Shown here piece by piece: positions 1 through 64,000 of a stretch of 64,000 nucleotides of DNA. A model generated the notes under the pieces. The model worked only from the letters and a program-made list of their open reading frames with translations, ran no database searches and was not told where the DNA came from. Both the position numbers and the translations under genes were made by a program. Positions within the stretch are counted from its first letter, which is position 1. Each line of letters opens with the position of its first letter. This stretch comes from Flavobacterium sp. I3-2 (lineage in GTDB: Bacteria > Bacteroidota > Bacteroidia > Flavobacteriales > Flavobacteriaceae), in assembly GCF_013389595.1 (NCBI RefSeq), contig NZ_CP058306.1:2604001-2668000 (forward strand), written 5' to 3'.

Positions 1-374
1 AAACTACTAAACATAAAGGTTGTGGATATTTTGTTGCAAATGAGTTATTATCTGGAACGTGGTTTTTGAGTCAAATCAAATCCAAAAAGATTTCGAATAA
101 TCAAATTTCAGTTGTACCATTTATTGAATTTGATTTAGAAAATAATCGAGTTTCAGGAAATGCAAGTTGCAATGGTTTTAGTAGTTCTTTTATTTTAAAA
201 AACGATAAAATTTCTTTTAAAGAAATTCTATTAACCAGAATGTTTTGTGAGGATTTGACGCTCGAAAAAAACTTTATAGAATCATTAAATGAAATAAATA
301 GCTATAAAGTTGATGGCGATGAATTAAAATTTTATAAAGAAGGATTTTTGGAAATGGTTTTTGAAAAAAAATAG
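1..374 (+). CDS. META-domain (HslJ-like) protein, 5'-truncated by window edge
   Basis: The reading frame is open from base 3 and ends with TAG at 372-374, so the gene starts outside the window. The visible 123 residues carry a GTW motif near the start, then a V-P-F-I-E-F-D strand, the SGNASCNGF signature and an EKNFIESL helix. This pattern (GxW, then SGxxGCNxF) is that of the META/HslJ domain, a small beta-rich domain of envelope and heat-stress proteins. No catalytic role is known for the family. A TTG at 66 could be read as a start, but the domain clearly begins upstream of it. Function beyond the domain name is unknown. Confidence 0.75.
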   Translation, partial: TTKHKGCGYFVANELLSGTWFLSQIKSKKISNNQISVVPFIEFDLENNRVSGNASCNGFSSSFILKNDKISFKEILLTRMFCEDLTLEKNFIESLNEINSYKVDGDELKFYKEGFLEMVFEKK

Positions 375-413
375 AGTAATCAACTTTGTATAAATTTTCA
401 TTACAAGTAATTT

Positions 414-1619
414 TTAAAAAAGTGTATCATCATTTTCTTCTTCTAATTTGAAATTGTAACAATCTCCATAATTTACAGTTTTTTGAATTTTGCCTTTTTC
501 ATTGTAATAAATCCAAGTTCCACAACGAAATTCTCCGCTTTCAGTGTACGATTTCATTTTTGAAATGAATTTAACTTTACCATTTTTATAAAAGTTTTGA
601 GTAGTCAAGATAGAAAATACATCATTATAACTTGTGCCAGATTTTGGATAAAGATTTTCCCAATTTTTCTCTTCCAATTTATTTTCTTGTGAATCATAAA
701 TAACCGAAAATATAGGAAACAAACCGCCGTAAAGATATTTTAAAACCCAGTATTCCTTTAGTTTCCCAGCTGAATCATAGAGCGATTGAATTTGACCGTC
801 ATCTGTAAACTTGATTATTTCATACGAATTTTCATTCTTATTAAAAATCTTTTTACCGATAATCTCTTCATTGTTTCCTTCTAAAAAATCAGATGTTGTA
901 CGCCATAAAAAATAAGTTTCTGAAAGAAGCATATTTTTTTGAGTTTCTTTTAATTTTCCAATTTGAACATAATTTCCGAATTCATCTTTGATAAGTTCAG
1001 GAATTGAATCAAATGAAATTAAATAAGCAAAATTTTTTTCTTTTGTATTTTGATTGAAATCTTGAAAATGGATCAAGTCTTTTTTCATATTAATATTGAA
1101 AACTTCCCGTTTTATTTTTCCATCGGAATCGTAATAACGGTAACTAATTTCGGTGGTTTTAGGATTTAAATACTGTGTGTACATCAAACGATTATCTCGA
1201 TACATTTCGACAGAATCTTTATCGTAAAATCTTTTTTTATCTGATGAATTTAATAATGAATCTCTAAAAACAATTCGATTCATGATCCATCTTGAATTTT
1301 CTTCTGTTATAAAATTTGAAAACATTTCTTTTTCACCATGTTGTATCCAAACTGTTTTTATGGTGTCGGTTTGATAGCCTTTTTTTGTGAGAATTAAATC
1401 ACAAAAAAAATCTCCAGATTTTTTTAATTTAAAGAATCCTGAACTATCAGTAAAAGTTTTCGATCCGGAAGATTCGCATGCTCTTATTAGAACTCCAGTT
1501 AAAGGCTTACCATTTTCATCGTATATGAAGCCAGAATAATTATCTTTTAATTTAGAACATTGATTTGAAATCAGAATTAGAACTAATAAAAAAATATTTT
1601 TTAAATGTATTTTATTCAT
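414..1619 (-). CDS. Lipoprotein with carboxypeptidase-like regulatory domain and MORN-like repeats
   Basis: A 401-residue protein. Its N-terminus is a lipoprotein signal: a hydrophobic run ending ISNQC, so Cys-22 would be lipidated. Residues about 30-95 (GFIYDENGKPLTGV ... TDSSGFFKL) fit a CarboxypepD_reg-like beta sandwich, common in Bacteroidota envelope proteins. The rest contains repeated tracts of the type YYDSDGKIKREVFN and YYNEKGKIQKTVNYG, resembling the YwqK/MORN-variant repeats of surface proteins. It is convergent with the truncated META gene; the two stops are about 40 bp apart. Location in the membrane and domain types are inferred from sequence. The role is unknown. Confidence 0.7.
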   Translation of the reverse strand: MNKIHLKNIFLLVLILISNQCSKLKDNYSGFIYDENGKPLTGVLIRACESSGSKTFTDSSGFFKLKKSGDFFCDLILTKKGYQTDTIKTVWIQHGEKEMFSNFITEENSRWIMNRIVFRDSLLNSSDKKRFYDKDSVEMYRDNRLMYTQYLNPKTTEISYRYYDSDGKIKREVFNINMKKDLIHFQDFNQNTKEKNFAYLISFDSIPELIKDEFGNYVQIGKLKETQKNMLLSETYFLWRTTSDFLEGNNEEIIGKKIFNKNENSYEIIKFTDDGQIQSLYDSAGKLKEYWVLKYLYGGLFPIFSVIYDSQENKLEEKNWENLYPKSGTSYNDVFSILTTQNFYKNGKVKFISKMKSYTESGEFRCGTWIYYNEKGKIQKTVNYGDCYNFKLEEENDDTLF

Positions 1620-1740
1620 GTTTTATCATATTTAAGTCAAATGATAATTATGTAAATTATAATTTTTTTTGTTAATTAATTAATACATATAAATCTAATA
1701 AAGTTTTTTTTAAAAATTAATATGGGTGCATTCTTAAAAA

Positions 1741-1772
1741 AAACTGCCTTACAAATAAATTGAAGGCAGTTT
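1741..1772. terminator. Stem-loop terminator
   Basis: Perfect 10-bp inverted repeat AAACTGCCTT / AAGGCAGTTT with a 12-base loop, flanked by A and T runs. It lies upstream of the lipoprotein gene and next to the remnant ending at 1808, so it probably terminates the minus-strand transcript of that lost gene. Confidence 0.7.
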
Positions 1773-1807
1773 AGTTATATTACTTTTAATCGTTTTGAAG
1801 TAACCAT

Positions 1808-1945
1808 TTAGTTCGTCATTACTATCATTTTTTCGTTTTTTGAGTAACCTAAATGCGCGCCAAGTTGACCAAGTAATTTTGCTACAATTAAATGAGAATG
1901 TAATTCTTTCAGTAATTTACTTGATTCTTCTTGTGTTTTTAAATC
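1808..1945 (-). pseudogene. C-terminal remnant of an unrecognised protein
   Basis: A minus-strand frame of 45 codons without any start codon ends in TAA at 1808-1810. It contains a helix-like stretch SKLLKELHSHLIVAKLLG. It is bounded upstream by an in-frame stop at 1946-1948. The composition looks like real coding sequence, whereas the plus-strand frame across the same bases is very hydrophobic and implausible. I cannot name the family. The stretch 1620-2100 holds nothing else convincing. Confidence 0.35.
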
Positions 1946-2002
1946 TTATAAAAGTCCTTGCTCTTAACATTATATCCAACTTTTTTTTTGTTTACATAGG
2001 CT

Positions 2003-2038
2003 GGATATGCAAACATAAATTCCAGTTTAAGTTAAGTT
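2003..2038 (+). repeat. Imperfect direct repeat, left copy (partner at 8643-8678)
   Basis: About 36 bases sharing ATATGCAAACA, AAATTCCA and TAAGTTA blocks in the same order and orientation as 8643-8678, with about six mismatches. The pair brackets the IS remnant, galE and the nucleotide-sugar genes. Whether it is an insertion-site duplication or the ends of an old element is unknown. Confidence 0.5.
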
Positions 2039-2099
2039 ACATTTTTGTATAAATTAACCCGTTGGGAGTAATTATTTCTAATACAATAAACGGATTAGA

Positions 2100-2698
2100 T
2101 GTTAGTCAATGTATTTAAATTCAGTATATTGAATTTGATTTACAAACCGATATCTATATTAAATATATTAAAAAATTATTTTAAAGTTTTAGAAGTTATA
2201 AGTTCTTTGGATTGTAAATTAGAGTATAAATCGAATGTTGGTAGAAAACAAAAAAGTTTGATTTATAAGTTATTGCATTTAGTTTAACTGTCGAATTTAT
2301 GTCAATTGACAGCAATAATTCTTTATTTAAAGAAATTAATAAAGAACAAATATCTAATTTAATTGAGCGAAGTCAGTTCAATAAGCGAAGAAGAAAATTG
2401 TTTTTCTTTTTAGAAGAAATCAGAACAAAAATAGCATCTCATTTTTAGAATTTGAAAATTATTTCATCGTGGATAGAATACCGTTGGAGATGTGCAAATT
2501 TTCACTTCATAGAAGAATTAAAATCTGTAAAAATGAGTTTGAAACAGCTCCTTCAAAAGGGTTTTGTACTTCTCAAAACAATTGGTTTTACGGGTAGAAA
2601 TTACATGGGGTCTGTTCTATAAATGGAATTTTTCATTTATTAGATATTACAAAACCAGAAGTTCAAGATGTTCATTTTTTGAAAAATATAAAAAAACA
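2100..2698 (+). pseudogene. IS982-type transposase remnant
   Basis: Three frames must be joined to read a transposase. The first covers 2115-2275 (KVLEVISSLDCKLEYKSNVG), the second 2283-2446 (FMSIDSNNSLFKEI ... ERSQFNKRRRKLF) and the third 2447-2698 (FENYFIVD, ETAPSKGFC, KLHGVCSINGIFHLLDITKP). These blocks match the IS982 family DDE transposase in order. There are at least two frameshifts, an in-frame TAG within the ...FYG-KLHG block, and the C-terminus is missing. The element is therefore dead. I did not find both terminal inverted repeats. It abuts a truncated cytidylyltransferase, which suggests the insertion and a later deletion removed that gene's 5' part. Confidence 0.75.
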
Positions 2699-2699
2699 A

Positions 2700-2985
2700 A
2701 CCAGCTCAAAGTGTTGTTGAACGATACATTCAATTAGAAGGATGTAAATATGTTGATCAAATCATACCTTACGCTATCGAACAAGATTTAGAAGACATCT
2801 TAAAGGCTTTTAAAATTGATGTTCGAATTTTAGGCGAAGAATATCAAGATAAGAATTTTACTGGTAGAACATATTGCAAAGAAAAAGGTATTGAATTATT
2901 TTATAATACGAGAGACCGTCATTATTCTTCAACTAGATTAAGAACGAAAGCAGCTGAATTTGAAAAATTAAAAAGAGTTATTTAA
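2700..2985 (+). pseudogene. C-terminal fragment of glycerol-3-phosphate-type cytidylyltransferase
   Basis: The frame reads QSVVERYIQLEGCKYVDQII then DLEDILKAFKIDVRILGEEY and a C-terminal RDRHYSSTRLR. This is the second half of the nucleotidyltransferase fold found in TagD-like proteins, which activate glycerol phosphate or related alcohols with CTP for surface polymers. The N-terminal half with the HxGH nucleotide-binding motif is absent, replaced by the IS982 remnant. The stop (2983-2985) lies 3 bases before the galE ATG, so the two were once an operon. The family assignment is reasonably clear; the exact substrate is not. Confidence 0.7.
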
Positions 2986-2988
2986 TTA

Positions 2989-4012
2989 ATGAAAAAAATA
3001 CTTGTTACAGGAGGTTTAGGCTATATTGGATCACACGTTGTTGTCGTTTTGCAAGAAGCAGGATTTGATGTGACAATTATTGATGATTTTTCAAACTCTT
3101 CTATAAAAGTTTTAGAGAATATTTTTTTGATTACAGGGATAAAACCAAGTTTTTTTGAAATTGATTTAAAAGATAAAGTAAAAGTTGATACCTTTTTTAA
3201 GGATAATAAAATCGACGGAATCATTCATTTTGCTGCTTATAAAGCCGTTGGTGAATCGGTGCAAAAACCTCTAGATTATTATCGTAATAACTTAGAAGGA
3301 TTATTAAATGTGCTTGAATCAATGGAACAATTCCAAATTGATAATTTCATTTTTTCGTCATCTTGTTCGGTTTATGGACAAGCAAATCAAATGCCAATTA
3401 ATGAAAAAACACCTTTGAAACGTGCAGAATCACCTTATGGTAAAACCAAAGCTATGGGAGAAGAAATCATTTCTGATTTTACCAAAGCGATGAATAAAAA
3501 TGCGATTTCGTTACGATATTTTAATCCAGTGGATTCTCACAAAAGCTATTTGTTAGGAGATAAATCAAACGGGATTCCAAATAATTTGTTGCCTTATATC
3601 ACACAAACGGCTTCAGGTTTACAAGAACAGAAATGATTATGAAACCAAAGACGGGACTGTAATTAGAGATTATGTCGATGTTAATGATATTACAGATGCT
3701 CATGTATTAGCACTTCAGTATTTATTACATAAAAAAAATAAAGATAAATTAGAATTTTTTAATTTAGGTTCAGGTACAGGGTCAACAGTATTAGAAATAA
3801 TTGAAGCATTTGAAAGAGCAAATAATTTAAAAATACCGTATACAATTTCAAACCGACGAGGAGGTGATATTCAAGAAGCTTATGCGGATTTTTCAAAAGC
3901 AAAAGAAAAACTTCATTGGCAACCAAAAACGTCATTAGAAATTTCGATGAAAACCGCATGGGAATTTGAAAAGAAATTAAAAGAAAATGAATTCAAAATA
4001 CCTAATCATTAA
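2989..4012 (+). pseudogene. galE: UDP-glucose 4-epimerase, frameshifted
   Basis: GalE interconverts UDP-glucose and UDP-galactose. The N-terminal Rossmann motif GGLGYIGSH, the SSSCSVYG block and the YGKTKAMGE catalytic YxxxK are intact. After ...GLQEQ (about 3630) the frame shifts: the first frame stops at once in TGA, while the rest (NDYETKDGTVIRDYVDV ... to the stop at 4010-4012) continues in another frame. Intact relatives carry about five extra residues (of the type LTVFG) at this point, so a 14-base deletion explains the shift. The two pieces together have normal length. The encoded enzyme would lack its C-terminal substrate domain and is probably inactive unless this is a sequencing error. 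Confidence 0.85.
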
Positions 4013-4243
4013 AGAATTATTTGATTTACTATTAAGTTAGTAAGTACAATCGAAATTGAGAATTGGTCAGTTTATAACAAAACACTTAAAACATAAATCA
4101 CATTCTAAATGAACAAAATATTCTTAGTTCCTCACATTTACACTCTTTAAATTTAGCTTTGGAAAATTTTTTGAAACATAATTATATTTTAATTGATGAT
4201 CTTCAGTGTTTTAAAATACTATTAAAAGATTTAGAAAACCATA
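4013..4243. other. Gene-poor stretch with a short coding remnant
   Basis: No start-to-stop gene is supported. One plus-strand frame from about 4110 to 4248 (LALENFLKHNYILIDDL...) looks protein-like but has no start codon and is probably a leftover gene end. From 4284 to 4638 the sequence is very AT-rich with no gene that I can see. Confidence 0.4.
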
Positions 4244-4283
4244 AATAATAAAAGTGCTTATAGATCTAAGCACTTTTATTATT
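4244..4283 (+). terminator. Strong stem-loop terminator after the galE region
   Basis: A 17-bp perfect inverted repeat (AATAATAAAAGTGCTTA and its complement) with a 6-base loop TAGATC. The stem is followed by an AT-rich tail, and it reads as a terminator on both strands. It separates the decayed galE region from ugd. Confidence 0.8.
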
Positions 4284-4638
4284 TATATAAGTTTTAACAA
4301 GGCTTATTTTTGTTTTTGAAAATAAGTATCTAATTTGTTATAAAATTATATTGATGGCTTAAATGTAGTCAAAGAAATAGAAAATTTAAAAAGTAATATT
4401 TTGAAGATTTGAAAATTAGAATTTAATATGTTTTAAAATTTTAATTTATGTAAAAATTTTATAAAAAAATCATTCAATTTACAATTATAAATTTCCACTA
4501 ATTAAATCTTGGTTATTATAGGTGGTTAAAAAATTGTAATTTATATTTGAAGATTAGAATTTGACTTGAAAGTTTAGTTCAATTATTATTCTTTATTCAT
4601 ATGGTTTCAAAAACTAAAAAGAAGATTACTAAAAGGTT

Positions 4639-6021
4639 ATGAAAAAAATAAATAAAATTACATGTATTGGAGCTGGTTACGTTGGTGGACCAACCATGGC
4701 AGTAATCGCACAAAAAAATCCGAATATAGAAATTACTGTTGTAGATTTAAATGCTGACCGAATTGCAGCTTGGAATAATTCAGATTTATCTAAACTACCA
4801 ATTTATGAACCAGGTCTTGATAAAATAGTAGGAGAAGCAAGAGGAAGAAATTTATTTTTTTCAACGGATATCGAAACTGCAATTGATCAAGCTGATATGA
4901 TTTTTATTTCGGTAAATACACCTACAAAAACATATGGAAAAGGAAAAGGTCAAGCTGCAGATTTAAAATTTATTGAGTTATGTGCGCGTCAAATTGCTAA
5001 AGTAGCTACAACTGATAAAATTGTTGTAGAAAAATCTACGTTACCTGTACGTACAGCCGAAGCTCTAAAAAGTATTCTTGACAACACAGGTAATCATGTT
5101 AATTTTGATATTTTGTCGAATCCTGAATTTCTTGCTGAAGGTACAGCAGTTGCAGATTTACAAAATCCAGACCGTGTTTTGATAGGAGGAGAAAATGAAG
5201 AAGCAATTCAAGCATTAGTTGAAATTTACGCCTCTTGGGTGCCTTCAGAAAAAATAATAACTACAAATCTTTGGTCATCCGAACTTTCTAAACTAGTTGC
5301 TAATGCATTTTTAGCACAACGAGTTTCGAGTATTAATGCCATTTCAGAATTATGTGAAGTGACAGGAGCTGATGTTTCTGAAGTTGCACATGCAATCGGA
5401 ATGGATTCGCGTATTGGTTCCAAGTTTTTAAAAGCTTCAGTAGGTTTTGGTGGTTCTTGTTTTCAGAAAGATATTTTAAATTTAGTTTATATTGCCAAAT
5501 CTTATGGATTACAAGAAGTAGCAGATTATTGGGAACAAGTCATTATAATGAATGACCATCAAAAAATCCGATTTGCAGATTATATTATCAAAACATTATA
5601 CAACACTGTTAATGGTAAAAACATCGCTTTTTTAGGCTGGGCATTTAAAAAAGATACTAACGATACGCGTGAGTCTGCTGCGATTTATGTAGCAGATCAT
5701 TTGTTAGATGAACAAGCAACGATTACAGTTTATGACCCTAAAGTTTCGGTATCACAGATTTATGCCGACTTAGATGCGTTGGGAACTCGTACAGCAGAAG
5801 AGAATAGAAGATTGGTTCGTGTGATTAATGATCCATATTTAGCTTGTCAAGATGCTCATGCCATTGCTGTTTTAACAGAATGGGACGAATTTAAAACATA
5901 CGATTGGAAGCAAATTTATGAGAATATGTATAAACCTGCTTTTGTATTTGACGGTCGTAAATTGTTAGATGAAAAAAAGTTCAATGAAGTTGGTTTTCAA
6001 TTTTACAGCATCGGTCAATAA
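4639..6021 (+). CDS. ugd: UDP-glucose 6-dehydrogenase
   Basis: Oxidises UDP-glucose twice with NAD+ to UDP-glucuronate, a precursor for capsule or exopolysaccharide. 460 residues, normal for the longer animal-type group. The N-terminal Rossmann motif is GAGYVGGPT (12-20). The catalytic cysteine lies in [11 protein letters not shown], and the C-terminal domain contains [12 protein letters not shown]. It is the first intact gene of a plus-strand nucleotide-sugar block and is 11 bp from rfbB. The ATG is preceded by an A/G-rich stretch. No defects seen. Confidence 0.93.
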
Positions 6022-6032
6022 GATATAAAAAA

Positions 6033-7079
6033 ATGAAAACAATTATTATAACAGGTGGAGCAGGATTTATAGGATCACATGTCGTTCGAGAGTTTGTGTT
6101 GAAATATCCCGATTATAAAATTATAAATCTCGATGCATTGACTTATGCCGGAAATCTTGAAAATTTAAAAGACATTGAAACTTTACCAAATTATCAATTT
6201 ATTAAAGCCGATATTGTTGATGCAAAATTGATGTTAGATATTTTTGAAAACTATCAACCAGATGGTGTAATTCATCTTGCAGCAGAATCACATGTAGATC
6301 GTTCAATAAGCAATCCACTTGATTTTGTGATGACCAATGTTATTGGGACAGTTAATTTATTAAACGCTGCAAAACATATTTGGAAAGATGATTACACAGG
6401 AAAACGTTTTCATCATGTTTCAACTGATGAAGTTTATGGTACATTAGGAAACGAAGGTTTTTTTACAGAAAACACGGCATATGATCCGCATTCACCGTAT
6501 TCGGCATCCAAAGCCTCTTCAGATCATTTTGTTCGTGCTTATCAAGATACATACGAAATGCCAATTGTATTAACCAATTGTTCTAATAATTATGGGCCTA
6601 ATCATTTTCCAGAAAAATTGATTCCATTGTGTATTCATAATATTTTAAATAAGAAATCACTTCCAATTTATGGAGACGGAAAATTTACTAGAGACTGGTT
6701 GTATGTAAAAGATCATGCAAAAGCAATTGATTTGGTTTTTCATGAAGGAAAAGATGGAAATTCTTATAATGTTGGAGGATTTAATGAATGGAAGAACATC
6801 GATTTGGTTAAAGAACTTTGTAAGCAAATGGATGAAAAACTAAATAATCCAGTTGGAACTTCAGAACAATTAATCACTTTTGTCAAAGATCGACCAGGAC
6901 ACGATTTGCGTTACGCAATTGATGCTACTAAAATAAATCAAGAATTAGATTGGAAACCTTCAGTTACTTTTGAAGAAGGGTTATCAAAAACAATCGATTG
7001 GTTTTTAGAAAATAAAGAATGGTTAGAAAATGTCACTTCAGGTGATTATCAAAATTATTACGAAAAGCAATATAAATAG
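6033..7079 (+). CDS. rfbB: dTDP-glucose 4,6-dehydratase
   Basis: Second step of dTDP-L-rhamnose synthesis: dTDP-glucose to the 4-keto-6-deoxy sugar, using bound NAD+. 348 residues, full length. It has GGAGFIGSH (8-16), the STDEVYG block with the catalytic Thr-Asp-Glu, and YSASKASSDH with the YxxxK pair. It is 11 bp downstream of ugd and upstream of rfbC and rfbD. An rfbA-type thymidylyltransferase, needed for the first step, is not in the window and must be elsewhere if the pathway is complete. Confidence 0.94.
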   Translation: MKTIIITGGAGFIGSHVVREFVLKYPDYKIINLDALTYAGNLENLKDIETLPNYQFIKADIVDAKLMLDIFENYQPDGVIHLAAESHVDRSISNPLDFVMTNVIGTVNLLNAAKHIWKDDYTGKRFHHVSTDEVYGTLGNEGFFTENTAYDPHSPYSASKASSDHFVRAYQDTYEMPIVLTNCSNNYGPNHFPEKLIPLCIHNILNKKSLPIYGDGKFTRDWLYVKDHAKAIDLVFHEGKDGNSYNVGGFNEWKNIDLVKELCKQMDEKLNNPVGTSEQLITFVKDRPGHDLRYAIDATKINQELDWKPSVTFEEGLSKTIDWFLENKEWLENVTSGDYQNYYEKQYK

Positions 7080-7172
7080 TTGAAAAGTAGTGCTTTTTAA
7101 GGTTAAAAAGTTATAAGACTTTAAAATTATATCGTAGAATTTCTTTTTCTCTATTTCCAAAATACAAAAAAT

Positions 7173-7721
7173 ATGAACGCAAAAGAAACCAAATTAAAAG
7201 GTTGTTATATATTAGAGCCCAATGTTTTAAAAGATGAACGCGGATATTTCTTTGAATCCTATAACGAAAATAAGTTAGCTGAAATAATTGGTTTCAGACC
7301 TAATTTCGTTCAAGATAATGAATCAAAATCAAGTTATGGAGTTATTCGTGGTTTACATATGCAAACTGGAGAATTTGCTCAAGCCAAGTTAGTTCGTGTC
7401 CTAGAAGGAAAAGTAATTGATGTTGCTGTAGATGTACGTAAAGGATCAGCAACCTTTGGACAACATATTGCTATTGAGTTGTCTGCAGAAAATAAACGAC
7501 AACTGTTTATTCCAAGAGGTTTTTTACATGGATTTTCTGTAATATCCGATGCAGCTACTTTTTTTTATAAATGTGATAATTTTTATAATAAAGAATCCGA
7601 AGCAGGAATTTTATATAATTCACCTGAATTAAACATCGATTGGCAAATTGAATCAGGAAAAGAAATTATTTCCGAAAAAGATCTAAAGCTTCCGAGTTTT
7701 GATTCTATTTCTAGGTCCTAA
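7173..7721 (+). CDS. rfbC: dTDP-4-dehydrorhamnose 3,5-epimerase
   Basis: A small cupin-fold epimerase of 182 residues acting after RfbB. Recognisable blocks are DERGYFFESYN, QDNESKSSYGVIRGLHMQ (substrate and catalytic His region), LVRVLEGKVIDVAVDVRKGS and PRGFLHGFSVIS. It usually has YKCDNFY near the C-terminus, which is present. The 93-bp gap to rfbB is AT-rich. Same operon direction as rfbB and rfbD. Confidence 0.93.
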   Translation: MNAKETKLKGCYILEPNVLKDERGYFFESYNENKLAEIIGFRPNFVQDNESKSSYGVIRGLHMQTGEFAQAKLVRVLEGKVIDVAVDVRKGSATFGQHIAIELSAENKRQLFIPRGFLHGFSVISDAATFFYKCDNFYNKESEAGILYNSPELNIDWQIESGKEIISEKDLKLPSFDSISRS

Positions 7722-7766
7722 AAAAGGCAAACAGTTAGATTCACAAATTAGCAAATCCACCAAAAA

Positions 7767-8621
7767 ATGAAAGTACTAATAACAGGTTCAAGCGGACAGT
7801 TAGGTCAATGTATAAAAGAAATTTCCTTGAATGAAACAGATTTAGAGTTTGTATTTGTTTCAAGAAATGAATTAGATATAACGAAACAGTCAGATGTAAA
7901 AATATTTTTTGATAAGAATAAATTTGATTTTGTAATCAACTGTGCTGCTTATACTGCTGTTGATAAAGCAGAATCTGATATTGAAAATGCACGATTAGTA
8001 AATGTCTTAGCTACAAAATATTTGGCTCAAGCAACTGCGAAACAAAACATTCCATTTATTCATATTTCTACAGATTACGTCTTTGATGGTACAATTTCAA
8101 AGCCTCGAACAGAAATTGATGAGGTGAATCCAATTAATGTTTACGGTGAAACTAAATTAGAAGGCGAGGAGCTTGCTTTGGAAATAAATCCCCAAACAAT
8201 TATTATTAGAACATCTTGGGTTTATTCAAAATATGGAAACAATTTTGTAAAAACCATGTTACGATTATTTCAAGAAAAAGACGAAATAAACGTTATTAAT
8301 GATCAAATAGGTTCACCAACCCTTGCAATTGATTTAGCTGAAGCTTTAATTAAAATCATAACTAGTAAAAAACTAAGTTTTGGAATCTTCAATTATTCCA
8401 ATGAAGGTTCATGTTCTTGGTTTGAATTCGCTTCAAAAATCAAAGAATATTCGGATTCAAAAATTAGAATCCACCCCATTTCAACAAATGCTTATCCAAC
8501 ACCTGCAAAGAGGCCAAATTTTTCTTTATTGGATAAAACAAAAATTAAATCTGCCTACGAAATTGAAATACCAAAATGGGACGATAGTTTAAGAATAATG
8601 TTGAATAGTTTCAAAATGTAG
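7767..8621 (+). CDS. rfbD: dTDP-4-dehydrorhamnose reductase
   Basis: Last step of dTDP-L-rhamnose synthesis, NAD(P)H-dependent. 284 residues with a short-chain dehydrogenase fold: GSSGQLGQ (7-14) binds the dinucleotide, FVINCAAYTAVDKAE follows, and the STDYVFDG and YGETKLEGE blocks hold the catalytic Tyr and Lys. It ends the block. The following 195 bp contain a direct-repeat copy and the promoter region of the next gene, with no coding sequence. Confidence 0.93.
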   Translation: MKVLITGSSGQLGQCIKEISLNETDLEFVFVSRNELDITKQSDVKIFFDKNKFDFVINCAAYTAVDKAESDIENARLVNVLATKYLAQATAKQNIPFIHISTDYVFDGTISKPRTEIDEVNPINVYGETKLEGEELALEINPQTIIIRTSWVYSKYGNNFVKTMLRLFQEKDEINVINDQIGSPTLAIDLAEALIKIITSKKLSFGIFNYSNEGSCSWFEFASKIKEYSDSKIRIHPISTNAYPTPAKRPNFSLLDKTKIKSAYEIEIPKWDDSLRIMLNSFKM

Positions 8622-8642
8622 TAATTTATAATTATAAATAGT

Positions 8643-8678
8643 GAATATGCAAACAAAAATTCCAATATAAGTTAGTAT
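8643..8678 (+). repeat. Imperfect direct repeat, right copy (partner at 2003-2038)
   Basis: Matches the block at 2003-2038 (shared ATATGCAAACA, AAATTCCA, TAAGTTA). It lies just after rfbD, so the pair flanks the whole nucleotide-sugar segment. Confidence 0.5.
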
Positions 8679-8816
8679 ATTCAGGTTTTTATTTTTAATA
8701 AAAATTATCTTTTTTGGTAATTAAATGGTATTTATGTAAATAAATAATTAATTTTTTTTTGTATTTAAATTTATATTACTAAATTAGTTCTATTAATTTT
8801 AAAAAAATTTAAGTTT

Positions 8817-9221
8817 ATGAAAAAAATTTTATTGACTGCTGTTCTAGTAGGTAGTTTGATTGCATGTGATAAAAAAGCTGAAACAGCTGATGCTCCAGCT
8901 CCAGAAACAACGACTGAAACTCCAACACCAGAAACTCAAGCTCCAGTAGAAACTCCAGCTAATACTAATGCTGTTAAATTCAGTAACCCTGAAGTTCAGA
9001 AAGTAGCTGATGAGTATGCAACTTTTGTAAAAGAGTATGTTGAAGCTTATAAAGCTGGTGATGCAACTAAAATTCAAGATTTAGTTAAAAAACAGCAAGA
9101 GTGGGCGACTAAATTGACAACTGCAGCAACTTCTATGACACCTGATGATGCTAAAGCTTGGGGTGAATATATGCAGAAACTTTCTGAAGAAATGACTGCT
9201 GCTGCTATGCCTGCTAAATAA
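8817..9221 (+). CDS. Small Ala/Glu/Pro-rich lipoprotein
   Basis: 134 residues. The signal peptide ends in LVGSLIAC, so Cys-17 is the predicted lipid attachment site. Residues 18-55 are a low-complexity Pro/Thr/Glu linker. The C-terminal about 80 residues (NPEVQKVADEYATFVKEYVEAYKAGD ... MQKLSEEM) look fully helical and amphipathic. Similar small lipoproteins are frequent in Flavobacteriia. Function unknown. A strong terminator follows directly, so it is probably a single-gene transcript. Confidence 0.8.
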   Translation: MKKILLTAVLVGSLIACDKKAETADAPAPETTTETPTPETQAPVETPANTNAVKFSNPEVQKVADEYATFVKEYVEAYKAGDATKIQDLVKKQQEWATKLTTAATSMTPDDAKAWGEYMQKLSEEMTAAAMPAK

Positions 9222-9241
9222 AAAAACGAAATTTAAATTTC

Positions 9242-9275
9242 AAGGAAAGGAGACAACTCCTTTCCTTTTTTTTTA
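9242..9275 (+). terminator. Rho-independent terminator
   Basis: 11-bp perfect stem AAGGAAAGGAG / CTCCTTTCCTT with loop ACAA, followed by a run of T. Terminates the lipoprotein gene. Confidence 0.9.
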
Positions 9276-9353
9276 ATTGAAAATTAAAATTCGTTAACAT
9301 AATCGATTATGAATATGATGTAGATTTTTTTAATTTTGTAAAAAACAATCTTA

Positions 9354-10121
9354 GTGAAAATATATTTTTTAGGAACAGGTACATCTCAAGGTATTCCAGT
9401 AATTGCAAACAATTCTCCTGTTTGTTTAAGTACAGATTTTAAAGATAAAAGATTGCGAACTTCTATTTTTGTTGAATGGGATAATTCAATTTTTCAAATA
9501 GATTGTGGTCCTGATTTTAGGCAACAAATGTTAGTTTCAAAATGCCCAAAAATAGATGCTATTTTGTTTACACACGAACACGCAGATCACACTGCTGGTT
9601 TTGATGACATTAGACCATTTTGCTTTTTACAAAAAAAAGCAATACCTATTTATGCTCAACAACGTGTAATTAATGAATTAAAAAAGCGTTTTGAATATGT
9701 TTTTGAAACTGAAAATAGATATCCTGGCGCACCTTCAGTCGAAGTAAATGTTATTGATGAACATAATTCTTTCAAAGTTCAAGGTAAAATAATTACTCCT
9801 ATTTCTGTTTTACATGGCGACTTACCAATTCTTGGTTATCGATTTGATAAATTTGCATATTTAACAGATGTAAAATATATTACAGATGAGAATTTAATTA
9901 AACTACAAAACCTTGAAGTTTTAGTACTTAATGCGTTAAGAATTACAGAACATCCAACTCATAATAATCTCGAAGAAGCTTTAGAATTTATCAAAATTAT
10001 AAAACCTAAAAAAGCTTTTTTGACTCACATTGGATTTCAATTAGGTTTTCACGAAGAAGTTCAAAAAAGTTTACCAAAAAACGTATATTTGGCATATGAT
10101 AATTTACAATTAACAATTTAA
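9354..10121 (+). CDS. MBL-fold metallohydrolase, PhnP-like
   Basis: 255 residues of the metallo-beta-lactamase fold. The metal motif THEHADHTAGFDD (HxHxDH) is intact, and further ligands appear in SVLHGDL and LTHIGFQLG. The early GTGTSQGIPVI loop is typical of the group that includes PhnP and cyclic-phosphate phosphodiesterases, so a phosphodiester substrate is likely. The start chosen is GTG at 9354, because the beta strand KIYFLGTGTS begins there and no ATG is available upstream in frame. It ends one base before the next gene. Confidence 0.82.
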   Translation: MKIYFLGTGTSQGIPVIANNSPVCLSTDFKDKRLRTSIFVEWDNSIFQIDCGPDFRQQMLVSKCPKIDAILFTHEHADHTAGFDDIRPFCFLQKKAIPIYAQQRVINELKKRFEYVFETENRYPGAPSVEVNVIDEHNSFKVQGKIITPISVLHGDLPILGYRFDKFAYLTDVKYITDENLIKLQNLEVLVLNALRITEHPTHNNLEEALEFIKIIKPKKAFLTHIGFQLGFHEEVQKSLPKNVYLAYDNLQLTI

Positions 10122-10122
10122 A

Positions 10123-10590
10123 ATGAGACAACTATATTTGTACCTTTTCATCTTTTCATTACTTATTAATGTTTTTCAATATGTAAACGATTCTAAAGTT
10201 TTAGAAGGAAAAGACAAAGAAATTGAAAAAGCAAAAACACTAAACGATTCATTAAAGATTTATAAAAACATGTTCAAAGAAGCAAGTTATTTTTCTATTG
10301 ATGAAAATAAAAATGCTCAAAAGAAATTCGGTGATTATAGCTATGAAGATGTTATGAAAAAAGTATTATTGGATTTAACAACTTTAAATACTCAAGAAGG
10401 AGGAAATCCATTATTGCCTACAGCTACAGACGGAAGTAAAACTTTGATTAGAAAAGCAAGTGTTTTAAATCATCAATGGATTATTCTAGATTATTCAAAT
10501 GATTCAGAGGTAGGAGAAATGTTGATTGAATATACATTTGATCCTAATGAGTTTACAACTTTTAAAGTTATAGAAAATACAAAATACTAA
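10123..10590 (+). CDS. Membrane-anchored protein of unknown function
   Basis: 155 residues. One N-terminal hydrophobic segment (LYLFIFSLLINVFQYV), then a charged helical stretch (KVLEGKDKEIEKAKTLNDS), then a soluble domain. The C-terminus (HQWIILDYSNDSEVGEMLIEYTF) looks like a compact beta fold. Its ATG begins one base after the stop of the MBL gene, so the two are translationally coupled. No family recognised; conserved-looking flavobacterial hypothetical. Confidence 0.65.
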   Translation: MRQLYLYLFIFSLLINVFQYVNDSKVLEGKDKEIEKAKTLNDSLKIYKNMFKEASYFSIDENKNAQKKFGDYSYEDVMKKVLLDLTTLNTQEGGNPLLPTATDGSKTLIRKASVLNHQWIILDYSNDSEVGEMLIEYTFDPNEFTTFKVIENTKY

Positions 10591-10656
10591 TAAATTCTTT
10601 CTTGATATTGCTTTTATAATTTGAATAGAGGAAAGAGTTTTTGTTTATGTTATAAG

Positions 10657-10684
10657 AAAATAGAACCATATTCAGGTTCTATTT
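10657..10684. terminator. Bidirectional terminator
   Basis: Stem AAAATAGAACC / GGTTCTATTTT with a 6-base loop and T/A tails on both sides. It sits between the convergent genes ending at 10590 and 10696. Confidence 0.85.
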
Positions 10685-10695
10685 TTTTATATTTT

Positions 10696-11343
10696 TTATT
10701 CTTCAATTATAAAACGCTTGAAGTCAAAGAAGTTTTGAGGAGCTACACCATGGCCAACATTATATTCATGATACTCATGTTTAATATTTAAAAGTTTTAA
10801 TACTTCAGGATTTTTTCTAGCCCATTCAATCGGAATAACTTGATCAACGCTTCCGTGAGAAACGAAAAATTTTAATTCAGAATGATCATTATTCTCGTAT
10901 CCTTCTTTTATAATATTTGGATTAAAATAACCACTTAAGGCAACAACTTTATTAATTTTTGCTGGATAAGATAGAGCTACAGCATAACTCAAAATGGCAC
11001 CTTGACTAAATCCAATCAAATTTATATTCTTAGAGTCTATTGGATAGTTTTCTAATAATTCATCTATAAATGAAACAATTAAATCTCTAGATTCAATTGC
11101 TTGTTCATCATTAGAAAATTTATTCATGTTAGCATCAAAATCAATGGCGTACCACGCATTTCCATAAGGCGGAAGAGGGTAGGGAGCACGAGCAGATATG
11201 ATGTAATAATTTTCGGGTAATTCAGATGCAAAAGAAAATAAATCTTCTTCATTACTTCCGTAACCATGTAAAAGTAGAAGTAAGGGATTTTTATCTAAAA
11301 TTACTTTTGGTTCTTTAATTAAATATTCTAGAGATAAAGACAT
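10696..11343 (-). CDS. Phospholipase/carboxylesterase family alpha/beta-hydrolase
   Basis: 215 residues of the YpfH/EstB-like serine hydrolase family. LLLLHGYGSNEEDLF forms the oxyanion region, IGFSQGAIL is the nucleophile elbow with Ser in GxSxG, DQVIP supplies the Asp and VGHGVAP the His. All triad residues are present. Probably a cytoplasmic carboxylesterase; the substrate is unknown. First codon ATG at 11343, three bases downstream of the small membrane-protein gene, forming a three-gene run with the dihydroorotase homologue. Confidence 0.85.
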   Translation of the reverse strand: MSLSLEYLIKEPKVILDKNPLLLLLHGYGSNEEDLFSFASELPENYYIISARAPYPLPPYGNAWYAIDFDANMNKFSNDEQAIESRDLIVSFIDELLENYPIDSKNINLIGFSQGAILSYAVALSYPAKINKVVALSGYFNPNIIKEGYENNDHSELKFFVSHGSVDQVIPIEWARKNPEVLKLLNIKHEYHEYNVGHGVAPQNFFDFKRFIIEE

Positions 11344-11346
11344 AAT

Positions 11347-11670
11347 TTATTTTTTACGACTAAACATTTTTTGAAAAACAGGTCCAATTATTGGTAATAA
11401 ATTGTATTTATTAGTTATTGCTCCCATAAAACTGTAAAGCCATATAATGAAAATAAATAAATAAAAAGCATACATAGCTGAAGCGTATTGTACAAAACCC
11501 ATCAAGGCACCAATTAATAAGAAAATGATGGTAATTCCAAAATTTTGACGAATATAAAATGAGCCAAATGGATCTTTCTGTTCTTCGTTAATAAAAAGTG
11601 CAATTATTGGACCTAAAAAAAATAGGTGAGAAACGATTGCAGCAAGTTTTCCGTCTTGATGAATTTTCAT
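11347..11670 (-). CDS. DUF4870-like small membrane protein
   Basis: 107 residues with three to four hydrophobic segments (LAAIVSHLFFLGPIIALFI, ITIIFLLIGALMGFV, FYLFIFIIWLYSFMGAI). The N-terminal HQDGKLAAIVSHL ... QNF pattern and the terminal LPIIGPVF fit the DUF4870/Tic20-like group of bacterial membrane proteins. No function is established. The gene starts directly after the stop of the upstream gene, indicating translational coupling. Confidence 0.75.
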   Translation of the reverse strand: MKIHQDGKLAAIVSHLFFLGPIIALFINEEQKDPFGSFYIRQNFGITIIFLLIGALMGFVQYASAMYAFYLFIFIIWLYSFMGAITNKYNLLPIIGPVFQKMFSRKK

Positions 11671-12924
11671 TTATTCTTTTATATTTAAAATTCCGTTGTT
11701 ATAAATTCCATAAACCGAACCTCTCATTTTTTGATTTAAGAAAGCTGAATTTTGAGATTTTGATAGTATGTTTTCTTTCTTAAAAACTGTATTACCTTCA
11801 GGGTTAAAAAGTGAAAAACATGCTTTTTGATTTATATCAATCGTTGGATTTTCTATCTCAAAAATTGATTTTGTTGCATTTAATTTTTCAACGACAACTT
11901 CTAGAGGTAGAACATTTGACAAAGCTCCGAAAGCAGATTCTAAACCAATAGTTCCGTCTTTAGCCATATCAAATTCCATTTTTTTATGTTCGATATCTAA
12001 TGGATGATGATCAGATGTAATACAATCTATAGTTCCGTCTAAAACGCCATTAATTAATGCTTGTCTGTGTTCTTCAGTTCTAATCGGAGGATTTACTTTA
12101 TAACGTGTATCAAAATCAGTTAAAACCTCATCAGTTAAAACTAAATTGTGAACCGCAACACTACAAGTAACTTGTAAACCTTTGGCTTTTGCTTCTCTTA
12201 TTAAATCAACAGATTTAGCAGTGCTTATTGTAGGAATATGCATTTTACCGCCTGTATATTCTAATAAGAAAAGATTTCTTGCTAAAACCACTTCTTCAGC
12301 TAAGGCAGGAATTCCTTTTAAACCTAATTTAGTAGAAGTGATACCTTCGTGCACAACGCCTTTTCCTTTTATTGTTGCATCACTACTAAAAGCTAAAATC
12401 AACGCATTAAAATCTTGACTATATTGTAAAGCAATTTTTAATAAATTGGCGTTGTCAATAGATTTTTTATAATCGCCAAATGCAATTGCTCCAGCGTTTT
12501 TCATATCAAACATTTCAGCAATATCTTTACCTTCTTGTTGTTTTGTTAAAGCTCCTATCGGATTTAATGTTGTTGCTTTACCAAATGCTTTAGATCTAAC
12601 AAATGAAACTATCGTTTGGTTATCAATAACCGGATTTGTATTAGGTTGCAATGCAATGTTTGTAAAGCCACTTTTTGCAGCAACTTCTAGACCATTGTTT
12701 ATCGTTTCTCTTTCTTCAAAACCAGGTTCTCCTAAAGCAACAGAACTATCCATCCAACCTTTTGAAATATGTAAATTATCTAAAATTAAATTTTTAATAT
12801 TATTATCTGTGATAGTGGAATCAATTTCAGTAATAATATTATTTAGAATTTTAATGTCAACTTTTTGATTATGAAAAGGACTTGAAGGGTCAATAACAAT
12901 TGCATTTTTTATTAGTAAATCCAT
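11671..12924 (-). CDS. Dihydroorotase homologue lacking metal-binding histidines
   Basis: 417 residues of the amidohydrolase superfamily, closest in pattern to class I dihydroorotase (PyrC), which closes carbamoyl-aspartate to dihydroorotate in pyrimidine synthesis. The fold landmarks are present: GEPGFEERE, LQPNTNPV, a long central barrel, and CITSDHHPLD near residue 320. But the canonical D-x-H-x-H-L-R-E-P-G metal motif reads D-S-S-V-A-L-G-E-P-G at 59-68, so both His ligands and the substrate Arg are gone. This is expected of a non-catalytic pseudo-dihydroorotase of the kind known to support aspartate transcarbamoylase elsewhere. A working PyrC should exist elsewhere in the genome. Confidence 0.8.
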   Translation of the reverse strand: MDLLIKNAIVIDPSSPFHNQKVDIKILNNIITEIDSTITDNNIKNLILDNLHISKGWMDSSVALGEPGFEERETINNGLEVAAKSGFTNIALQPNTNPVIDNQTIVSFVRSKAFGKATTLNPIGALTKQQEGKDIAEMFDMKNAGAIAFGDYKKSIDNANLLKIALQYSQDFNALILAFSSDATIKGKGVVHEGITSTKLGLKGIPALAEEVVLARNLFLLEYTGGKMHIPTISTAKSVDLIREAKAKGLQVTCSVAVHNLVLTDEVLTDFDTRYKVNPPIRTEEHRQALINGVLDGTIDCITSDHHPLDIEHKKMEFDMAKDGTIGLESAFGALSNVLPLEVVVEKLNATKSIFEIENPTIDINQKACFSLFNPEGNTVFKKENILSKSQNSAFLNQKMRGSVYGIYNNGILNIKE

Positions 12925-13013
12925 TGATATGATTAGAGTTTATGTTGTGTATATTATGATTACAAAATTACATTTTATTCTTTAAAAGACAAGGATGTGA
13001 ACTTTAAGAATAA

Positions 13014-13045
13014 AAAAAATAATACCTAAAAAGATATTATTTTTT
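13014..13045 (-). terminator. AT-rich stem-loop overlapping a stop codon
   Basis: AAAAAATAATA pairs with TATTATTTTTT around a 10-base loop and covers the TAA of the gene ending at 13037. A terminator for the minus-strand gene is likely. Confidence 0.55.
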
Positions 13046-13780
13046 CTCAATATTATAAACTTGAAAACATTCGTTCAAGGCGTTAAAAATTTGATAATCC
13101 GAAGCTGTGTAAATAAAACGCTCTGTATGATTGCAATTTTGAAGTACTTTTACGATGTCGTCTTTAGGAATATTTAATAAAGCAGAAACCGTTTCACGAT
13201 CAAATTTGGTTTTCATCATTTCAATTAATTCGGATTCTTGTTTTAATTTTTCAATTTTTTTAGAATTAACTGAGTTCTTTTTGAATGAATTATAAATGGC
13301 ATCAACAGGATTTAATTTAGGTGTGAAAGTTGTTGAAAATTCAGCAGGTTTGAATTGTTTGTAATAGTAATAATCATTTAATTCAATAAGTTTAGTATCA
13401 ACCTGAAGAAAACCAGTTAGTTTTAATGTACTAATGTACATTTCGTCTAAAGTTGTTGAATTATCTTTTATATAAACTGTCATTGAAGCGTTTTTCAACC
13501 AATCATTTGTAACTTTTAATTTTAAAGACCGATAACCTTCAGAAGAGAAGTGTAGTGAATCATTCAAATTAGCTTCAATCTCAAAATATCCATTTTGATC
13601 AGATTTAGAAACTTTTAATGAGTTCAAATTGATAATGTTTATTCCTTGTTCGGAATATTTGGTTAATTCGTTAATGATATTTCCTTTTACAACTTGTTTT
13701 TGAGCTGATGCTGAAAGAGTTGCAACTAAAAAAAATAAAACTGTAAAATATCTCATAAATGCTTTTAAAGAGTTACTCAA
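13037..13780 (-). CDS. Secreted protein with carboxypeptidase-like regulatory domain
   Basis: 247 residues. An N-terminal hydrophobic segment ending ATLSASA-QK suggests Sec export with signal peptidase I cleavage. Residues about 28-110 (VVKGNIINELTKYSEQGINIINL ... DQNGYFEIEA) form a CarboxypepD_reg/DUF4480-like domain seen at the start of TonB-dependent receptors and stand-alone in Bacteroidota. The C-terminal half is helical and charged with no recognised domain. Function unknown, likely periplasmic or outer-membrane associated. Confidence 0.75.
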   Translation of the reverse strand: MSNSLKAFMRYFTVLFFLVATLSASAQKQVVKGNIINELTKYSEQGINIINLNSLKVSKSDQNGYFEIEANLNDSLHFSSEGYRSLKLKVTNDWLKNASMTVYIKDNSTTLDEMYISTLKLTGFLQVDTKLIELNDYYYYKQFKPAEFSTTFTPKLNPVDAIYNSFKKNSVNSKKIEKLKQESELIEMMKTKFDRETVSALLNIPKDDIVKVLQNCNHTERFIYTASDYQIFNALNECFQVYNIEKK

Positions 13781-13830
13781 AAGTAATAGATATTTTACAG
13801 TTTTATATGTAATTATTAAATAATTAACAA

Positions 13831-15666
13831 TTAATCATTTTTAGTTCTTCTTGGACGATCTCCACGAGTTGAACTTCTTTCATTTCTAGCTGGACGTTCT
13901 TTGTCAAAAGAGCGATTTGAAAAACTTCTGTCTGAAGATCTTCTTTCTCTTCCACCTTCACGATCACCTGAGAATGAACGTCTTCTTTCGCCTCCGAAAC
14001 CTCCTGATGAACGACCACCTCTGTTGTTGTGATCTCTTCTTGAGCTTCTTCCGCCACCTTCATTTGTTGAAATTTCAACATTTACACGACGTCCTTCATG
14101 GTTGATGTTGTTTAAAACTTCCATTACTTTTTCTGCGTGAACAGAATCAGTATTAAAGAAAGAGAATCCTTCTTTTACGTCAACTTTAAATAAATCATCA
14201 CGACCTAAATCTAAAGTTTCACGTAAGAAATCTTTCAAGCTCATCCAGTCAAAATTATCTCTTGCTCCAAGGTTTAAGAAATAACGAGTCGTTCCGTCGT
14301 TTGAAATAGGAGTGCGTTCACCTCTTTCGCCACGTTCACCTCTTTGAGGTTGTAATGCGTCTTGTTTTTTGTAGTATTCAATAAAACGATTGAACTCAAC
14401 AGAGAATACTTTTTTAATTAAATCTTCTTTAGAAATTTCTCCTAAAGATTCCATAATATTAGGTAAGTATTTATCAATTTCAGAATCTACCTCTACATTT
14501 TTAACTTTATTAGCTAAATGTAGTAATTGAATTTCACAGATTTCCATTCCTGTTGGAACAGGTTTTTCAATGAATTTAGTTTTGATGATTCTTTCGATTG
14601 AAGAAATCTTACGTAATTCACTTTTTGTAACAATTACAATAGATGTTCCTGTTTTTCCAGCACGACCAGTACGACCAGAACGGTGATTGTACGTTTCAAT
14701 TTCATCTGGCAATTGATAATTAATTACGTGAGTAATATCATCAACGTCAATTCCACGAGCAGCAACGTCTGTTGCAACTAACATTTGAATTTGACGTCCA
14801 CGGAAAGCTTTCATAACTCCGTCACGTTGTGCTTGAGATAAATCTCCGTGTAAAGCTGCTGCATTGTAACCATCTTCGATAAGTTTTTCTGCTACAGCTT
14901 GTGTGTCTCTTTTTGTTCTACAGAAAACTACCGAGAAAATATCTGGGTTCGCATCTGCTAAACGTTTTAAGGCTTGGTAACGATCACGAGCTCCTACTAA
15001 ATAGAATTCGTGCGAAACGTTAACTGATCCTTGATTTTTGTGTCCTACTGTAATTTCTGTAGGTTTTGTCATGAACTCTCTTGCAATTCTAGCAACTTCT
15101 TGTGGCATTGTTGCAGAGAATAACCATGTTTTTTTGTCTTCTGGAGTATCAGATAAAATAGAAGTAATATCTTCATAGAATCCCATGTTTAACATCTCAT
15201 CAGCCTCGTCTAATACACAAAACTGGATGTTTTTAATGTTTACATAGTTTCTGTTGATCATATCTTGCATACGACCTGGAGTAGCAACAATAATTTGTGC
15301 TCCACGTTTAACCTCTTTGGCTTGTTCTGTAATACTCGCCCCACCATAAACCGCTACAGTATGTAAACCTTTTACATACTTTGAATATTGCTTAATCTCA
15401 TTAGTGATTTGCAAACATAATTCTCTCGTTGGAGATAAAATTAAAGCTTGAGTGCTTTTATTTTCTGCGTCAATCTTTTGAATTAAAGGAAAACCAAACG
15501 CCGCTGTTTTTCCTGTTCCCGTTTGTGCTAATGCAACAATGTCAATATCCTGATCCAATAATAGGGGAATCGCTTTTTCCTGTACCTCAGACGGATTTTC
15601 AAACCCCATGTCCTTAATCGCCATCAAAAGCGACTCATTTAATCCTAATTGTTCGAATTTATTCAT
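13831..15666 (-). CDS. DEAD-box RNA helicase with DbpA-like domain and RG-rich tail
   Basis: 611 residues of the DeaD/CsdA type, which remodels structured RNA and ribosome intermediates using ATP. The N-terminal Q-motif region (FEQLGL ... GFENPSEVQEKAIP) leads to Walker A AQTGTGKT, motif Ia PTRELCLQ, motif II DEAD, motif III SAT and motif VI HRSGRTGRAGK. Residues about 465-545 form the DbpA RNA-binding RRM-like domain. The last about 65 residues are Arg/Gly/Ser-rich (RGGRSSGGFGGERRR), an RNA-binding tail common to cold-shock helicases. Monocistronic by position. A shorter second DEAD-box gene lies at 21558. Confidence 0.92.
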   Translation of the reverse strand: MNKFEQLGLNESLLMAIKDMGFENPSEVQEKAIPLLLDQDIDIVALAQTGTGKTAAFGFPLIQKIDAENKSTQALILSPTRELCLQITNEIKQYSKYVKGLHTVAVYGGASITEQAKEVKRGAQIIVATPGRMQDMINRNYVNIKNIQFCVLDEADEMLNMGFYEDITSILSDTPEDKKTWLFSATMPQEVARIAREFMTKPTEITVGHKNQGSVNVSHEFYLVGARDRYQALKRLADANPDIFSVVFCRTKRDTQAVAEKLIEDGYNAAALHGDLSQAQRDGVMKAFRGRQIQMLVATDVAARGIDVDDITHVINYQLPDEIETYNHRSGRTGRAGKTGTSIVIVTKSELRKISSIERIIKTKFIEKPVPTGMEICEIQLLHLANKVKNVEVDSEIDKYLPNIMESLGEISKEDLIKKVFSVEFNRFIEYYKKQDALQPQRGERGERGERTPISNDGTTRYFLNLGARDNFDWMSLKDFLRETLDLGRDDLFKVDVKEGFSFFNTDSVHAEKVMEVLNNINHEGRRVNVEISTNEGGGRSSRRDHNNRGGRSSGGFGGERRRSFSGDREGGRERRSSDRSFSNRSFDKERPARNERSSTRGDRPRRTKND

Positions 15667-15762
15667 ATAAAATTTAAAATAGCCACAAATGTAATGCTTA
15701 TAATCGATACAGAACTATTTTTTATTGAATATTTAATAAAAAATTCTTATATATCGACCCTT

Positions 15763-16338
15763 TTATTGCTTATTCAGAAAATCAATTAATTGTTTAACTG
15801 CTAATCCTCTATGACTTATTTTAATCTTTTCATCTAAATTCATTTCAGCAAAAGTCTTATTAAAATTATTGGCAGTAAAAATAGGATCGTAGCCAAAACC
15901 ATTTGTTCCAATTTTCTCAGTTCCAATTGTACCCTCAACAATTCCAGTAAATAAATGTTGTTGATTGTTTAAATTTAAAGCAATTACGGTTTTAAAATGT
16001 GCGTTACGATTTTCAATGTTTTCTAGATTTTTTAAGACCTTGTCCATGTTGTCATTAGAATCTTTGTGTTCACCTGCATATCGAGCCGAATAAACTCCAG
16101 GTTCGTTGTTTAAAGCTTCGATTTCTAAACCTGTATCGTCGGCAAAACAAGGTAAATTGTATTTTTCGGTAACGTAATTTGCTTTTAAAATGGCATTTCC
16201 TTCGATAGTTTCTGCTGTTTCTGGAATATCTTCGTAACAACCGATGTCTTCTAAACTAACCAATTCAATCTCCTTCGGAAGTTGATTTTTTATTTCTTGA
16301 ATCTTATTTTTATTGTTTGATGCAAATACAATTTTCAT
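15763..16338 (-). CDS. rdgB: Non-canonical purine NTP pyrophosphatase (RdgB/HAM1)
   Basis: Hydrolyses dITP, ITP and XTP to monophosphates, keeping deaminated purines out of nucleic acids. The start is ATG at 16338, giving the family N-terminus MKIVFASNNKNKIQEI; a longer frame exists upstream but overlaps recG. It also has FADDTGLEIEAL, PGVYSARYAG, GTNGFGYDPIF and the terminal KISHRGLAVKQL, all intact. 191 residues, normal length. Start codon lies 2 bases after the recG stop, so it is coupled to recG in a DNA-integrity operon. Confidence 0.93.
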   Translation of the reverse strand: MKIVFASNNKNKIQEIKNQLPKEIELVSLEDIGCYEDIPETAETIEGNAILKANYVTEKYNLPCFADDTGLEIEALNNEPGVYSARYAGEHKDSNDNMDKVLKNLENIENRNAHFKTVIALNLNNQQHLFTGIVEGTIGTEKIGTNGFGYDPIFTANNFNKTFAEMNLDEKIKISHRGLAVKQLIDFLNKQ

Positions 16339-16340
16339 AA

Positions 16341-18449
16341 TTAACTGATATAATTCCAAATATTATTTTTTTCGGACATTTTTTGTAAGATACTTTTTAA
16401 TGTCTGATTTTGTTCCTTTTCTAAATTGATGTCGTCTTTTAAAATTTCAATTGCTTTATGACGTGCAAGTTTTAAAATCTCTTGGTCTTTAATTAAGTCG
16501 GCAATTCGTAAATTGAGAACGCCACTTTGTTGTTTCCCCATGATATCACCTGGACCACGAAGTTTTAAATCGACTTCGGCAATTTCAAATCCATCGTTTG
16601 TTTTGACCATTGTTTCCATTCTGACTTTGGTATCGTCGCTTAATTTATTACCGGTCATTAAAATACAATAACTTTGTTCCGCACCACGTCCAACTCGACC
16701 GCGCAGCTGATGTAATTGAGAAAGTCCAAAACGTTCGGCACTTTCTATAATCATCACCGATGCATTTGGAACATTTACACCAACTTCAATCACGGTTGTT
16801 GCTACCATAATGTTGGTTTCGCCTTTTACAAACCGTTCCATTTCGGCATCTTTTTCTTTCGGAGTCATTTGCCCGTGAACAATGCTGACACTATATTGAG
16901 GTAACGGAAAATCTCTTGAAATTCCTTCGTAACCTTCCATTAAATTTTTATAATCTAACTTTTCACTTTCTTGAATTAACGGATAAACAATATAAACTTG
17001 ACGTCCTATAGCAATTTCTTCTCGAATAAAATGCCAAACGCGCAGGCGTTTTCCTTCAAAAAAATGTAAGGTTTGAATGGGTTTTCTACCTGGTGGAAGT
17101 TCATCGATTACCGAAACATCTAAATCTCCATACAAACTCATCGCTAAAGTACGTGGAATAGGCGTGGCCGTCATTACTAAAATATGAGGAGGAATAACAT
17201 TTTTCTTCCAAAGTTTAGAACGCTGCTCAACTCCAAATCTGTGCTGTTCATCTATAATGGCTAATCCTAAATTCTTAAACACAACTTTGTCTTCAAGTAA
17301 AGCATGTGTTCCGATTAAAATCTGAAGTTCACCATTTTCAAGTTTTTCGTGAATTACTTTGCGTTCTTTTGTTTTTGCAGAACCGGTTAAAATACCAACA
17401 TGAATCCCAACTTTATCTGCTAATTCTTTAATTCCGATATAATGTTGATTGGCTAAAATCTCAGTCGGAGCCATCAAACAAGCTTGATAACCATTATCTA
17501 ATGCCAAAAGCATGGCCATAAAACCGACAATGGTTTTTCCGGCACCTACATCGCCTTGTAACAAACGATTCATTTGTGCGGGATTTCCCATATCAGAACG
17601 AATCTCTTTTAAAACGCGTTTTTGTGCGTTTGTCAACGGAAAAGGTAAATGTTCGTTGTAAAATGAATTGAAATATGCACCAACCTTTTCAAACGGAAAA
17701 CCTTGAATTTTTTGTTTCCGAACAATATTTTTTGAAAGCAATTGCAGTTGTAAGAAAAATAATTCTTCAAATTTTAAGCGAAATTGTGCTTGCGAAAGCA
17801 GTTCAGAATTCTGTGGAAAATGAATGTTTAAGAAAGCTTCATTTTTTGGAAGTAATCTCAATTCGTTTATCAAAGTAATCGGAAAAACTTCGGTAAAATA
17901 ATTCTGAGTCTCTATAAAAACCTGTTGCATCATTTTATTAATGCTTCGGTTTGTAATATTTTTTTGAACCAGTTTTTCTGTTGAAGGATACACCGGTTGC
18001 ATTCCCGAACGGATATTTTGTTTGTGTTCTGAAAGTAACTCCATTTCTGGATGTGGCATCGAAAAACTGCCGTTGAAATGATTGAGTTTTCCAAAAATTA
18101 CATAAGGTGTATTTAGTTGAATGTTTTCTTTAATCCATTTGAAACCTTGAAACCAAATAAGTTCCATTTTTCCGGTTTCGTCCATAAAAGTTGCAACAAA
18201 TCTTTTTCCACGTTTTTGTTCTACTGTTTTTAAATGGATGATTTTTCCAATGATTTGAATTTCAGATGTTAACTGATAATGTAATTCGTTGATTTTATAA
18301 TATTTAGTTCGGTCTAAATATCTGTTCGGATAAAAATTTAATAAATCTTTAAAAGTGAAAATTTGCAATTCTTTTTTTAAGATATCTCCACGTTGTGGAC
18401 CAACACCTTTTAAGTATTCGATTGGAGTATCTAAAATTGAATTTTGCAT
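16341..18449 (-). CDS. recG: ATP-dependent DNA helicase RecG
   Basis: Branch-migrating helicase that processes stalled forks and recombination intermediates. 702 residues. The N-terminal wedge/OB domain is followed by Walker A GDVGAGKT, DEQHRFGV (DEQH box), MTATPIPRTLAM, and the late helicase motifs VEVGVNVPNA and QLRGRVGRG. The family's C-terminal LNLRIADLIKD block is present. It is the first gene of the recG-rdgB pair; ATG at 18449. Confidence 0.95.
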   Translation of the reverse strand: MQNSILDTPIEYLKGVGPQRGDILKKELQIFTFKDLLNFYPNRYLDRTKYYKINELHYQLTSEIQIIGKIIHLKTVEQKRGKRFVATFMDETGKMELIWFQGFKWIKENIQLNTPYVIFGKLNHFNGSFSMPHPEMELLSEHKQNIRSGMQPVYPSTEKLVQKNITNRSINKMMQQVFIETQNYFTEVFPITLINELRLLPKNEAFLNIHFPQNSELLSQAQFRLKFEELFFLQLQLLSKNIVRKQKIQGFPFEKVGAYFNSFYNEHLPFPLTNAQKRVLKEIRSDMGNPAQMNRLLQGDVGAGKTIVGFMAMLLALDNGYQACLMAPTEILANQHYIGIKELADKVGIHVGILTGSAKTKERKVIHEKLENGELQILIGTHALLEDKVVFKNLGLAIIDEQHRFGVEQRSKLWKKNVIPPHILVMTATPIPRTLAMSLYGDLDVSVIDELPPGRKPIQTLHFFEGKRLRVWHFIREEIAIGRQVYIVYPLIQESEKLDYKNLMEGYEGISRDFPLPQYSVSIVHGQMTPKEKDAEMERFVKGETNIMVATTVIEVGVNVPNASVMIIESAERFGLSQLHQLRGRVGRGAEQSYCILMTGNKLSDDTKVRMETMVKTNDGFEIAEVDLKLRGPGDIMGKQQSGVLNLRIADLIKDQEILKLARHKAIEILKDDINLEKEQNQTLKSILQKMSEKNNIWNYIS

Positions 18450-18579
18450 ATGATTTTTAAATAGGCTAATTTAAAGTAAAGTTTCCAAATCTCAAAAAAC
18501 ATCTAATTTGTGAATGTTAATTTTTATTTCACGAAATAAATTATATTTTTATATTAAATTAACTAACTAAATTATTTAT

Positions 18580-19623
18580 ATGAAAAAATTTCTACTTTAT
18601 GGTTTGATTTTATTCGGTTTTTGTGCGGGTACAATTTCTTGTTCTAAAGATGACGGAACAACTGATGAAGTGACGGTTCAAGAACAAACGGTAAATTTTA
18701 AAACATTTGATAAAGAAAGAGTTGCTTTTAGTAATGATTTTGGACAATCGGCTACTAAAATGGTCAATTTTCCTGATGATGTAGAAAAGGTGAAAACCAT
18801 TAAAATGTTTTTACAACTTGATTGCCCAACTGGTGGTTGTAATATTTGGGATGTTTATGCTAATGTTTATGCTAAAGATAAAGTTAGCGGAGAGTGGTAT
18901 GAAATTGCAAGATATATCACACCTTATGGACGTGCAACAACTGCATTAGATAGAGGTTTGGAAGTTGATGTTACTGATTTTAAATCGGTTTTAAAAGGAA
19001 ATACCGAACTTAAAATATATGTTGAAGTTTGGGGAGCAGACGGCTGGCTTGTTAGTGCTGATTTTGACTATGTTTACGGTACTCCAGATTTTAAATATTA
19101 CGAAGTCGCTCCGATTATGCAATATAATAAAAATTCGTTAGAAGGTGTTCCGTATGGCGAAGAACATAATTTTGATTTAACCAAAACAATTAAAATACCA
19201 AGTGCAGCAGAGCGTACGCATTTAAGAACAATTATTTCGGGCTGGGGACACGCAACACCGTTGGAAAGTGGAAGAGGTTGTGCAGAATGGTGCTTTAGAA
19301 AACATCACGTTTGGATAAATAACCAACAAACTTTTGAACATGATTTAAAGGCATTGGGTTGTGCTTCTAATCCAATAAAAAATCAACAAGGAAATTGGCA
19401 AGGTGATCGTGCTGGATGGTGTCCTGGTATGATAGTTCCTGTACGAATTGATACGTTTACTAATAGTGTTGCAGGTACAGATTTAAATTACGAGTATAAG
19501 TTTAAACCATGGACAAACAACATGCAAGCTCAAATTGATAATCCGCATGCATATTATGCAATTTCAAGTTTTGTGGTTGTTAAGAGTAATAATCCAATTT
19601 CTAAACCTCAAGTTTTAGATTAA
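18580..19623 (+). CDS. PNGase F-type peptide-N-glycosidase, lipoprotein
   Basis: 347 residues, clearly homologous along its length to Elizabethkingia PNGase F, which cleaves the Asn-GlcNAc bond of N-glycoproteins. The two eight-stranded sandwich domains are represented by NIWDVYANVYAKD (catalytic Asp at residue 91), LKIYVEVWGADGW (Glu-149) and GCAEWCF (Glu-236), with DRAGWCPGM and the terminal YAISSFVVVKSN. The three catalytic acids equivalent to D60, E118 and E206 are retained. Unlike the secreted enzyme, it starts with a lipoprotein signal (GTISC, Cys-21), so it should be anchored on the envelope. Single gene with its own terminator. Confidence 0.9.
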   Translation: MKKFLLYGLILFGFCAGTISCSKDDGTTDEVTVQEQTVNFKTFDKERVAFSNDFGQSATKMVNFPDDVEKVKTIKMFLQLDCPTGGCNIWDVYANVYAKDKVSGEWYEIARYITPYGRATTALDRGLEVDVTDFKSVLKGNTELKIYVEVWGADGWLVSADFDYVYGTPDFKYYEVAPIMQYNKNSLEGVPYGEEHNFDLTKTIKIPSAAERTHLRTIISGWGHATPLESGRGCAEWCFRKHHVWINNQQTFEHDLKALGCASNPIKNQQGNWQGDRAGWCPGMIVPVRIDTFTNSVAGTDLNYEYKFKPWTNNMQAQIDNPHAYYAISSFVVVKSNNPISKPQVLD

Positions 19624-19660
19624 AAAAATGCCTTCAAAAAATTTTTTGAAGGCATTTTTT
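19623..19660. terminator. Strong bidirectional terminator
   Basis: 19-bp near-uninterrupted palindrome centred at 19641/19642 (core AATGCCTTC / GAAGGCATT) with A and T runs. Serves the PNGase gene on plus and the exported-protein gene on minus, which converge here. Confidence 0.9.
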
Positions 19661-20268
19661 TATTTAATATCTAACTGTTTTACGAACCAGTGATTTGAAT
19701 GATTTTTAACTAAATCATTTTTTACATTTTCATCTTCAGTTGCTAAATATTTATAAGCTTTTATTGGAATTGAATTTGGAAATTTTTTTAATGAAATTTC
19801 AATTAATTTATCAGATTCGTCAAACATGTCATTTGTTTGTAATGCTTCAATTTTATAAACATAGATAAGTGCAGGAACTTCTTGTTTTAAATCAATGAAT
19901 TCTTTTTCAATTGCATTGACTATTTTTAACTGAAATTCAGGATTTAAAGTAGATTGATTTTCAGAAACTTCATTGATATAATCTTGAAAAACCAAAAGCA
20001 AATTCATTATTTGCATGTTTTTTGTATTTGGATTTTCAACTAAAAGTGTAATTTTATCTAGTAATTCTTCTGAAATCTGTCCGTTATCATTTTGTAGAAC
20101 TTCATTATAAAATTGATCAAACGTATTTTTCATTGTTAAATCTTTTGAGTCAACCTGATTCAAATTTTTTGATTCAACAATAACCGTATTTATATATTCA
20201 TCAATTTCGTTTTGTGCTGAAACCGTTCCAATGAACATCAGCAATACAATAGTTAAAATTTTTTTCAT
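19660..20268 (-). CDS. Exported protein of unknown function
   Basis: The start ATG at 20268 is preferred over 20289 because it gives a clean signal peptide (MKKILTIVLLMFIGTVSAQ, cleavage after VSA). The mature about 183 residues are almost all helical, with acidic repeats such as NLNQVDSKDLTMKNTFDQF and a C-terminal SNHWFVKQL. No domain recognised; periplasmic location is inferred. Confidence 0.65.
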   Translation of the reverse strand: MKKILTIVLLMFIGTVSAQNEIDEYINTVIVESKNLNQVDSKDLTMKNTFDQFYNEVLQNDNGQISEELLDKITLLVENPNTKNMQIMNLLLVFQDYINEVSENQSTLNPEFQLKIVNAIEKEFIDLKQEVPALIYVYKIEALQTNDMFDESDKLIEISLKKFPNSIPIKAYKYLATEDENVKNDLVKNHSNHWFVKQLDIK

Positions 20269-20327
20269 TTTATTACAAAATAAATGCACTGAATAAGTTC
20301 AATGCATTTGTATTAATATTAAATTAT

Positions 20328-20933
20328 TTAATCTTCTTCCCAATCTTCTAAATCCGATTTATGAACCAGCATGCCATAATCTTCGGAGTATAAATATTCG
20401 TTATTTTCTAATTGTGAAATATATTCTTGAATCCATTCTGTAAATGAATTTGCTAATAGTTCACGGACTGCATCATCATGCCAAACACGAATAATTTGAC
20501 CATAATTACCTTCTTCAGACGGATCTAAATCAATACAAATGTGATTTCCTGAACCGTCATAAGTAAATGGAATCCAATTTACATTCCACCAATCGTTTTT
20601 AATTCCAGAATCTGGATCACTAACAAAAGCGTCATCTTCATCATCCGTAAAAGAATTATTTTCAAGTAATTCTTTCCAAACAGTCCATTCTTCTTGAATA
20701 CGTTCCATTGACAAAAATTCTTCTCCTTTCATGATTCCGTAACCGTGCGCATTTTCACCGTTATGAATTTTATAAAAAGCTTTAAAATCATCAGGAAATT
20801 GCTTTTTGATTGTATTTTCTAATGATAGAATTTTTTTATCAGTAACTCCAGGATGTAAATCGTAATTAAATTCTTTAAAATCATCAGTTATTTGGTCTAA
20901 ACACTTGATTAATTTATTCCAAGCTTGATCCAT
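20328..20933 (-). CDS. SMI1/KNR4 (SUKH) family protein
   Basis: 201 residues. The SUKH fold is visible as LENTIKKQFPDDFKAFYKIHNG, then WNVNWIPFTYDGSGNHICIDLDP and GQIIRVWHDD near residues 135-170. Bacterial SUKH proteins often act as immunity proteins against secreted or contact-dependent nuclease toxins, but many are orphan regulators. No toxin gene is adjacent, so the role is open. Another member is carried in the cassette array at 37761. Confidence 0.85.
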   Translation of the reverse strand: MDQAWNKLIKCLDQITDDFKEFNYDLHPGVTDKKILSLENTIKKQFPDDFKAFYKIHNGENAHGYGIMKGEEFLSMERIQEEWTVWKELLENNSFTDDEDDAFVSDPDSGIKNDWWNVNWIPFTYDGSGNHICIDLDPSEEGNYGQIIRVWHDDAVRELLANSFTEWIQEYISQLENNEYLYSEDYGMLVHKSDLEDWEED

Positions 20934-21079
20934 TTTGTTATCTTCTTAAATTATTTAGTTAATATTTCGTTTTAAATTTTACTTATATAAATTTATAAAA
21001 AAATGAATACAAAACACAATGAGGTTGATTTTTTATATAAAAAAATGATGTGAAACTTAAAATTATTGATAATCAGTGT

Positions 21080-21496
21080 TTAATTTGATAATATTTTTTG
21101 TTCGATTAAATGAAATGCACTTGCGATTTGATTCTTATCTTCTGAATCTGAAATAATTATATTAATCAAAGCTAAATTGTCTAATTTTAATAAATCTTCA
21201 CTGTTTTTTGATTCAGAAATTTTTAAATTATTTTCTTTCTCAAAATGTTTCTTTAATGCATTAAAATTAACACTATTTAATTTTTTCTTTTGTTTGTATT
21301 GATACCAAAAATCATTGCGTATAAAATCAATATCATTTTCTTGAATAACAATTTTTGAAACATTTAAAGAATCAATATCTTCAAAGTTAATTTTAATATC
21401 TTTTTTGTTTTTTTCTTTTTTCTTAATTAAATTTAAAATGTACCATAAGAAAAATAGTAAACATATTATAGTGGCTAAAATAATGAAATAAAGCAT
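21080..21496 (-). CDS. Single-pass membrane protein of unknown function
   Basis: 138 residues. An N-terminal membrane segment (MLYFIILATIICLLFFLWYILNLI) is followed by a Lys-rich stop-transfer KKKEKNKKD and a short helical cytoplasmic domain. Divergent from the helicase gene at 21558. No family recognised. Confidence 0.55.
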   Translation of the reverse strand: MLYFIILATIICLLFFLWYILNLIKKKEKNKKDIKINFEDIDSLNVSKIVIQENDIDFIRNDFWYQYKQKKKLNSVNFNALKKHFEKENNLKISESKNSEDLLKLDNLALINIIISDSEDKNQIASAFHLIEQKILSN

Positions 21497-21557
21497 GTTT
21501 TGTAATTCAATGTTTGTTAAGATTCAAATATTCCATAAAAAACATAACTTTGCATTT

Positions 21558-22868
21558 ATGAATACTACAAAAATACTACAAAATTTACATATAGAAGCAT
21601 TAAATGAAATGCAGACTAATGCTTTTGAAGCTTCAAAAATTAAAAATAACATCATTTTATTATCACCAACTGGATCTGGAAAAACGGTTGCATTTTTATT
21701 ACCAATTATTTCTAAATTAAAAAATGATGTAAGTGGAGTACAAGCTGTCATTTTAGCTCCTTCTAGAGAATTGGCTTTGCAAATAGAAGGTGTTTTCAAA
21801 AAAATGGGAACTTCTTTTAAAGTTAATTCTTGTTATGGTGGTCATTCTACAAAAATTGAAGTAAATAATTTAAGTTCACCACCGGCTGTTTTGGTAGGAA
21901 CTCCAGGAAGAATTGCTTTTCATATTCGTGAAAATAATTTTAGTACCAAGCATGTTTCGTGTTTTGTTTTAGATGAATTTGATAAAGCTTTGGAAATGGG
22001 ATTTCAGAATGATATGGATTTTATTATCAATTCGTTTAAGCATATTCAATTCAGAATGTTGACTTCTGCAACCAATCTAAAGAAAATACCTGATTTTACT
22101 GGAATTGAAAATCCTGAACGTATTCAGTTTTTAAAAAATACAGCATCTCAACCTGATTTAACTCTAAAAAAAGTAGTTTCAAAATCTGAAGATAAATTAG
22201 AAACTGTAGTTAAATTGGTTAGTAAAATTGGAAAAGAAACCGTTGTTATTTTTTGTAACCATCGTGATGCTGTTGATCGAATTAGCGAAGCGTTGACAAA
22301 AAAAGGAGTTTCAAACGGAAGTTTTCATGGAGGATTAGAACAAGCTGATCGTGAACGTGCACTAATGAAATTTAGAAATAAAAGTTCGAGAGTTTTGATT
22401 ACAACTGATTTAGCTGCACGCGGATTAGATATTCCTGAAATTGAATGTGTAGTACATTATCAAATTCCTGACAAAGAAGATGCATTTATTCATAGAAATG
22501 GACGAACTGCCCGAATGAAAGCTAAAGGAACAGTTTACGTAATGGTTACCAATGAAGAGCATTTTGAATTTATTGATCCAGAAATGCCTTTAGAAGATTT
22601 ATCCGGAAATTATAAAATTGAAAATAACACCGATTTCAAAACAATTTATATCAGCGCTGGAAAAAAAGACAAAGTTAACAAAGTTGATATTGTTGGTTAT
22701 TTAATTAAAACTGGTGGTTTGAAAAAAGAAGATATTGGTTTGATTGAAGTAAAGGATACACAAGCTTTTGTTGCGGTTTCGTCTTATAAAATTAAATCTT
22801 TGTTAAGTGTACTTGAAAATACGAAACTTAAAAATAAAAAAGTTAAAATTGCTTTGGCAAGAGATTAA
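21558..22868 (+). CDS. DEAD-box RNA helicase, short form with DbpA-like domain
   Basis: The start at 21558 (MNTTKILQNLHIEALNEMQT) is chosen because the Q-motif begins there; a longer frame from 21495 is unlikely. 436 residues. Walker A SPTGSGKT, PSRELALQ, motif II written DEFD (in LDEFDKALEMGF) instead of DEAD, STSAT-equivalent LTSATN, and motif VI HRNGRTARM. The C-terminus (YISAGKKDKVNKVDIVGYLIK) is a DbpA-type RNA-binding domain. DEFD variants occur in this Bacteroidota helicase group and are expected to be active. It is the last ordinary gene before the cassette array. Confidence 0.88.
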   Translation: MNTTKILQNLHIEALNEMQTNAFEASKIKNNIILLSPTGSGKTVAFLLPIISKLKNDVSGVQAVILAPSRELALQIEGVFKKMGTSFKVNSCYGGHSTKIEVNNLSSPPAVLVGTPGRIAFHIRENNFSTKHVSCFVLDEFDKALEMGFQNDMDFIINSFKHIQFRMLTSATNLKKIPDFTGIENPERIQFLKNTASQPDLTLKKVVSKSEDKLETVVKLVSKIGKETVVIFCNHRDAVDRISEALTKKGVSNGSFHGGLEQADRERALMKFRNKSSRVLITTDLAARGLDIPEIECVVHYQIPDKEDAFIHRNGRTARMKAKGTVYVMVTNEEHFEFIDPEMPLEDLSGNYKIENNTDFKTIYISAGKKDKVNKVDIVGYLIKTGGLKKEDIGLIEVKDTQAFVAVSSYKIKSLLSVLENTKLKNKKVKIALARD

Positions 22869-22929
22869 TAATAATAATTGTCAAAATTTTTGGCTGTATT
22901 CAAAAAACTGTGTAAATAAAAACTGAGAT

Positions 22930-22964
22930 GGGTTTGACTCTTTTTTCAGTTGAACCCCTTTTTT
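22930..22964 (+). terminator. Terminator after the short DEAD-box helicase
   Basis: GGGTTTGACT pairs with AGTTGAACCC (two G-T wobbles) around an 8-base loop, followed by six T. The remaining bases to 23060 show no gene. Confidence 0.7.
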
Positions 22965-23060
22965 AAATATAGCTATAAATTGATTTAAAATTACGCCCAA
23001 TTATGAATTCGTTGAAATAAATTGATAAAATATAAAGAGGTTTGTTTTTATCCATAGAAT

Positions 23061-23230
23061 ACGCACGTGGGGAAAAAATAAAGTCGAAACTTTATGATTA
23101 ACCAAAACTAAGCAACGCCTTTTTGATTTTTAAATTTAATAATAAAAATGAAATAGGCGATTGCGACAAAAAAAAACTACTTCGAGATTTACCTTTGCTC
23201 GCCATTGTTTCAAACTTTTGTTAACTGCAG
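23061..23230 (-). repeat. attC-like element E1 (left end decayed)
   Basis: Right half is normal and ends in GTTAACTGCAG. The middle is almost identical to E7 and E12 (AACGCCTTTTTGATTTT ... AAATTTAAT ... TAGGCGA). The left half lacks AAC and TTGGC. It is the last element in minus-strand order, where arrays usually decay. Confidence 0.65.
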
Positions 23231-23241
23231 TTGTAATATTA

Positions 23242-23877
23242 TTATCTTCCAATAATGTTTAATAAATCATTCGAAATTTCATTATTATTTTGCGAAAGTA
23301 AAAATCTTGCATTTTGAATTTCATTGTTTTCTAATGATAATAATCCTAATTGATAGTTAGCTTGTTCGATTTCGTAAACAGAATATTTTTTTGATTGATT
23401 TATAATTGATAAAAAGATTTCCTTGGCTTTCAGTTTATCTTTTTTAATTCCTAATCCAAATAAATAATGAAAGGCTAATTCAATCGGAAATATGTTATCA
23501 ATTTCAAAAACTTTATAAAGTAATTCGACGACTTTTGCATAATCACCTTTATCACGATAAATAGTTGATAAATTAAATGCAGCAGTACTTAAATTTTCTT
23601 TGATTAATTCGTTATAAAGTTCAATTGATTTGTTAATGTCTTTTTTACATCCAATTCCTTCTGATAGATAATTAGCAACTCTTATTTTACAATAATTATA
23701 ATGTGAACCTTCTAAATATGTCTCGAAAGCCTTTTCGAAACTTTCTTTAATTTCTAAATTATTTTCACGTATTAAACCTTCTTCGTAAACTTGTGCGATT
23801 AATAAAAAATCATCCTCAGATTTATCCTTTTTGATTAATAAATCATTCCAATCTTCAAAGGTTTTTATTTCTTTCAT
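23242..23877 (-). CDS. Cassette C1: TPR/Sel1-like repeat protein
   Basis: 211 residues of helical pairs: FEKAFETYLEGSHYNYCKIRVANYLSEG, IELYNELIKENLSTAAFNLS, YEIEQANYQLGLLSLENNE. The spacing of Ala, Leu, Gly and Tyr fits Sel1/TPR repeats, which mediate protein-protein contacts. It is the only gene of the cassette bounded by GTTAACTGCAG at 23220 and CTGCAGT-like n-AAC at 23909. The two ends match over about 18 bases with three mismatches, the longest terminal match in the array. No partner or catalytic domain is seen; function unknown. Confidence 0.7.
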   Translation of the reverse strand: MKEIKTFEDWNDLLIKKDKSEDDFLLIAQVYEEGLIRENNLEIKESFEKAFETYLEGSHYNYCKIRVANYLSEGIGCKKDINKSIELYNELIKENLSTAAFNLSTIYRDKGDYAKVVELLYKVFEIDNIFPIELAFHYLFGLGIKKDKLKAKEIFLSIINQSKKYSVYEIEQANYQLGLLSLENNEIQNARFLLSQNNNEISNDLLNIIGR

Positions 23878-23900
23878 TTACGAAAAGTTTTTTTACAATT

Positions 23901-24101
23901 GCAGTCAACGCCAGAGTAGCTTGGCGAAGAAGCGGTTTTGGAGAGCAAAACGTCCAACTCGCACCGACCGAAGCAAAACCGCTTGCGTTGATGCTAAATT
24001 ATAAAAAGAAAAGCGAAACCAAGCGATTTTTGCGAAATAAAAAGCACAAACTTTCAGCTTTGTACTTAATCCGCTCTTTTGCCAAACTGCATGTTATGTG
24101 C
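23901..24101 (-). repeat. attC-like element E2
   Basis: Begins GCAGTCAACG, outer stem AGCTTGGCGAAG / CTTTTGCCAAACT, inner CAAAACCGCTT arms, ends GTTATGTGC. Carries the loop word CTAAATTATAA. Confidence 0.75.
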
Positions 24102-24116
24102 TGGTTGATTGTTATT

Positions 24117-24494
24117 TTAGTTGATGAAAATATAATCTCGCTTAATTTTCTTTGAATTGTCAAGCTGTAAGAAATTCATTCCTTTTATTGCTATGTTTCC
24201 ATCAGGCGTTTTCATTTGCCAAGTCACTCGTAATGTGTCGTGATTTTCAGAAAAACCTGTACTTTCTGTTATCAATCCATTTCCAACTACAAGTTTTTCA
24301 TTTACTTGCATAATATTTTCGTAAATGTTCTCCAATCCGTGATGCTTTACAGCTTTATCACCTGGTTCATCAGCGTAAAATTCAGCAGAAGATGAATATA
24401 CTTTTTCAATCAGTTGTTTTCTTTCATCAGCGTTTGTTGTACTCCAAGCTTCAATATAGTCTTTTACGAATTTTTCTAAATCTGTTTTTACCAT
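24117..24494 (-). CDS. Cassette C2: SnoaL/NTF2-like protein
   Basis: 125 residues with the cone-shaped alpha+beta fold of the NTF2/SnoaL superfamily: an N-terminal helix FVKDYIEAWSTTNADERKQLIEKVYS, then strands including SENHDTLRVTWQMKTPDG. Members bind small hydrophobic ligands or act as isomerases, hydratases or immunity-like domains. No clear catalytic residue can be assigned. It is downstream of a Crp-family regulator gene in the same cassette, 71 bp apart, so regulation by that protein is plausible. Confidence 0.75.
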   Translation of the reverse strand: MVKTDLEKFVKDYIEAWSTTNADERKQLIEKVYSSSAEFYADEPGDKAVKHHGLENIYENIMQVNEKLVVGNGLITESTGFSENHDTLRVTWQMKTPDGNIAIKGMNFLQLDNSKKIKRDYIFIN

Positions 24495-24565
24495 TTTTTT
24501 TAATTTTAAAATTTTCAGTAAATTTCACAAAAATAGATTACTATTTACTGACACATTTGTGTCAA

Positions 24566-25159
24566 TTATTGAGATTGAGACAGTTTTTTTCGTATTCTTG
24601 TTAAGGTTTGCCTTTCTACACCTAAATAACTGCAAAGTTGCGTTATGCTTATTCGGTTGAAGAGTTGCGGATATTGATTAATGAAGTTAATGTATCGTTG
24701 TTCAGCATTTTGGTAAAGAAAACTTTCCAATCTTTGTTGTTGCAGTTTGAGTTTCGTTTCTACAATTAACCGTCCATATTTTTCAAATTTCGAGATTTCG
24801 TCATAAGCATTTTGCAAATGTTCTGTCGGAAAATTTATAATGGTGGAAGTTTCCAAACATTGAAAAGATAGAGGACTTGGTTTGTTGTTCACAAAGGAAG
24901 CATAATGAAATGTATATTCGTTTTCGGGAATGAAATATATATTTTTTTCGTTTCCAAAGCTATCCGTATGAAATGCCCGAATAAGTCCTTTTACTAAAAA
25001 ACCACCTTGTTTTTGAAGTTCTCCGGCTTTAATGTAAAAATCGTTTTTGTGAATTTTTGTTATGGTTAGTTTTTCGCTGAATTTTTTAAGTTCATTTTCG
25101 GTCAGTTCGGGACAAACACTTCTGATGTGGTTCAAATAAATTTCAATTTCTTCTGTCAT
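24566..25159 (-). CDS. Cassette C2: Crp/Fnr family transcriptional regulator
   Basis: 197 residues. The N-terminal cyclic-nucleotide-binding-like beta roll (ITKIHKNDFYIKAGELQKQGGFLVKGLIRAF) is followed by a long dimer helix and a winged-helix domain (QRYINFINQYPQLFNRISITQLCSYLGVERQTLTRIRKKL). Flavobacterial members of this group usually lack cAMP contacts, and I see no RxxS-type phosphate site. It lies upstream of the SnoaL-like gene and likely controls it. A second, differently sequenced Crp protein sits in cassette C5. Confidence 0.85.
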   Translation of the reverse strand: MTEEIEIYLNHIRSVCPELTENELKKFSEKLTITKIHKNDFYIKAGELQKQGGFLVKGLIRAFHTDSFGNEKNIYFIPENEYTFHYASFVNNKPSPLSFQCLETSTIINFPTEHLQNAYDEISKFEKYGRLIVETKLKLQQQRLESFLYQNAEQRYINFINQYPQLFNRISITQLCSYLGVERQTLTRIRKKLSQSQ

Positions 25160-25190
25160 TTGGTTTTATTCGTGGTTTTCGGGTCAACTT

Positions 25191-25388
25191 ATACATAATG
25201 TTTCGGTGCTTGACGTCAGTGGTGGAAATTGAAGCGAAAAGTTTCAATTTAGCGAGACTGTGCAAAAGCAAATTTTTATTTACTAAATTAAGAAAAAAAG
25301 CTAATGCTCACAGCATTGGCGGCATAAAAAGTACAAACGTTTAACTTAGCTGTTATTCCGATCTTTTGCCAAACTGCTTGTTATGTGA
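25191..25388 (-). repeat. attC-like element E3
   Basis: Starts ATACATAATG (AAT instead of AAC) and ends GTTATGTGATTA. Contains the repeated GAAAAGTTTCAATTTAGC word and an inner hairpin around ACTAAATTAAGAAAAA. The outer stem is weaker (TTGAC / GCCAA). Confidence 0.7.
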
Positions 25389-26186
25389 TTATTTGTTCAG
25401 CGTTCTTAATGCTTTTTTAGTGATGTATTTTGTTTCTTTGGTATTGCTTTCGGTTTCCCAACGCTTGCAAAGTTCCGTTATAAATTCGGGTTGTGTTTTA
25501 CTTGCGTCATTGAGCCAATTTCCAACGCTGTCCTGAACATATTTTGCTTTGTCCGACTTTAGCGGTTCCAAAATGGATAAAGCCAATTCCGGATTTTGTT
25601 TCAGTTCTTCAATGTGTTCGCACCAAACTCCACGAGGTCTTGTCGCTTCGGTTGTAAATCTTCGGATATTTTCGTCTTCGTTAGAAGTCCATTTGGAAAG
25701 AATTTCGATACTTTCGGTAAGATTTTTCGCAATTTTTGGTCTTACTGTCATCCAACAAATTTCTCTTACTCCAAAATGGTTGTCAGCCGAAAAAGGTTGG
25801 ATTTGTTTCAATGTTTCAGATATGTTTAGGTTTTCATTTTTTCCGATGGTGTAAGTTGCCCAACAACGAACAAGATCAGCATTATGGTTTGAAATAATTG
25901 CCAAGAAATTTTCATCTCTGTTTTGAGTTGTCAATTCAAAAAGTCCTGATCCGATGGCTTCGTTTATTGTATTTACGGTTTGTTTTTTGAGTTGGTCAAT
26001 TTTGTTGAGAATTGGCTTCAAATATTCAGTTCGGTTGGTTTGTTTTAGTAGATTTTCGAGCAAAATTTTTTGGTCAACAGCCAACCATTCTATAAGATTT
26101 GCAGTTTCGATTTGTCCCGAATTAATTTGTTGCAAAATATCGTTCGGTATATCTTTTGTCGAACGAGCTCCTTTTCTTTTTGTCAT
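25389..26186 (-). CDS. Cassette C3: AlkC/AlkD-type DNA alkylation repair HEAT protein
   Basis: 265 residues of HEAT-like repeats. The stretch IRRFTTEATRPRGVW followed by LSILEPLKSDKAKYVQDSVGNWLND is characteristic of the AlkC/AlkD DNA glycosylase superfamily, which excises alkylated bases without flipping them. The stop overlaps the cassette core region at 25389. Its ATG follows immediately the stop of the peroxiredoxin gene, so the two are co-transcribed. Activity is inferred from family only. Confidence 0.8.
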   Translation of the reverse strand: MTKRKGARSTKDIPNDILQQINSGQIETANLIEWLAVDQKILLENLLKQTNRTEYLKPILNKIDQLKKQTVNTINEAIGSGLFELTTQNRDENFLAIISNHNADLVRCWATYTIGKNENLNISETLKQIQPFSADNHFGVREICWMTVRPKIAKNLTESIEILSKWTSNEDENIRRFTTEATRPRGVWCEHIEELKQNPELALSILEPLKSDKAKYVQDSVGNWLNDASKTQPEFITELCKRWETESNTKETKYITKKALRTLNK

Positions 26187-26819
26187 TTATAATTGCTGTA
26201 TTAATTCGTCAATATTGATACGTTCCATATAATTGGCGTTTACAAATTTATAAATAATTGTTGCGTTTGAGTTCAAAACATAAACGGCAGGAATTGGTAA
26301 AACGTGGTTTTCTGTTTGATTTATTTTAAGTAAATCAATTCCTAAGTTTTCATAGTGAGAAATTACAAAGTCTTGAAGTTCAAAATCAATACCGACTTGT
26401 TTAGCCAAATCGTTGTTTTTATCGGATAAAATTTCAAATGAAATATGGTGTTGTTTCTGCCATTCAGAATTTGTAGTTTCAAGTTGAGGCGAAATCACAA
26501 TCAATCTTGTATTTTTAAATTGGTTGATTTTAGTTTGCAATGCTTGGATTTCCAAATTGCAATACGGACACCAACTTCCTCGTAAAAATGCAATTACGAT
26601 TTTTTCGTTTTCCAATAATTCTCTCAAGACAACTTTTTTGTTGTCAAAATTATTAAGCTCAAAATCAGGAAATTTATCACCAATATTCAAACTCTTGTTT
26701 TCGATTTGTTTTTCTTTCAAATCTTGAATTGATTTTTGAAATGCTTGTAACGTTTCCGAAGGAACTTGGGCAGTTAATTGTTTATTTAACTCGTCTATTT
26801 GTTTAGCTAAAATATCCAT
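26187..26819 (-). CDS. Cassette C3: peroxiredoxin-like AhpC/TSA protein
   Basis: Start at 26819 (MDILAKQIDELNKQL) is preferred; an 8-residue extension upstream looks non-coding. 210 residues. After an N-terminal coiled helix (residues 1-40) comes a thioredoxin fold: GDKFPDFELNN, then FLRGSWCPYCNLEIQAL with a CxxC motif, and IPAVYVLNSNATI containing the cis-Pro. The CPYC pair suggests thiol-dependent peroxide or disulfide chemistry. It is divergent from hxlR-type gene at 26914, the usual arrangement for a redox-sensing regulator and its target. Confidence 0.82.
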   Translation of the reverse strand: MDILAKQIDELNKQLTAQVPSETLQAFQKSIQDLKEKQIENKSLNIGDKFPDFELNNFDNKKVVLRELLENEKIVIAFLRGSWCPYCNLEIQALQTKINQFKNTRLIVISPQLETTNSEWQKQHHISFEILSDKNNDLAKQVGIDFELQDFVISHYENLGIDLLKINQTENHVLPIPAVYVLNSNATIIYKFVNANYMERINIDELIQQL

Positions 26820-26860
26820 ACTAAAATGTTTAATTTTGTACAAAGTTTAATAACTGTTTC

Positions 26861-26890
26861 GAGATAAACAATACCGCATATTTTTATCTC
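26861..26890. promoter_or_regulatory. Candidate HxlR operator
   Basis: GAGATAAA and its exact complement TTTATCTC are separated by 14 bases in the divergent region between the peroxiredoxin and the HxlR-type gene. A further GGGATAAAA half lies at 26894-26902. Operator role is inferred from symmetry and position. Confidence 0.45.
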
Positions 26891-26913
26891 TATGGGATAA
26901 AAAAGTCAATTTT

Positions 26914-27255
26914 ATGAAAACAAAGGAAGTAACAATAGAAGAAAAAATTTGTCCGTTAGAATTTGCTGTCAATGCAGTTAGCGGAAAGTGGAAAATCCCG
27001 ATAGTTTGGCAGATAAACGAAGGCAAAAAGCGTCCGAGTGAATTTTTGAAAGGCATCGGAAAAGTAGATAGGCGAGTGTTGAACCAACAGCTCAAAGAAA
27101 TGGAACAAATCGGGATTTTGACCAAATTCTCCTTTCCCGAACTTCCTCCACGTGTAGAATATTCGTTAACTCCAATTGGTGAAGAATTAGTGAAAGTTTT
27201 GTGGCAGTTAAATGATTGGGGTAAACTTTTGCTTGAAAAAAATGAAAATTTTTAA
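26914..27255 (+). CDS. Cassette C3: HxlR-family winged-helix regulator
   Basis: 113 residues. ICPLEFAVNAVSGKWKIPIVWQIN holds the conserved N-terminal Cys and the GKWKIPI helix of the HxlR/YodB/HypR family, followed by RRVLNQQLKEMEQIGILTK (recognition helix) and PPRVEYSLTPIGEEL (wing). Several family members sense quinones, aldehydes or disulfide stress through that Cys. It is transcribed against the array direction and must have its own promoter. The likely target is the divergent peroxiredoxin-alkylation repair pair. Confidence 0.87.
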   Translation: MKTKEVTIEEKICPLEFAVNAVSGKWKIPIVWQINEGKKRPSEFLKGIGKVDRRVLNQQLKEMEQIGILTKFSFPELPPRVEYSLTPIGEELVKVLWQLNDWGKLLLEKNENF

Positions 27256-27290
27256 ATCATTTCTTTTTGGCAAGAACGTTGTTTAAACGT

Positions 27291-27485
27291 ATCACATAAC
27301 GGTTAGAAGCTTTGCGAAGTAACGGTAAATCGAAGACGAAATTTTCAATTTAGCGACACAGTAAGCAAAAGCCAATTCATTGAATAAATTTAAGAAAAAA
27401 AATCAATGCAATTGGCTTTTTGCGACAAAAAAAGGAGAAACTTTCAATTTTTCTCTAAATCCGACATTTCGCCAATGTTATCTGC
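27291..27485 (-). repeat. attC-like element E4
   Basis: Starts ATCACATAACGG, which matches the other end of C3 (GTTATGTGAT at 25380). Outer arms AGCTTTGCGAAG / CATTTCGCCAA, inner hairpin AAAGCCAATT / AATTGGCTTT around an ATAAATTTAAG loop. Ends GTTATCTGC. Confidence 0.75.
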
Positions 27486-27490
27486 TGTTT

Positions 27491-28222
27491 TTATTTGCTT
27501 TCATTCCAATAATAGCTATCGGGGTAAATCCTTTGTCCGAATATTGCAGTACCTACTCTTATAATCGTTGCACCCTCCTCAATGGCTGTTTCCATATCGC
27601 CACTCATACCCATTGACAATTCCTGCATTTCTACGTTGGGAATATTTAAAGTAATAATTTACTGTTGAATATCTTTAAGCAATCGGAAACATTTACGGAC
27701 TTTTTCAGTTTCGGCACTAAACAGACCTATTGTCATTAAACCTTTTATTTTTAGTGTGTCCAACTGTGCTACTTGCTTTACTAATTCTATTGCATTATCG
27801 GGGCTTACACCAAATTTGCTTTTTTCTAAAGAAGTATTTACCTGTATCAATACTTCTATGGTTTTGTTTTCAAACTGTAACCGTTGGTGTAATTTTTCTG
27901 CCAAATCCAAACGGTCAAGCGACTGAATGCAGGACACGTTATATTTCAAAAGGTCTTTGATTTTGTTGGTCTGCAAATGCCCAATGAAATGATTGATGTG
28001 CGGAATTTCTTTTAACTCTTCGTACTTCTCTTTAAGTTCCTGTATCTTGTTTTCTGCTATTAGTGTATATCCTGCCTGTAATGCCATTTTGATACGTTCG
28101 ACAGGTACGGTTTTGGTTGCCAATAACAATTTTACTTCATTAGGATTTCTGTTGCTGTTGATGCAGGCATTATTTATCCGCTCACAAATGCTTTGAATAT
28201 TATTGATAATTTGTTCTTTCAT
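27491..28222 (-). pseudogene. Cassette C4: YggS-type PLP homeostasis protein with in-frame stop
   Basis: The YggS/PROSC family binds pyridoxal 5'-phosphate and buffers its supply. The frame reads NPNEVKLLLATKTVPVERI (PLP Lys in ATK), IGHLQTNKI, CIQSLDRLDLAEKL, VQVNTS-like IQVNTSLEKSKFGV, then meets TAA at 27659-27661 after LLKDIQQ. Beyond it the same frame continues through [16 protein letters not shown] and VGTAIFG, which bind the phosphate, to the true stop at 27491. One base change (AAA to TAA) therefore kills an otherwise 243-residue gene. The truncated product lacks the phosphate-binding end. A sequencing error cannot be excluded. Confidence 0.85.
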
Positions 28223-28243
28223 TCTTTTAGATTTATGAAAAGA

Positions 28244-28313
28244 GGTCGGGAATGGATTTGAACCACTGTAGAAGGTATTGCGTACCCTTCTCTAACCACT
28301 CGACCACCCGACC
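28244..28313 (-). tRNA. Cassette C4: degenerate tRNA-Cys(GCA)-like gene
   Basis: 70 bases fold as a tRNA: acceptor GGTCGGG / CCCGACC (7 bp), T arm AGTGG-TTCAAAT-CCATT, anticodon arm AGGGT-ACGCAAT-ACCTT with anticodon GCA, short variable region CTAC. The D arm GTCGAGTGGTTAGAGA pairs poorly, and position 33 is C, where U is almost universal. The overall sequence resembles tRNA-Cys. No CCA is encoded. It is probably a decaying tRNA copy or a tRNA-like RNA rather than the genome's working tRNA-Cys. Confidence 0.6.
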
Positions 28314-28352
28314 ATTTTTTAAAGGCGAACTGATTTAAGCCAGCCCATTTTG

Positions 28353-28799
28353 TTATTTCCACCAATAGTAATAATTGTGGTTTCCGTCATATTCAAAACC
28401 GCAACGTGGATATAATTTGTTGCCTATGTCGTTTGTCTTTTCGGTTTCAAGCATTAAACCGCAAGCGTCTGTTTCATCACACCATTGTTTTGCTCGGTCT
28501 ATCAATGCTACCGAAAGCCCTTTACCTCTGTAATCGGAGTGTACAAACAAATCACTCAATAGCCATTGTTTTGCTAATTTGATGTAATGATACAATTTGT
28601 ACAACTGTACAAAACCAACTGCTTTGCCGTCTGCATACACCACAAAAATGTTTGATTGGTCGTTGTCTAATCGTTCCTTGATGAACTGTTTACATTTTTC
28701 ATAATCGTTCGCTTGGCGGTAGAAAACCCGATAGAGGTTAAATAATTCCGCTGTTGTGTCTAAATCGTTTAGACCTATTTTTTTGATGTTGTACTCCAT
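28353..28799 (-). CDS. Cassette C4: GNAT family N-acetyltransferase
   Basis: 148 residues. The acetyl-CoA site is SDYRGKGLSVALIDRA (motif A, R-G-x-G-x-S) after the strand LSDLFVHSDY, and FQLYKLYHYI-type strands precede it. The C-terminal LYPRCGFEYDGNHNYYYWW completes the fold. Substrate unknown. It is divergent from a MocR regulator, whose operator (28843-28888) overlaps the shared promoter region, so control by MocR is likely. Confidence 0.85.
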   Translation of the reverse strand: MEYNIKKIGLNDLDTTAELFNLYRVFYRQANDYEKCKQFIKERLDNDQSNIFVVYADGKAVGFVQLYKLYHYIKLAKQWLLSDLFVHSDYRGKGLSVALIDRAKQWCDETDACGLMLETEKTNDIGNKLYPRCGFEYDGNHNYYYWWK

Positions 28800-28842
28800 T
28801 GTTTCTAATTATTTTTAAATGATATGACAAAATTAAATTTTA

Positions 28843-28888
28843 ATTGGACTATATTTGTAGTCCAATTTTTAAATAAAAGATAGTCCAG
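28843..28888 (+). promoter_or_regulatory. MocR operator overlapping the -7 promoter box
   Basis: ATTGGACTA (28843-28851) and TAGTCCAAT (28858-28866) form a perfect 9-bp palindrome. Its 6-base centre together with flanks gives TATATTTG (28850-28857), a flavobacterial TAnnTTTG -7 box. A third half site, TAGTCCAG, lies at 28881-28888 directly against the ATG at 28890. Paired inverted and direct half sites across a promoter are usual for MocR autoregulation; the binding itself is inferred. Confidence 0.65.
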
Positions 28889-28889
28889 A

Positions 28890-30332
28890 ATGTTGCCGTA
28901 TCAACATATCATCATTATAGAAAAAGAAAGTAAAGTTCCTGTTTACAGACAGATTGCTATTTCAATTATCAACGCTATCAGAAACGGCACTTTGAAAGCT
29001 GGAACACATTTATTGAGTAGTCGTGAGTTGGCTCGAATGTTACAAGTTCATAGAAAAACAGTTGTTTCGGCTTATGACGAATTACAATCACAAGAATGGA
29101 TAACAGTATATCCAAGAAAATATGTGATAGTAGCAGAAAATCTACCCGTACTAAAGCCAAAAAAATGGAATGAACCAACTGAAAAATTTTCTTATGAACA
29201 AGATTTTAAAATTCCTTTTCGGGTGGTTCGAGATGTTTTGAAAACTGATGATTCTGTTCCTGAAATTATTGTAGATGATGGGCATCCAGATGTTCGACTT
29301 TCTCCGATAAATGATTTGTTGAAAACATATCGTTCATTTACTTTCCGAAAATCTGCCATAAAAAAAGCCCATATCGGAACAACACAAGGAACATTGATGC
29401 TTAGGGAAGAGTTGACTAAACATTTGTCAGAAACAAGAGGATTAAATATTTCTGCTGATAATATTTTGATTACCCACGGTGCACAAATGAGTATTTATCT
29501 TTCGGCACGACTACTTTTAAATGAACACACAAACATTGTCGTAGCCAAGCCAAATTATCCTGTTGCAAACAAAACTTTTCAAGAAACGGGGGCGAAGCTT
29601 ATCGAAGTTAATATTGATGATAATGGAATTGATACTGATGAAATCGAGCAAATTTGTAAAAAGAAAAAAATTAATGCTGTTTATGTTGTTCCCCATCATC
29701 ATTATCCGACAACGGTTACTTTGAGCGTTGAACGAAGAATGAAATTACTTGAACTTTCAAAGAAGTTTTCGTTTGCCATTATCGAAGATGATTATGATTA
29801 CGATTATCATTATTCATCTTCGCCATATTTGCCTTTGGCAAGTGCAAATCACAATGGCAATGTGATTTATATTGGCTCTTTTTCTAAAATTTTAGACCCC
29901 GCTTTGCGAATGGGTTTTATGGTTGCTCCGAAAAATTTTATTGACCAATGTACCTCTTTCAGAAAAATTATTGACGTGGGCGGTGATGGATATATGCAAA
30001 ACGCATTAGCTACTTTGATAAAAGATGGCGAATTGAAAAGACATCTCAAAAAAGCTAAAAAATGTTACCACGAGCGTAGAGATTTTTTGGATAGTTTACT
30101 AAAAAATCAATTGTCAAAATATATAACCTATTCGTTGCCGTCTGGTGGAATGGCTGTTTGGATTACGTTTAACAAATCGTTTTCGGTAGATAAAATAGTG
30201 TCAAATCCGTTCTTTAAGATAGTTCGACTGGATTATGAATTGAATGCATTTCGTTTTGGATTTGCTTCAATGAATGAAGAAGAATTGCAATCTGCTGTCA
30301 ATGAGATAGAAAAGATAGTATTGAAAAGTTGA
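28890..30332 (+). CDS. Cassette C4: MocR-type GntR/aminotransferase regulator
   Basis: 480 residues. An N-terminal GntR winged helix (VPVYRQIAISIINAIRNGTLKAGTHLLSSRELARML ... VHRKTVVSAYDEL) is fused to a class I aminotransferase-like domain with PLP lysine 333 in GSFSKILDPALRMGF and the PNYP and HHHYP loops. MocR proteins (PdxR, GabR) sense PLP or PLP adducts. In this cassette it accompanies a GNAT enzyme and a YggS-type PLP-homeostasis gene, which suggests a PLP-related module, now damaged. Runs opposite to the array direction. Confidence 0.9.
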   Translation: MLPYQHIIIIEKESKVPVYRQIAISIINAIRNGTLKAGTHLLSSRELARMLQVHRKTVVSAYDELQSQEWITVYPRKYVIVAENLPVLKPKKWNEPTEKFSYEQDFKIPFRVVRDVLKTDDSVPEIIVDDGHPDVRLSPINDLLKTYRSFTFRKSAIKKAHIGTTQGTLMLREELTKHLSETRGLNISADNILITHGAQMSIYLSARLLLNEHTNIVVAKPNYPVANKTFQETGAKLIEVNIDDNGIDTDEIEQICKKKKINAVYVVPHHHYPTTVTLSVERRMKLLELSKKFSFAIIEDDYDYDYHYSSSPYLPLASANHNGNVIYIGSFSKILDPALRMGFMVAPKNFIDQCTSFRKIIDVGGDGYMQNALATLIKDGELKRHLKKAKKCYHERRDFLDSLLKNQLSKYITYSLPSGGMAVWITFNKSFSVDKIVSNPFFKIVRLDYELNAFRFGFASMNEEELQSAVNEIEKIVLKS

Positions 30333-30362
30333 CTTTTGATGCAGGACGGTTTTGGTAAAATT

Positions 30363-30528
30363 GCAGTTAACGGTTCCGAGCTTTTTGAAATAGCAGTAAA
30401 TCGAAGATGGAAATTTCGATTTAGGCGACACGTAGCAAAAGCCAATTTTATTGGCTTTTGCGTATTACGAAGCCGAAAGTTTCAATTAAACTTAACCCCG
30501 TCATTTTTCAAAACCTTGTTGTGTGACC
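30363..30528 (-). repeat. attC-like element E5
   Basis: Starts GCAGTTAACGG, which complements GTTATCTGC at the far end of C4 with one mismatch. Inner hairpin AAAGCCAATTTT / ATTGGCTTTTG. The outer stem is degraded (CTTTTTGAAA). Ends GTTGTGTGACC. Confidence 0.7.
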
Positions 30529-30619
30529 GCCCTTGTTTTAAGTCCGTCATATCAGTTAATTCAAAAAGACAAAGTCATTTTCATAACCTTACCTTTTATA
30601 TGCAATTTAAATTAGGTTT

Positions 30620-31396
30620 CTATTTGTTTAACTTTTTCAATTCTTCTAAAATAGCTTCGCCTACACCTTTTGCCGATTGTGGATTTTGTCCTGTAACCAC
30701 TCGTTGATCAACGGTTACGTGTGGTTGCCAAAGTCCTGATTTCTCAAATTTTGCACCACGTTCAATCAGTTTACTTTCCAATAAAAAAGGAACAATATTT
30801 TCAAGTTTTACCGCTGTTTCTTCTTCATTGGTAAAAGCATTAATTTTCTTTCCGTCCACCAAATATTTTCCGTTATTTAATTTTACATTGACTAATCCTG
30901 CAGGACCGTGGCAAACTGCTCCAACTACACCTCCATTTTCATAAATTTTGGCTGTAATTTTTGCTAATTCTGTATTGTCTGCAAAATCCCACATGGTTCC
31001 GTGTCCGCCTGCAAAGAAAATTACGGAATAATCTTCTGTTTTTACTTCGCTTGGTTTTAGCGAATTGTCTATTTTGGCTTTATATTCCTTGTTTTCCCAA
31101 AATGCTTTGTTGGTCGGGTCTTCCAAATTAAATCCGTCAACTGGTGGTGTTCCTCCATTCGGACTTACAAAATCAATTTCGTAACCTGCTTTATGCAAAA
31201 CTTCCCAAGGATGTGAAACTTCTCCCAAATAATAACCTGTCGGCTGTCCTGTATCGCCTTTTTTGTCGTGGCTCGTAACCGCAAATAAAATTTTCTTGTT
31301 CATATTTTCTGATTTTTTGTTTTGTACCTGTGAACAGTTTGATAGTGTAAAAACACATATTGCAGATAGAACTGCTGAAACGATTTTATTCTTCAT
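30620..31396 (-). CDS. Cassette C5: DJ-1/PfpI family lipoprotein
   Basis: 258 residues. Signal peptide ending FTLSNC predicts a lipoprotein (Cys-21), unusual for this family. The DJ-1/PfpI class I glutamine-amidotransferase fold follows: FAVTSHDKKGD, GEVSHPWEVLHKAGYEIDFVSPNGG, VIFFAGGHGTMWDF and GVVGAVCHGPAGLV, with the nucleophile Cys in AVCHG. Relatives (HchA, Hsp31) act as glyoxalases III, deglycases or chaperones. The upstream Crp-family gene probably regulates it. The lipid anchor would place it outside the cytoplasm. Confidence 0.82.
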   Translation of the reverse strand: MKNKIVSAVLSAICVFTLSNCSQVQNKKSENMNKKILFAVTSHDKKGDTGQPTGYYLGEVSHPWEVLHKAGYEIDFVSPNGGTPPVDGFNLEDPTNKAFWENKEYKAKIDNSLKPSEVKTEDYSVIFFAGGHGTMWDFADNTELAKITAKIYENGGVVGAVCHGPAGLVNVKLNNGKYLVDGKKINAFTNEEETAVKLENIVPFLLESKLIERGAKFEKSGLWQPHVTVDQRVVTGQNPQSAKGVGEAILEELKKLNK

Positions 31397-31489
31397 CTTT
31401 TTAATTTTTTGATTAACGGGACAAAGTTCTTAAGATTACAGCTGTCGACACAGGAAGTAAATCACAATTTTGGTGTGATGTATGTCACA

Positions 31490-32056
31490 CTACAAAGATG
31501 AAAGTCGGCTCAATGTTTCTCTTGAAACTCCGAGATAAGAGGCAATTAAAGTTTTGGGGACTCGTTGTAAAAGGCTAGGATATTGTACTAAAAATTGATC
31601 GTAACGCTCTTTTGCATTGCTGTTTAGTAAAGACAAAATCCTGCGTTGCAATGCGACATATCCTGCATTAGATTTTTTGCGGAAAAAATGTTCGATTTTA
31701 TGCAGTTCGGCACAAATCTTATCACGGTTTTCCAAGGATAAGCAAAGCACTTCGGTGCCTTCCAAACAGCTTACGTTGAGCGTTGCTTTTGTTTGGTTGA
31801 AATAGGCTTGGTAGTCTGTAATCCACCAATCTTCCATAGCAAACTGCATAATGTGTTCTTTTCCGTCAATATCGCTGTGATATGCTTTTACCAATCCTTT
31901 GACTACCCAAAAATCATTGGTTACATAATTGCTTTCCTGAACTAAAAATTGGTGTTTCTTGAATTGTTTTGTAGTAAAATGAGAAAGAACAAAATCAAAT
32001 TCGCTGTCCGTCAGCGAAACGATTTTTTCGATATGTTGTCTTAATTCTTTGTTCAT
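31490..32056 (-). CDS. Cassette C5: Crp/Fnr family transcriptional regulator
   Basis: 188 residues. Beta-roll domain (FKKHQFLVQESNYVTNDFWVVKGLVKAYHSD) and C-terminal winged helix (ERYDQFLVQYPSLLQRVPKTLIASYLGVSRETLSRLSSL). Its stop is close to the R'' side of the next cassette part, and it precedes the DJ-1 gene by 93 bp. Sequence clearly differs from the C2 regulator, so it is an independent acquisition. Confidence 0.85.
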   Translation of the reverse strand: MNKELRQHIEKIVSLTDSEFDFVLSHFTTKQFKKHQFLVQESNYVTNDFWVVKGLVKAYHSDIDGKEHIMQFAMEDWWITDYQAYFNQTKATLNVSCLEGTEVLCLSLENRDKICAELHKIEHFFRKKSNAGYVALQRRILSLLNSNAKERYDQFLVQYPSLLQRVPKTLIASYLGVSRETLSRLSSL

Positions 32057-32098
32057 TTTTCAAAATAACATTTTATTTGCGGACGGTTGTTGTAGGGT

Positions 32099-32300
32099 GT
32101 CACACAACACAAAAAGTATCGACGATAGTGACGGATTAGAAAGCTTAAACTTTCAATTTTGCACTAACCTAAACAACAGCCTTTTATTATTTTCTAAATT
32201 TATGAAAAAAAAGAAATATAAAAGGCTGTTGCGACAAAAAAAGGAGAAACTTTCATTTCTTCCTTATCCCGTCATTTCGCCAATACGATGCTATGTGTTG
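32099..32300 (-). repeat. attC-like element E6
   Basis: Starts GTCACACAAC, an exact 10-base complement of the far end of C5 (GTTGTGTGAC at 30518). Middle nearly identical to E13. The terminal core is GCTATGTG, so the G-T-T core is mutated and may be inactive. Confidence 0.7.
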
Positions 32301-32301
32301 T

Positions 32302-33120
32302 TTATTTTGATAAGTCTTTGAATATATCAGAAACTCCTTTTAGTATAATTTGAGATGTGGTTAGAGTATTTTCTTTATCCTCTTTACTATTGTTAAACCT
32401 ACCAAATATTTCTGAATCAAACATAGAAACAATTAATATTTCACTTGCTGGTATTATTATTCCAAGCTTTTCGTCAATTTCTTTTTTCTTATCATTCTCT
32501 AAGTAATATTTAATTACATCAGTATATTTTGTTGTAATATTGATTGTAAGTTTTTCTTTATCTTTATATCCACTAAAATTAGGAATTATTCTTATATATG
32601 ACACTGCTAAAGGTTCTGAAATTTTATTTACATACCCAATATAAACTTTACTACTTTTAATTGTTATCATTAAAAGTTTATCTTCATCTCTTAGCTCTGT
32701 TAATGAAAACCAAAATAATCTGTCTAGTTGAGACCCAAATTTTCTAATGATATAATCAAAAGCAAATTTTCTTCTAAATATTAAATTTAGAATTTGAGCT
32801 ATTGGAAATGAAATAAGTAGAATTAAGATAGAGTGCTTAAAACCGAATGTTAAATTTTGATTCTCAATAATTTGGTCTATATGTGTACTTTGATAAGTTC
32901 TACATTCTAATAATGGATTTTAGTATCCAAAAAAACTTTCAGATTTTAAAATATAAAAGTCGAAAAAAAACTAAAGAAAGATATTAATACAGTATAAAGT
33001 AATGAGTTGAAAATAAGTCTTTGCCTATCAACTCTTAAATAATAAAACTTAGTTAGATTGAATGTAAAAAAAATATATAGCCAGCAGTAGTGGTAATATA
33101 ATTAAATCTAGGCGTGGCAT
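32302..33120 (-). pseudogene. Cassette C6: membrane protein of unknown family, three defects
   Basis: The complete protein can be read only by joining frames. MPRLDLIILPLLLAIYF begins at 33120. A frameshift in a T run (about 33068) leads to FNLTKFYYLRVDRQRLIFNSLLYTVLISFF, another frameshift at about 32951 to LKSESFFGY, and an in-frame TAA at 32920-32922. The long remainder (TM segment HSILILLISFPIAQIL, then FWFSLTELRDEDKLLMITIKSSK to the stop at 32302) is intact. The pattern resembles uncharacterised DUF6338-type membrane proteins, a low-confidence guess. The intact 3' part from 32670 may not be translated. Confidence 0.6.
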
Positions 33121-33293
33121 TATTCTACATTAGCGAAATTTCTAGAATTAGCTTTTTTAAAATTAGATACTGATTTATCCAATTTTTCAATTAATTCTAA
33201 AGCTTCTTTATTATCATTAAATAAATCCTCACTTTTCATATAAAATGCACCAGAAGAAGTTACTCTAACTCTTTTAATTTTTGCCAATGCGAT
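33120..33293 (-). pseudogene. Cassette C6: small protein fused to a half attC-like element
   Basis: About 57 codons ending TAA at 33120-33122 (IKRVRVTSSGAFYMKSEDLF ... ANSRNFANVE), overlapping the next ATG as TAATG. Its N-terminus reads directly into GCCAATGCGATGTT, the right half of an attC-like element, and the upstream part of the frame is closed by TAA. The original start was therefore lost in a deletion that joined gene and element. Confidence 0.55.
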
Positions 33294-33306
33294 GTTAGCT
33301 GCTGGC
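33283..33306 (-). repeat. attC-like half element
   Basis: GCCAATGCGAT followed by GTTAGCTGCTGGC: the terminal stem arm and core of an element without its other half. The core still pairs with the far end of C7 (GCAACTAAT at 33764). Confidence 0.6.
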
Positions 33307-33342
33307 TTAAATTAAACTAGATTTTTAGTTCTTATATTTTTT

Positions 33343-33702
33343 TTAATTATAAATTCCCCAAAACATAATAATTATTTCTGTGAAAAATGCAAAAACAAAA
33401 AGTAATGATATTCCATCAAAAAGAAAGCTAATCAATCTTCCAAAAGCTATACCTGCCGTGAAAATTATGCTGACGATTGTTGCAATCTTCCAATATTGAG
33501 TTTTTATAACACCTAGTATTAAAAACAATCCAAAAGCAATATACAAACTCATAATTGCCCTCAAAATGTTAAGCAATTCCAAACCTTCTACTTTTATTCC
33601 AAATAATTCAGGAAATAGTTTATTTGGTGCTATTCCGTAAGCTAAACCAACTATTATAACTATTAAGGATGAAATAATCAGTTAAAAATTTTTAAATTTC
33701 AT
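33343..33702 (-). pseudogene. Cassette C7: DUF4345-type membrane protein, early stop
   Basis: Read from ATG at 33702 the frame meets TAA at codon 7 (33682-33684) and then continues without interruption to 33343, 119 residues in total. The body (VGLAYGIAPNKLFPELFGI, LRAIMSLYIAFGLFLILGVI, IATIVSIIFTAGIAFGRLISFLFDG) has the four membrane helices of the DUF4345 family. No function is established. One base substitution can explain the defect. Confidence 0.75.
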
Positions 33703-33763
33703 ATTTCTAATTTTCTTTGAAATTCGTTATCATTTTATGATTAAGGTTATGCTCTTTTTGCTT

Positions 33764-33959
33764 GCAACTAATGTGACGAAGCTTGGCGCATGTGCCGAAA
33801 AGATAAAGCCGAAACTTTACGATTAACCAAAACTAAGCAACGCCTTTTTGATTTTTAAATTTAATAATAAAAAAATGAAATAGGCGAGTGCGACATAGAA
33901 AGCCGAAACTTTCAATAATCACTTAACCCGCCATTGCGCCAAACCCTTGTTAGCGGTAG
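33764..33959 (-). repeat. attC-like element E7
   Basis: Starts GCAACTAATG and ends GTTAGCGGTAG. Outer stem GCTTGGCGCA / CATTGCGCCAAA. Middle shared with E1 and E12, including AAATTTAATAATAAAA and AGGCGAGTGCGAC. Confidence 0.75.
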
Positions 33960-33962
33960 TTT

Positions 33963-34307
33963 TTATTTGACAATTGGAAATTCTATAGGTGAAAGTAACC
34001 ACGAAATTCCGTCTTCCTTTTGTTTTACGTGCCAAATTACAATTCCATTAGCATCTTCATTATTTGTATAATCATTAAATATAAATGGTGGAACCCAAAT
34101 TAACTGAATTTCTCCATCTCCATACCAACCTGCATTACTAAATAATTCAGATGCAAATTTTAAATATTCGTCAGCGTTTGACAAAAAGTCTGCTGGCTTA
34201 AATGTAAAATTCAAGTTATCAATATATTCGTGAATAAAAAGCTTAAAGTTTCTTAATTCATTTGGTTCATACTTTATTACGTCTTCCTTTTTTATCGAAT
34301 ATGCCAT
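33963..34307 (-). CDS. Cassette C8: unrecognised acidic protein
   Basis: 114 residues. An N-terminal helix (YEPNELRNFKLFIHEYID) is followed by SELFSNAGWYGDGEIQLIWVPPFIF and NGIVIWHVKQKEDGISWLLSPIEF, a Trp-rich beta pattern reminiscent of immunity or SUKH-like proteins. I do not recognise the family. It overlaps no other gene and lies 15 bp after the larger C8 gene, probably co-transcribed. Confidence 0.6.
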   Translation of the reverse strand: MAYSIKKEDVIKYEPNELRNFKLFIHEYIDNLNFTFKPADFLSNADEYLKFASELFSNAGWYGDGEIQLIWVPPFIFNDYTNNEDANGIVIWHVKQKEDGISWLLSPIEFPIVK

Positions 34308-34322
34308 TTCATATATTTTTTA

Positions 34323-35069
34323 CTAAATCCAAACTCTCATTTTAGAATTACACCAACCTGTGACAATATCAAGTATATCATCTGCACCGTCTTGAATAAT
34401 ATTGTTATTTTGATTATCTCGTTTCAGTTGTTCTAATATTTGTTTAGCAATTTCTTGCTTTCCACCAGTATTTTTAAAGATTAATAAAATATTTCGTATT
34501 TCTGTCTTAAAACAATTTCCATTACTCTGTCTAATAAATTTTTCAAGAGTTATTTTTAGCTCCTCGTTTGTCATTAACCTATTAGATTTTCTGTTTATTG
34601 ATAATATTAAAAAATAGTAAAGATAAATGCTGCTTTCAGGTTCAATTAATCTTTTATCTTGTTTATTGAACCAGTCTTTGGACAAAATATAAAAATCTAT
34701 TTCATTAAATTTATTTTGAATTTCAAAATATTTATCGACTAGTTTTGCAAATTCATTTTTATCATCACCCCAATCTGATTCATTCTCAAATTCAGCCAGA
34801 AATTTTGACGTTCCTTCTTTGTTCCTTTTTTTAAAATCTCTTGATTTGATTTTTTTAAAGTCAAAAGCTCGTTTTAAATATCCTTTATCAGGTTCCTCTT
34901 TTATGCAGTTTTTTAAGCTATGATAAATAAATTCATTTGAACGAATAAACGTATCTGTAATCTTGTTATTAAAAATATAAGCCATAAAGTTTAATTCAAA
35001 CTCAGTAAAGCTTATTCCTTGGTAGTTTTCATTTATTTCTATATGATTTTTAAGTTCAAACATTGTCAT
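34323..35069 (-). CDS. Cassette C8: unrecognised protein
   Basis: Start at 35069 (or 35063); the upstream extension of the frame runs into the attC-like element and is not coding. 248 residues, mostly helical and highly charged (YLKRAFDFKKIKSRDFKKRNKEG, LMTNEELKITLEKFIRQSN), with no motif I can name. The C-terminal DILDIVTGWCNSKMRVW is hydrophobic. Companion of the 114-residue gene; toxin-immunity pairing is possible but unsupported. Confidence 0.55.
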   Translation of the reverse strand: MTMFELKNHIEINENYQGISFTEFELNFMAYIFNNKITDTFIRSNEFIYHSLKNCIKEEPDKGYLKRAFDFKKIKSRDFKKRNKEGTSKFLAEFENESDWGDDKNEFAKLVDKYFEIQNKFNEIDFYILSKDWFNKQDKRLIEPESSIYLYYFLILSINRKSNRLMTNEELKITLEKFIRQSNGNCFKTEIRNILLIFKNTGGKQEIAKQILEQLKRDNQNNNIIQDGADDILDIVTGWCNSKMRVWI

Positions 35070-35076
35070 TAAAATG

Positions 35077-35177
35077 GCATATAACGGTTTTGAGCTTGCC
35101 GAAGGTGAAGGAATCGAAGCACAAATGTTCAATTTAACACTTCAGCCCCACTTTTGGCAAACCCCTGTTATGTGTCG
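35077..35177 (-). repeat. attC-like element E8 (short form)
   Basis: About 100 bases: AACGGTTTTGAGCTTGCCGAAGG ... (within limits shown as AACGG and CTTGCCGAAG) with TTGCC / GGCAA stem, ending GTTATGTGTCG. Its left core (ATATAAC) does not match the far end of C8, an exception. Confidence 0.65.
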
Positions 35178-36775
35178 TTTTTTATTATTCTGCTATCAAT
35201 TTCAGTTTTGATTTGTCCACTAATAGCGTCTTTTTTCTTTAAAAGTGTTAATACTAATTTTCGGTATTCTTCTTTATTTTTCACACCCGTTAATTCACAA
35301 ACTTTTGATTGAGGAATTAAAGCGTTTTTTAAATTGAATAAGCGTAAAGTTGAATTATAATCATTATTAGCGATAACTGTTTCAAATTCTAACTTAATAC
35401 TATCATAAATAATTTGTTTATCAATATTTGTATATAACCCGTCAATTTCAGCAATACTCTCTGATATGTTTTTAGAAGAAAAATTACTTAAGTTATAAAG
35501 TTCCCTTTTGAATACTTCTTTAAAATGCATAAGTATTTGCGTTTCGATTTGATTTGCAAAGAAATTTAAAATATTATTTTTAACTTCATTAAAAACTTCA
35601 TCTGGATTTTTCCCCATATGTGTTGCCAATGATTTAACAATATTTTCTGAAAGCAGTAAATTCTCTGCTTCTGCAACATCTAAAATCCAAATATTTTTTT
35701 CATTAAGTTTTGTAACTTCTATTGATTGTCTTCTATCTCTGTCAATAATTCCATATGAGTTTATATGGTGAAAACCATTCTGTTCGTTAAATGATTTTAC
35801 GGAATGGATAACTTTCTCACAACTACCTAATGGTTTTAAGGTGTAGTCTGAATACACTTGTTCATATATTTCATAATCAATACTACTATTGTCACCTTCT
35901 AAAAAAATTACAGGTTTTCTGCTTCCTAAAACTTCAAGATATAATTGTTCAGGAATTGGCATTTCTTCGTTTAATATTTCATAATCCCAAAGGTCTGTCG
36001 AAACATAAGATTTTGCCCAAATTTTAATTGCATTTTGCCTAGTAAAAGCAAAGTCAATGTCGTGTGTTAGATAAACAAATGAACAGTCTGGTCTTTCTAT
36101 TTCAATTAAATCAAAAAGTGATTTAATTAACGATTTATGAATGTGCATTTCAGGTTCGTCAATAATAATAATTGAATTTTCAGGTGCACAAACGACTTCT
36201 CCTACTAAATAGAAAATAACTCTTTCTCCATCATTCATTTCAGAAGCATTATATTTATTCTGCTCTTCTCCTGTTGGATAGGTTTCAATGACACCTGCTC
36301 TTTTTATGAGCTTTCTATGTGGTAAAACTGCTTCCCATAGTTTTTGAACTCTATCAAGTTTTGTAGTTGGTTTCTCAGCTCTACCTTCTTTATAATTTAA
36401 TGATTCTTCATATTCTTCAGTATGAAGTAATACCAACAATTTTTCATAGTCGTTTAATAGAAAAGTATTAAAATTTCCGCCCCACCTTTGATAGTGCTTC
36501 TGTTGAAGTTGTTGTGTTTCATTATAGCTTTCGCTGTAATAACCATAATAAAATTCTTTTTTCGCCCTTAATTTTGATTTTGGACTAACTTCATTCGGAA
36601 GTGTTAAAGATTTTTGAGCCGAAATTCTATGTGTTTTACCTAAATATAATTGTTCAATTTTAGAGCCAAATCTAGTCTTACCTGAACCATTTGCTCCGAC
36701 AACAACAAGTTGGTCAAAGTCAATATTGGGTGTTGAATTTGGTGTTCCTTTTTTATTTGGTAATTGTATGTTCAT
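35168..36775 (-). CDS. Cassette C9: fused AAA-ATPase/DUF4435 protein, PARIS-like defence candidate
   Basis: 535 residues. The N-terminal half is an ABC/OLD-like ATPase: Walker A GANGSGKT (27-34), signature NDGERV (181-186), Walker B SIIIIDEPE (201-209) and H-loop YLTHD (235-239). The C-terminal half looks like DUF4435, a TOPRIM-related nuclease domain: FLEGD (291-295), GIIDRDRR (342-349) and AEAENLLL (368-375). Separate AriA (ATPase) and AriB (DUF4435) form the PARIS anti-phage system, and fused single-gene versions are known. The stop TAA lies inside the element core ACATAAC. Fusion and cassette location support a portable defence gene; activity is untested. Confidence 0.75.
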   Translation of the reverse strand: MNIQLPNKKGTPNSTPNIDFDQLVVVGANGSGKTRFGSKIEQLYLGKTHRISAQKSLTLPNEVSPKSKLRAKKEFYYGYYSESYNETQQLQQKHYQRWGGNFNTFLLNDYEKLLVLLHTEEYEESLNYKEGRAEKPTTKLDRVQKLWEAVLPHRKLIKRAGVIETYPTGEEQNKYNASEMNDGERVIFYLVGEVVCAPENSIIIIDEPEMHIHKSLIKSLFDLIEIERPDCSFVYLTHDIDFAFTRQNAIKIWAKSYVSTDLWDYEILNEEMPIPEQLYLEVLGSRKPVIFLEGDNSSIDYEIYEQVYSDYTLKPLGSCEKVIHSVKSFNEQNGFHHINSYGIIDRDRRQSIEVTKLNEKNIWILDVAEAENLLLSENIVKSLATHMGKNPDEVFNEVKNNILNFFANQIETQILMHFKEVFKRELYNLSNFSSKNISESIAEIDGLYTNIDKQIIYDSIKLEFETVIANNDYNSTLRLFNLKNALIPQSKVCELTGVKNKEEYRKLVLTLLKKKDAISGQIKTEIDSRIIKNDT

Positions 36776-36802
36776 AATTTTTATGGTGTCTCAATTAAAT
36801 GA

Positions 36803-37002
36803 TACATAACGGGCAGCAGCTTGGCGATAATACAGGCTTGAATTGACCGAAAGTTCAATTCAGACCGAAACTGAGCCAAAGCTGTGAGTCTTTTGGTAAA
36901 TTTAATAAAAAAACAAAAGCAAACAGCTTTTGGCGGATGAATAGGCGAGAGGTTCAATTTTGCACTTAACCCCGCATTTCGCAAAGCCGATGTTATACGC
37001 AG
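36803..37002 (-). repeat. attC-like element E9
   Basis: Starts TACATAACGG, matching the far end of C9 (GTTATGTGT) over seven bases. Stem CAGCTTGGCGATAA / ATTTCGCAAAGCC, middle shared with E15 (GAAAGTTCAATTCAGACC, AAATTTAATAAAAAAAC). Ends GTTATACGCAG. Confidence 0.75.
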
Positions 37003-37530
37003 TTAATAATTCACAGCATAATAACCCATAAAATCTGGAATTATTCCTTTTTCTAAAGCAAGTTTATATATTTCAGGTTTTACGAAGATTAATGAAGATA
37101 CTTCATCATCAGGTGGAAGTTCAAAAAATAAATAATTTGAACCTTCGTTTTTTAAAATTTCGTTTATTGTTGTTTCAACAAAACTTTCACTTCCTTCACC
37201 AACTTCAAATTTTTCTACGTTTAGCTTAATGGGATATTCGTTGTCGTTTATTTTTATAATTATACCACCTTCGTTAATTTCAAATTCACTATTAGGAATA
37301 AACTGCATAACTGCATTTAGAACGTCAGTAAGTTGATCCTCTCCGCTGTAATCTGATTCATAAGCAAGTTGTGTAAGATAAGTTGCATAGTAAGGTGGAA
37401 ATGTAGTGTTCGAAATTCGTTCAATAATTTCTTCCTTATTTACGTGTGGATTATCAAACCATTTTATTTCTTCAAGTAGTTTAATATAACGCTGAGCTCC
37501 TTTTTCAAAATTTTCTTTGTATTTATCCAT
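37003..37530 (-). CDS. Cassette C10: unrecognised acidic protein, possible immunity type
   Basis: 175 residues. A helical first third (YKENFEKGAQRYIKLLEEIKWFDNPHVNKEEIIERI) and a beta-rich remainder (EFEINEGGIIIKINDNEYPIKLNVEKFEVGEGSE) with YLFFELPPDDEVS. Low pI and the stand-alone cassette context are typical of immunity proteins, but I do not recognise a family. Cassette ends GTTATACGC and GCGTATAAC are exact complements. Confidence 0.55.
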   Translation of the reverse strand: MDKYKENFEKGAQRYIKLLEEIKWFDNPHVNKEEIIERISNTTFPPYYATYLTQLAYESDYSGEDQLTDVLNAVMQFIPNSEFEINEGGIIIKINDNEYPIKLNVEKFEVGEGSESFVETTINEILKNEGSNYLFFELPPDDEVSSLIFVKPEIYKLALEKGIIPDFMGYYAVNY

Positions 37531-37547
37531 ATTTCATGTTTTGATAA

Positions 37548-37748
37548 TTGCGTATAACGTTGGACGTATTGGCAAAGGCGGGGAAATCGAAGCGAGAAGT
37601 TTCGATTTTGTACCGAGGCTAGCCAAAACGAATTTATATGAGATAAATTTAATAAAAAAACGAATATAATTCGTTTTTGGCGGTGAAAGAAGAACAAACT
37701 TTGAATTTAGCACTTTAGCCCCGCTTTTGGCAATATCTTGTTACCTGC
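37548..37748 (-). repeat. attC-like element E10
   Basis: Starts TTGCGTATAACG followed by TTGGACGTATTGGC, ends GTTACCTGCTGG. Two GAAACTTT-like words and AAATTTAATAAAAAAACG inside. Inner hairpin CAAAACGAATTTATAT / AATTCGTTTTTGG. Confidence 0.75.
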
Positions 37749-37760
37749 TGGCATTGTTTG

Positions 37761-38492
37761 TTATTTACCAAAAAGTTTGGCGAAAAAACTCTTTTTAGCT
37801 TGTTTTTCGATTCCCCAAAGTAGTTCGGATTCGTGACGTTTAGTTTTGTCAATATTTGGTCCAAATTTTCCACACGCAAAACCACTTTGAATTGGTTTGT
37901 TTCTTAAATCTGCAATAACAAAATTATCTGGAAGTGATAATGCAAAGTTTTTCAAAGTTGAATCGTTAGATTGTCTTGCGTTTTCAAGTTCCGTAAAACT
38001 GTTGTTTTTACTCCAAATATCCATTACAACTTTTTCGTGAATTATGTCAAGGTTGGACTTGTTTCCGTTTTTTCCAAATTCATTTACGTGATCAATAAAT
38101 TGCGTTAGATTGTCAGAATGTTTAATAATTACAGTAGGGTCGTGGCATACATAAAATACATTTCCCCAATCTCCATTTTTACTTACGTCTAAAATCCAAA
38201 AGTTTCCAAATCCATCACCTGCAAGTTGTTCAGAATGAGGAAAAAACTCTTCAAATCCGAATTGTTCAATTCCGTCAAAAGTTATTTCTTCAACTCCGTA
38301 AAATTCAAAACCACGAGCGAATTTTAATAATTCTTTAATTTCTAAAGGAATATATTTTGAAGGAAACCTTTCGGCTAAGGTATTTATCTGTTCTTCAGTT
38401 AAACCTTCTAATAGTTGCACTTGATATTCCTCATTATCTTCTGAAATATACTTTTCGTTTAAGATTGATTTTAATTTTTCTAATGGAGTCAT
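37761..38492 (-). CDS. Cassette C11: SMI1/KNR4 (SUKH) family protein
   Basis: 243 residues. SUKH signature in LTEEQINTLAERFPSKYIPLEIKELLKFARGFEFYGVEEI and ADGFGNFWILDVSKNG-like DGFGNFWILD, ending with a basic tail AKKSFFAKLFGK. The extra C-terminal region (DKTKRHESELLWGIEKQ) is not part of the core fold. Likely an immunity-type protein for a polymorphic toxin, here carried alone in a cassette with exact terminal complement GTTACCTGC / GCAGGTAAC. Confidence 0.8.
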   Translation of the reverse strand: MTPLEKLKSILNEKYISEDNEEYQVQLLEGLTEEQINTLAERFPSKYIPLEIKELLKFARGFEFYGVEEITFDGIEQFGFEEFFPHSEQLAGDGFGNFWILDVSKNGDWGNVFYVCHDPTVIIKHSDNLTQFIDHVNEFGKNGNKSNLDIIHEKVVMDIWSKNNSFTELENARQSNDSTLKNFALSLPDNFVIADLRNKPIQSGFACGKFGPNIDKTKRHESELLWGIEKQAKKSFFAKLFGK

Positions 38493-38528
38493 ATTTTTCT
38501 TTCTAAGTTGCGTTTTTTCAGAAATGCT

Positions 38529-38627
38529 TGCAGGTAACGTTGGACGTATTGGCGAAGTTGCGAGAAAATATATATAACAGTTGCGTTTAGTTATGCTCGC
38601 AATTTTGCCAAGCCGATGTTAGCTGAC
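38529..38627 (-). repeat. attC-like element E11 (short form)
   Basis: TGCAGGTAACG, then ATTGGCGAAGTTGCGAG pairing with CTCGCAATTTTGCCAA around a short ATATATAACAGTTGCG loop, then GCCGATGTTAGCTGAC. Nearly identical to E14 and E16. Confidence 0.85.
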
Positions 38628-39536
38628 GTTTTTTTCTTCATCAAGTTTTAATTCCATTATTGGTAAAAATCTGTCTTTTATAGAACTTTCAAATTGTCCG
38701 ATTTTGAAAAACCCGAATTTATTGTAGAATTTTTCAGTGTTTGGCTCAGAGTCTAATGTAATCCTGTTTATTCCAATGTTTCTTACCTCGTTTAAAAAAT
38801 GTTCCATCAATACTTTACCAAATCCTTTTCCTATATATTGGGGAAGAAGAAACAAGTTGTCGAGTTTGACACTTTTTTCGTCGGTTGTAAAGTAAGAATA
38901 ATAACCGATTGGCTCATTTTCGACAATTAGCTTATACACTTGGTTCTCCTCAATATATTTTTTACTTACAATCAACAAATGTTCCCATTCTGTTAAAACT
39001 TCTTCCGAAAAACCCCAATAAGCTTTAGACTTTTTGGTTATTTGAGTTAGTATCTCATTGTCTGTTAATTCTGCTTTTTGAATTTTCATCTTTTTTTGTG
39101 GAATTATTTGCTCAAGATGATGTTCTAAATGTTCAATATAATCACAGATTAAAAATTCAATTGTTAAATCACTTCTGTCTTTTGTTTTGCATTTATTTTT
39201 CAGATTCTCAACGTTAATACTTTTAATAATGTGGACTAAATGTTTGTTGTAATTTGTCCAAAAGTCAATTAAATGTTGTTTGTCAATATTTTGGTAATTA
39301 CTTTTTTCAACCCAGTTATTTTGGTCGTACCAAATAGTTGGAGAATTTTCAAATTGAGCTCGTAAAAATCTTTGATGATTATTTGTTGCACTATCAATTA
39401 AGTGTCCTAAAATTTCTTTTTTACTCCATTTTTCTGGACTTGATTTAAAACTAAAATTTAGTTCATTTATTTCAGTCAGTTTTGGAGGAATAATTTCAAT
39501 TAGTTCTTCAAGTCTATCAATTACTTTATGTATCAT
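38619..39536 (-). CDS. Cassette C12: DinB-like/GNAT fusion protein
   Basis: 305 residues. The first half (residues 1-150) is a four-helix DinB/YfiT-type domain: KWSKKEILGHLIDSATNNHQRFLRA (first metal-type His in GHLIDS) and YIEHLEHHLEQI (two further His). The second half is a GNAT acetyltransferase with acetyl-CoA site QYIGKGFGKVLMEHFL and NKFGFFKIG. I know both domains separately; this fusion may channel thiol-transfer and acetylation but that is speculation. The TAA stop sits in the element core (AGCTAAC). Confidence 0.75.
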   Translation of the reverse strand: MIHKVIDRLEELIEIIPPKLTEINELNFSFKSSPEKWSKKEILGHLIDSATNNHQRFLRAQFENSPTIWYDQNNWVEKSNYQNIDKQHLIDFWTNYNKHLVHIIKSINVENLKNKCKTKDRSDLTIEFLICDYIEHLEHHLEQIIPQKKMKIQKAELTDNEILTQITKKSKAYWGFSEEVLTEWEHLLIVSKKYIEENQVYKLIVENEPIGYYSYFTTDEKSVKLDNLFLLPQYIGKGFGKVLMEHFLNEVRNIGINRITLDSEPNTEKFYNKFGFFKIGQFESSIKDRFLPIMELKLDEEKNVS

Positions 39537-39551
39537 TTCGGGTTCTAAAAT

Positions 39552-39747
39552 GTCAGCTAACGTTGGACGTATTGGCGAAGTTGCGAGAAAATAAAGCTAA
39601 AACTTTACGATTAACCAAAACTAAGCAACGCCTTTTTGATTTTTAAATTTAATAATGAAAAATAAAAATAGGCGAGTGCGACAAAAAATAAAACCAACTT
39701 CGAGATTTGCCTTTATTCGCCATTGCGCCAAACTTGTGTTAGCCGTT
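39552..39747 (-). repeat. attC-like element E12
   Basis: Starts GTCAGCTAAC, an exact 10-base complement of GTTAGCTGAC at 38618. TATTGGCGAAGTTGCG / CATTGCGCCAA stem; long middle shared with E1 and E7. Ends GTTAGCCGTTC. Confidence 0.85.
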
Positions 39748-40188
39748 CGTTTTTATTTTATTGATTATTTTTTCGTTCCATTTCAGGTCGTTTGGAGCAA
39801 CGATTAAAACATTAAAATTATATTTTTCGCTTTCAATTTCGACACCTTTTGAATCATCAATATGTAGGTCAAAGTTAAAAGCTTTTGGATATTTTGAAGA
39901 ATAAATTTTTAACGATTCAAGTTTCTTTTTATTTTCAGTTTGATTTACGATTCTATTAACTTTAATATTATAACACCAAAATGTTAAACGAATTTTGTTT
40001 TTACTCCTAAAGGAAGTCGTATAAATATTAACTTTATGATTTTCTTCTTGTAAAATTGAGATAAGTTGTTTTGTACCTTTTCTTAATTTTTCAACTTTAA
40101 AAAGTTTAGTTTTCCAATTCTCTTTTTCGGTTTCGAATTCATTTCCATTTGGAATTAAAGTACTATCTAAATCAAAACTTATATTCAT
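39739..40188 (-). CDS. Cassette C13: HAD-superfamily hydrolase-like protein
   Basis: 149 residues. Motif I ISFDLDSTL at residues 3-11 (DxDST), motif II around IYTTS (S/T-containing strand), and motif IV LHIDDSKG near residue 110. This is a short HAD without a cap domain, so a small phosphatase or phosphotransferase is likely; substrate unknown. The stop TAA lies in the core GGCTAAC at the cassette end, and the ends ACGGCTAAC and GTTAGCCGT are exact complements. Confidence 0.75.
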   Translation of the reverse strand: MNISFDLDSTLIPNGNEFETEKENWKTKLFKVEKLRKGTKQLISILQEENHKVNIYTTSFRSKNKIRLTFWCYNIKVNRIVNQTENKKKLESLKIYSSKYPKAFNFDLHIDDSKGVEIESEKYNFNVLIVAPNDLKWNEKIINKIKTNG

Positions 40189-40208
40189 TAATTTCTGTCT
40201 TTTAAAAT

Positions 40209-40409
40209 GACGGCTAACGGGCCGCGTATTGGCGATAGTGGCGGATTAGAAAGCCTAAACTTTCAATCTAGCACTAAGCTAAGCAACAGCCTTTTATTAT
40301 TTTCTAAATTTATGAAAAAAGGAAATATAAAATGCTGTTGCGACAAAAAAAGGAGAAATTTTCAATTTCTGCCTTATCCCGCCATTTCGCCAATACGATG
40401 TTATGCGTA
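40209..40409 (-). repeat. attC-like element E13
   Basis: Starts GACGGCTAACGGG, then GTATTGGCGATAG with CATTTCGCCAATAC, middle shared with E6 (AACAGCCTTTTATTATTTT). Ends GTTATGCGTAGG. Confidence 0.8.
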
Positions 40410-40412
40410 GGT

Positions 40413-40682
40413 TTATTTAAAGAAACGCTTTATTTCGTAATATTTAATTAACCAAATTTCGTTATCGTCCTTATACCATAAATTTGTTACACCTCCTAAT
40501 TCAGTAAACTTACCAAATTGTGGTTGATTACCTGTTTCATATTGAATTTCTCGGGCTCCAATAGTTTCTAGATACTTAATCAATTCTTCGTTTTCTACTT
40601 CGATCAGATCTTTGTTTAGTTCTTCTTCTGTTAGAAAAGATTCTATTATCTGAATTTCTTGTTTAATTTTTTCTAAACTCAT
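40413..40682 (-). CDS. Cassette C14: small unrecognised protein downstream of HEPN gene
   Basis: 89 residues. A helical N-terminus (LEKIKQEIQIIESFLTEEELNKDLIEVENEELIKYLETIG) and a beta C-terminus (LGGVTNLWYKDDNEIWLIKYYEIKRFF). Starts 9 bp after the HEPN gene, so co-transcribed. Could be a partner of the HEPN protein, as antitoxins often follow or precede HEPN toxins; there is no sequence proof of that. Confidence 0.6.
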   Translation of the reverse strand: MSLEKIKQEIQIIESFLTEEELNKDLIEVENEELIKYLETIGAREIQYETGNQPQFGKFTELGGVTNLWYKDDNEIWLIKYYEIKRFFK

Positions 40683-40691
40683 ATTTTTAAT

Positions 40692-41465
40692 TTATTGTGG
40701 TTTATTTGGACTTAAATACATTAAATAATGTAATCTTAAATGACACTTTTCGTTGTATATTTTTTCATCTTTAACTATCCATTTATAAATATTTGGATAT
40801 AAAAACTCTAATATGTTAAATGCTGAAAGCCAAAATGCTGAACCGAAATCTTGAAATATAATAGTTTTAGAATTTTTATTACTTTTTGAAAGTAAAAATT
40901 CTCCAGCCTCTATAAATTCTAATATTTCGTATTTTTTATAAATATTAATAAGTGATTTTTTAGACTTTTTACTTTTATGAGCTACATAATTCCTTATGAT
41001 ATAAAATTCATCAATTTTATTTTTAGCTTCATTATTAATTTTTAAAAAAGGATTGTATTCATCTACAAGAACTTTTTTCGATATGGTTTTTAAGTTTGAA
41101 GCATTTTTCAAATCAAAGTAATTTAAACCATTCAAATATGCAAAACATTCGTCAGTAGATATTTTTTTTGGTAATTCTAAGTTTAAAGTTTCTGACAATT
41201 TTGTTGTATCATTTTTCAATGTTTCACTTATCATTTTTTCAATATACCATTCCCAATCACAAATTGATTTTATAGTAAAAGCTTCGATAATTTCTGATAT
41301 TTCATATCTAGTATATAATTTATCTTGTAACATTATTACCTTTGAAAATAAGAATTCGGCTTGTGAATGAATCCTGGCAATGTACATTATTGTATATTGA
41401 TATCCTATTTCAGAAAATTCTTTAATGGATCTCAATTCTTTAATTTCTTCCTCAGTGATTTCCAT
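40692..41465 (-). CDS. Cassette C14: HEPN-domain protein
   Basis: 257 residues, nearly all helical. The catalytic signature Rx4-6H of HEPN ribonucleases appears as IRNYVAHK (R, four residues, H) near residue 170, after a helix containing FYIIR and preceded by LDEYNPFLKINNEAKNKI. HEPN toxins cleave RNA and occur in toxin-antitoxin and anti-phage modules. The protein resembles RiboL-PSP/MAE-type HEPN proteins but is not assigned to one family. Single promoterless cassette context; ends GTTATGCGTA and TACACATAAC match with one difference. Confidence 0.65.
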   Translation of the reverse strand: MEITEEEIKELRSIKEFSEIGYQYTIMYIARIHSQAEFLFSKVIMLQDKLYTRYEISEIIEAFTIKSICDWEWYIEKMISETLKNDTTKLSETLNLELPKKISTDECFAYLNGLNYFDLKNASNLKTISKKVLVDEYNPFLKINNEAKNKIDEFYIIRNYVAHKSKKSKKSLINIYKKYEILEFIEAGEFLLSKSNKNSKTIIFQDFGSAFWLSAFNILEFLYPNIYKWIVKDEKIYNEKCHLRLHYLMYLSPNKPQ

Positions 41466-41481
41466 ACTCTTTGTGAAAAAT

Positions 41482-41581
41482 TACACATAACGTTGGACGT
41501 ATTGGCGAAGTTGCGAGAAAATATAGATAACAGTTGCGTTTAGTTATGCTCGCAATTTTGCCAATACGATGTTGTACGAAG
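41482..41581 (-). repeat. attC-like element E14 (short form), part of exact duplication
   Basis: TACACATAACG then ATTGGCGAAGTTGCGAG / CTCGCAATTTTGCCAA, ending ACGATGTTGTACGAAG. From AAC at 41489 it is identical to E16. Confidence 0.88.
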
Positions 41582-41922
41582 TTTTTACTTGAACAGTTTT
41601 GGACTCCTTTCCATATAAAATAAGTTTAAATTATTGCGCTAAATCCCCGATTTGCGAACGTCATTTAAACTTATGTTTGGTAAATATAAGAATCTTGTTG
41701 TTTTAAATTAATGAAAAACAGTCAATTACTTGACTTTGTCATTTTTTTTCATTAACTTGTCTAAGCTTTTTAGCGTTTCGCTTTGAAAACGAGTTTTCAG
41801 CAAAATCTTTTGCAAAGCTTAGCAGGCAAAATAATCCTTATTTTTTGCCTTTAAAACAACTCCTTCTTATTAAAATTACCAAACTTTTATTCGGAAAGTA
41901 CGTCCTAAAATTGCGTACAACG
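41489..41922 (-). repeat. Exact 434-bp direct repeat, copy 1
   Basis: Identical base for base to 42789-43222 by eye. It spans short element E14 and the complete non-coding cassette C15, and starts and ends at AACG on the plus strand (CGTT on the gene strand), the predicted crossover core. Confidence 0.93.
41582..41912 (-). ncRNA. Cassette C15: non-coding, highly palindromic cassette
   Basis: No open frame longer than about 30 codons. Instead four inverted structures follow each other: TAAGTTTAAAT / ATTTAAACTTA (41621-41673, enclosing a second helix CGC-AAATC / GATTT-GCG); TTAATGAAAA / TTTTCATTAA (41708-41755, enclosing AGTCAA-TTAC-TTGACT); a closing stem CTAAGCTTT / AAAGCTTAG with three inner hairpins (41761-41822); and AGGCAAAA / TTTTGCCT (41824-41850). 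Structured RNA or structured DNA is inferred; type is uncertain. Confidence 0.5.
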
Positions 41923-42112
41923 GGCCGCGGCTTGGCGATAGTGCGGGCTTGGATTGAGCGAAAGTTCAATTCAGACCGAAACTGAGCCAAAGCTGTGAGC
42001 CTTTTGGTAAATTTAATAAAAAAACAAAAGCAAACAGCTTTTGGCGGGAAATTAGGCGAGAAGTTCAATTTTGCTCTTAACCCCGCATTTCGTCAAGCCG
42101 ATGTTGTACGAC
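41913..42112 (-). repeat. attC-like element E15
   Basis: Starts GCGTACAACGGG, stem GCGGCTTGGCGATAG / CATTTCGTCAAGCCG, middle shared with E9. Ends GTTGTACGAC. Confidence 0.8.
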
Positions 42113-42116
42113 GTTT

Positions 42117-42776
42117 TTATTTTTTAATTATTATATTCTGTGGCAATTTATCTCGCTTTAAAAATCCACAAATTTTATTATCCGGAGTTAATTGATTGTA
42201 ATCTAACTTTATATAAGGTCTCGCTCCATCATTTGGATTGAACTTTTCTGATAAGTATGATTTCTCTTCATCACTCAATTCCCTGGCTGTACCATCTATA
42301 TCAATGAAAATGTATTCAAATTTTTCTTGATTTATTTTTGCCATTTCTGGCGTTTTATTATACTTTATTTCGATAAATGAATCATAAGTTCTTGGGTCAG
42401 TTTGTATTTTAATAGTTCCCCAATCAAAATTTGTTTTTCTTGTTGTAATTAATGAATTTAAAAGCTTTCGATATTCATTTTCACAAAACTCAATATAATT
42501 GATAATATAATCTTTATAATCTATATTATTAGGTTTATAAATTTCTTTTAAATATTCAATTTCAATATAAATATTAACAGATTTTAATTTTCTATTTTTG
42601 TAGTAATAAATAATTTCAATTGGAATATTGATATTTGTTTTAGCTTTTTGTAATAATGACTTATATTCAATATTATTTATTTTATGTGTAGAGTTAAATT
42701 CAAAAGCATTTGTAAGGTTATCCTTTGTAAAAACTATATTGCCGTATTCAGTGTTTATTGATGAGATTGTCTTCAT
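42117..42776 (-). CDS. Cassette C16: unrecognised 219-residue protein
   Basis: Two-part appearance: an N-terminal region (INTEYGNIVFTKDNLTNAFEF ... KLKSVNIYIEIEYLKEIYKP) and a C-terminal alpha+beta region with YIFIDIDGTARELSDEEKS. DIDGT looks HAD-like (DxDGT) but sits mid-protein and the other HAD motifs are not seen, so I do not assign it. Cassette ends GTTGTACGAC and GTCGTACAAC are exact 10-base complements. Confidence 0.6.
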   Translation of the reverse strand: MKTISSINTEYGNIVFTKDNLTNAFEFNSTHKINNIEYKSLLQKAKTNINIPIEIIYYYKNRKLKSVNIYIEIEYLKEIYKPNNIDYKDYIINYIEFCENEYRKLLNSLITTRKTNFDWGTIKIQTDPRTYDSFIEIKYNKTPEMAKINQEKFEYIFIDIDGTARELSDEEKSYLSEKFNPNDGARPYIKLDYNQLTPDNKICGFLKRDKLPQNIIIKK

Positions 42777-42781
42777 AAAAT

Positions 42782-42881
42782 GTCGTACAACGTTGGACGT
42801 ATTGGCGAAGTTGCGAGAAAATATAGATAACAGTTGCGTTTAGTTATGCTCGCAATTTTGCCAATACGATGTTGTACGAAG
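42782..42881 (-). repeat. attC-like element E16 (short form), second copy
   Basis: Same as E14 from 42789 onward; preceded by GTCGTAC from C16 instead of TACACAT. Confidence 0.88.
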
Positions 42882-43222
42882 TTTTTACTTGAACAGTTTT
42901 GGACTCCTTTCCATATAAAATAAGTTTAAATTATTGCGCTAAATCCCCGATTTGCGAACGTCATTTAAACTTATGTTTGGTAAATATAAGAATCTTGTTG
43001 TTTTAAATTAATGAAAAACAGTCAATTACTTGACTTTGTCATTTTTTTTCATTAACTTGTCTAAGCTTTTTAGCGTTTCGCTTTGAAAACGAGTTTTCAG
43101 CAAAATCTTTTGCAAAGCTTAGCAGGCAAAATAATCCTTATTTTTTGCCTTTAAAACAACTCCTTCTTATTAAAATTACCAAACTTTTATTCGGAAAGTA
43201 CGTCCTAAAATTGCGTACAACG
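42789..43222 (-). repeat. Exact 434-bp direct repeat, copy 2
   Basis: Offset of exactly 1,300 bp from copy 1. It carries E16 and the second non-coding cassette C17. Absence of any difference implies recent duplication. Confidence 0.93.
42882..43212 (-). ncRNA. Cassette C17: second copy of non-coding palindromic cassette
   Basis: Identical to 41582-41912, with the same four palindromes (for example the closing stem CTAAGCTTT / AAAGCTTAG at 43061-43122). Confidence 0.5.
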
Positions 43223-43411
43223 CGCCGCAGCTTTGCGAAGTGCGGGAATTTCACAAAACAAAGTTTGAAGAAATTCCAAAACACGAGCAAAACATTTTGG
43301 CTTTTGTAAATTTAATATTTTTTACAAAACGAAATGTATTTGCGACTTAAAAAGCCAAAACTTAAAAAAAAGCCTTTACACCGCATTTTGCAAAACTGAT
43401 GTTACATGTAG
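43213..43411 (-). repeat. attC-like element E17, first element of the array in gene direction
   Basis: Starts GCGTACAACG, stem CAGCTTTGCGAAGTGCGG / CCGCATTTTGCAAAACTG, inner GTAAATTTAATATTTTTTAC hairpin, ends GTTACATGTAG. Confidence 0.78.
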
Positions 43412-43767
43412 TAAAAGTACATAAAAATTGATTTCTATTTGAACGTCAAGAACTTCCGAAAAGTTTCAAAACGAATTTCATTTTTTTCTGATTTAACGAT
43501 TCAATTTCAAAACTAAAATTTTTCAATCTGAGTTATTTCATTGCGTTTACAGTTTTCGATTTGATTTCTTTTTCAGTTTTCGATTTAATTTGTTTCAATT
43601 TCTTTTTAAAACATTTTAATTCGTCAACTTAAAAACAAGATTTTTCGTAATGTTTTTCTTAAAAATAGAATTTTTCAAAGTTCAGTTTTCACGATATTTT
43701 GCTTCAATAATTTCAGAATATTCAGAAAAAAATTGAAGCACTAAATTTCACTTTAATTACATGTAAC
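43412..43767 (-). pseudogene. Cassette C18: degraded, no intact gene
   Basis: About 350 bases with ends GTTACATGTA (43401) and TACATGTAAC (43758-43767), a 10-base exact complement. Minus-strand frames show short coding-like pieces (FSEYSEIIEAKYREN; KKKLKQIKSKTEKEIKSKT) broken by stops. An internal tandem TTTTCGATTT(G/A)ATTT repeat lies around 43555-43595. Beyond 43767 there is no further attC-like element, so this marks the array's 5' edge. Confidence 0.5.
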
Positions 43768-43913
43768 ATTTATATACACGCAATATATAAAAAATAATTT
43801 ATTTGTTAAAATTTTTTGCGGGTTTAATAAAAATAAGCGATTAACGTAAATTTAATCATTGCGTATTTTGTATTGTTGAAGAAATATAAGCGAAGTTATT
43901 TTTAAAAAGAATT

Positions 43914-43943
43914 AAAAAAACGAAACTTATTTAGTTTCGTTTT
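43914..43943 (-). terminator. phoH terminator overlapping the stop codon
   Basis: ACGAAAC (43920-43926) pairs with GTTTCGT (43934-43940), flanked by A7 and T runs; the phoH TAA lies in the loop. 43768-43913 shows no gene and no integrase. Confidence 0.8.
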
Positions 43944-44976
43944 CTTTTATTTCTTCGTTTTGTTTCTGTTGATTTTCTTTTTTTGTTCTCGCTTCAATTC
44001 TTCGTTGAATGAATTTTTGAGGATCAAACTCGTTATCGGTTTCCACGTCTTTATAAGCTGCAACAATATGTTTTACTAAGCGATGACGAACAATATCTTT
44101 ATCATCTAAATATAAAACACCAATTCCGTCTACATCAGATAAAATCTCTAAAGCTTCTTTTAAACCTGAATTTACTTTTTTAGGTAAATCTACTTGACCT
44201 GGATCACCGGTAATTATAAACTTAGCATTTTTTCCCATACGTGTCAAAAACATTTTCATCTGAGAATGTGTGGTATTTTGTGCTTCATCCAAAATCACAA
44301 AAGCATTATCTAAAGTTCGTCCTCGCATAAAAGCTAATGGCGCAATTTGAATAATTCCTTTGGTAATGTAATCTTCTAAAGTTTGCGCGGGTAACATATC
44401 GCGTAATGCATCATACAATGGTTGCATGTACGGATCTAATTTTTCTTTCATATCACCAGGTAAGAATCCTAAATTTTCTCCAGCTTCAACAGCAGGTCGA
44501 GTTAAAATGATTCTTTTTACTTGCTTTTCTTTTAACGCACGAACTGCTAAAGCTACTCCGGTGTAGGTTTTTCCTGTTCCAGCAGGTCCAATCGCAAAAA
44601 CCATATCATTCTTGTTTACATAATCAACCAATTTTTGTTGATTTACACTCATTGCTTTGATTAATTTCCCGGCAACTCCATGAACCAAAATTTGGTCGCT
44701 TTTGTGCATATGCTGTTGCGGTAAATCATCCATAATCAATCGTTCGATGATGTTTTCGTTTAAGGTGTTATATTTCTGAAAATATTTGGTAATACGTTCA
44801 AAACGAACTTCAAAGACATCTAAAAGTTCTTCGTCACCAAAGGCTTTAACGGTTGTATCTCGAGCTACGATTTTTAACTTTGGATATAGTTTTTTAATAA
44901 TTCCTAAATGGATATCTTGAGGTCCCCAAAAATCTTTTGGAGTAATATGTTCTAATTCTATGATTCTTTCGTTCAA
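43927..44976 (-). CDS. phoH: PhoH family ATPase
   Basis: 349 residues. Walker A GPAGTGKT, then LTRPAVEAGENLGFLPGD, the FVILDEAQNTTHSQMKMFLTRMG Walker B region and TGDPGQVDLP. This is the standard-length PhoH/PhoL, an ATP-binding protein near RNA-processing systems. N-terminal residues 1-110 carry a KH-like region and IVARDTTVKAFGDE; the last 40 are charged and low-complexity. Adjacent to the cassette array on its 5' side and divergent from the SAM hydrolase gene. Confidence 0.92.
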   Translation of the reverse strand: MNERIIELEHITPKDFWGPQDIHLGIIKKLYPKLKIVARDTTVKAFGDEELLDVFEVRFERITKYFQKYNTLNENIIERLIMDDLPQQHMHKSDQILVHGVAGKLIKAMSVNQQKLVDYVNKNDMVFAIGPAGTGKTYTGVALAVRALKEKQVKRIILTRPAVEAGENLGFLPGDMKEKLDPYMQPLYDALRDMLPAQTLEDYITKGIIQIAPLAFMRGRTLDNAFVILDEAQNTTHSQMKMFLTRMGKNAKFIITGDPGQVDLPKKVNSGLKEALEILSDVDGIGVLYLDDKDIVRHRLVKHIVAAYKDVETDNEFDPQKFIQRRIEARTKKENQQKQNEEIKENETK

Positions 44977-45067
44977 AAGCTATTAGTTTTAATTAAAAAA
45001 AATTAGTTTTGTAATACTCAAATCTAACAAAAAAAATTAATAAACACTAATACATCATATTTAATTA

Positions 45068-45901
45068 ATGTCAATAATAACACTTACTACTGATTTTGGA
45101 ATTAAAGATCATTTCGTTGCTGTTGCCAAAGGAAAACTTTTGTCTTTGATGCCTAATTGTCAGATTATTGATGTTTCACATAACGTAGATTTTTATAATA
45201 TAACCAACGCAAGTTATATTATAAATGGTGTTTGTGATGCTTTTCCAAAAGATACCATTCATATTGTTTGTGTTGATGCAGAACTTTATGAAGTTGACAG
45301 CTTTGTTGCTCTTCATTGGAACGAACAATACTTTTTAGCTCCTAATAATGGTATTTTAGGAGTTTTAACAGAACAATATCCAGCCGATTTGATTGTTGAA
45401 TTAGAAGTTAATGCAAATGCAAAATGTGCGATGGATGTTTTTGTACAAACAGCATCGAAAATTTCTAATGGCGATAAACTTGAGAATCTAGGAAATGTTG
45501 TTGCCGAATGTGTGACTTTCGTTGATGTTAAACCAATTGTTTCGAATGATGAAAATTCGATTCGAGGAACAATTGTTTATGAAGATCATTACGGAAATGC
45601 GGTAATCAATGTATCTAAACGTATGTTTAACGACATCGGAAAAGGACGAAATTTTAGAATGTCAATTGGAAGTCGTTATAAAATCAGTCGTATTAATAAT
45701 TATTATTCCGATTTTAATTTAGAGGTCAAATCGCTTAAAGATTATGAAGGTGATGCTTTATTAATTTTTAACGAATTGGATTTCTTACAATTATCCTTAT
45801 ATAAATCAAATCCGGTTAAAACCGGAAGTGTAAAATCGCTTTTAGGTTTAACTTATCGCGATTCGGTAACCATTGAATTTGAAACAAAAGAACAAGAATA
45901 A
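45068..45901 (+). CDS. SAM hydrolase/chlorinase (DUF62) family protein
   Basis: 277 residues. The N-terminal ITLTTDFGIKDHFVAVAKGKLL and HNVDFYNITNASYII are diagnostic for the S-adenosyl-L-methionine hydroxide adenosyltransferase family, which cleaves SAM with water to adenosine and methionine. YEDHYGNAVINVSKRMF is the second conserved block. Physiological role is not settled. First gene of a run leading into gldF-gldG. Confidence 0.9.
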   Translation: MSIITLTTDFGIKDHFVAVAKGKLLSLMPNCQIIDVSHNVDFYNITNASYIINGVCDAFPKDTIHIVCVDAELYEVDSFVALHWNEQYFLAPNNGILGVLTEQYPADLIVELEVNANAKCAMDVFVQTASKISNGDKLENLGNVVAECVTFVDVKPIVSNDENSIRGTIVYEDHYGNAVINVSKRMFNDIGKGRNFRMSIGSRYKISRINNYYSDFNLEVKSLKDYEGDALLIFNELDFLQLSLYKSNPVKTGSVKSLLGLTYRDSVTIEFETKEQE

Positions 45902-45904
45902 ATT

Positions 45905-46201
45905 ATGTTTATACGTATTGTAAAATTAAGTTTTCACGAAGAAAAAATTCCCGAATTTTTAGAACATTTTGAAACGGTTAAAAATCAGATTCGAAATTTT
46001 CCAGGAAATAATTTTTTAGAAATGTATCGTGATAAAGACAATCCTTGTATTATATTTACATATAGTATTTGGAATGATGTGGCTGATTTAGAAAATTACC
46101 GTCATTCCGATTTGTTTAAAGAAGTTTGGGCATATACCAAACAACATTTTAACGCTAAGCCAGAAGCTTGGAGTGTTGATAAAATAGCATCTTTACCTTA
46201 A
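45905..46201 (+). CDS. Antibiotic biosynthesis monooxygenase (ABM) domain protein
   Basis: 98 residues, one ferredoxin-like ABM domain: RIVKLSFHEEKIPEFLEHFETVKNQIRNFPGNNFLEMYRDKDNPCIIFTYSIW with DLENYRHSDLFKEVW. Conserved members have heme-degrading or oxygenase activities, many are uncharacterised. It starts 3 bp after the previous stop, and gldF follows 7 bp later, so the four genes look like one operon. Confidence 0.87.
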   Translation: MFIRIVKLSFHEEKIPEFLEHFETVKNQIRNFPGNNFLEMYRDKDNPCIIFTYSIWNDVADLENYRHSDLFKEVWAYTKQHFNAKPEAWSVDKIASLP

Positions 46202-46208
46202 TTTATTT

Positions 46209-46934
46209 ATGAAAGCAATATTACTTCGTGAATTTAAATCGTTTTTCGGATCAATAACCGGTTATTTGGTAATCGGATTTTTCTTGTTATTAAACGGATT
46301 ATTTCTGTTTGTTTTAGACGGACCTTACAACATTCTTCAAAGTGGTTATAACGATTTGACTCCGTTTTTTAAATTGGTGCCTTGGATTTTGTTATTCTTA
46401 ATTCCGGCAGTAACAATGAAAAGCTTTTCGGATGAAAAAAAACAAGGAACCATCGAATTGCTTTTTACAAAACCTATTTCGATGCGAAATATTGTTTTAG
46501 GAAAATTTTTCGGCGCTTTTTGCTTGATTGTAATTGCTTTAATTCCAACCTTACTTTATATTTTTATTTTAAATCCGTACGGAAATCCTGCCAATAATAT
46601 GGATTTAGGAAGTACAATCGGAGCTTACATCGGATTGTTGTTTTTGGTAGGAAGTTATGCTTCTATCGGAATTTTTACATCAACGCTTTCAGATAATCAA
46701 ATTGTAGCATTTATCATTGCTATTGTTTTATGTTATGTTGCTTATTTTGGTTTTGATGAAATTACTTCTTTACTAAAAATACAAAATTCTTTTGTAGAAA
46801 AAATCGGTATGAATTACCATTTCAAAAGTATAAGTAGAGGAGTGGTTGATACCAGAGATTTGGTTTATTTTGTTTCTGTAATTGTGTTTTTTATTAGTGC
46901 AACGGTGTTTAATCTTAAAACGATGAAGAAATAA
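46209..46934 (+). CDS. gldF: Gliding motility ABC transporter permease GldF
   Basis: 241 residues with six predicted membrane helices (TGYLVIGFFLLLNGLFLFVL, FKLVPWILLFLIPAVTMKSF, FFGAFCLIVIALIPTLLYIFI and others). The EKKQGTIELLFTKPISMRNIVLGKF loop is the ABC-2 signature. With GldG it forms the GldAFG transporter needed for gliding in Flavobacterium johnsoniae; the ATPase gldA is elsewhere. Stop overlaps the gldG start as TAATG. Confidence 0.92.
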   Translation: MKAILLREFKSFFGSITGYLVIGFFLLLNGLFLFVLDGPYNILQSGYNDLTPFFKLVPWILLFLIPAVTMKSFSDEKKQGTIELLFTKPISMRNIVLGKFFGAFCLIVIALIPTLLYIFILNPYGNPANNMDLGSTIGAYIGLLFLVGSYASIGIFTSTLSDNQIVAFIIAIVLCYVAYFGFDEITSLLKIQNSFVEKIGMNYHFKSISRGVVDTRDLVYFVSVIVFFISATVFNLKTMKK

Positions 46935-48616
46935 TGACAGGAAAAGTAAAAAAATCCGTACTAAGTTTATTAGGAACTTTAGTTGCTTTATTAGCAATAA
47001 ACTTTGCTAGTTCGTTTGTTTTTTCACGTTTTGACTTAACACACGATAATAGATATACATTGTCAGAACCTGCTTTGAATATCATTTCAGAAGTTCAAGA
47101 ACCTATTGAAATAGAAGTTTATTTAGAAGGAAATTTTCCGTTAGAATTTCGTCGTTTACAAACCGAAACAAAACAAATCTTAGAGGAATTTTCTGCATAC
47201 AATAATAACGTAATTTATAAGTTTGTTAATCCGATTATTTCTGAAGAAAATGCGCTTCAAGTAATTGAACAAATGTATAAAGAAGGTTACAAACCAATTA
47301 ACGTAACTGTTAACGATAAAGGAAAACAATCGCAAGAAGTTGTTTTTCCGTGGGCAAAAGTTACTTTTCAAGGTAGAACAGCTCGTATTCCGTTGTTGAA
47401 AAACGCAATGGGAGCTTCAACCGAAGAAAAAGTGAATACTTCTGTTCAACATTTAGAGTATGCTTTTGTTGATGGTATTAATAAAGTAATTCACGAGAAA
47501 TCAAAAAAAATCGCCATCATCAAAGGTATTGGTGAAGTAAATGATATTTACATGGCTGATTTTTTAATGAGTTTAAGAGATAGCTATTTTATTGCACCAT
47601 TTACTTTAGATAGCGTAGCAATGAATCCACAAAAAGCATTAGCTCAATTAAGTGAATATGATTTAGCTATTATAGCAAAACCATCAAAACCTTTTTCTGA
47701 GGATAAAATTCAGGTTTTAGATCAGTATGTGATGAACGGTGGAAAATCGTTATGGATGTTAGATCAAGTTCAAGCAGAAATGGATAGTTTGAGCATGAAC
47801 GGTTCAATGTTGGCTTATCCTAAGGATCAAAGTTTGGGTGAAATGCTTTTTAAATACGGTATTCGTTTAAATCCGAATTTAGTTAAGGATGAAATGGGAA
47901 CTCCGATTAAATTAGCTACTGGTCAACAAGGAAGCGAAACCGTTTATGAAGAATTTACGTGGAAGTTTGCACCATTTGCAATGAGTACTTCCAATCATCC
48001 AATTGTTAAGAACATCGATGGTGTTAAATTTGATTTTGCAAACAGTATTGATACGTTGAAGAACGACATAAAGAAAACAATTTTATTACAATCTTCGCCT
48101 TATTCTAAAACAGTTGGTGTTCCGTCAGAAATTTCGTTAAATGTAATTGCAGAAGAAGTAACACCAGAAACATATAAAGACCACGGAAATATTGCTTTAG
48201 CGGTTCTTCTAGAAGGTAATTTTACTTCGGTATTTAATAACCGTGTACTTCCATTTGAAGATAAAAATTTTAAAAATAAAGGTGTTACCAATAAAATGGT
48301 TGTTATTGCGGATGGCGATGTTGCTAGAAATCAGTTAGACCAGAATTATGAACCTATGGAATTGGGTTACGATAAATGGACAAATAATTTATTTGGTAAT
48401 AAAGAGTTTTTAATGAATTCGGTAAATTATCTTTTAGATGATAACGGACTTATCAACATTCGAACTAAAGATGTGAAATTACCGCTTTTAAATAAAGAAG
48501 AAGTTTATAAAGATTATGATAAAATTAGAACGTTAATTGTTGGATTACCAATAGTTTTACTAATAATCTTTGGTTTTATATTTACCTATCTTCGAAAAAA
48601 GAAATACACAAAATAG
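46934..48616 (+). CDS. gldG: Gliding motility-associated ABC transporter substrate-binding protein GldG
   Basis: 560 residues. An N-terminal membrane segment, a large periplasmic region with the YTLSEPALNIISEVQEPIEIEVYLEGNFPLEFRRLQ start typical of GldG, and a C-terminal membrane anchor LIVGLPIVLLIIFGFIFTYLRKK. Partner of GldF. It is required for gliding in the model species, so the host is probably a glider. Confidence 0.93.
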   Translation: MTGKVKKSVLSLLGTLVALLAINFASSFVFSRFDLTHDNRYTLSEPALNIISEVQEPIEIEVYLEGNFPLEFRRLQTETKQILEEFSAYNNNVIYKFVNPIISEENALQVIEQMYKEGYKPINVTVNDKGKQSQEVVFPWAKVTFQGRTARIPLLKNAMGASTEEKVNTSVQHLEYAFVDGINKVIHEKSKKIAIIKGIGEVNDIYMADFLMSLRDSYFIAPFTLDSVAMNPQKALAQLSEYDLAIIAKPSKPFSEDKIQVLDQYVMNGGKSLWMLDQVQAEMDSLSMNGSMLAYPKDQSLGEMLFKYGIRLNPNLVKDEMGTPIKLATGQQGSETVYEEFTWKFAPFAMSTSNHPIVKNIDGVKFDFANSIDTLKNDIKKTILLQSSPYSKTVGVPSEISLNVIAEEVTPETYKDHGNIALAVLLEGNFTSVFNNRVLPFEDKNFKNKGVTNKMVVIADGDVARNQLDQNYEPMELGYDKWTNNLFGNKEFLMNSVNYLLDDNGLINIRTKDVKLPLLNKEEVYKDYDKIRTLIVGLPIVLLIIFGFIFTYLRKKKYTK

Positions 48617-48639
48617 TGTTGATAAAATAACTTTTTTTA

Positions 48640-48662
48640 TTGACATTAATAAAATATATTTG
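48640..48662 (+). promoter_or_regulatory. Candidate dnaN promoter
   Basis: TATATTTG (48655-48662) is a perfect TAnnTTTG -7 box, with TTG at 48640-48642. Spacing (12 bases) is shorter than usual for flavobacterial sigma factors, so only the -7 box is well supported. It lies 43 bases before the dnaN ATG. Confidence 0.4.
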
Positions 48663-48704
48663 TAGAAATAATTGTCAGAAAAGGCAAATTAAAAAATGAT
48701 TCAC

Positions 48705-49823
48705 ATGAAATTCATCGTATCGAGCTCGTATTTATTGAAACAATTACAAGTTTTAGGAAGTGTTATTAATAGTAGTAATACGCTGCATATACTTGACAAT
48801 TTTTTATTTGAACTTGATAACAATCAATTAAAAGTTTCTTCTTCAGATTTAGAAACAACGATGTCTGCTACTTTAGAAATTGAATCTACAAGTCAAGGTA
48901 GCATTGCAGTTCCAGCTCGTTTATTATTAGAAACTTTAAAAACGTTCCCAGAACAACCGTTAACTTTTACTGTAAAAGATAATAGTACAATCGAAATTAG
49001 TTCAGACTTAGGAAAATATGTTTTAGCGTATGCTCCAGGTGAAGAATTTCCAAAAGCAGAATTATTAGAAGACCCTTCTACAACGTTAATTCCTGCTGAG
49101 ATTTTAGCTACTGCAATTAGCAAAACCATTTTTGCTGCTGGTAATGATGATTTACGTCCGGTTATGTCTGGAGTTTATTTTCAATTTGCACCAACTGGAG
49201 TCATTTTTGTAGCAACAGATGCGCACAAATTAGTTAAATATTCTCGTACAGATATTACTTCTTCTACAGAAGCTAATTTCATTATGCCTAAAAAGCCATT
49301 AAATATTTTAAAAAGTATTTTAATGACTTCAGATGCTGAAGTTAAAATCGAATATAACGATTCTAATGCGATGTTCTCGTTTGATAATTATACATTAGTT
49401 TGTCGCTTAATCGACGGAAAATATCCAAATTACGAAGCGGTTATCCCTAAAGAAAATCCAAATAAATTAATCATCGCTAGAACTCAGTTTTTGAGTTCAG
49501 TACGTCGTGTTGCAATTTATGCTAATAAAACAACACATCAAATTCGTTTAAAAATTGCAGGAACAGAATTAAACATTTCTGCAGAAGATATCGATTACTC
49601 AAACAAGGCAGATGAGCGTTTAACTTGTGATTATCAAGGAGACGATATGCAAATTGGTTTCAATTCACGTTTCTTAACAGAAATGTTAAACAACTTACAA
49701 TCTGACGAAATTTTGTTAGAAATGTCTTTACCTAATCGTGCTGGAATTTTGACTCCGGTTGACGGTTTAGACGAAGGTGAAACAGTTACAATGCTTGTAA
49801 TGCCAGTTATGTTAAATAACTAA
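48705..49823 (+). CDS. dnaN: DNA polymerase III beta sliding clamp
   Basis: 372 residues from the ATG at 48705 (MKFIVSSSYLLKQLQVLGSVINSSN); a longer frame from 48696 adds an unusual MIH. Three clamp domains are recognisable, with NTLHILDNFLFEL, RPVMSGVYFQF and the terminal VMPVMLNN. It tethers the replicase to DNA and anchors repair proteins. gldG-dnaN order is conserved in flavobacteria. A terminator follows. Confidence 0.95.
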   Translation: MKFIVSSSYLLKQLQVLGSVINSSNTLHILDNFLFELDNNQLKVSSSDLETTMSATLEIESTSQGSIAVPARLLLETLKTFPEQPLTFTVKDNSTIEISSDLGKYVLAYAPGEEFPKAELLEDPSTTLIPAEILATAISKTIFAAGNDDLRPVMSGVYFQFAPTGVIFVATDAHKLVKYSRTDITSSTEANFIMPKKPLNILKSILMTSDAEVKIEYNDSNAMFSFDNYTLVCRLIDGKYPNYEAVIPKENPNKLIIARTQFLSSVRRVAIYANKTTHQIRLKIAGTELNISAEDIDYSNKADERLTCDYQGDDMQIGFNSRFLTEMLNNLQSDEILLEMSLPNRAGILTPVDGLDEGETVTMLVMPVMLNN

Positions 49824-49839
49824 ATTTATAATATTTTAA

Positions 49840-49875
49840 AAAAAATGTTTCGAATTTTAATTCGAAACATTTTTT
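49840..49875 (+). terminator. dnaN terminator
   Basis: 15-bp stem AAAAAATGTTTCGAA / TTCGAAACATTTTTT with a 6-base loop and T tail. Confidence 0.9.
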
Positions 49876-49917
49876 TTATGTTTCAATCTGAAATAGTAAT
49901 ACACAAAAAAAGTTGTT

Positions 49918-50147
49918 ATGAAAGAATCAAATAATTATATAAAACGTAGTCAACGAAATTACACCTTAAGTTTTTAAATCAGGGTAGATACTTTATTAAA
50001 GTCACTATAAAACAAATTCTAGATTTTGAATCTAAAGTAAAACATCTAGAGAAGAAGAATGTACAGTTTGAACATCAGAATCACATGTTAATTTAAAAGT
50101 AAATACATCAAGATGAAATTTAAAATTTAGAATCTATAGAACAAAAA
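49918..50147 (+). pseudogene. Degraded IS3-type OrfA remnant
   Basis: ATG at 49918 opens MKESNNYIKRSQRNYTLSF, the usual beginning of an IS3-family OrfA helix-turn-helix protein, and stops after 20 codons. Later in a different frame KQILDFESKVKHLEKKNVQFEHQ resembles the leucine-zipper end of OrfA. OrfB is absent. Heavily decayed; the rest of 49876-50236 has no gene. Confidence 0.5.
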
Positions 50148-50174
50148 ACAGTAGCAACATTTAAGCGCTACTGT
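50148..50174. terminator. Stem-loop near the ZIP gene end
   Basis: ACAGTAGC pairs with GCTACTGT around an 11-base loop. Poor T tail; terminator role for the minus gene ending at 50237 is likely but not certain. Confidence 0.45.
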
Positions 50175-50236
50175 CTAAATTTTTAATTTTTAAAATTATC
50201 GAAAACTATATATGTACTTTTAAGTTCTAGTCATTT

Positions 50237-51088
50237 TTAAACAAAATATCCCAGAAGGATTCCTAAAATAATAGCAATTAATTTTGCTAAATTAAACTTA
50301 TGTCCTTCACTACTTTCAAAAATAATAGTCGAAGAAATATGGAATAAAATTCCGACTACAATAGCTGATATTTCGGTATAATAATTGGATAAGAAACTCA
50401 ATTGTTCTGATGCAAATGTTCCTAACGGTGTCATAATCGAGAAGAACATCATAAATAAGAAAATACTTTTCTTGTTTAATTGTGCTTGCATGAAAAATGA
50501 GGTCAAAATCATAGCAATAGGTAAGTGGTGAATCGCAATTCCTAAGGCTAAATTATTTTGTTTACTTAACGGCATACCTTCTAAAAGCGCATGTAAGCTT
50601 AAACTGATAAAAAGCGCCCAAGGTATTTTTGACATTTTCTCATGAATGTGCACATGACCATGTTCTGCGCCTCTAGAAAAATATTCCAAAACAATCTGAA
50701 ATACAATTCCAATCATAATAAACAATCCGATAATTTTTAAAGAACCGTGATTGTGATTGTGGTTATGACCAGCGTGATCATCAACTTCAGCTATTTGATG
50801 CGAATCATGATTATGATCTGCTTCAACATGATTGTGACCTTCGTGTGCATGATCATGATCGTGATGTTTATGGTTATTTTGCTGCTGCGTTACTAATTCG
50901 GTTTTAATTTCCTTTTCTATTTCATGATAATAAACTTCAGGAAGAAGATGCGAAACAGTTATTGTTAACAAAAAAGCACCACTAAAAGCTAAAAGTAATT
51001 TTAGGTTTTGTTTGTTTTTAGGTTGAAAAAAAATAGCTATTAAATAACCTAAAATAATTGATACAAAAGGTAAAATATAAATCAGCAT
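50237..51088 (-). CDS. ZIP family metal transporter
   Basis: 283 residues, eight membrane helices. Between helices III and IV is a long His-rich loop (NHKHHDHDHAHEGHNH, AGHNHNHNHG) that binds zinc or similar metals. The IHHLPIAMILTSFF and LSLHALLEGMPL helices contain the conserved H-x-x-P-E/H-x-x-x metal pathway pattern (HALLEG). Imports divalent metal by family. Upstream of a methyltransferase gene with 5 bp between them. Confidence 0.88.
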   Translation of the reverse strand: MLIYILPFVSIILGYLIAIFFQPKNKQNLKLLLAFSGAFLLTITVSHLLPEVYYHEIEKEIKTELVTQQQNNHKHHDHDHAHEGHNHVEADHNHDSHQIAEVDDHAGHNHNHNHGSLKIIGLFIMIGIVFQIVLEYFSRGAEHGHVHIHEKMSKIPWALFISLSLHALLEGMPLSKQNNLALGIAIHHLPIAMILTSFFMQAQLNKKSIFLFMMFFSIMTPLGTFASEQLSFLSNYYTEISAIVVGILFHISSTIIFESSEGHKFNLAKLIAIILGILLGYFV

Positions 51089-51093
51089 TGTTT

Positions 51094-51825
51094 TTATTTA
51101 AATATCATTATTAAACGATCTGATTCTTGATTGTGAAATTTCTGAAGTTTATAATTTCCGAAAATATCTAATAAATAAATATCAGCTTTTTCCATCATCG
51201 TTTCAAAATCTTCTAAAGTTAAAGCACGAACGCGTTCTGTGAAATCAAATGATTCTCCTTTGTCTTCAAATTTAATGTTCTTGTAAATGAATCCGTTTTC
51301 GTATTTTCTTGTAATGTGAAAATCGATTCCTTCAACAGTTTTGATTTCAGTCGGAACTAAGTTTTTAATTACTTTTTCAGCATTCATGAAATCCATAACT
51401 GCTAAACCATATTCTGTCAAACTTGCTTGAATTGCTTTTAATGTAGTAACATTATCTTCTTCTTCCGGAAAATAACCAAAACTTGTAAATAAGTTTAAAA
51501 TGGTATCAAATTTTTCATCGAAAGGTTTACGCATATCATGAACCTCAAATTTCAATGTATCGTTTTCAAATTGTTTGGCATAAGCGATACTATTTTCAGA
51601 CAAATCTGCACCAATCACATTGTGACCAAGTTTGTTTAAATAAATCGAATGTCGGCCGCGACCGCAGGCTAAATCTAAAACCTTTGCATCTTCGGGTAAA
51701 TTTAAATATTGGTTTAAATTATCGATGAATAATTGAGCTTCATCGTAATCTCTATCTTTATATAAAATGTGGTAGTAAGGCGTATCAAACCACGAGGCGT
51801 ACCAAGTCTTTGTTTCTTTTTGCAT
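51094..51825 (-). CDS. Class I SAM-dependent methyltransferase
   Basis: 243 residues. AKVLDLACGRGRHSIYL is motif I (SAM-binding, DxxCGxG), with NVIGADLSENSIAYAK for motif II and FDTILNLFTSFGYF for motif IV. Its substrate is unknown; a small-molecule methyltransferase is most likely. It overlaps a two-gene minus-strand unit with the ZIP gene downstream. Divergent from the THUMP methyltransferase at 51923. Confidence 0.85.
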   Translation of the reverse strand: MQKETKTWYASWFDTPYYHILYKDRDYDEAQLFIDNLNQYLNLPEDAKVLDLACGRGRHSIYLNKLGHNVIGADLSENSIAYAKQFENDTLKFEVHDMRKPFDEKFDTILNLFTSFGYFPEEEDNVTTLKAIQASLTEYGLAVMDFMNAEKVIKNLVPTEIKTVEGIDFHITRKYENGFIYKNIKFEDKGESFDFTERVRALTLEDFETMMEKADIYLLDIFGNYKLQKFHNQESDRLIMIFK

Positions 51826-51922
51826 TAGGGCGTTTTATTTTTTTATAACATACAAAAATAAGTTATTTTTGTAGATATATAGAATTTAAATTTATGATTC
51901 CTGACGGAAGGGAATATCAAGT

Positions 51923-53086
51923 ATGGAAAATTTTAAAATGGTGGCAAAAACTTTCTTCGGTTTTGAAGAGGTTTTAGCAAAAGAATTAAATCAATTAGGT
52001 GCTCAACAAGTAGAACAAGGTGTTCGAATGGTGAGTTTTTATGGCGATAAAGGTTTTATGTACAAAGCAAACTTAGCTTTGCGTACAGCTTTAAAAGTTT
52101 TAAAACCTATTGCTACTTTCAAAGTTTACAACGATCAAAGTTTATATAAAGGTGTTCAAAGTATTGATTGGTCTAAAGTTTTTAGAGTTAATCAAACGTT
52201 TGTTGTTGATGTAACACTAAATTCGGATCATTTTAATCATTCGTTATTTGTGGCTTTAAAAACCAAAGATGCAATTGTAGATCAGTTTAGAGATAATATT
52301 GGAAAACGTCCAGATATCGATAAAGATTATCCAGATGTTCGCATAAATATCCACATTCAAAATGATGTTTGTACAGTTTCTTTAGATACATCAGGCGCTT
52401 CATTACATCACCGTGGATATCGTACAGCAACTAACTTAGCTCCAATTAATGAAGTTTTAGCAGCTGGTATTTTATTGATGTCTGGTTGGGATGGAAATTC
52501 ACACTTTTTAGACCCGATGTGTGGTTCTGGAACTTTTTTGGCAGAAGCTGCAATGATTGCTTGTAACATCCCAGCAAACATAAATCGTAGAGAATTTGCT
52601 TTTGAAAAATGGAATGATTGGGATAATGATTTATTTGAAAAAATTGAAACGTCGTTATTAAACAAAACGCGCGAATTTCATTATACCATAAAAGGTTATG
52701 ACAAAGCACCTTCGGCAGTTATGAAAGCAAAATCAAACATCAAGAATGCAAATTTGGATGATTATATTCAAATTGAAGAAGCTAATTTTTTTGATACTGA
52801 AAAGGAGACCGAAGGTCCGTTACACATGGTTTTCAACCCGCCTTATGGTGAACGTTTAGATATTGATTTAGAACGTTTTTACCGCGAGATTGGTGATACA
52901 TTAAAGCAAAGTTATCCAGGAACCAATTCTTGGTTTATAACAGGAAACATTGAAGCTTTAAAATTTGTTGGATTAAAACCTTCAAGAAAAATTAAATTGT
53001 TTAATGGAAAATTAGAATCACGTTTGGTAAAATACGAAATGTATGCTGGTAGTAAACGTACTAAATTTCAAAATAATCAAGAATAA
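51923..53086 (+). CDS. THUMP-domain 23S rRNA N2-guanine methyltransferase, RlmL-like
   Basis: 387 residues. The N-terminal ferredoxin-like and THUMP regions (FEEVLAKELNQLGAQQVEQGVRMVSF, then KTKDAIVDQFRDNIGKRPDID) bind RNA. The Rossmann domain has DPMCGSGTFLAEAAMIACN and the catalytic NPPYGERL (N-P-P-Y). This is the RlmL N-terminal half type (guanine 2445). Start overlaps nothing; stop overlaps the next ATG as TAATG. Confidence 0.88.
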   Translation: MENFKMVAKTFFGFEEVLAKELNQLGAQQVEQGVRMVSFYGDKGFMYKANLALRTALKVLKPIATFKVYNDQSLYKGVQSIDWSKVFRVNQTFVVDVTLNSDHFNHSLFVALKTKDAIVDQFRDNIGKRPDIDKDYPDVRINIHIQNDVCTVSLDTSGASLHHRGYRTATNLAPINEVLAAGILLMSGWDGNSHFLDPMCGSGTFLAEAAMIACNIPANINRREFAFEKWNDWDNDLFEKIETSLLNKTREFHYTIKGYDKAPSAVMKAKSNIKNANLDDYIQIEEANFFDTEKETEGPLHMVFNPPYGERLDIDLERFYREIGDTLKQSYPGTNSWFITGNIEALKFVGLKPSRKIKLFNGKLESRLVKYEMYAGSKRTKFQNNQE

Positions 53087-53322
53087 TGAGTAAAAAAACG
53101 AAAGTATTTATAGCACAATTTTTTTGTTTCGCAATTTTATTTATCATTGTAAGATTGGGAGTTGAATTTTTTACTGACTTAACTTCAATTTGGGGTTCAT
53201 TGGCTGGAGCTGTGGTTGCAACAATCTTAGCGCCACAATTTAAAGTTTTTGATACACAACAAGGTCAAAAGGTTTATGTACGCTGGATTTTTATAAAAGG
53301 CGTTAAAGAATTAAATTGGTAA
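53086..53322 (+). CDS. Small membrane protein, function unknown
   Basis: 78 residues with two membrane helices (VFIAQFFCFAILFIIVRLGVEFF, IWGSLAGAVVATILAPQF). The 3' part KVYVRWIFIKGVKEL is basic. Translationally coupled to the RlmL-like gene by TAATG; no family recognised. Confidence 0.6.
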   Translation: MSKKTKVFIAQFFCFAILFIIVRLGVEFFTDLTSIWGSLAGAVVATILAPQFKVFDTQQGQKVYVRWIFIKGVKELNW

Positions 53323-53328
53323 AACAAA

Positions 53329-53357
53329 AAAACTGAAAGTGATGAGCTTTCAGTTTT
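53329..53357. terminator. Bidirectional terminator
   Basis: ACTGAAAG / CTTTCAGT stem around a 6-base loop (GTGATGA region), with A7 and T7 flanks, between the convergent genes ending at 53322 and 53359. Confidence 0.85.
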
Positions 53358-53358
53358 T

Positions 53359-53841
53359 TTATATAATCCAAACTTTTAGCATATAAATAAATTGCAAAAC
53401 AATCAAGAAAATACAAAATGCGTTAAGAAATAAATGTTCTTTTTTAGGATTAAAACCGATTAAAATAAAAAATTGCAATCCCATCAATAAGCTGATAAAA
53501 ATATACCCATAATCTTTAGTATGGATTCCTTTTACAAAAACATTTCCTTTGTCATAATAATAAGCACTTCTGAAATAAACTACGTCATCTCCAAAAAATT
53601 CTTTCCCTAAATAAACAGTTTTATCATTAAAATTATCAACCGAATTTGGCGATATAAATTCGGCATGTGCAGTTTTTACTTTCCAAGACGAAAGTATCGG
53701 ATTTGTTCCTAACTGCGTTTGACTTATAAATTCACTTTTAATTTCTGTTCTTGGAATTTTATAAAAAACAATTGTTAATATTATAAATAGAATGCTTGAA
53801 ATTATTGAGTATTTTTTCATAAATTGGAAATCAATATTCAA
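53359..53841 (-). CDS. Membrane protein related to the C-terminus of the neighbouring J-domain proteins
   Basis: 160 residues, three membrane helices (ISSILFIILTIVFYK, YIFISLLMGLQFFILIGF, LNAFCIFLIVLQFIYMLKV). Between helix 1 and 2 lies a soluble part with DKTVYLGKEFFGDDVVYF. The same order, including a YLGK-xx-F-x-D element, is seen in the gene at 55082 (LYLGKNVFTDNISFVR). It therefore looks like a J-less member of that family. Divergent from the first J-domain gene. Confidence 0.65.
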   Translation of the reverse strand: MNIDFQFMKKYSIISSILFIILTIVFYKIPRTEIKSEFISQTQLGTNPILSSWKVKTAHAEFISPNSVDNFNDKTVYLGKEFFGDDVVYFRSAYYYDKGNVFVKGIHTKDYGYIFISLLMGLQFFILIGFNPKKEHLFLNAFCIFLIVLQFIYMLKVWII

Positions 53842-53863
53842 TATTACAAATTAGATTTCTTAA

Positions 53864-54955
53864 ATGAAAGATTATTATTCTATTTTACAAATTTCTCGTT
53901 CTGCAAATACAATTGAAATAAAAGCAGCTTACCGAAATCTTTCAAAAAAATACCATCCCGATGTAAATCCCGCACAAAATGCTACTTTTCTTTTTATTGA
54001 AATTAAAGAAGCTTATGAAGTTTTGATTGACGATTCAAGACGTTTTCATTACAATCAGCTACTTGATTTTGCAAAGCAGCAACAAAAAAAAGAAATTAAT
54101 ATTGTTCCGACAATTGCTGTATTTTATTGCGACAATTCAGAATTTACAATTGGTGATGTCGTGACTTTTACTTGGGAAGTTTTTGATGCTGATGTGGTTG
54201 AATTACGTCCGTTTGGCAAAGTTGAAAAAGCGGGAAGTAAAAAAATACGAATTACTGAAGTTAGTACTAATTTATTAGTTGAATTGTTCTGTTTTAATTT
54301 AGTTTCTAAAAATTATGTCTTTAGTCAAATTGTTTTAAAAAAGAGAGAAATTCCGACACAAACTTTTTACGAAACGGTTTCTTTTGATTCAAACAGTGAA
54401 ATTGATGAATCAAATTCAAGTACACCAAATCAAAATAAAAAAATCAACATTTTTAATTTCAAAATAAATAGACCAGACGGATTAGAAATTTTCATTTGGC
54501 TTTTTGCTTGTGTCAATCTCGTTATTTATTTTTCATATCCCTATTTTTTTATCAAAGAAACAGAACTTCAAGCCATTCGAGCATTTTCTAATTCCGATTA
54601 TGGTTGGACAGATTATTTTATTGAATTTGATGATTTTAAACTTGAGGTTCCGCAATATATGGCAGAAAACTTACAAGCTATGAATCATAGAATTGTTATT
54701 TTTGGGACAAGTACTGCAAACAATGAATTGGCTTATTATCGAATTCAAACAGATGAAGCTTCTTTAAAAGAAAATGTTTCTTATTATAATAATGTTGGAA
54801 ATTTTGCGGTTATATATATTTTTATTTTAATGGTTCAGTTTTACCTAACATTCATAAGAGAAAAAAAATCAAATGACAATTTTGGCTTTGTTTTAGGTTT
54901 CTTTTTTGTGTTTAGTTTAGCAATGAGTTATGTTTTATATAGTAATTTGTTTTAG
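53864..54955 (+). CDS. J-domain membrane protein, tandem copy 1
   Basis: 363 residues. The first about 65 form a DnaJ J domain with the HPD motif in KKYHPDVNP, which stimulates Hsp70. Residues about 80-170 form a beta-rich domain with IVPTIAVFYCDNSEFT. The C-terminus has membrane segments IFIWLFACVNLVIYFSYPYFF and FAVIYIFILMVQFYLTF. The N-terminal 170 residues are nearly identical to the next gene; the C-terminal half is unrelated to it except for layout. A membrane-tethered DnaK co-chaperone is likely. Confidence 0.85.
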   Translation: MKDYYSILQISRSANTIEIKAAYRNLSKKYHPDVNPAQNATFLFIEIKEAYEVLIDDSRRFHYNQLLDFAKQQQKKEINIVPTIAVFYCDNSEFTIGDVVTFTWEVFDADVVELRPFGKVEKAGSKKIRITEVSTNLLVELFCFNLVSKNYVFSQIVLKKREIPTQTFYETVSFDSNSEIDESNSSTPNQNKKINIFNFKINRPDGLEIFIWLFACVNLVIYFSYPYFFIKETELQAIRAFSNSDYGWTDYFIEFDDFKLEVPQYMAENLQAMNHRIVIFGTSTANNELAYYRIQTDEASLKENVSYYNNVGNFAVIYIFILMVQFYLTFIREKKSNDNFGFVLGFFFVFSLAMSYVLYSNLF

Positions 54956-55081
54956 TTATTTTTGAATTTTATCGAGTTGATTTAGTTTAATTTTATAACT
55001 AATAATACTAATAAAAATTGTAATAACTGATTTTTTATATATTAAAATTGATTTATCAATATCACTAATTAGATTTCTTAA

Positions 55082-56572
55082 ATGAAAGATTATTATTCTA
55101 TTTTACAAATTTCTCGTTCTGCAAATACAATTGAAATAAAAGCAGCTTATCGTAATCTTTCAAAAAAATACCATCCCGATGTAAATCCTGCACAAAATGC
55201 TTCTTTACTTTTTATTGAAATTAAAGAAGCTTATGAAGTTTTGATTGATGATTCAAGACGTTTTCATTACAATCAACTACTTGATTTTGCAAAGCAGCAA
55301 CAAAAAAAAGAAATTAATATCGTTCCGACGATTGCGGTTTTTTATTGCGACAATTCAGAATTTACAGTTGGTGATGTTGTGACTTTTACATGGGAAGTTT
55401 TTGATGCTGATGTTGTTGAATTACGCCCGTTTGGCAAAGTTGAAAAAGCGGGAAGTAAAAAAATACGAATTACTGAAGTTAGTACCAATTTATTAGTTGA
55501 ATTATTCTGCTTCAATTCAGTTTCTAAAAATTATGTATTTAGTCAAATTGTTTTAAAGAAAAAACAAATTTCAAAAACAGAAAATACCGTACATTCTTAT
55601 CATTCAAATTTTGAACCGAAAGCGAATTACGAAGATGATAAAATTTCATTTTATGCTAAGCTTATAAATGAAAATCCGCACATAGACGCTCGACATTTTG
55701 AAAAAGAAAATGTATTTGGACTTTACGGAAGAATTGATGTTAAAACATATCAATTCAGAACGGCTTTATTTACTGCTGTGTATTTGGTTGCAATGGTATT
55801 TTTTATTTCAGATAAATTATTAGACTCTTTGTTATGTTTAATTGTAAATGGTTTCTATTATACGTTGCTTTATATTCAGGCAATTAAACGTTTTCATGAT
55901 TTTAATTCAAAAGCGAAATTTGCTTTTATTAGTGTAATTCCAATTGTAACTTGGTTTCAGATTTTTTATCTGATTAAAAAACAAGGTGATTCTAAAATGA
56001 ACGATTTTGGACTTCCTAATCAATATTTAAAATCAAATAGTAAAGCTGATTTTAAAAAAAATGTAGAACAAAAAATAAGCACTTTTTCTACATTGACAAA
56101 AGTTGCAATCGGTTCAGCTGTATTTAATATTCTAGCTATATTTTTTTTATTCTTAATTCCTAAAAATGAAATACCTGTTCAAGTAATTGATATTTATGGA
56201 AGAGAAATTAAATCAGGAAGAAGCAATCAACATCATTTTTATATTCGTACAAATGAAGGTGAGTTTGAAATTTCAGAGCAAATAAGTAATTTGTATTCTG
56301 TTTACAAACCTAAATTTTTATATCTCGGAAAAAACGTATTTACAGATAATATTAGTTTTGTTCGTATTAGAGCCGGAGGAGAGGAGTTAACGCATTATGT
56401 TTCTATTATCAATTTTAATAGTCCAATTCCAATCTTGTATTTTTTATTTTTATTGTTTGAGATTTATGTGATTTTTGTTGATAAAAAAATGAGATTCGAA
56501 GAACAATATGATTCTATACTCGGATTTATAACATTAATAAATATCGCTTATTTTATATTCTTTATATTGTAA
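55082..56572 (+). CDS. J-domain membrane protein with DUF805 region, tandem copy 2
   Basis: 496 residues. The same J domain and beta domain as copy 1 (two replaced residues in the first 70), then FGLYGRIDVKTYQFRTALFTAVYL and IKRFHDFNSKAKFAFISVIPIV, a DUF805-type four-helix membrane region. A terminal module IPKNEIPVQVIDIYG ... LYLGKNVFTDNISFVR with two helices follows. Repeat begins about 25 bases upstream of the ATG. Recent duplication followed by domain gain is inferred. Confidence 0.85.
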   Translation: MKDYYSILQISRSANTIEIKAAYRNLSKKYHPDVNPAQNASLLFIEIKEAYEVLIDDSRRFHYNQLLDFAKQQQKKEINIVPTIAVFYCDNSEFTVGDVVTFTWEVFDADVVELRPFGKVEKAGSKKIRITEVSTNLLVELFCFNSVSKNYVFSQIVLKKKQISKTENTVHSYHSNFEPKANYEDDKISFYAKLINENPHIDARHFEKENVFGLYGRIDVKTYQFRTALFTAVYLVAMVFFISDKLLDSLLCLIVNGFYYTLLYIQAIKRFHDFNSKAKFAFISVIPIVTWFQIFYLIKKQGDSKMNDFGLPNQYLKSNSKADFKKNVEQKISTFSTLTKVAIGSAVFNILAIFFLFLIPKNEIPVQVIDIYGREIKSGRSNQHHFYIRTNEGEFEISEQISNLYSVYKPKFLYLGKNVFTDNISFVRIRAGGEELTHYVSIINFNSPIPILYFLFLLFEIYVIFVDKKMRFEEQYDSILGFITLINIAYFIFFIL

Positions 56573-56580
56573 ATAAAAAA

Positions 56581-56603
56581 AACTTCCCGCAAAGGAAGTT
56601 TTT
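56581..56603. terminator. Terminator between convergent genes
   Basis: AACTTCC / GGAAGTT stem with CGCAAA loop, T run after it and A run before it. Confidence 0.8.
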
Positions 56604-56607
56604 TAGC

Positions 56608-57168
56608 TTATTTATTAATCATTTCGTCTTTTAATGATTTTATTTCTTTAAAATGACTTGGTGTTAAACCCGTAATTTTTTTGAATTGCGTACTTAAATG
56701 TGCAACCGAACTGTAATTCATTTTATAAGCAATTTCTGTCAATGATAAATCGTCGTAAACTAATAATTCTTTTACTTTTTCTATTTTCTGAAGAATGTAA
56801 AACTGCTCAATAGTTTGCGATTTTTGTGTTGAAAATAATTGACTTAAAGTATTGTAATCTGTTTGTAACTTACTCGATAAATATTCAGAAAGCGTAATGG
56901 TTAAATCGTTTACTTCTTTAGAAACTAGCTCAATAATCTGAGTTTTAATTCGCTCAACCGTTTGACTCTTTTTATCGTCTAAAATCTCAAAACCAAGCGG
57001 CACTAATTTTTCTTCTATTTTATTACGGTCATCTAACGTAATAGGTTCGTGAAATTCTACTAAGCCTAATTCAACATCGTTTAAATCGAATCCTAAATCT
57101 TCTAATGTTTTTTCAACCACCATTATACATCGTGGACATACCATATTTTTAATTCGAATCGTTTTCAT
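56608..57168 (-). CDS. HMA-domain/AraC fusion regulator
   Basis: 186 residues. The N-terminus is a heavy-metal-associated domain with IKNMVCPRCIMVVEKTL (CxxC at 11-14), which in transport proteins binds Cu, Zn or Cd. Residues about 105-175 are an AraC helix-turn-helix (VYDDLSLTEIAYKMNYSSVAHLSTQFKKITGLTPSHFKEI). It is the natural candidate for metal-sensing control of the CusBA efflux operon at 57804-63280. The short N-terminal domain replaces the usual arabinose-type domain. Confidence 0.83.
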   Translation of the reverse strand: MKTIRIKNMVCPRCIMVVEKTLEDLGFDLNDVELGLVEFHEPITLDDRNKIEEKLVPLGFEILDDKKSQTVERIKTQIIELVSKEVNDLTITLSEYLSSKLQTDYNTLSQLFSTQKSQTIEQFYILQKIEKVKELLVYDDLSLTEIAYKMNYSSVAHLSTQFKKITGLTPSHFKEIKSLKDEMINK

Positions 57169-57253
57169 AATAATTTAAAAGTTTTTTACTTTTTCAAATA
57201 TATTATAAAGAGCCGTCAAATAAAAATAAAAAGCGTTTTCTTATATATAATTT

Positions 57254-57685
57254 TTATTTAGTTGTTTCGTAATCGTAATTAACCATCCAGTTAATTCCAA
57301 ATTTATCGATAAACATACCAAAATAAGCACCCCAGAAAGTTTTAGCTAAAGGCATTGTAACTGTTCCGTCAGTAGAAAGTTTGTTAAACAAATCGTTTGC
57401 TTCTTCTTCAGATGATGTATTTATTGAGATTGAAATGTTGTTACCAAAAGTTGCAGCCGGACCAAATTTTTCGTTAGCATCGCTTCCCATTAAAACAGTT
57501 TCTTCACTAATTCGTAAAGTTACATGCATTATTTTGTTTCCTTCTTCTTCGCTTAATTCACATTCAGAAGGCATGTCTTTAAAACGCCCCATGTATTCGA
57601 ATTCAGTTCCAAAAGCATTTTTGTAGAATGTAAAAGCCGCTTCGCAATTACCATTAAAATTTAAATAAGCATTTACTTGTGCCAT
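57254..57685 (-). CDS. VOC-family (PhnB-like) protein
   Basis: 143 residues, paired beta-alpha-beta-beta-beta folds: QVNAYLNFNGNCEAAFTFYKNAFGTEFEYM and NNISISINTSSEEEANDLFNKLSTDGTVTMPLAKTFWGAYFGMFIDKFGINWMVNY. This is the PhnB/3-demethylubiquinone-type vicinal oxygen chelate group; exact substrate unknown. Stand-alone gene between the regulator and the efflux operon. Confidence 0.87.
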   Translation of the reverse strand: MAQVNAYLNFNGNCEAAFTFYKNAFGTEFEYMGRFKDMPSECELSEEEGNKIMHVTLRISEETVLMGSDANEKFGPAATFGNNISISINTSSEEEANDLFNKLSTDGTVTMPLAKTFWGAYFGMFIDKFGINWMVNYDYETTK

Positions 57686-57768
57686 AATTTTTTGTTTTTA
57701 GTTTGAATGATAAAAGTAATAAAATTATGATTCGATATTTTTTATTTTGATATTATGTTTTAAGCAAA

Positions 57769-57796
57769 AAACGCATTTCTTTTACAAAATGCGTTT
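57769..57796. terminator. Stem-loop terminator of the efflux operon
   Basis: AAACGCATTT / AAATGCGTTT, 10-bp stem with an 8-base loop, just left of the cusB-like stop. Confidence 0.85.
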
Positions 57797-57803
57797 AAAT
57801 TAA

Positions 57804-58943
57804 TTATTCTGCTTCTGGACTATTTTTCATTGCCATTAAAATGGCATAAGCACCTTTACCTACATATTGTTTTGAAGTATCTAATTGCGATGTTATTTGA
57901 ATTTTTCCATTTGATTTAGTTCCGATTTTAACAGGAATCAATTGAAAGTTATTCTTTGATTTCATTTCAAAAACATAGTCATTACCTTCAAAATGAATAA
58001 CTGAAGCTTCAGGTAATAAATCTGCCGAATTAGATTCAGAAGTTAATTCAACATTGAAATACATATTCGTTGTAAATTTCATTTGATTTGGATTAACTAT
58101 TTTAGCTAAAACATCAACAGAACCATCCGTATTAATGTGTTGTGAAATCGAAACGATTTTAGCTGTTATTTTTTCATCAACGTTTGTATTTGTATAAGCT
58201 TCTAATTCTTGTCCAATTTTTAATAATGCTAAAGAATTTTCAAATGCTTTTATATTAAGCATCGGCGCTCCTGTTTGAATGATTTCTAAAATAGGTTCTG
58301 AACTTGAAACATATTTACCACGATTAACATAAATTTCTGTTACAATTCCTGAAGTTGGAGCAGTAATTGACAAACTTCTTTTTAAGTTAGTTAAAGAAAC
58401 TTGATTCGGATTAATATCAATTAATTTTAATTTTTCTTCAAGAGCACGTTTTTTAATTTGCAATAAATTCAATTCTGCTTTAGCTTCATCTAAAACTTTT
58501 GTACTTGCTGCCTGAGCTTCATTTAATTCTTTTTGACGTAAATAATCGGCATTTGCTTTGGTAATTAAAGCTTTCGTTGTCAAATAATCTTCTTGTAGTT
58601 GAACATAACTTGGATCTTCTAAAATAGCAACAATCTGTCCTTTTTTAACCAGATTTCCTGGTAAAACAGGTATGGATTTTACAAATCCGCCTAGCATGTT
58701 TGTAATTGAAATTTGGTCTTGAGGAGTTGTTGCTGTTCGTGCATTTAAACGAATCGTTGTGGGCATTATTCCTTTTTCAACACGTGTTATTTGTAAGTCT
58801 ATATTTTGAAGTTGTGTATCGCTTAAAGTAATTTGATTTTGAATTTTATTTTCGATTTTCGTTTCTACTGTTTGATTTTCTGTTTTATTAGTGCATGATG
58901 ATAAAACAATTAAACTCAATAATATTCCGATGTATTTTTTCAT
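57804..58943 (-). CDS. RND efflux periplasmic adaptor (CusB-like)
   Basis: 379 residues with a lipoprotein start (LIVLSSC, Cys-17). Central hairpin and barrel region: GFVKSIPVLPGNLVKKGQIVAILEDPSYVQLQEDY and the long coiled coil RQKELNEAQAASTKVLDEAKAEL. ITAPTSGIVTEIYVNRGKYVSSSEPILEI marks the lipoyl half. Connects the inner-membrane pump to the outer-membrane channel. Starts 2 bp after the CusA-TolC stop. Confidence 0.88.
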   Translation of the reverse strand: MKKYIGILLSLIVLSSCTNKTENQTVETKIENKIQNQITLSDTQLQNIDLQITRVEKGIMPTTIRLNARTATTPQDQISITNMLGGFVKSIPVLPGNLVKKGQIVAILEDPSYVQLQEDYLTTKALITKANADYLRQKELNEAQAASTKVLDEAKAELNLLQIKKRALEEKLKLIDINPNQVSLTNLKRSLSITAPTSGIVTEIYVNRGKYVSSSEPILEIIQTGAPMLNIKAFENSLALLKIGQELEAYTNTNVDEKITAKIVSISQHINTDGSVDVLAKIVNPNQMKFTTNMYFNVELTSESNSADLLPEASVIHFEGNDYVFEMKSKNNFQLIPVKIGTKSNGKIQITSQLDTSKQYVGKGAYAILMAMKNSPEAE

Positions 58944-58945
58944 AA

Positions 58946-61900
58946 TTAATTAGCTAAAAAATTAAGTGAATTGGCCTTGATGTTTCGAGTAAATAATTGT
59001 TCTGCGAACTGATTTTGTAATTCAATAATTTGGTCGTTTAAAATAACCCAATCTAAAAAATTGATTTCCCCAGACAATAATTGCTGTTCGATATTTTTTT
59101 GTAACGAAAGCGCTTCAGGCCATTGTGTTGATTTAAAAGATGCAATAATACTTTCATAAGTTAAAAGCTCATTTTCTAATTGTGTAATTTCTTGATTCAG
59201 ATTATTTCGTTGCATTTGTATTTCGTTTTCTTGAATTTTGATTGCAGTTTCAGCCGATTTTACATTTGCATTAGTACTTCCTCTAAAAATGGGTAAAGCA
59301 ATCCCAATCATTACTGATTGAAATCGATTTGAATTGATTTCTTTAAAACTTTGATTGTAATATCCTATAGAAAAATCGGGTAAACGTTTTGTTTTCTCTA
59401 CTTCTAATTTTAATTGTGTTTCTTTTAAAACGGCTTCTTGATGAGAAATTATAGGATGATTTTTTTGTTTTGATTTAATCGGAATTTCAAATTGATTTTC
59501 TTCAATATTTAAAGTGAAATCAGAAGTTAATTGAAGTAAATTCTGAAGTTCGATTTTTACATTTTCAATTTGAGTCAGAATTGTTTTACCTTCATTTTCA
59601 ATTTTCTGAAATCTTATTTTTGCAGTTGCTACTTCAGTCCGATTACTAGCACCTTTTTCAAATCGTAAAGTAGCTTTCTTTAAAAACGCACTATAAACAC
59701 GAACATTTTCTATATTGATTTGCTGTTTTAAATTCAGAAACTGCCATTCGGCATATAAATTTCCTATTTGTTTTTCGAGTATCTTTTCTGACACTTTTTC
59801 TTGTAAAAAGGCAGTTTCAATTTGCTGTTTATTCAATTGTTTTTGTTTTGAATAAAACGAAGGAAATTGAAAACGTTGTTCTATCGCAATTTTTTGGTCA
59901 AACACATTTGCATTGATATTACCAAATTCAACCGAAATATCAGTAGGTTGAATACTCAATTGCGATTTTACATTCTTTTGTTGATATTCAGTTTCTAATT
60001 TTGATTTTTTAACGGTTAAATTATTTTTTAATCCAATAGAAATTAGTTCATCATAATTAAAAGAGGTTTGAGCTACAGCATTAAATCCCGAACAAAAAAA
60101 GATTAATACAAGAAGTAAGCTTAAATTTTTCTTTTTTATTTTTTTATTTTTAAATGTTTTCATATCTATTTTTTCTATTAAAATGTACAAAATAGGTAGT
60201 ACAAATAAGGTTAAGAAAGTTGCAATTAATAAACCACCAATAACAACTGTTGCAAGCGGACGCTGAACTTCTGCACCCGAACCATTGCTCCACGCCATAG
60301 GTAAAAATCCTAATGAAGCTACGAAAGCCGTCATTAAAACCGGTCGCAAACGCGTGCGAGTTCCCATTAAAACAATTCGTGTGGTATTTGTAATTCCCGA
60401 TTCTTTCAATCTATTGTATTCAGAAACCAACACAATTCCGTTTAAAACCGCAACTCCAAAAAGTGCAATAAATCCAACTCCAGCACTTATACTAAAAGGC
60501 ATATCTCTTAATACTAAAAAATAAACCCCACCAATTGCAGAAAGTGGAATGGCAGTATAAATCAATAAACTGTATTTTACTGATTTAAAAGCGAAGTAAA
60601 GCATAATAAAAATCATAACTAATGCTGCCGGAACTGCTATTCCTAATCGTGCTTTAGCTTGATTTAAATTTTCAAAAGCACCACCATAAGTCGTATTATA
60701 TCCTGTGGGTAATTGTATCTCTGCTTCAACTTTATTTTGAAGTTCTTCGACTACAGTTTGTACATCTTTATTTTTGACATTAAATCCAATAATGATTCTA
60801 CGTTTTGCATTCTCTCTTTGGATTTGATTTGGTGTATTCTTAAAAGATACATCTGCAATTTGATTTAAAGGAATTTGAATTCCAGATGGAGTAGGAATTA
60901 GGATATTTTTTATGTCTTCGATATTCGAACGACTTTTTTCATCCAATCGAACTGTTAAATTAAATCTGCGTTCACCTTCAAAAACATTTCCGGTCGACTG
61001 ACCTGCAAAAGACATATTAATTATTTTATTAGCTTCGCCTATATTCAAACCATATTGTGCTAATAATGAACGGTTAAATGTGATAACTACTTGCGGAATT
61101 CCGTTTATTGGTTCAATATATAAATCTTGAGCGCCATCAACTTTCTGAATTACATTTCCCATTTTTTGTGCATAAAATGCTAAACTATCCAAATTTTCGC
61201 CGAATATTTTCACAACCACATCTTGACGTGCTCCTGTCATTAGTTCGTTGAAACGCATTTGAACAGGATATTGAAAGCTTGTAGTTAATCCGGGAACTTC
61301 GGCAACAGCTTCACTCATCAATTTAGACAATTCAGGAAAAGTTTTGGCTGAAGTCCTTTCTTTTTTTGGTTTCAAAACAATAATCATATCACCTGCATCC
61401 ATCGGCATGGGTTCGGTTGGAATTTCTCCACTTCCTATTTTTGTAACTATTTTTTCAACCTCAGGAAAACGTTCTTTTAAGATTTTTGCCGCTTTAGATG
61501 TATATTCGATAGTTGTCGAAATGTTACTTCCGGGTAAAACACGCGCTTCAACTGCAAAATCTCCTTCTTCTAATGACGGTATAAACTCACCACCTAAGCG
61601 TGTCATCAAAAAGATTGCTAATGCAAACATTACAGCTACAGTTGCTAAAATTATTTTTCTTGATTTGATGGCTTTGATTAATAAGTTTTGATGTTTTAAC
61701 TCAACTTTTTCTAAAACTATATCAGATACATTTGGTTTAGTTTTTTTCTTCTTGCTTAAGATGAATGAAGTCATCATCGGTACATAAGTCAACGATAAAA
61801 TAAATGCCCCGATTAAAGCAAAAGCAACAGTTTGTGCCATTGGTTTAAACATTTTTCCTTCAATTCCATCTAATGAAAAAATAGGTAAATAAACAATTAA

Positions 61901-63280
61901 GATAATGATTTGACCAAACACAGCAGAATTGACCATTTTTTTGGCAGAACTTCCTACTGTTTGATTCATCTCATCTGTTGATAGTCTAAGTTTACTACCA
62001 AATTTTTTACTATGATATAATTGATGCATTGCAGCTTCAACAATAATTACAGCACCATCGACAATTAAACCAAAATCTAACGCACCGAGGCTCATTAAAT
62101 TACCACCAATTCCAAACATATTCATCATTATAATGGCGAACAATAACGAAAGTGGAATTACTGAAGCTACAATAAAACCTGCTCTAATATTTCCTAAAAA
62201 CAGAACCAAAACAAATACTACAATTAAGGCACCTTCTAACAAATTAATCTCTACTGTTTGAATGGTGTTATCAACCATTTTTTTGCGGTCTAAGAACGGT
62301 TCAATGACAACTCCTTCTGGCAAAGTTTTTTTAATTTCTTCGATTCGTTCTTTTACTCGAACTACAACTTCGTTACTATTTTCACCTTTCAACATCATTA
62401 CAATAGCTCCAGAAACTTCACCACTGTCATTGAAAGTCATTGCTCCGTAACGTGTTGCATGCCCAATACGAACATCGGCCACATCTTTTAAAAGTAATGG
62501 AATACCTGAGTTTAATTGTTTAACAATAATATTCTGAATGTCTTCTATAGAACCAATTAATCCTTCAGAACGAATAAACATTGAAGTAGGACCATTTTCT
62601 ATATAAGCTCCACCCGTGTTTTGGTTGTTTTGTTCAAGTGCGTCGAACAAATCGTTAATGGTTAAGTTGTAAACTTGTAAACGTTGTGGATTTATTGCAA
62701 TTTCATATTGTTTAAGTTTTCCACCAAAACTACTTACATCAGCAACTCCCGGAACACTTAATAATTGTTGACGAACTACCCAGTCTTGAATAGTTCTCAA
62801 TTCGGTAGCATCGTATTTATTTTCATAACCTTTTTCAGGTCGAACGACGTATTGATAAATCTCTCCCAAACCAGTTGAAATTGGTCCAAGCTGTGGTTCA
62901 CCAATCTCTGATGGAATTAGACTTTTAACTTGATTTAATCGTTCACTAACTTGTTGCCGTGCCCAATAAACATCGGTTTCATCATTAAAGACTATAGTAA
63001 CTAGAGATAATCCAAAACGAGAAAAACTTCTAAGTTCCGTAATTCCAGCAATGTTTGCAGTTGCTTGTTCGATTGGAAAAGTTACCAATCTCTCTATATC
63101 TTCGGCACCATAAGAAGGCGCTACGGTAATAATTTGAACCTGATTTGAAGTAATATCAGGTTGTGCATCAATAGGTAATTTCTTCACCTCAAAAACACCA
63201 AAAATTACAAGTGCTAAGGTAAATAATCCTATGATGAATTTATTTTTGATTGAAAAATCAATGATTTTATTCAACATCAT
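58946..63280 (-). CDS. CusA/CzcA heavy-metal RND pump fused to TolC-type channel
   Basis: 1,444 residues. The first about 1,040 are a proton-driven RND pump: N-terminal membrane helix, FGVFEVKKLPIDAQPDIT, helix block LIVDGAVIIVEAAMHQL and FGLIVDG (metal-pump group signature), NVFEGERRFNL in the periplasm and GVAVLNGIVLVSEY in helix VI. A second signal-like stretch (LSLLLVLIFFCSGFNAVAQT) near residue 1,050 begins a TolC-like outer-membrane factor of about 380 residues. Such pump-channel fusions occur in several Bacteroidota. Substrate copper, silver, zinc or cobalt; a metal cannot be assigned from sequence. Confidence 0.9.
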   Translation of the reverse strand: MMLNKIIDFSIKNKFIIGLFTLALVIFGVFEVKKLPIDAQPDITSNQVQIITVAPSYGAEDIERLVTFPIEQATANIAGITELRSFSRFGLSLVTIVFNDETDVYWARQQVSERLNQVKSLIPSEIGEPQLGPISTGLGEIYQYVVRPEKGYENKYDATELRTIQDWVVRQQLLSVPGVADVSSFGGKLKQYEIAINPQRLQVYNLTINDLFDALEQNNQNTGGAYIENGPTSMFIRSEGLIGSIEDIQNIIVKQLNSGIPLLLKDVADVRIGHATRYGAMTFNDSGEVSGAIVMMLKGENSNEVVVRVKERIEEIKKTLPEGVVIEPFLDRKKMVDNTIQTVEINLLEGALIVVFVLVLFLGNIRAGFIVASVIPLSLLFAIIMMNMFGIGGNLMSLGALDFGLIVDGAVIIVEAAMHQLYHSKKFGSKLRLSTDEMNQTVGSSAKKMVNSAVFGQIIILIVYLPIFSLDGIEGKMFKPMAQTVAFALIGAFILSLTYVPMMTSFILSKKKKTKPNVSDIVLEKVELKHQNLLIKAIKSRKIILATVAVMFALAIFLMTRLGGEFIPSLEEGDFAVEARVLPGSNISTTIEYTSKAAKILKERFPEVEKIVTKIGSGEIPTEPMPMDAGDMIIVLKPKKERTSAKTFPELSKLMSEAVAEVPGLTTSFQYPVQMRFNELMTGARQDVVVKIFGENLDSLAFYAQKMGNVIQKVDGAQDLYIEPINGIPQVVITFNRSLLAQYGLNIGEANKIINMSFAGQSTGNVFEGERRFNLTVRLDEKSRSNIEDIKNILIPTPSGIQIPLNQIADVSFKNTPNQIQRENAKRRIIIGFNVKNKDVQTVVEELQNKVEAEIQLPTGYNTTYGGAFENLNQAKARLGIAVPAALVMIFIMLYFAFKSVKYSLLIYTAIPLSAIGGVYFLVLRDMPFSISAGVGFIALFGVAVLNGIVLVSEYNRLKESGITNTTRIVLMGTRTRLRPVLMTAFVASLGFLPMAWSNGSGAEVQRPLATVVIGGLLIATFLTLFVLPILYILIEKIDMKTFKNKKIKKKNLSLLLVLIFFCSGFNAVAQTSFNYDELISIGLKNNLTVKKSKLETEYQQKNVKSQLSIQPTDISVEFGNINANVFDQKIAIEQRFQFPSFYSKQKQLNKQQIETAFLQEKVSEKILEKQIGNLYAEWQFLNLKQQINIENVRVYSAFLKKATLRFEKGASNRTEVATAKIRFQKIENEGKTILTQIENVKIELQNLLQLTSDFTLNIEENQFEIPIKSKQKNHPIISHQEAVLKETQLKLEVEKTKRLPDFSIGYYNQSFKEINSNRFQSVMIGIALPIFRGSTNANVKSAETAIKIQENEIQMQRNNLNQEITQLENELLTYESIIASFKSTQWPEALSLQKNIEQQLLSGEINFLDWVILNDQIIELQNQFAEQLFTRNIKANSLNFLAN

Positions 63281-63347
63281 AATCTATTTTAAAATGAATA
63301 TTTGCACTTACTTCAATAGAAGTAGTGCTCTTATTTACAAAAAAAGA

Positions 63348-63728
63348 TTATGCGAATTTAGGTGGTTCCCAAATAGAATTTAAATAAGGAAAAGTTATGA
63401 TTTGATTCTTCCAGATAGTTTGTGGAAGACTGATTTTTTCGAAAATTTCAGGTGATAAATTAAAATTAAAATCTGAAATATAACATGGATCCAAATGCAC
63501 ACGGTCTGCATTCATAAAAGGTAATTTTTGGTCTGTTTCCCAATCTTCATCCATTTCATGTCCACCGTAATGATGTACAATAAAAATTTTTAATTCATCA
63601 AAATTAAATGTGTTATTACTGTGTTCTAAATAATGGCTAATAAAAACAGGTAGCTTGTACAACTGCGAAAATTGCGTTGTAGAAGCTAATTGCAAAATAG
63701 CAACCCATATGATTATCCATTGTTTCAT
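63348..63728 (-). CDS. Secreted His/Asp-rich protein upstream of the efflux pump
   Basis: 126 residues with a signal peptide (WIIIWVAILQLASTTQF). The sequence FIVHHYGGHEMDEDWETDQKLPF is rich in His and acidic residues and suggests metal binding. First gene of the efflux operon, 67 bp before cusA. No recognised domain; a metal chaperone or sensor role is inferred only from context. Confidence 0.6.
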   Translation of the reverse strand: MKQWIIIWVAILQLASTTQFSQLYKLPVFISHYLEHSNNTFNFDELKIFIVHHYGGHEMDEDWETDQKLPFMNADRVHLDPCYISDFNFNLSPEIFEKISLPQTIWKNQIITFPYLNSIWEPPKFA

Positions 63729-63856
63729 AGCAACAAAATTAATGCAATTTTTTATATTCTATATTAAAAATACGTTATTATTTGTATGTTTATATTTTAG
63801 CAAAAAATTAAAAAAAATCTATTTTTGAAATCTTATATTTGAGAAAATTTATAAAT

Positions 63857-64000
63857 ATGAAAGTTCAAATTTGGTCGGATGTAATGTGTCCGTTTTGTTA
63901 CATAGGAAAGAAAAATTTTGAAAAATCATTAGCTAATTTAGCTTTCAAAGATGAAATTGAAATTGAATGGAAAAGCTTTCAATTAGACCCAACATTATCT
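63857..64000 (+). CDS. DsbA/FrnE-type oxidoreductase, 3'-truncated by window edge
   Basis: The first 48 residues are visible: MKVQIWSDVMCPFCYIGKKNFE, with the CPFC active site of the FrnE (2-hydroxychromene isomerase-like) DsbA group. The rest lies outside the window. Divergent from the efflux operon. Confidence 0.85.
   Translation, partial: MKVQIWSDVMCPFCYIGKKNFEKSLANLAFKDEIEIEWKSFQLDPTLS

Follow-up and report, generated by a model that had tools for sequence, protein, structure and literature searches.

Cassette arrays with attI-like starts in Flavobacterium sp. I3-2 and a possible overlooked integron lineage in Bacteroidia

Roughly a third of a 64,000-nucleotide stretch of the Flavobacterium sp. 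I3-2 chromosome (the window, contig NZ_CP058306.1, positions 2,604,001 to 2,668,000) is occupied by long palindromic elements that alternate with genes of unrelated families. An earlier note made from the sequence read this region as an integron cassette array lacking an integrase, the arrangement that a passage of PMC9024848 calls CALIN, a cluster of attC sites without integrase. Are these units integron cassettes, and if so, which enzyme might move them?

Layout of the window array

The array, its coordinates, its orientation, the paired stem ends and the unequal spacers are all present as described. It comprises 18 attC-like sites, all on the minus strand; where 17 full elements and one half element had been counted, there are 16 sites with both ends and two truncated ones, E12 (at about 33,294) and E18 (at 23,220). 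Position 43,767, where the earlier note ended the array, marks the G^TT junction of an attI-like site, so that a further cassette (43,766-43,402) lies between it and the first palindrome. Site lengths run from 93 bases, as proposed, to 197 rather than 202. The proposed GTT[AG] start of the core holds for 14 of 16 right cores and fails in E11 and E16 (both ATTA), and the left side of E13 has AGC instead of AAC. The near-uniform orientation of the cargo is confirmed, with the largest ORF (at least 60 aa) on the array strand in 13 of 17 bounded cassettes, on the opposite strand in one and absent in three. The features, read from the attI-like end, are as follows.

43767..43905, minus: leader with attI-like site; G^TT junction at 43767, 42-bp block spanning 43859-43900
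43402..43766, minus: cassette W0, without long ORF; 93% identity to main-array M5
43214..43410, minus: attC-like site E1
42872..43220, minus: cassette W1, non-coding, 339-bp body; 99.4-99.7% identity to M1, M7, M17 and M25, 100% to W3
42784..42880, minus: attC-like site E2, short, 93 bases
42104..42790, minus: cassette W2, 219-aa ORF, no Pfam match
41914..42112, minus: attC-like site E3
41572..41920, minus: cassette W3, copy of W1
41484..41580, minus: attC-like site E4, of E2 type
40401..41490, minus: cassette W4, 257-aa ORF (HEPN_Apea, sub-cut-off match) and 89-aa ORF
40211..40409, minus: attC-like site E5, L-arm pairs 10/10
39739..40217, minus: cassette W5, 149-aa ORF
39554..39747, minus: attC-like site E6, mosaic, right end of E2 type
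38619..39560, minus: cassette W6, 305-aa ORF with GNAT acetyltransferase and DinB_2 domains
38531..38627, minus: attC-like site E7, mosaic
37741..38537, minus: cassette W7, SMI1_KNR4 (SUKH-1) protein; 95.9% identity over 787 bp to main-array M28
37551..37749, minus: attC-like site E8, possibly mosaic
36993..37557, minus: cassette W8, 175-aa ORF, no Pfam match
36803..37001, minus: attC-like site E9
35168..36809, minus: cassette W9, 535-aa fused AriAB (PARIS) protein; PADLOC 459 bits, Pfam DUF4435 and AAA_21
35078..35176, minus: attC-like site E10, short, 95 bases
33950..35084, minus: cassette W10, 269-aa and 114-aa ORFs, no Pfam match; end cores 2/8
33765..33958, minus: attC-like site E11, ATT at junction
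33295..33771, minus: cassette W11, 79-aa ORF
33270..33303, minus: truncated site E12, left end only
32300..33269, minus: remnant between E12 and E13, start core absent; 122-aa ORF
32101..32299, minus: attC-like site E13, left core AGC
30519..32107, minus: cassette W13, cNMP-binding (Crp-like) and DJ-1/PfpI ORFs; end cores 7/8
30364..30527, minus: attC-like site E14, L arms weak
27478..30370, minus: cassette W14, GntR-aminotransferase ORF (opposite strand), GNAT acetyltransferase, tRNA-Cys and 187-aa ORF
27293..27486, minus: attC-like site E15, L arms weak
25381..27299, minus: cassette W15, AhpC/TSA and DNA_alkylation ORFs; end cores 7/8
25192..25389, minus: attC-like site E16, ATT at junction; L arms weak
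24094..25198, minus: cassette W16, cNMP-binding ORF and 125-aa ORF; end cores 4/8
23902..24102, minus: attC-like site E17
23221..23908, minus: cassette W17, Sel1-repeat protein
23061..23229, minus: truncated last site E18

A search of the window with PF00589 (E <= 0.001) gave no match, the nearest in the genome being at 2730481. With at least two attC-like sites and no recombinase nearby, the window array agrees with the definition of a CALIN; it would nevertheless not be a plain CALIN, because its first element appears to be an attI-like site. A 42-bp block within this site occurs in exactly two copies in the genome, with 0 mismatches between them, and the second copy, about 244 kb off, adjoins a 53-site, 50-kb array (the main array) together with a divergent tyrosine recombinase gene. 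The description "without an integrase" is thus accurate for the window and not for the genome, as the chromosome carries, at another place, what looks like a complete integron with sites of the same type. The genome holds two attI-like platforms and one recombinase of the family. An AT-rich motif, picked after the sequences had been viewed, precedes the junction in 21 of 30 arrays and 1 of 121 internal sites. At gathering scores, Rfam yielded no match across the window; a single chance-level match falls inside the W1 stretch.

Core matching and site structure

If a cassette is joined at G^TT, the inserted copy should carry a TT-core at its start and a matching core at its end. In the window, the start cores and own-end cores of 16 cassettes are complementary at 93 of 128 positions. 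Shuffled 100,000 times, they averaged 54.5 (sd 5.4, maximum 81) and never reached 93; this count leaves out the E12-E13 stretch and W0, whose two cores match at 7 of 8 positions when read by eye. The main array gives 335/416 within cassettes (20,000 shuffles: mean 180.4, sd 9.5, maximum 218). Across one palindrome, cores match at only 61/128 positions in the window and 188/424 in the main array. Matching within cassettes and not across the palindrome fits circular cassettes joined at G^TT. The cassettes between E1 and E10 have end cores that match at 6-7 of 8 positions; matching is poor in W10 (2/8), W16 (4/8) and two parsed main-array cassettes (2/8 and 4/8). As a positive control, a complete class 1 cassette (aadA2, the only one tested) matched its own end at 12 of 12 core bases. 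Both arrays have the canonical integron layout of tandem one-way cassettes with one site each and a G^TT junction, the main array carrying an ORF on the array strand in 47 of 53 cassettes, on the opposite strand in one and none in five. The canonical core consensus is not shared: GTTRRRY fits two of 53 main-array right cores and GTTR all 53, the parser having favoured GTT and not the R.

The L arms of the main array covary, forming 458 of 530 possible Watson-Crick pairs against a mean of 337.3 and a maximum of 373 with shuffled partners; among six registers tried, good pairing appeared only in the three with a 4-base spacer difference. At 2/6-base spacing, the window L arms form 111/160 pairs; E14, E15 and E16 reach just 3/10 apiece. 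When main-array sites in their circular form were folded in silico as bottom strands, an R stem of at least 7 pairs formed in 51 of 53 and an L stem of at least 8 pairs in 47 of 53, in keeping with the common R/L architecture that the earlier note anticipated. These models predict a canonical attC-like fold of R stem, unpaired spacer, L stem and variable terminal part. Given the core of the neighbouring unit instead, which is the arrangement within the array, only 18/53 formed the R stem, and strand preference is not clear, the bottom strand being more stable in 34 of 53. RNAalifold returned the 8-pair L stem only; in single folds of linear sites, E2 reached z -4.1 and E10 had no excess stability. 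The mosaic look of E6, E7 and possibly E8 may suit deletion or homologous recombination, not recombinase action.

Recombinase and related loci

The candidate recombinase (358 aa, G000:C1:2403846-2404919) adjoins the main array and not the window array. It has an extra N-terminal domain and lacks the IntI-specific insertion, which a passage of PMC8138268 reports as essential for integron function. Motif spacing is 65-66 aa in all 28 proteins compared from the genus (two of 30 were left out as interrupted) and 65-70 aa in all 11 array-linked proteins from other loci; the 20 IntI all have 107 aa. With the IntI model TIGR02249 it scores 174.6 bits, short of the cut-off of 265, and its best-scoring model, the XerA model NF040815 of NCBIfam, gives 188 bits, below the cut-off of 220. 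No canonical IntI above cut-off was found in this genome.

Cassettes are common to both arrays at 93-99.7% identity, the copied units being M1/M7/M17/M25/W1/W3 (99.4-100%), M28/W7 (95.9%) and M5/W0 (93%). With 95.9-99.7% identity between W1, W3 and W7 and their main-array counterparts, exchange between the arrays would be recent. The W1+E2 unit (430 bases), used as a DNA query against 299 genus genomes with two candidates scored per genome, found partial matches in seven others, six in its middle and one in its site end. A third site, G000:C1:3218086-3226467, has six element HMM matches and no clean cassette chain, and is read as decayed.

Similar arrays appear to adjoin relatives of the recombinase at most of 19 genus loci and at some of those in other genera of Bacteroidia. 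In the 19 genus 3'-flanks of at least 5.8 kb, a non-random set chosen for high rank on the list and for enough room on the contig, 12 have at least two core links and 14 at least one on the recombinase strand; two more have an element HMM match only. Three lack a core link (G080, one of two in G112, and G099), and the first two, both scanned with the element HMM, gave no match there either. At G061 the single link lies on the wrong strand. Among named Bacteroidota loci with at least 3 kb downstream, 11 of 21 are linked, seven by two or more links and four by one, against 0 of 24 other loci; at class level, 3 of 14 flanks of at least 2.3 kb have a link and only one has two or more. Recombinase relatives (E <= 1e-70) occur in 148 of 295 class genomes, with arrays in a part of them. 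The integron type appears common in the host's relatives, and the matching recombinase and arrays there bear out the suggestion of a Bacteroidota integron subfamily. The earlier note had proposed a search in other Bacteroidota for a tyrosine recombinase with an IntI-type extra domain next to such elements; the array-linked recombinases lack it. Linkage outside the genus is patchier.

Mechanism, alternatives and known systems

We consider an integron-type cassette mechanism very likely. Cassettes would be, or would have been on insertion, circles with one attC-like site each. As a single strand, the site would present an outer R stem (GTTRNNNG/CNNNYAAC), an unpaired spacer of 2 versus 6 bases, and beyond it an L stem capped by a long terminal structure. 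A tyrosine recombinase, probably the 358-aa IntI/XerA-like protein with its extra N-terminal domain and without the IntI-specific insertion, would use G^TT as the point at which the circle is joined, either to an existing attC or to the attI-like site at 43,767. The window array may have begun with a copied attI leader, after which it would have exchanged cassettes with the main array and lost sites toward its far end, as a second, partly decaying platform that is possibly served in trans; the chances that it is still so served seem about equal either way. The sequences themselves show the unit boundaries, the core matching, the L-arm covariation, the copied units, the two attI-like leaders and the linkage of recombinase and array in relatives; single-strand recombination, action in trans and present activity are what we infer. 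It is conceivable, and we judge it an evenly balanced proposition, that Bacteroidia have an overlooked integron lineage of their own, in which an insertion-less recombinase moves folded attC-like sites into its own attI across the class and, in this genome, one recombinase serves two platforms about 244 kb apart.

The window array could instead be a relic that no longer works as a platform: a decaying CALIN that kept its attI-like leader from a duplication and now undergoes only homologous recombination and deletion between repeats. The lack of an adjoining recombinase, the truncation of E12 and E18, the mutated cores of E11, E13 and E16, the weaker L-arm pairing than in the main array and the mosaic E6-E8 would all suit such decay, whereas the well-matched cores of the cassettes between E1 and E10, the near-identity of W1, W3 and W7 to main-array units and the unchanged 42-bp block argue against it; we place it just short of an even chance. 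A different alternative concerns ancestry, namely that an Xer/XerA-type recombinase was recruited independently of IntI. Its missing insertion, its low TIGR02249 score and a quick tree in which IntI form one clade apart from the Bacteroidota proteins favour this convergent origin. On the other side, an AU test did not reject IntI and array-linked proteins as one clade (p 0.853), the constrained tree being 39 log units better than the free one; the C-terminal SPLD motif, and in some proteins QNQ, is common to IntI and array-linked proteins; and the first Foldseek match in the PDB is IntI4 (2a3v), with XerA close behind. Convergence seems to us unlikely, if still a real prospect. Long multi-copy palindromes are also expected of MITE- or REP-like repeats or TIR transposon-like units with no cassette mechanism, a reading we regard as exceedingly improbable: the 53 main and 18 window sites each face one way, outer cores differ between units yet match within them, and a recombinase and attI-like leader head the main array. 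Core matching and orientation led us to reject such repeats and plain transposon units, and scattered copies are not the pattern.

Sedentary chromosomal integrons of the Vibrio type have head-to-tail one-way cassettes, G^TT junctions, R/L stems with unequal spacers and an attI head. The arrays described here share this layout, with an attI-like site at the head, as well as the divergent recombinase (at the main array) and many cargo genes without assigned function; they differ in the insertion-less recombinase with its extra N-terminal domain, in cores of GTTRNNNG instead of GTTRRRY, and in having two attI-like platforms with one recombinase of this family. In Treponema integrons the integrase is turned round, and most array-bearing relatives likewise have the array downstream of the recombinase on the same strand, unlike the divergent layout of the host genome and G022. 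The window array resembles a CALIN in lacking an adjoining recombinase and departs from it in its attI-like start and in near-identical cassettes common to a putatively complete integron in the same genome. XerA is approached in model score and not in the N-terminal domain or the linkage to cassette arrays.

TIGR02249 scores above its cut-off in 105 of 395 phylum genomes; among the 107 listed at E <= 1e-60, one belongs to the host's class and none to the genus. The same detectors found no clear arrays, only stray links or sites, in 16 flanks of eight canonical-IntI phylum genomes, which therefore did not serve as a positive control. Among the literature matches listed (titles and abstract starts), we found neither Flavobacterium integrons nor integron integrases lacking the extra domain, which is weak evidence of novelty because most subscription papers and bioRxiv preprints lay outside coverage. 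A passage of PMC9024848 names one complete integron in Bacteroidetes proper, that of Salinibacter ruber. As IntegronFinder identifies integrases by the IntI-specific domain, according to a passage of PMC9668308, an insertion-less family would be missed. Integrons are major gene-capture platforms, and the array-linked enzymes seem to handle folded sites without the IntI extra domain, so that the role of that domain would become testable. The arrays also add a large cargo pool, which includes the PARIS-type defence gene.

Arrays and recombinase in the host genome

Inspection of the minus strand of the window (G000:C1:2604001-2668000 of a single-contig 3.55-Mb genome) from 45,000 to 22,900 identified 18 site-like elements (E1 to E18), of which 16 have both ends and E12 and E18 lack the right end. 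The total agrees with the earlier note, which had divided it into 17 full elements and one half element. The AAC and GTT ends were set by eye, ahead of any testing. Aligned without E12 and without E4, which repeats E2, the other 16 of the 18 sites share a TTGGC-type stem and ends conserved around AAC and GTT. Two of the cassettes between these sites, W1 and W3, are the same in sequence and are bounded at the identical point.

When E5 was used as a DNA query and the best 40 of 148 candidates were scored, at least 26 genomic places emerged: the window holds 5, the region at 3.22 Mb has 2, and 19 lie on the minus strand at 2.35-2.40 Mb. The nhmmer chain at the last of these resolved, after script parsing, into 53 sites, here called the main array. 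A third cluster, on the plus strand (G000:C1:3218086-3226467), consists of six degenerate element copies, among which a clean cassette chain was not found. The main array adjoins the gene for a 358-aa IntI/XerA-like recombinase, and the leader between this gene and the first cassette carries a 42-bp block present in exactly two genomic copies without mismatch, with no more at three or fewer mismatches.

G000:C1:2403846-2404919, divergent tyrosine recombinase gene at the head of the 53-site array
Window 43,859-43,900, second copy of the 42-bp attI-like block, ahead of junction 43,767 and the first cassette, W0
Window 43,927-44,976, 349-aa ORF beyond the attI-like block

As the second copy lies ahead of junction 43,767 and W0, the window array appears to have an attI-like site of its own. 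No recombinase match was found within the window, in line with the array without an integrase described earlier; the genome does carry one, beside the main array. An AT-rich motif before the first junction found, picked after inspection, was found in 21 of 30 relatives' arrays vs 1 of 121 internal sites, the nine misses including some arrays in which the first cassette had plainly been skipped.

Core matching and folding of the sites

As the start and end cores of an integron cassette come from one circular site, the two cores of a cassette should be complementary, whereas those flanking a palindrome should not. Over eight positions after GTT in 16 window cassettes, leaving out W0 and the stretch after truncated E12, 93 of 128 positions match, whereas 61 of 128 match across the same palindrome; partner shuffles average 54.5 (sd 5.4, maximum 81), and none of 100,000 reaches 93. 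This within-cassette matching places the junction at G^TT. The W0 cores match at 7 of 8 positions by eye. In the main array, matching reaches 335 of 416 within 52 cassettes, with partner shuffles at 180.4 (sd 9.5, maximum 218; 20,000 shuffles) and 188 of 424 across palindromes; two cassettes match poorly (2/8 and 4/8). As a control of the method, the single complete class 1 cassette tested (aadA2, from a Raoultella plasmid) was compared with its own end, and 12 of 12 core bases matched. These counts bear out the earlier description of an integron-like array; the Bacteroidota subfamily also suggested there is supported by the recombinase and by arrays in relatives. A purine directly follows GTT, and a pyrimidine directly precedes AAC, in 53 of 53 main-array sites, as parsed by a script that favours AAC and GTT near expected places.

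The main-array L arms, which form the inner stem, show 458 of 530 Watson-Crick pairs vs 337.3 with shuffled partners (maximum 373), and of six registers tried, pairing is good only where the right spacer stays 4 bases longer than the left. In computed folds of the circular-form bottom strand, the outer R stem has at least 7 pairs in 51 of 53 sites and the L stem at least 8 in 47 of 53, with mean fold energy 8 sd below mononucleotide shuffles; a common R/L architecture, whose absence the earlier note would have counted against its reading, is thus seen in these computed folds of main-array sites. When the site is instead folded with its neighbour's core, the arrangement found in the array, the R stem forms in only 18 of 53 sites. 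The strands differ little (bottom more stable in 34 of 53).

Cargo and exchange between arrays

The predicted cargo of the window array includes a SUKH-1 protein, GNAT acetyltransferases, Crp-like regulators, an AhpC/TSA protein and a DNA-alkylation-repair protein, together with these features:

Window 35168-36775, fused AriAB (PARIS) defence protein in a single cassette, W9 (PADLOC, 459 bits)
Window 28242-28313, predicted tRNA-Cys gene inside cassette W14
Window 43030-43150, middle of W1, closing stem and three hairpins (fold z -2.5)

Several window-array ORFs gave no match, and among the matches listed by PADLOC for 18 window proteins there is one weak match besides AriAB. W1 is a non-coding cassette with at least 6 copies in the host genome; as its middle also folds and finds 75-85% matches in six other genus genomes, the sequence suggests an unknown RNA.

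Main-array cassettes M1, M7, M17 and M25 have bodies 99.4-99.7% identical to W1/W3, M28 is 95.9% identical to W7 over 787 bp, and M5 is 93% identical to W0. Units have therefore been transferred or duplicated across the roughly 244 kb that separate the two platforms. The main array also has internal repeats, in that M11 equals M39 and M31 equals M32, with near-repeats in M22/M29 (99.8%) and M19/M51 (96.2%). M28 and W7 share a body and end in different site types, and E6-E8 are mosaic sites with a right end of E2 type; it is conceivable that both mark deletions between neighbouring sites. Window L arms pair at 111 of 160 positions, with just 3 of 10 in each of E14-E16, and the junction G is lost in E11 and E16. 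We read the window array as a second platform that took up cassettes until a short time ago and whose decay increases with distance from its head; the distant recombinase may still act on it.

Relatives and relation to known integrons

Among 121 genus genomes, at least 10 besides the host encode near full-length recombinase homologues (47-53% identity), with many further homologues at 33-42%. The genus is probably Flavobacterium, as proteins from named Flavobacterium fall among the genus proteins in a recombinase tree. Stretches were taken on the 5' side (20), on the 3' side (19 + 4) and further upstream in one genome, G022. This choice was non-random, favouring the highest-listed homologues and contigs with enough flanking sequence. 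The array detector combines stems with core links, requiring no similarity to window elements; a link is any matching core pair and is not a cassette. Of 19 3' stretches of at least 5.8 kb, 14 have at least one link on the recombinase strand, and in 12 there are two or more; G061 and G026 have element-HMM matches only, and no link was found in three (G080, one of two in G112, and G099), the HMM scan of the first two giving no match either. One opposite-strand link occurs among the 19 (G061). An array lies on the 5' side only in G022 (9 links, opposite strand), as in the host; elsewhere on that side a lone link occurs in one stretch, and its shuffle gives one as well. A second, shorter recombinase ORF (312-324 aa) occurs in G110, G112 and G113 on the same contig and opposite strand, separated from the array-type recombinase by roughly 2 to 22 kb.

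Bacteroidota are counted among integron-bearing phyla (PMC8618304), and PMC9024848 states that an earlier survey recovered only In0 from Bacteroidetes, itself giving Salinibacter ruber as a complete example. attC models were made for 11 taxa, all outside Bacteroidota (PMC8352920). The extra domain is taken as a defining character of IntI (PMC9668308); the insertion is described as incompletely conserved in an integron-like subgroup, yet essential for function (PMC8138268), and the insertion-less members of that subgroup may be relatives of these recombinases. Two defining characters of canonical integrons are the IntI insertion and a GTTRRRY core. The recombinase here lacks the insertion, unlike the enzyme with an IntI-type extra domain that the earlier note suggested searching for, and only 2 of 53 main-array sites have a GTTRRRY core, in line with the looser cores first noticed. 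Judged from the sequence, by boundaries, matching and folding, the system works like an integron. An account of such a system was not found in the literature titles and abstract openings looked at.

For the 80 named loci listed from the genome collection, a recombinase ORF was obtained in 79; their links numbered 36 on the recombinase strand against 1 on the opposite strand, and shuffling gave 0. With at least 3 kb downstream, 11 of 21 Bacteroidota loci have a downstream link (two or more in 7) vs 0 of 24 loci of other or unstated phylum. Linked loci include Flavobacterium enshiense, F. aciduliphilum, Seonamhaeicola, Winogradskyella and Algibacter, with Algoriphagus, Aquiflexum and Cyclobacterium linked through a single link each. 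Class-wide, the recombinase family occurs in 148 of 295 genomes and 91 of 155 genera. Among 14 further class flanks of at least 2.3 kb (of 20 taken), 3 have a recombinase-strand link, 1 more than one, and none an other-strand link; given these few links, either array linkage outside the family is patchy or the detector is too narrowly tuned. In the phylum sample, 105 of 395 genomes had canonical IntI above its cut-off; among the matches listed, only 1 genome belongs to the host's class.
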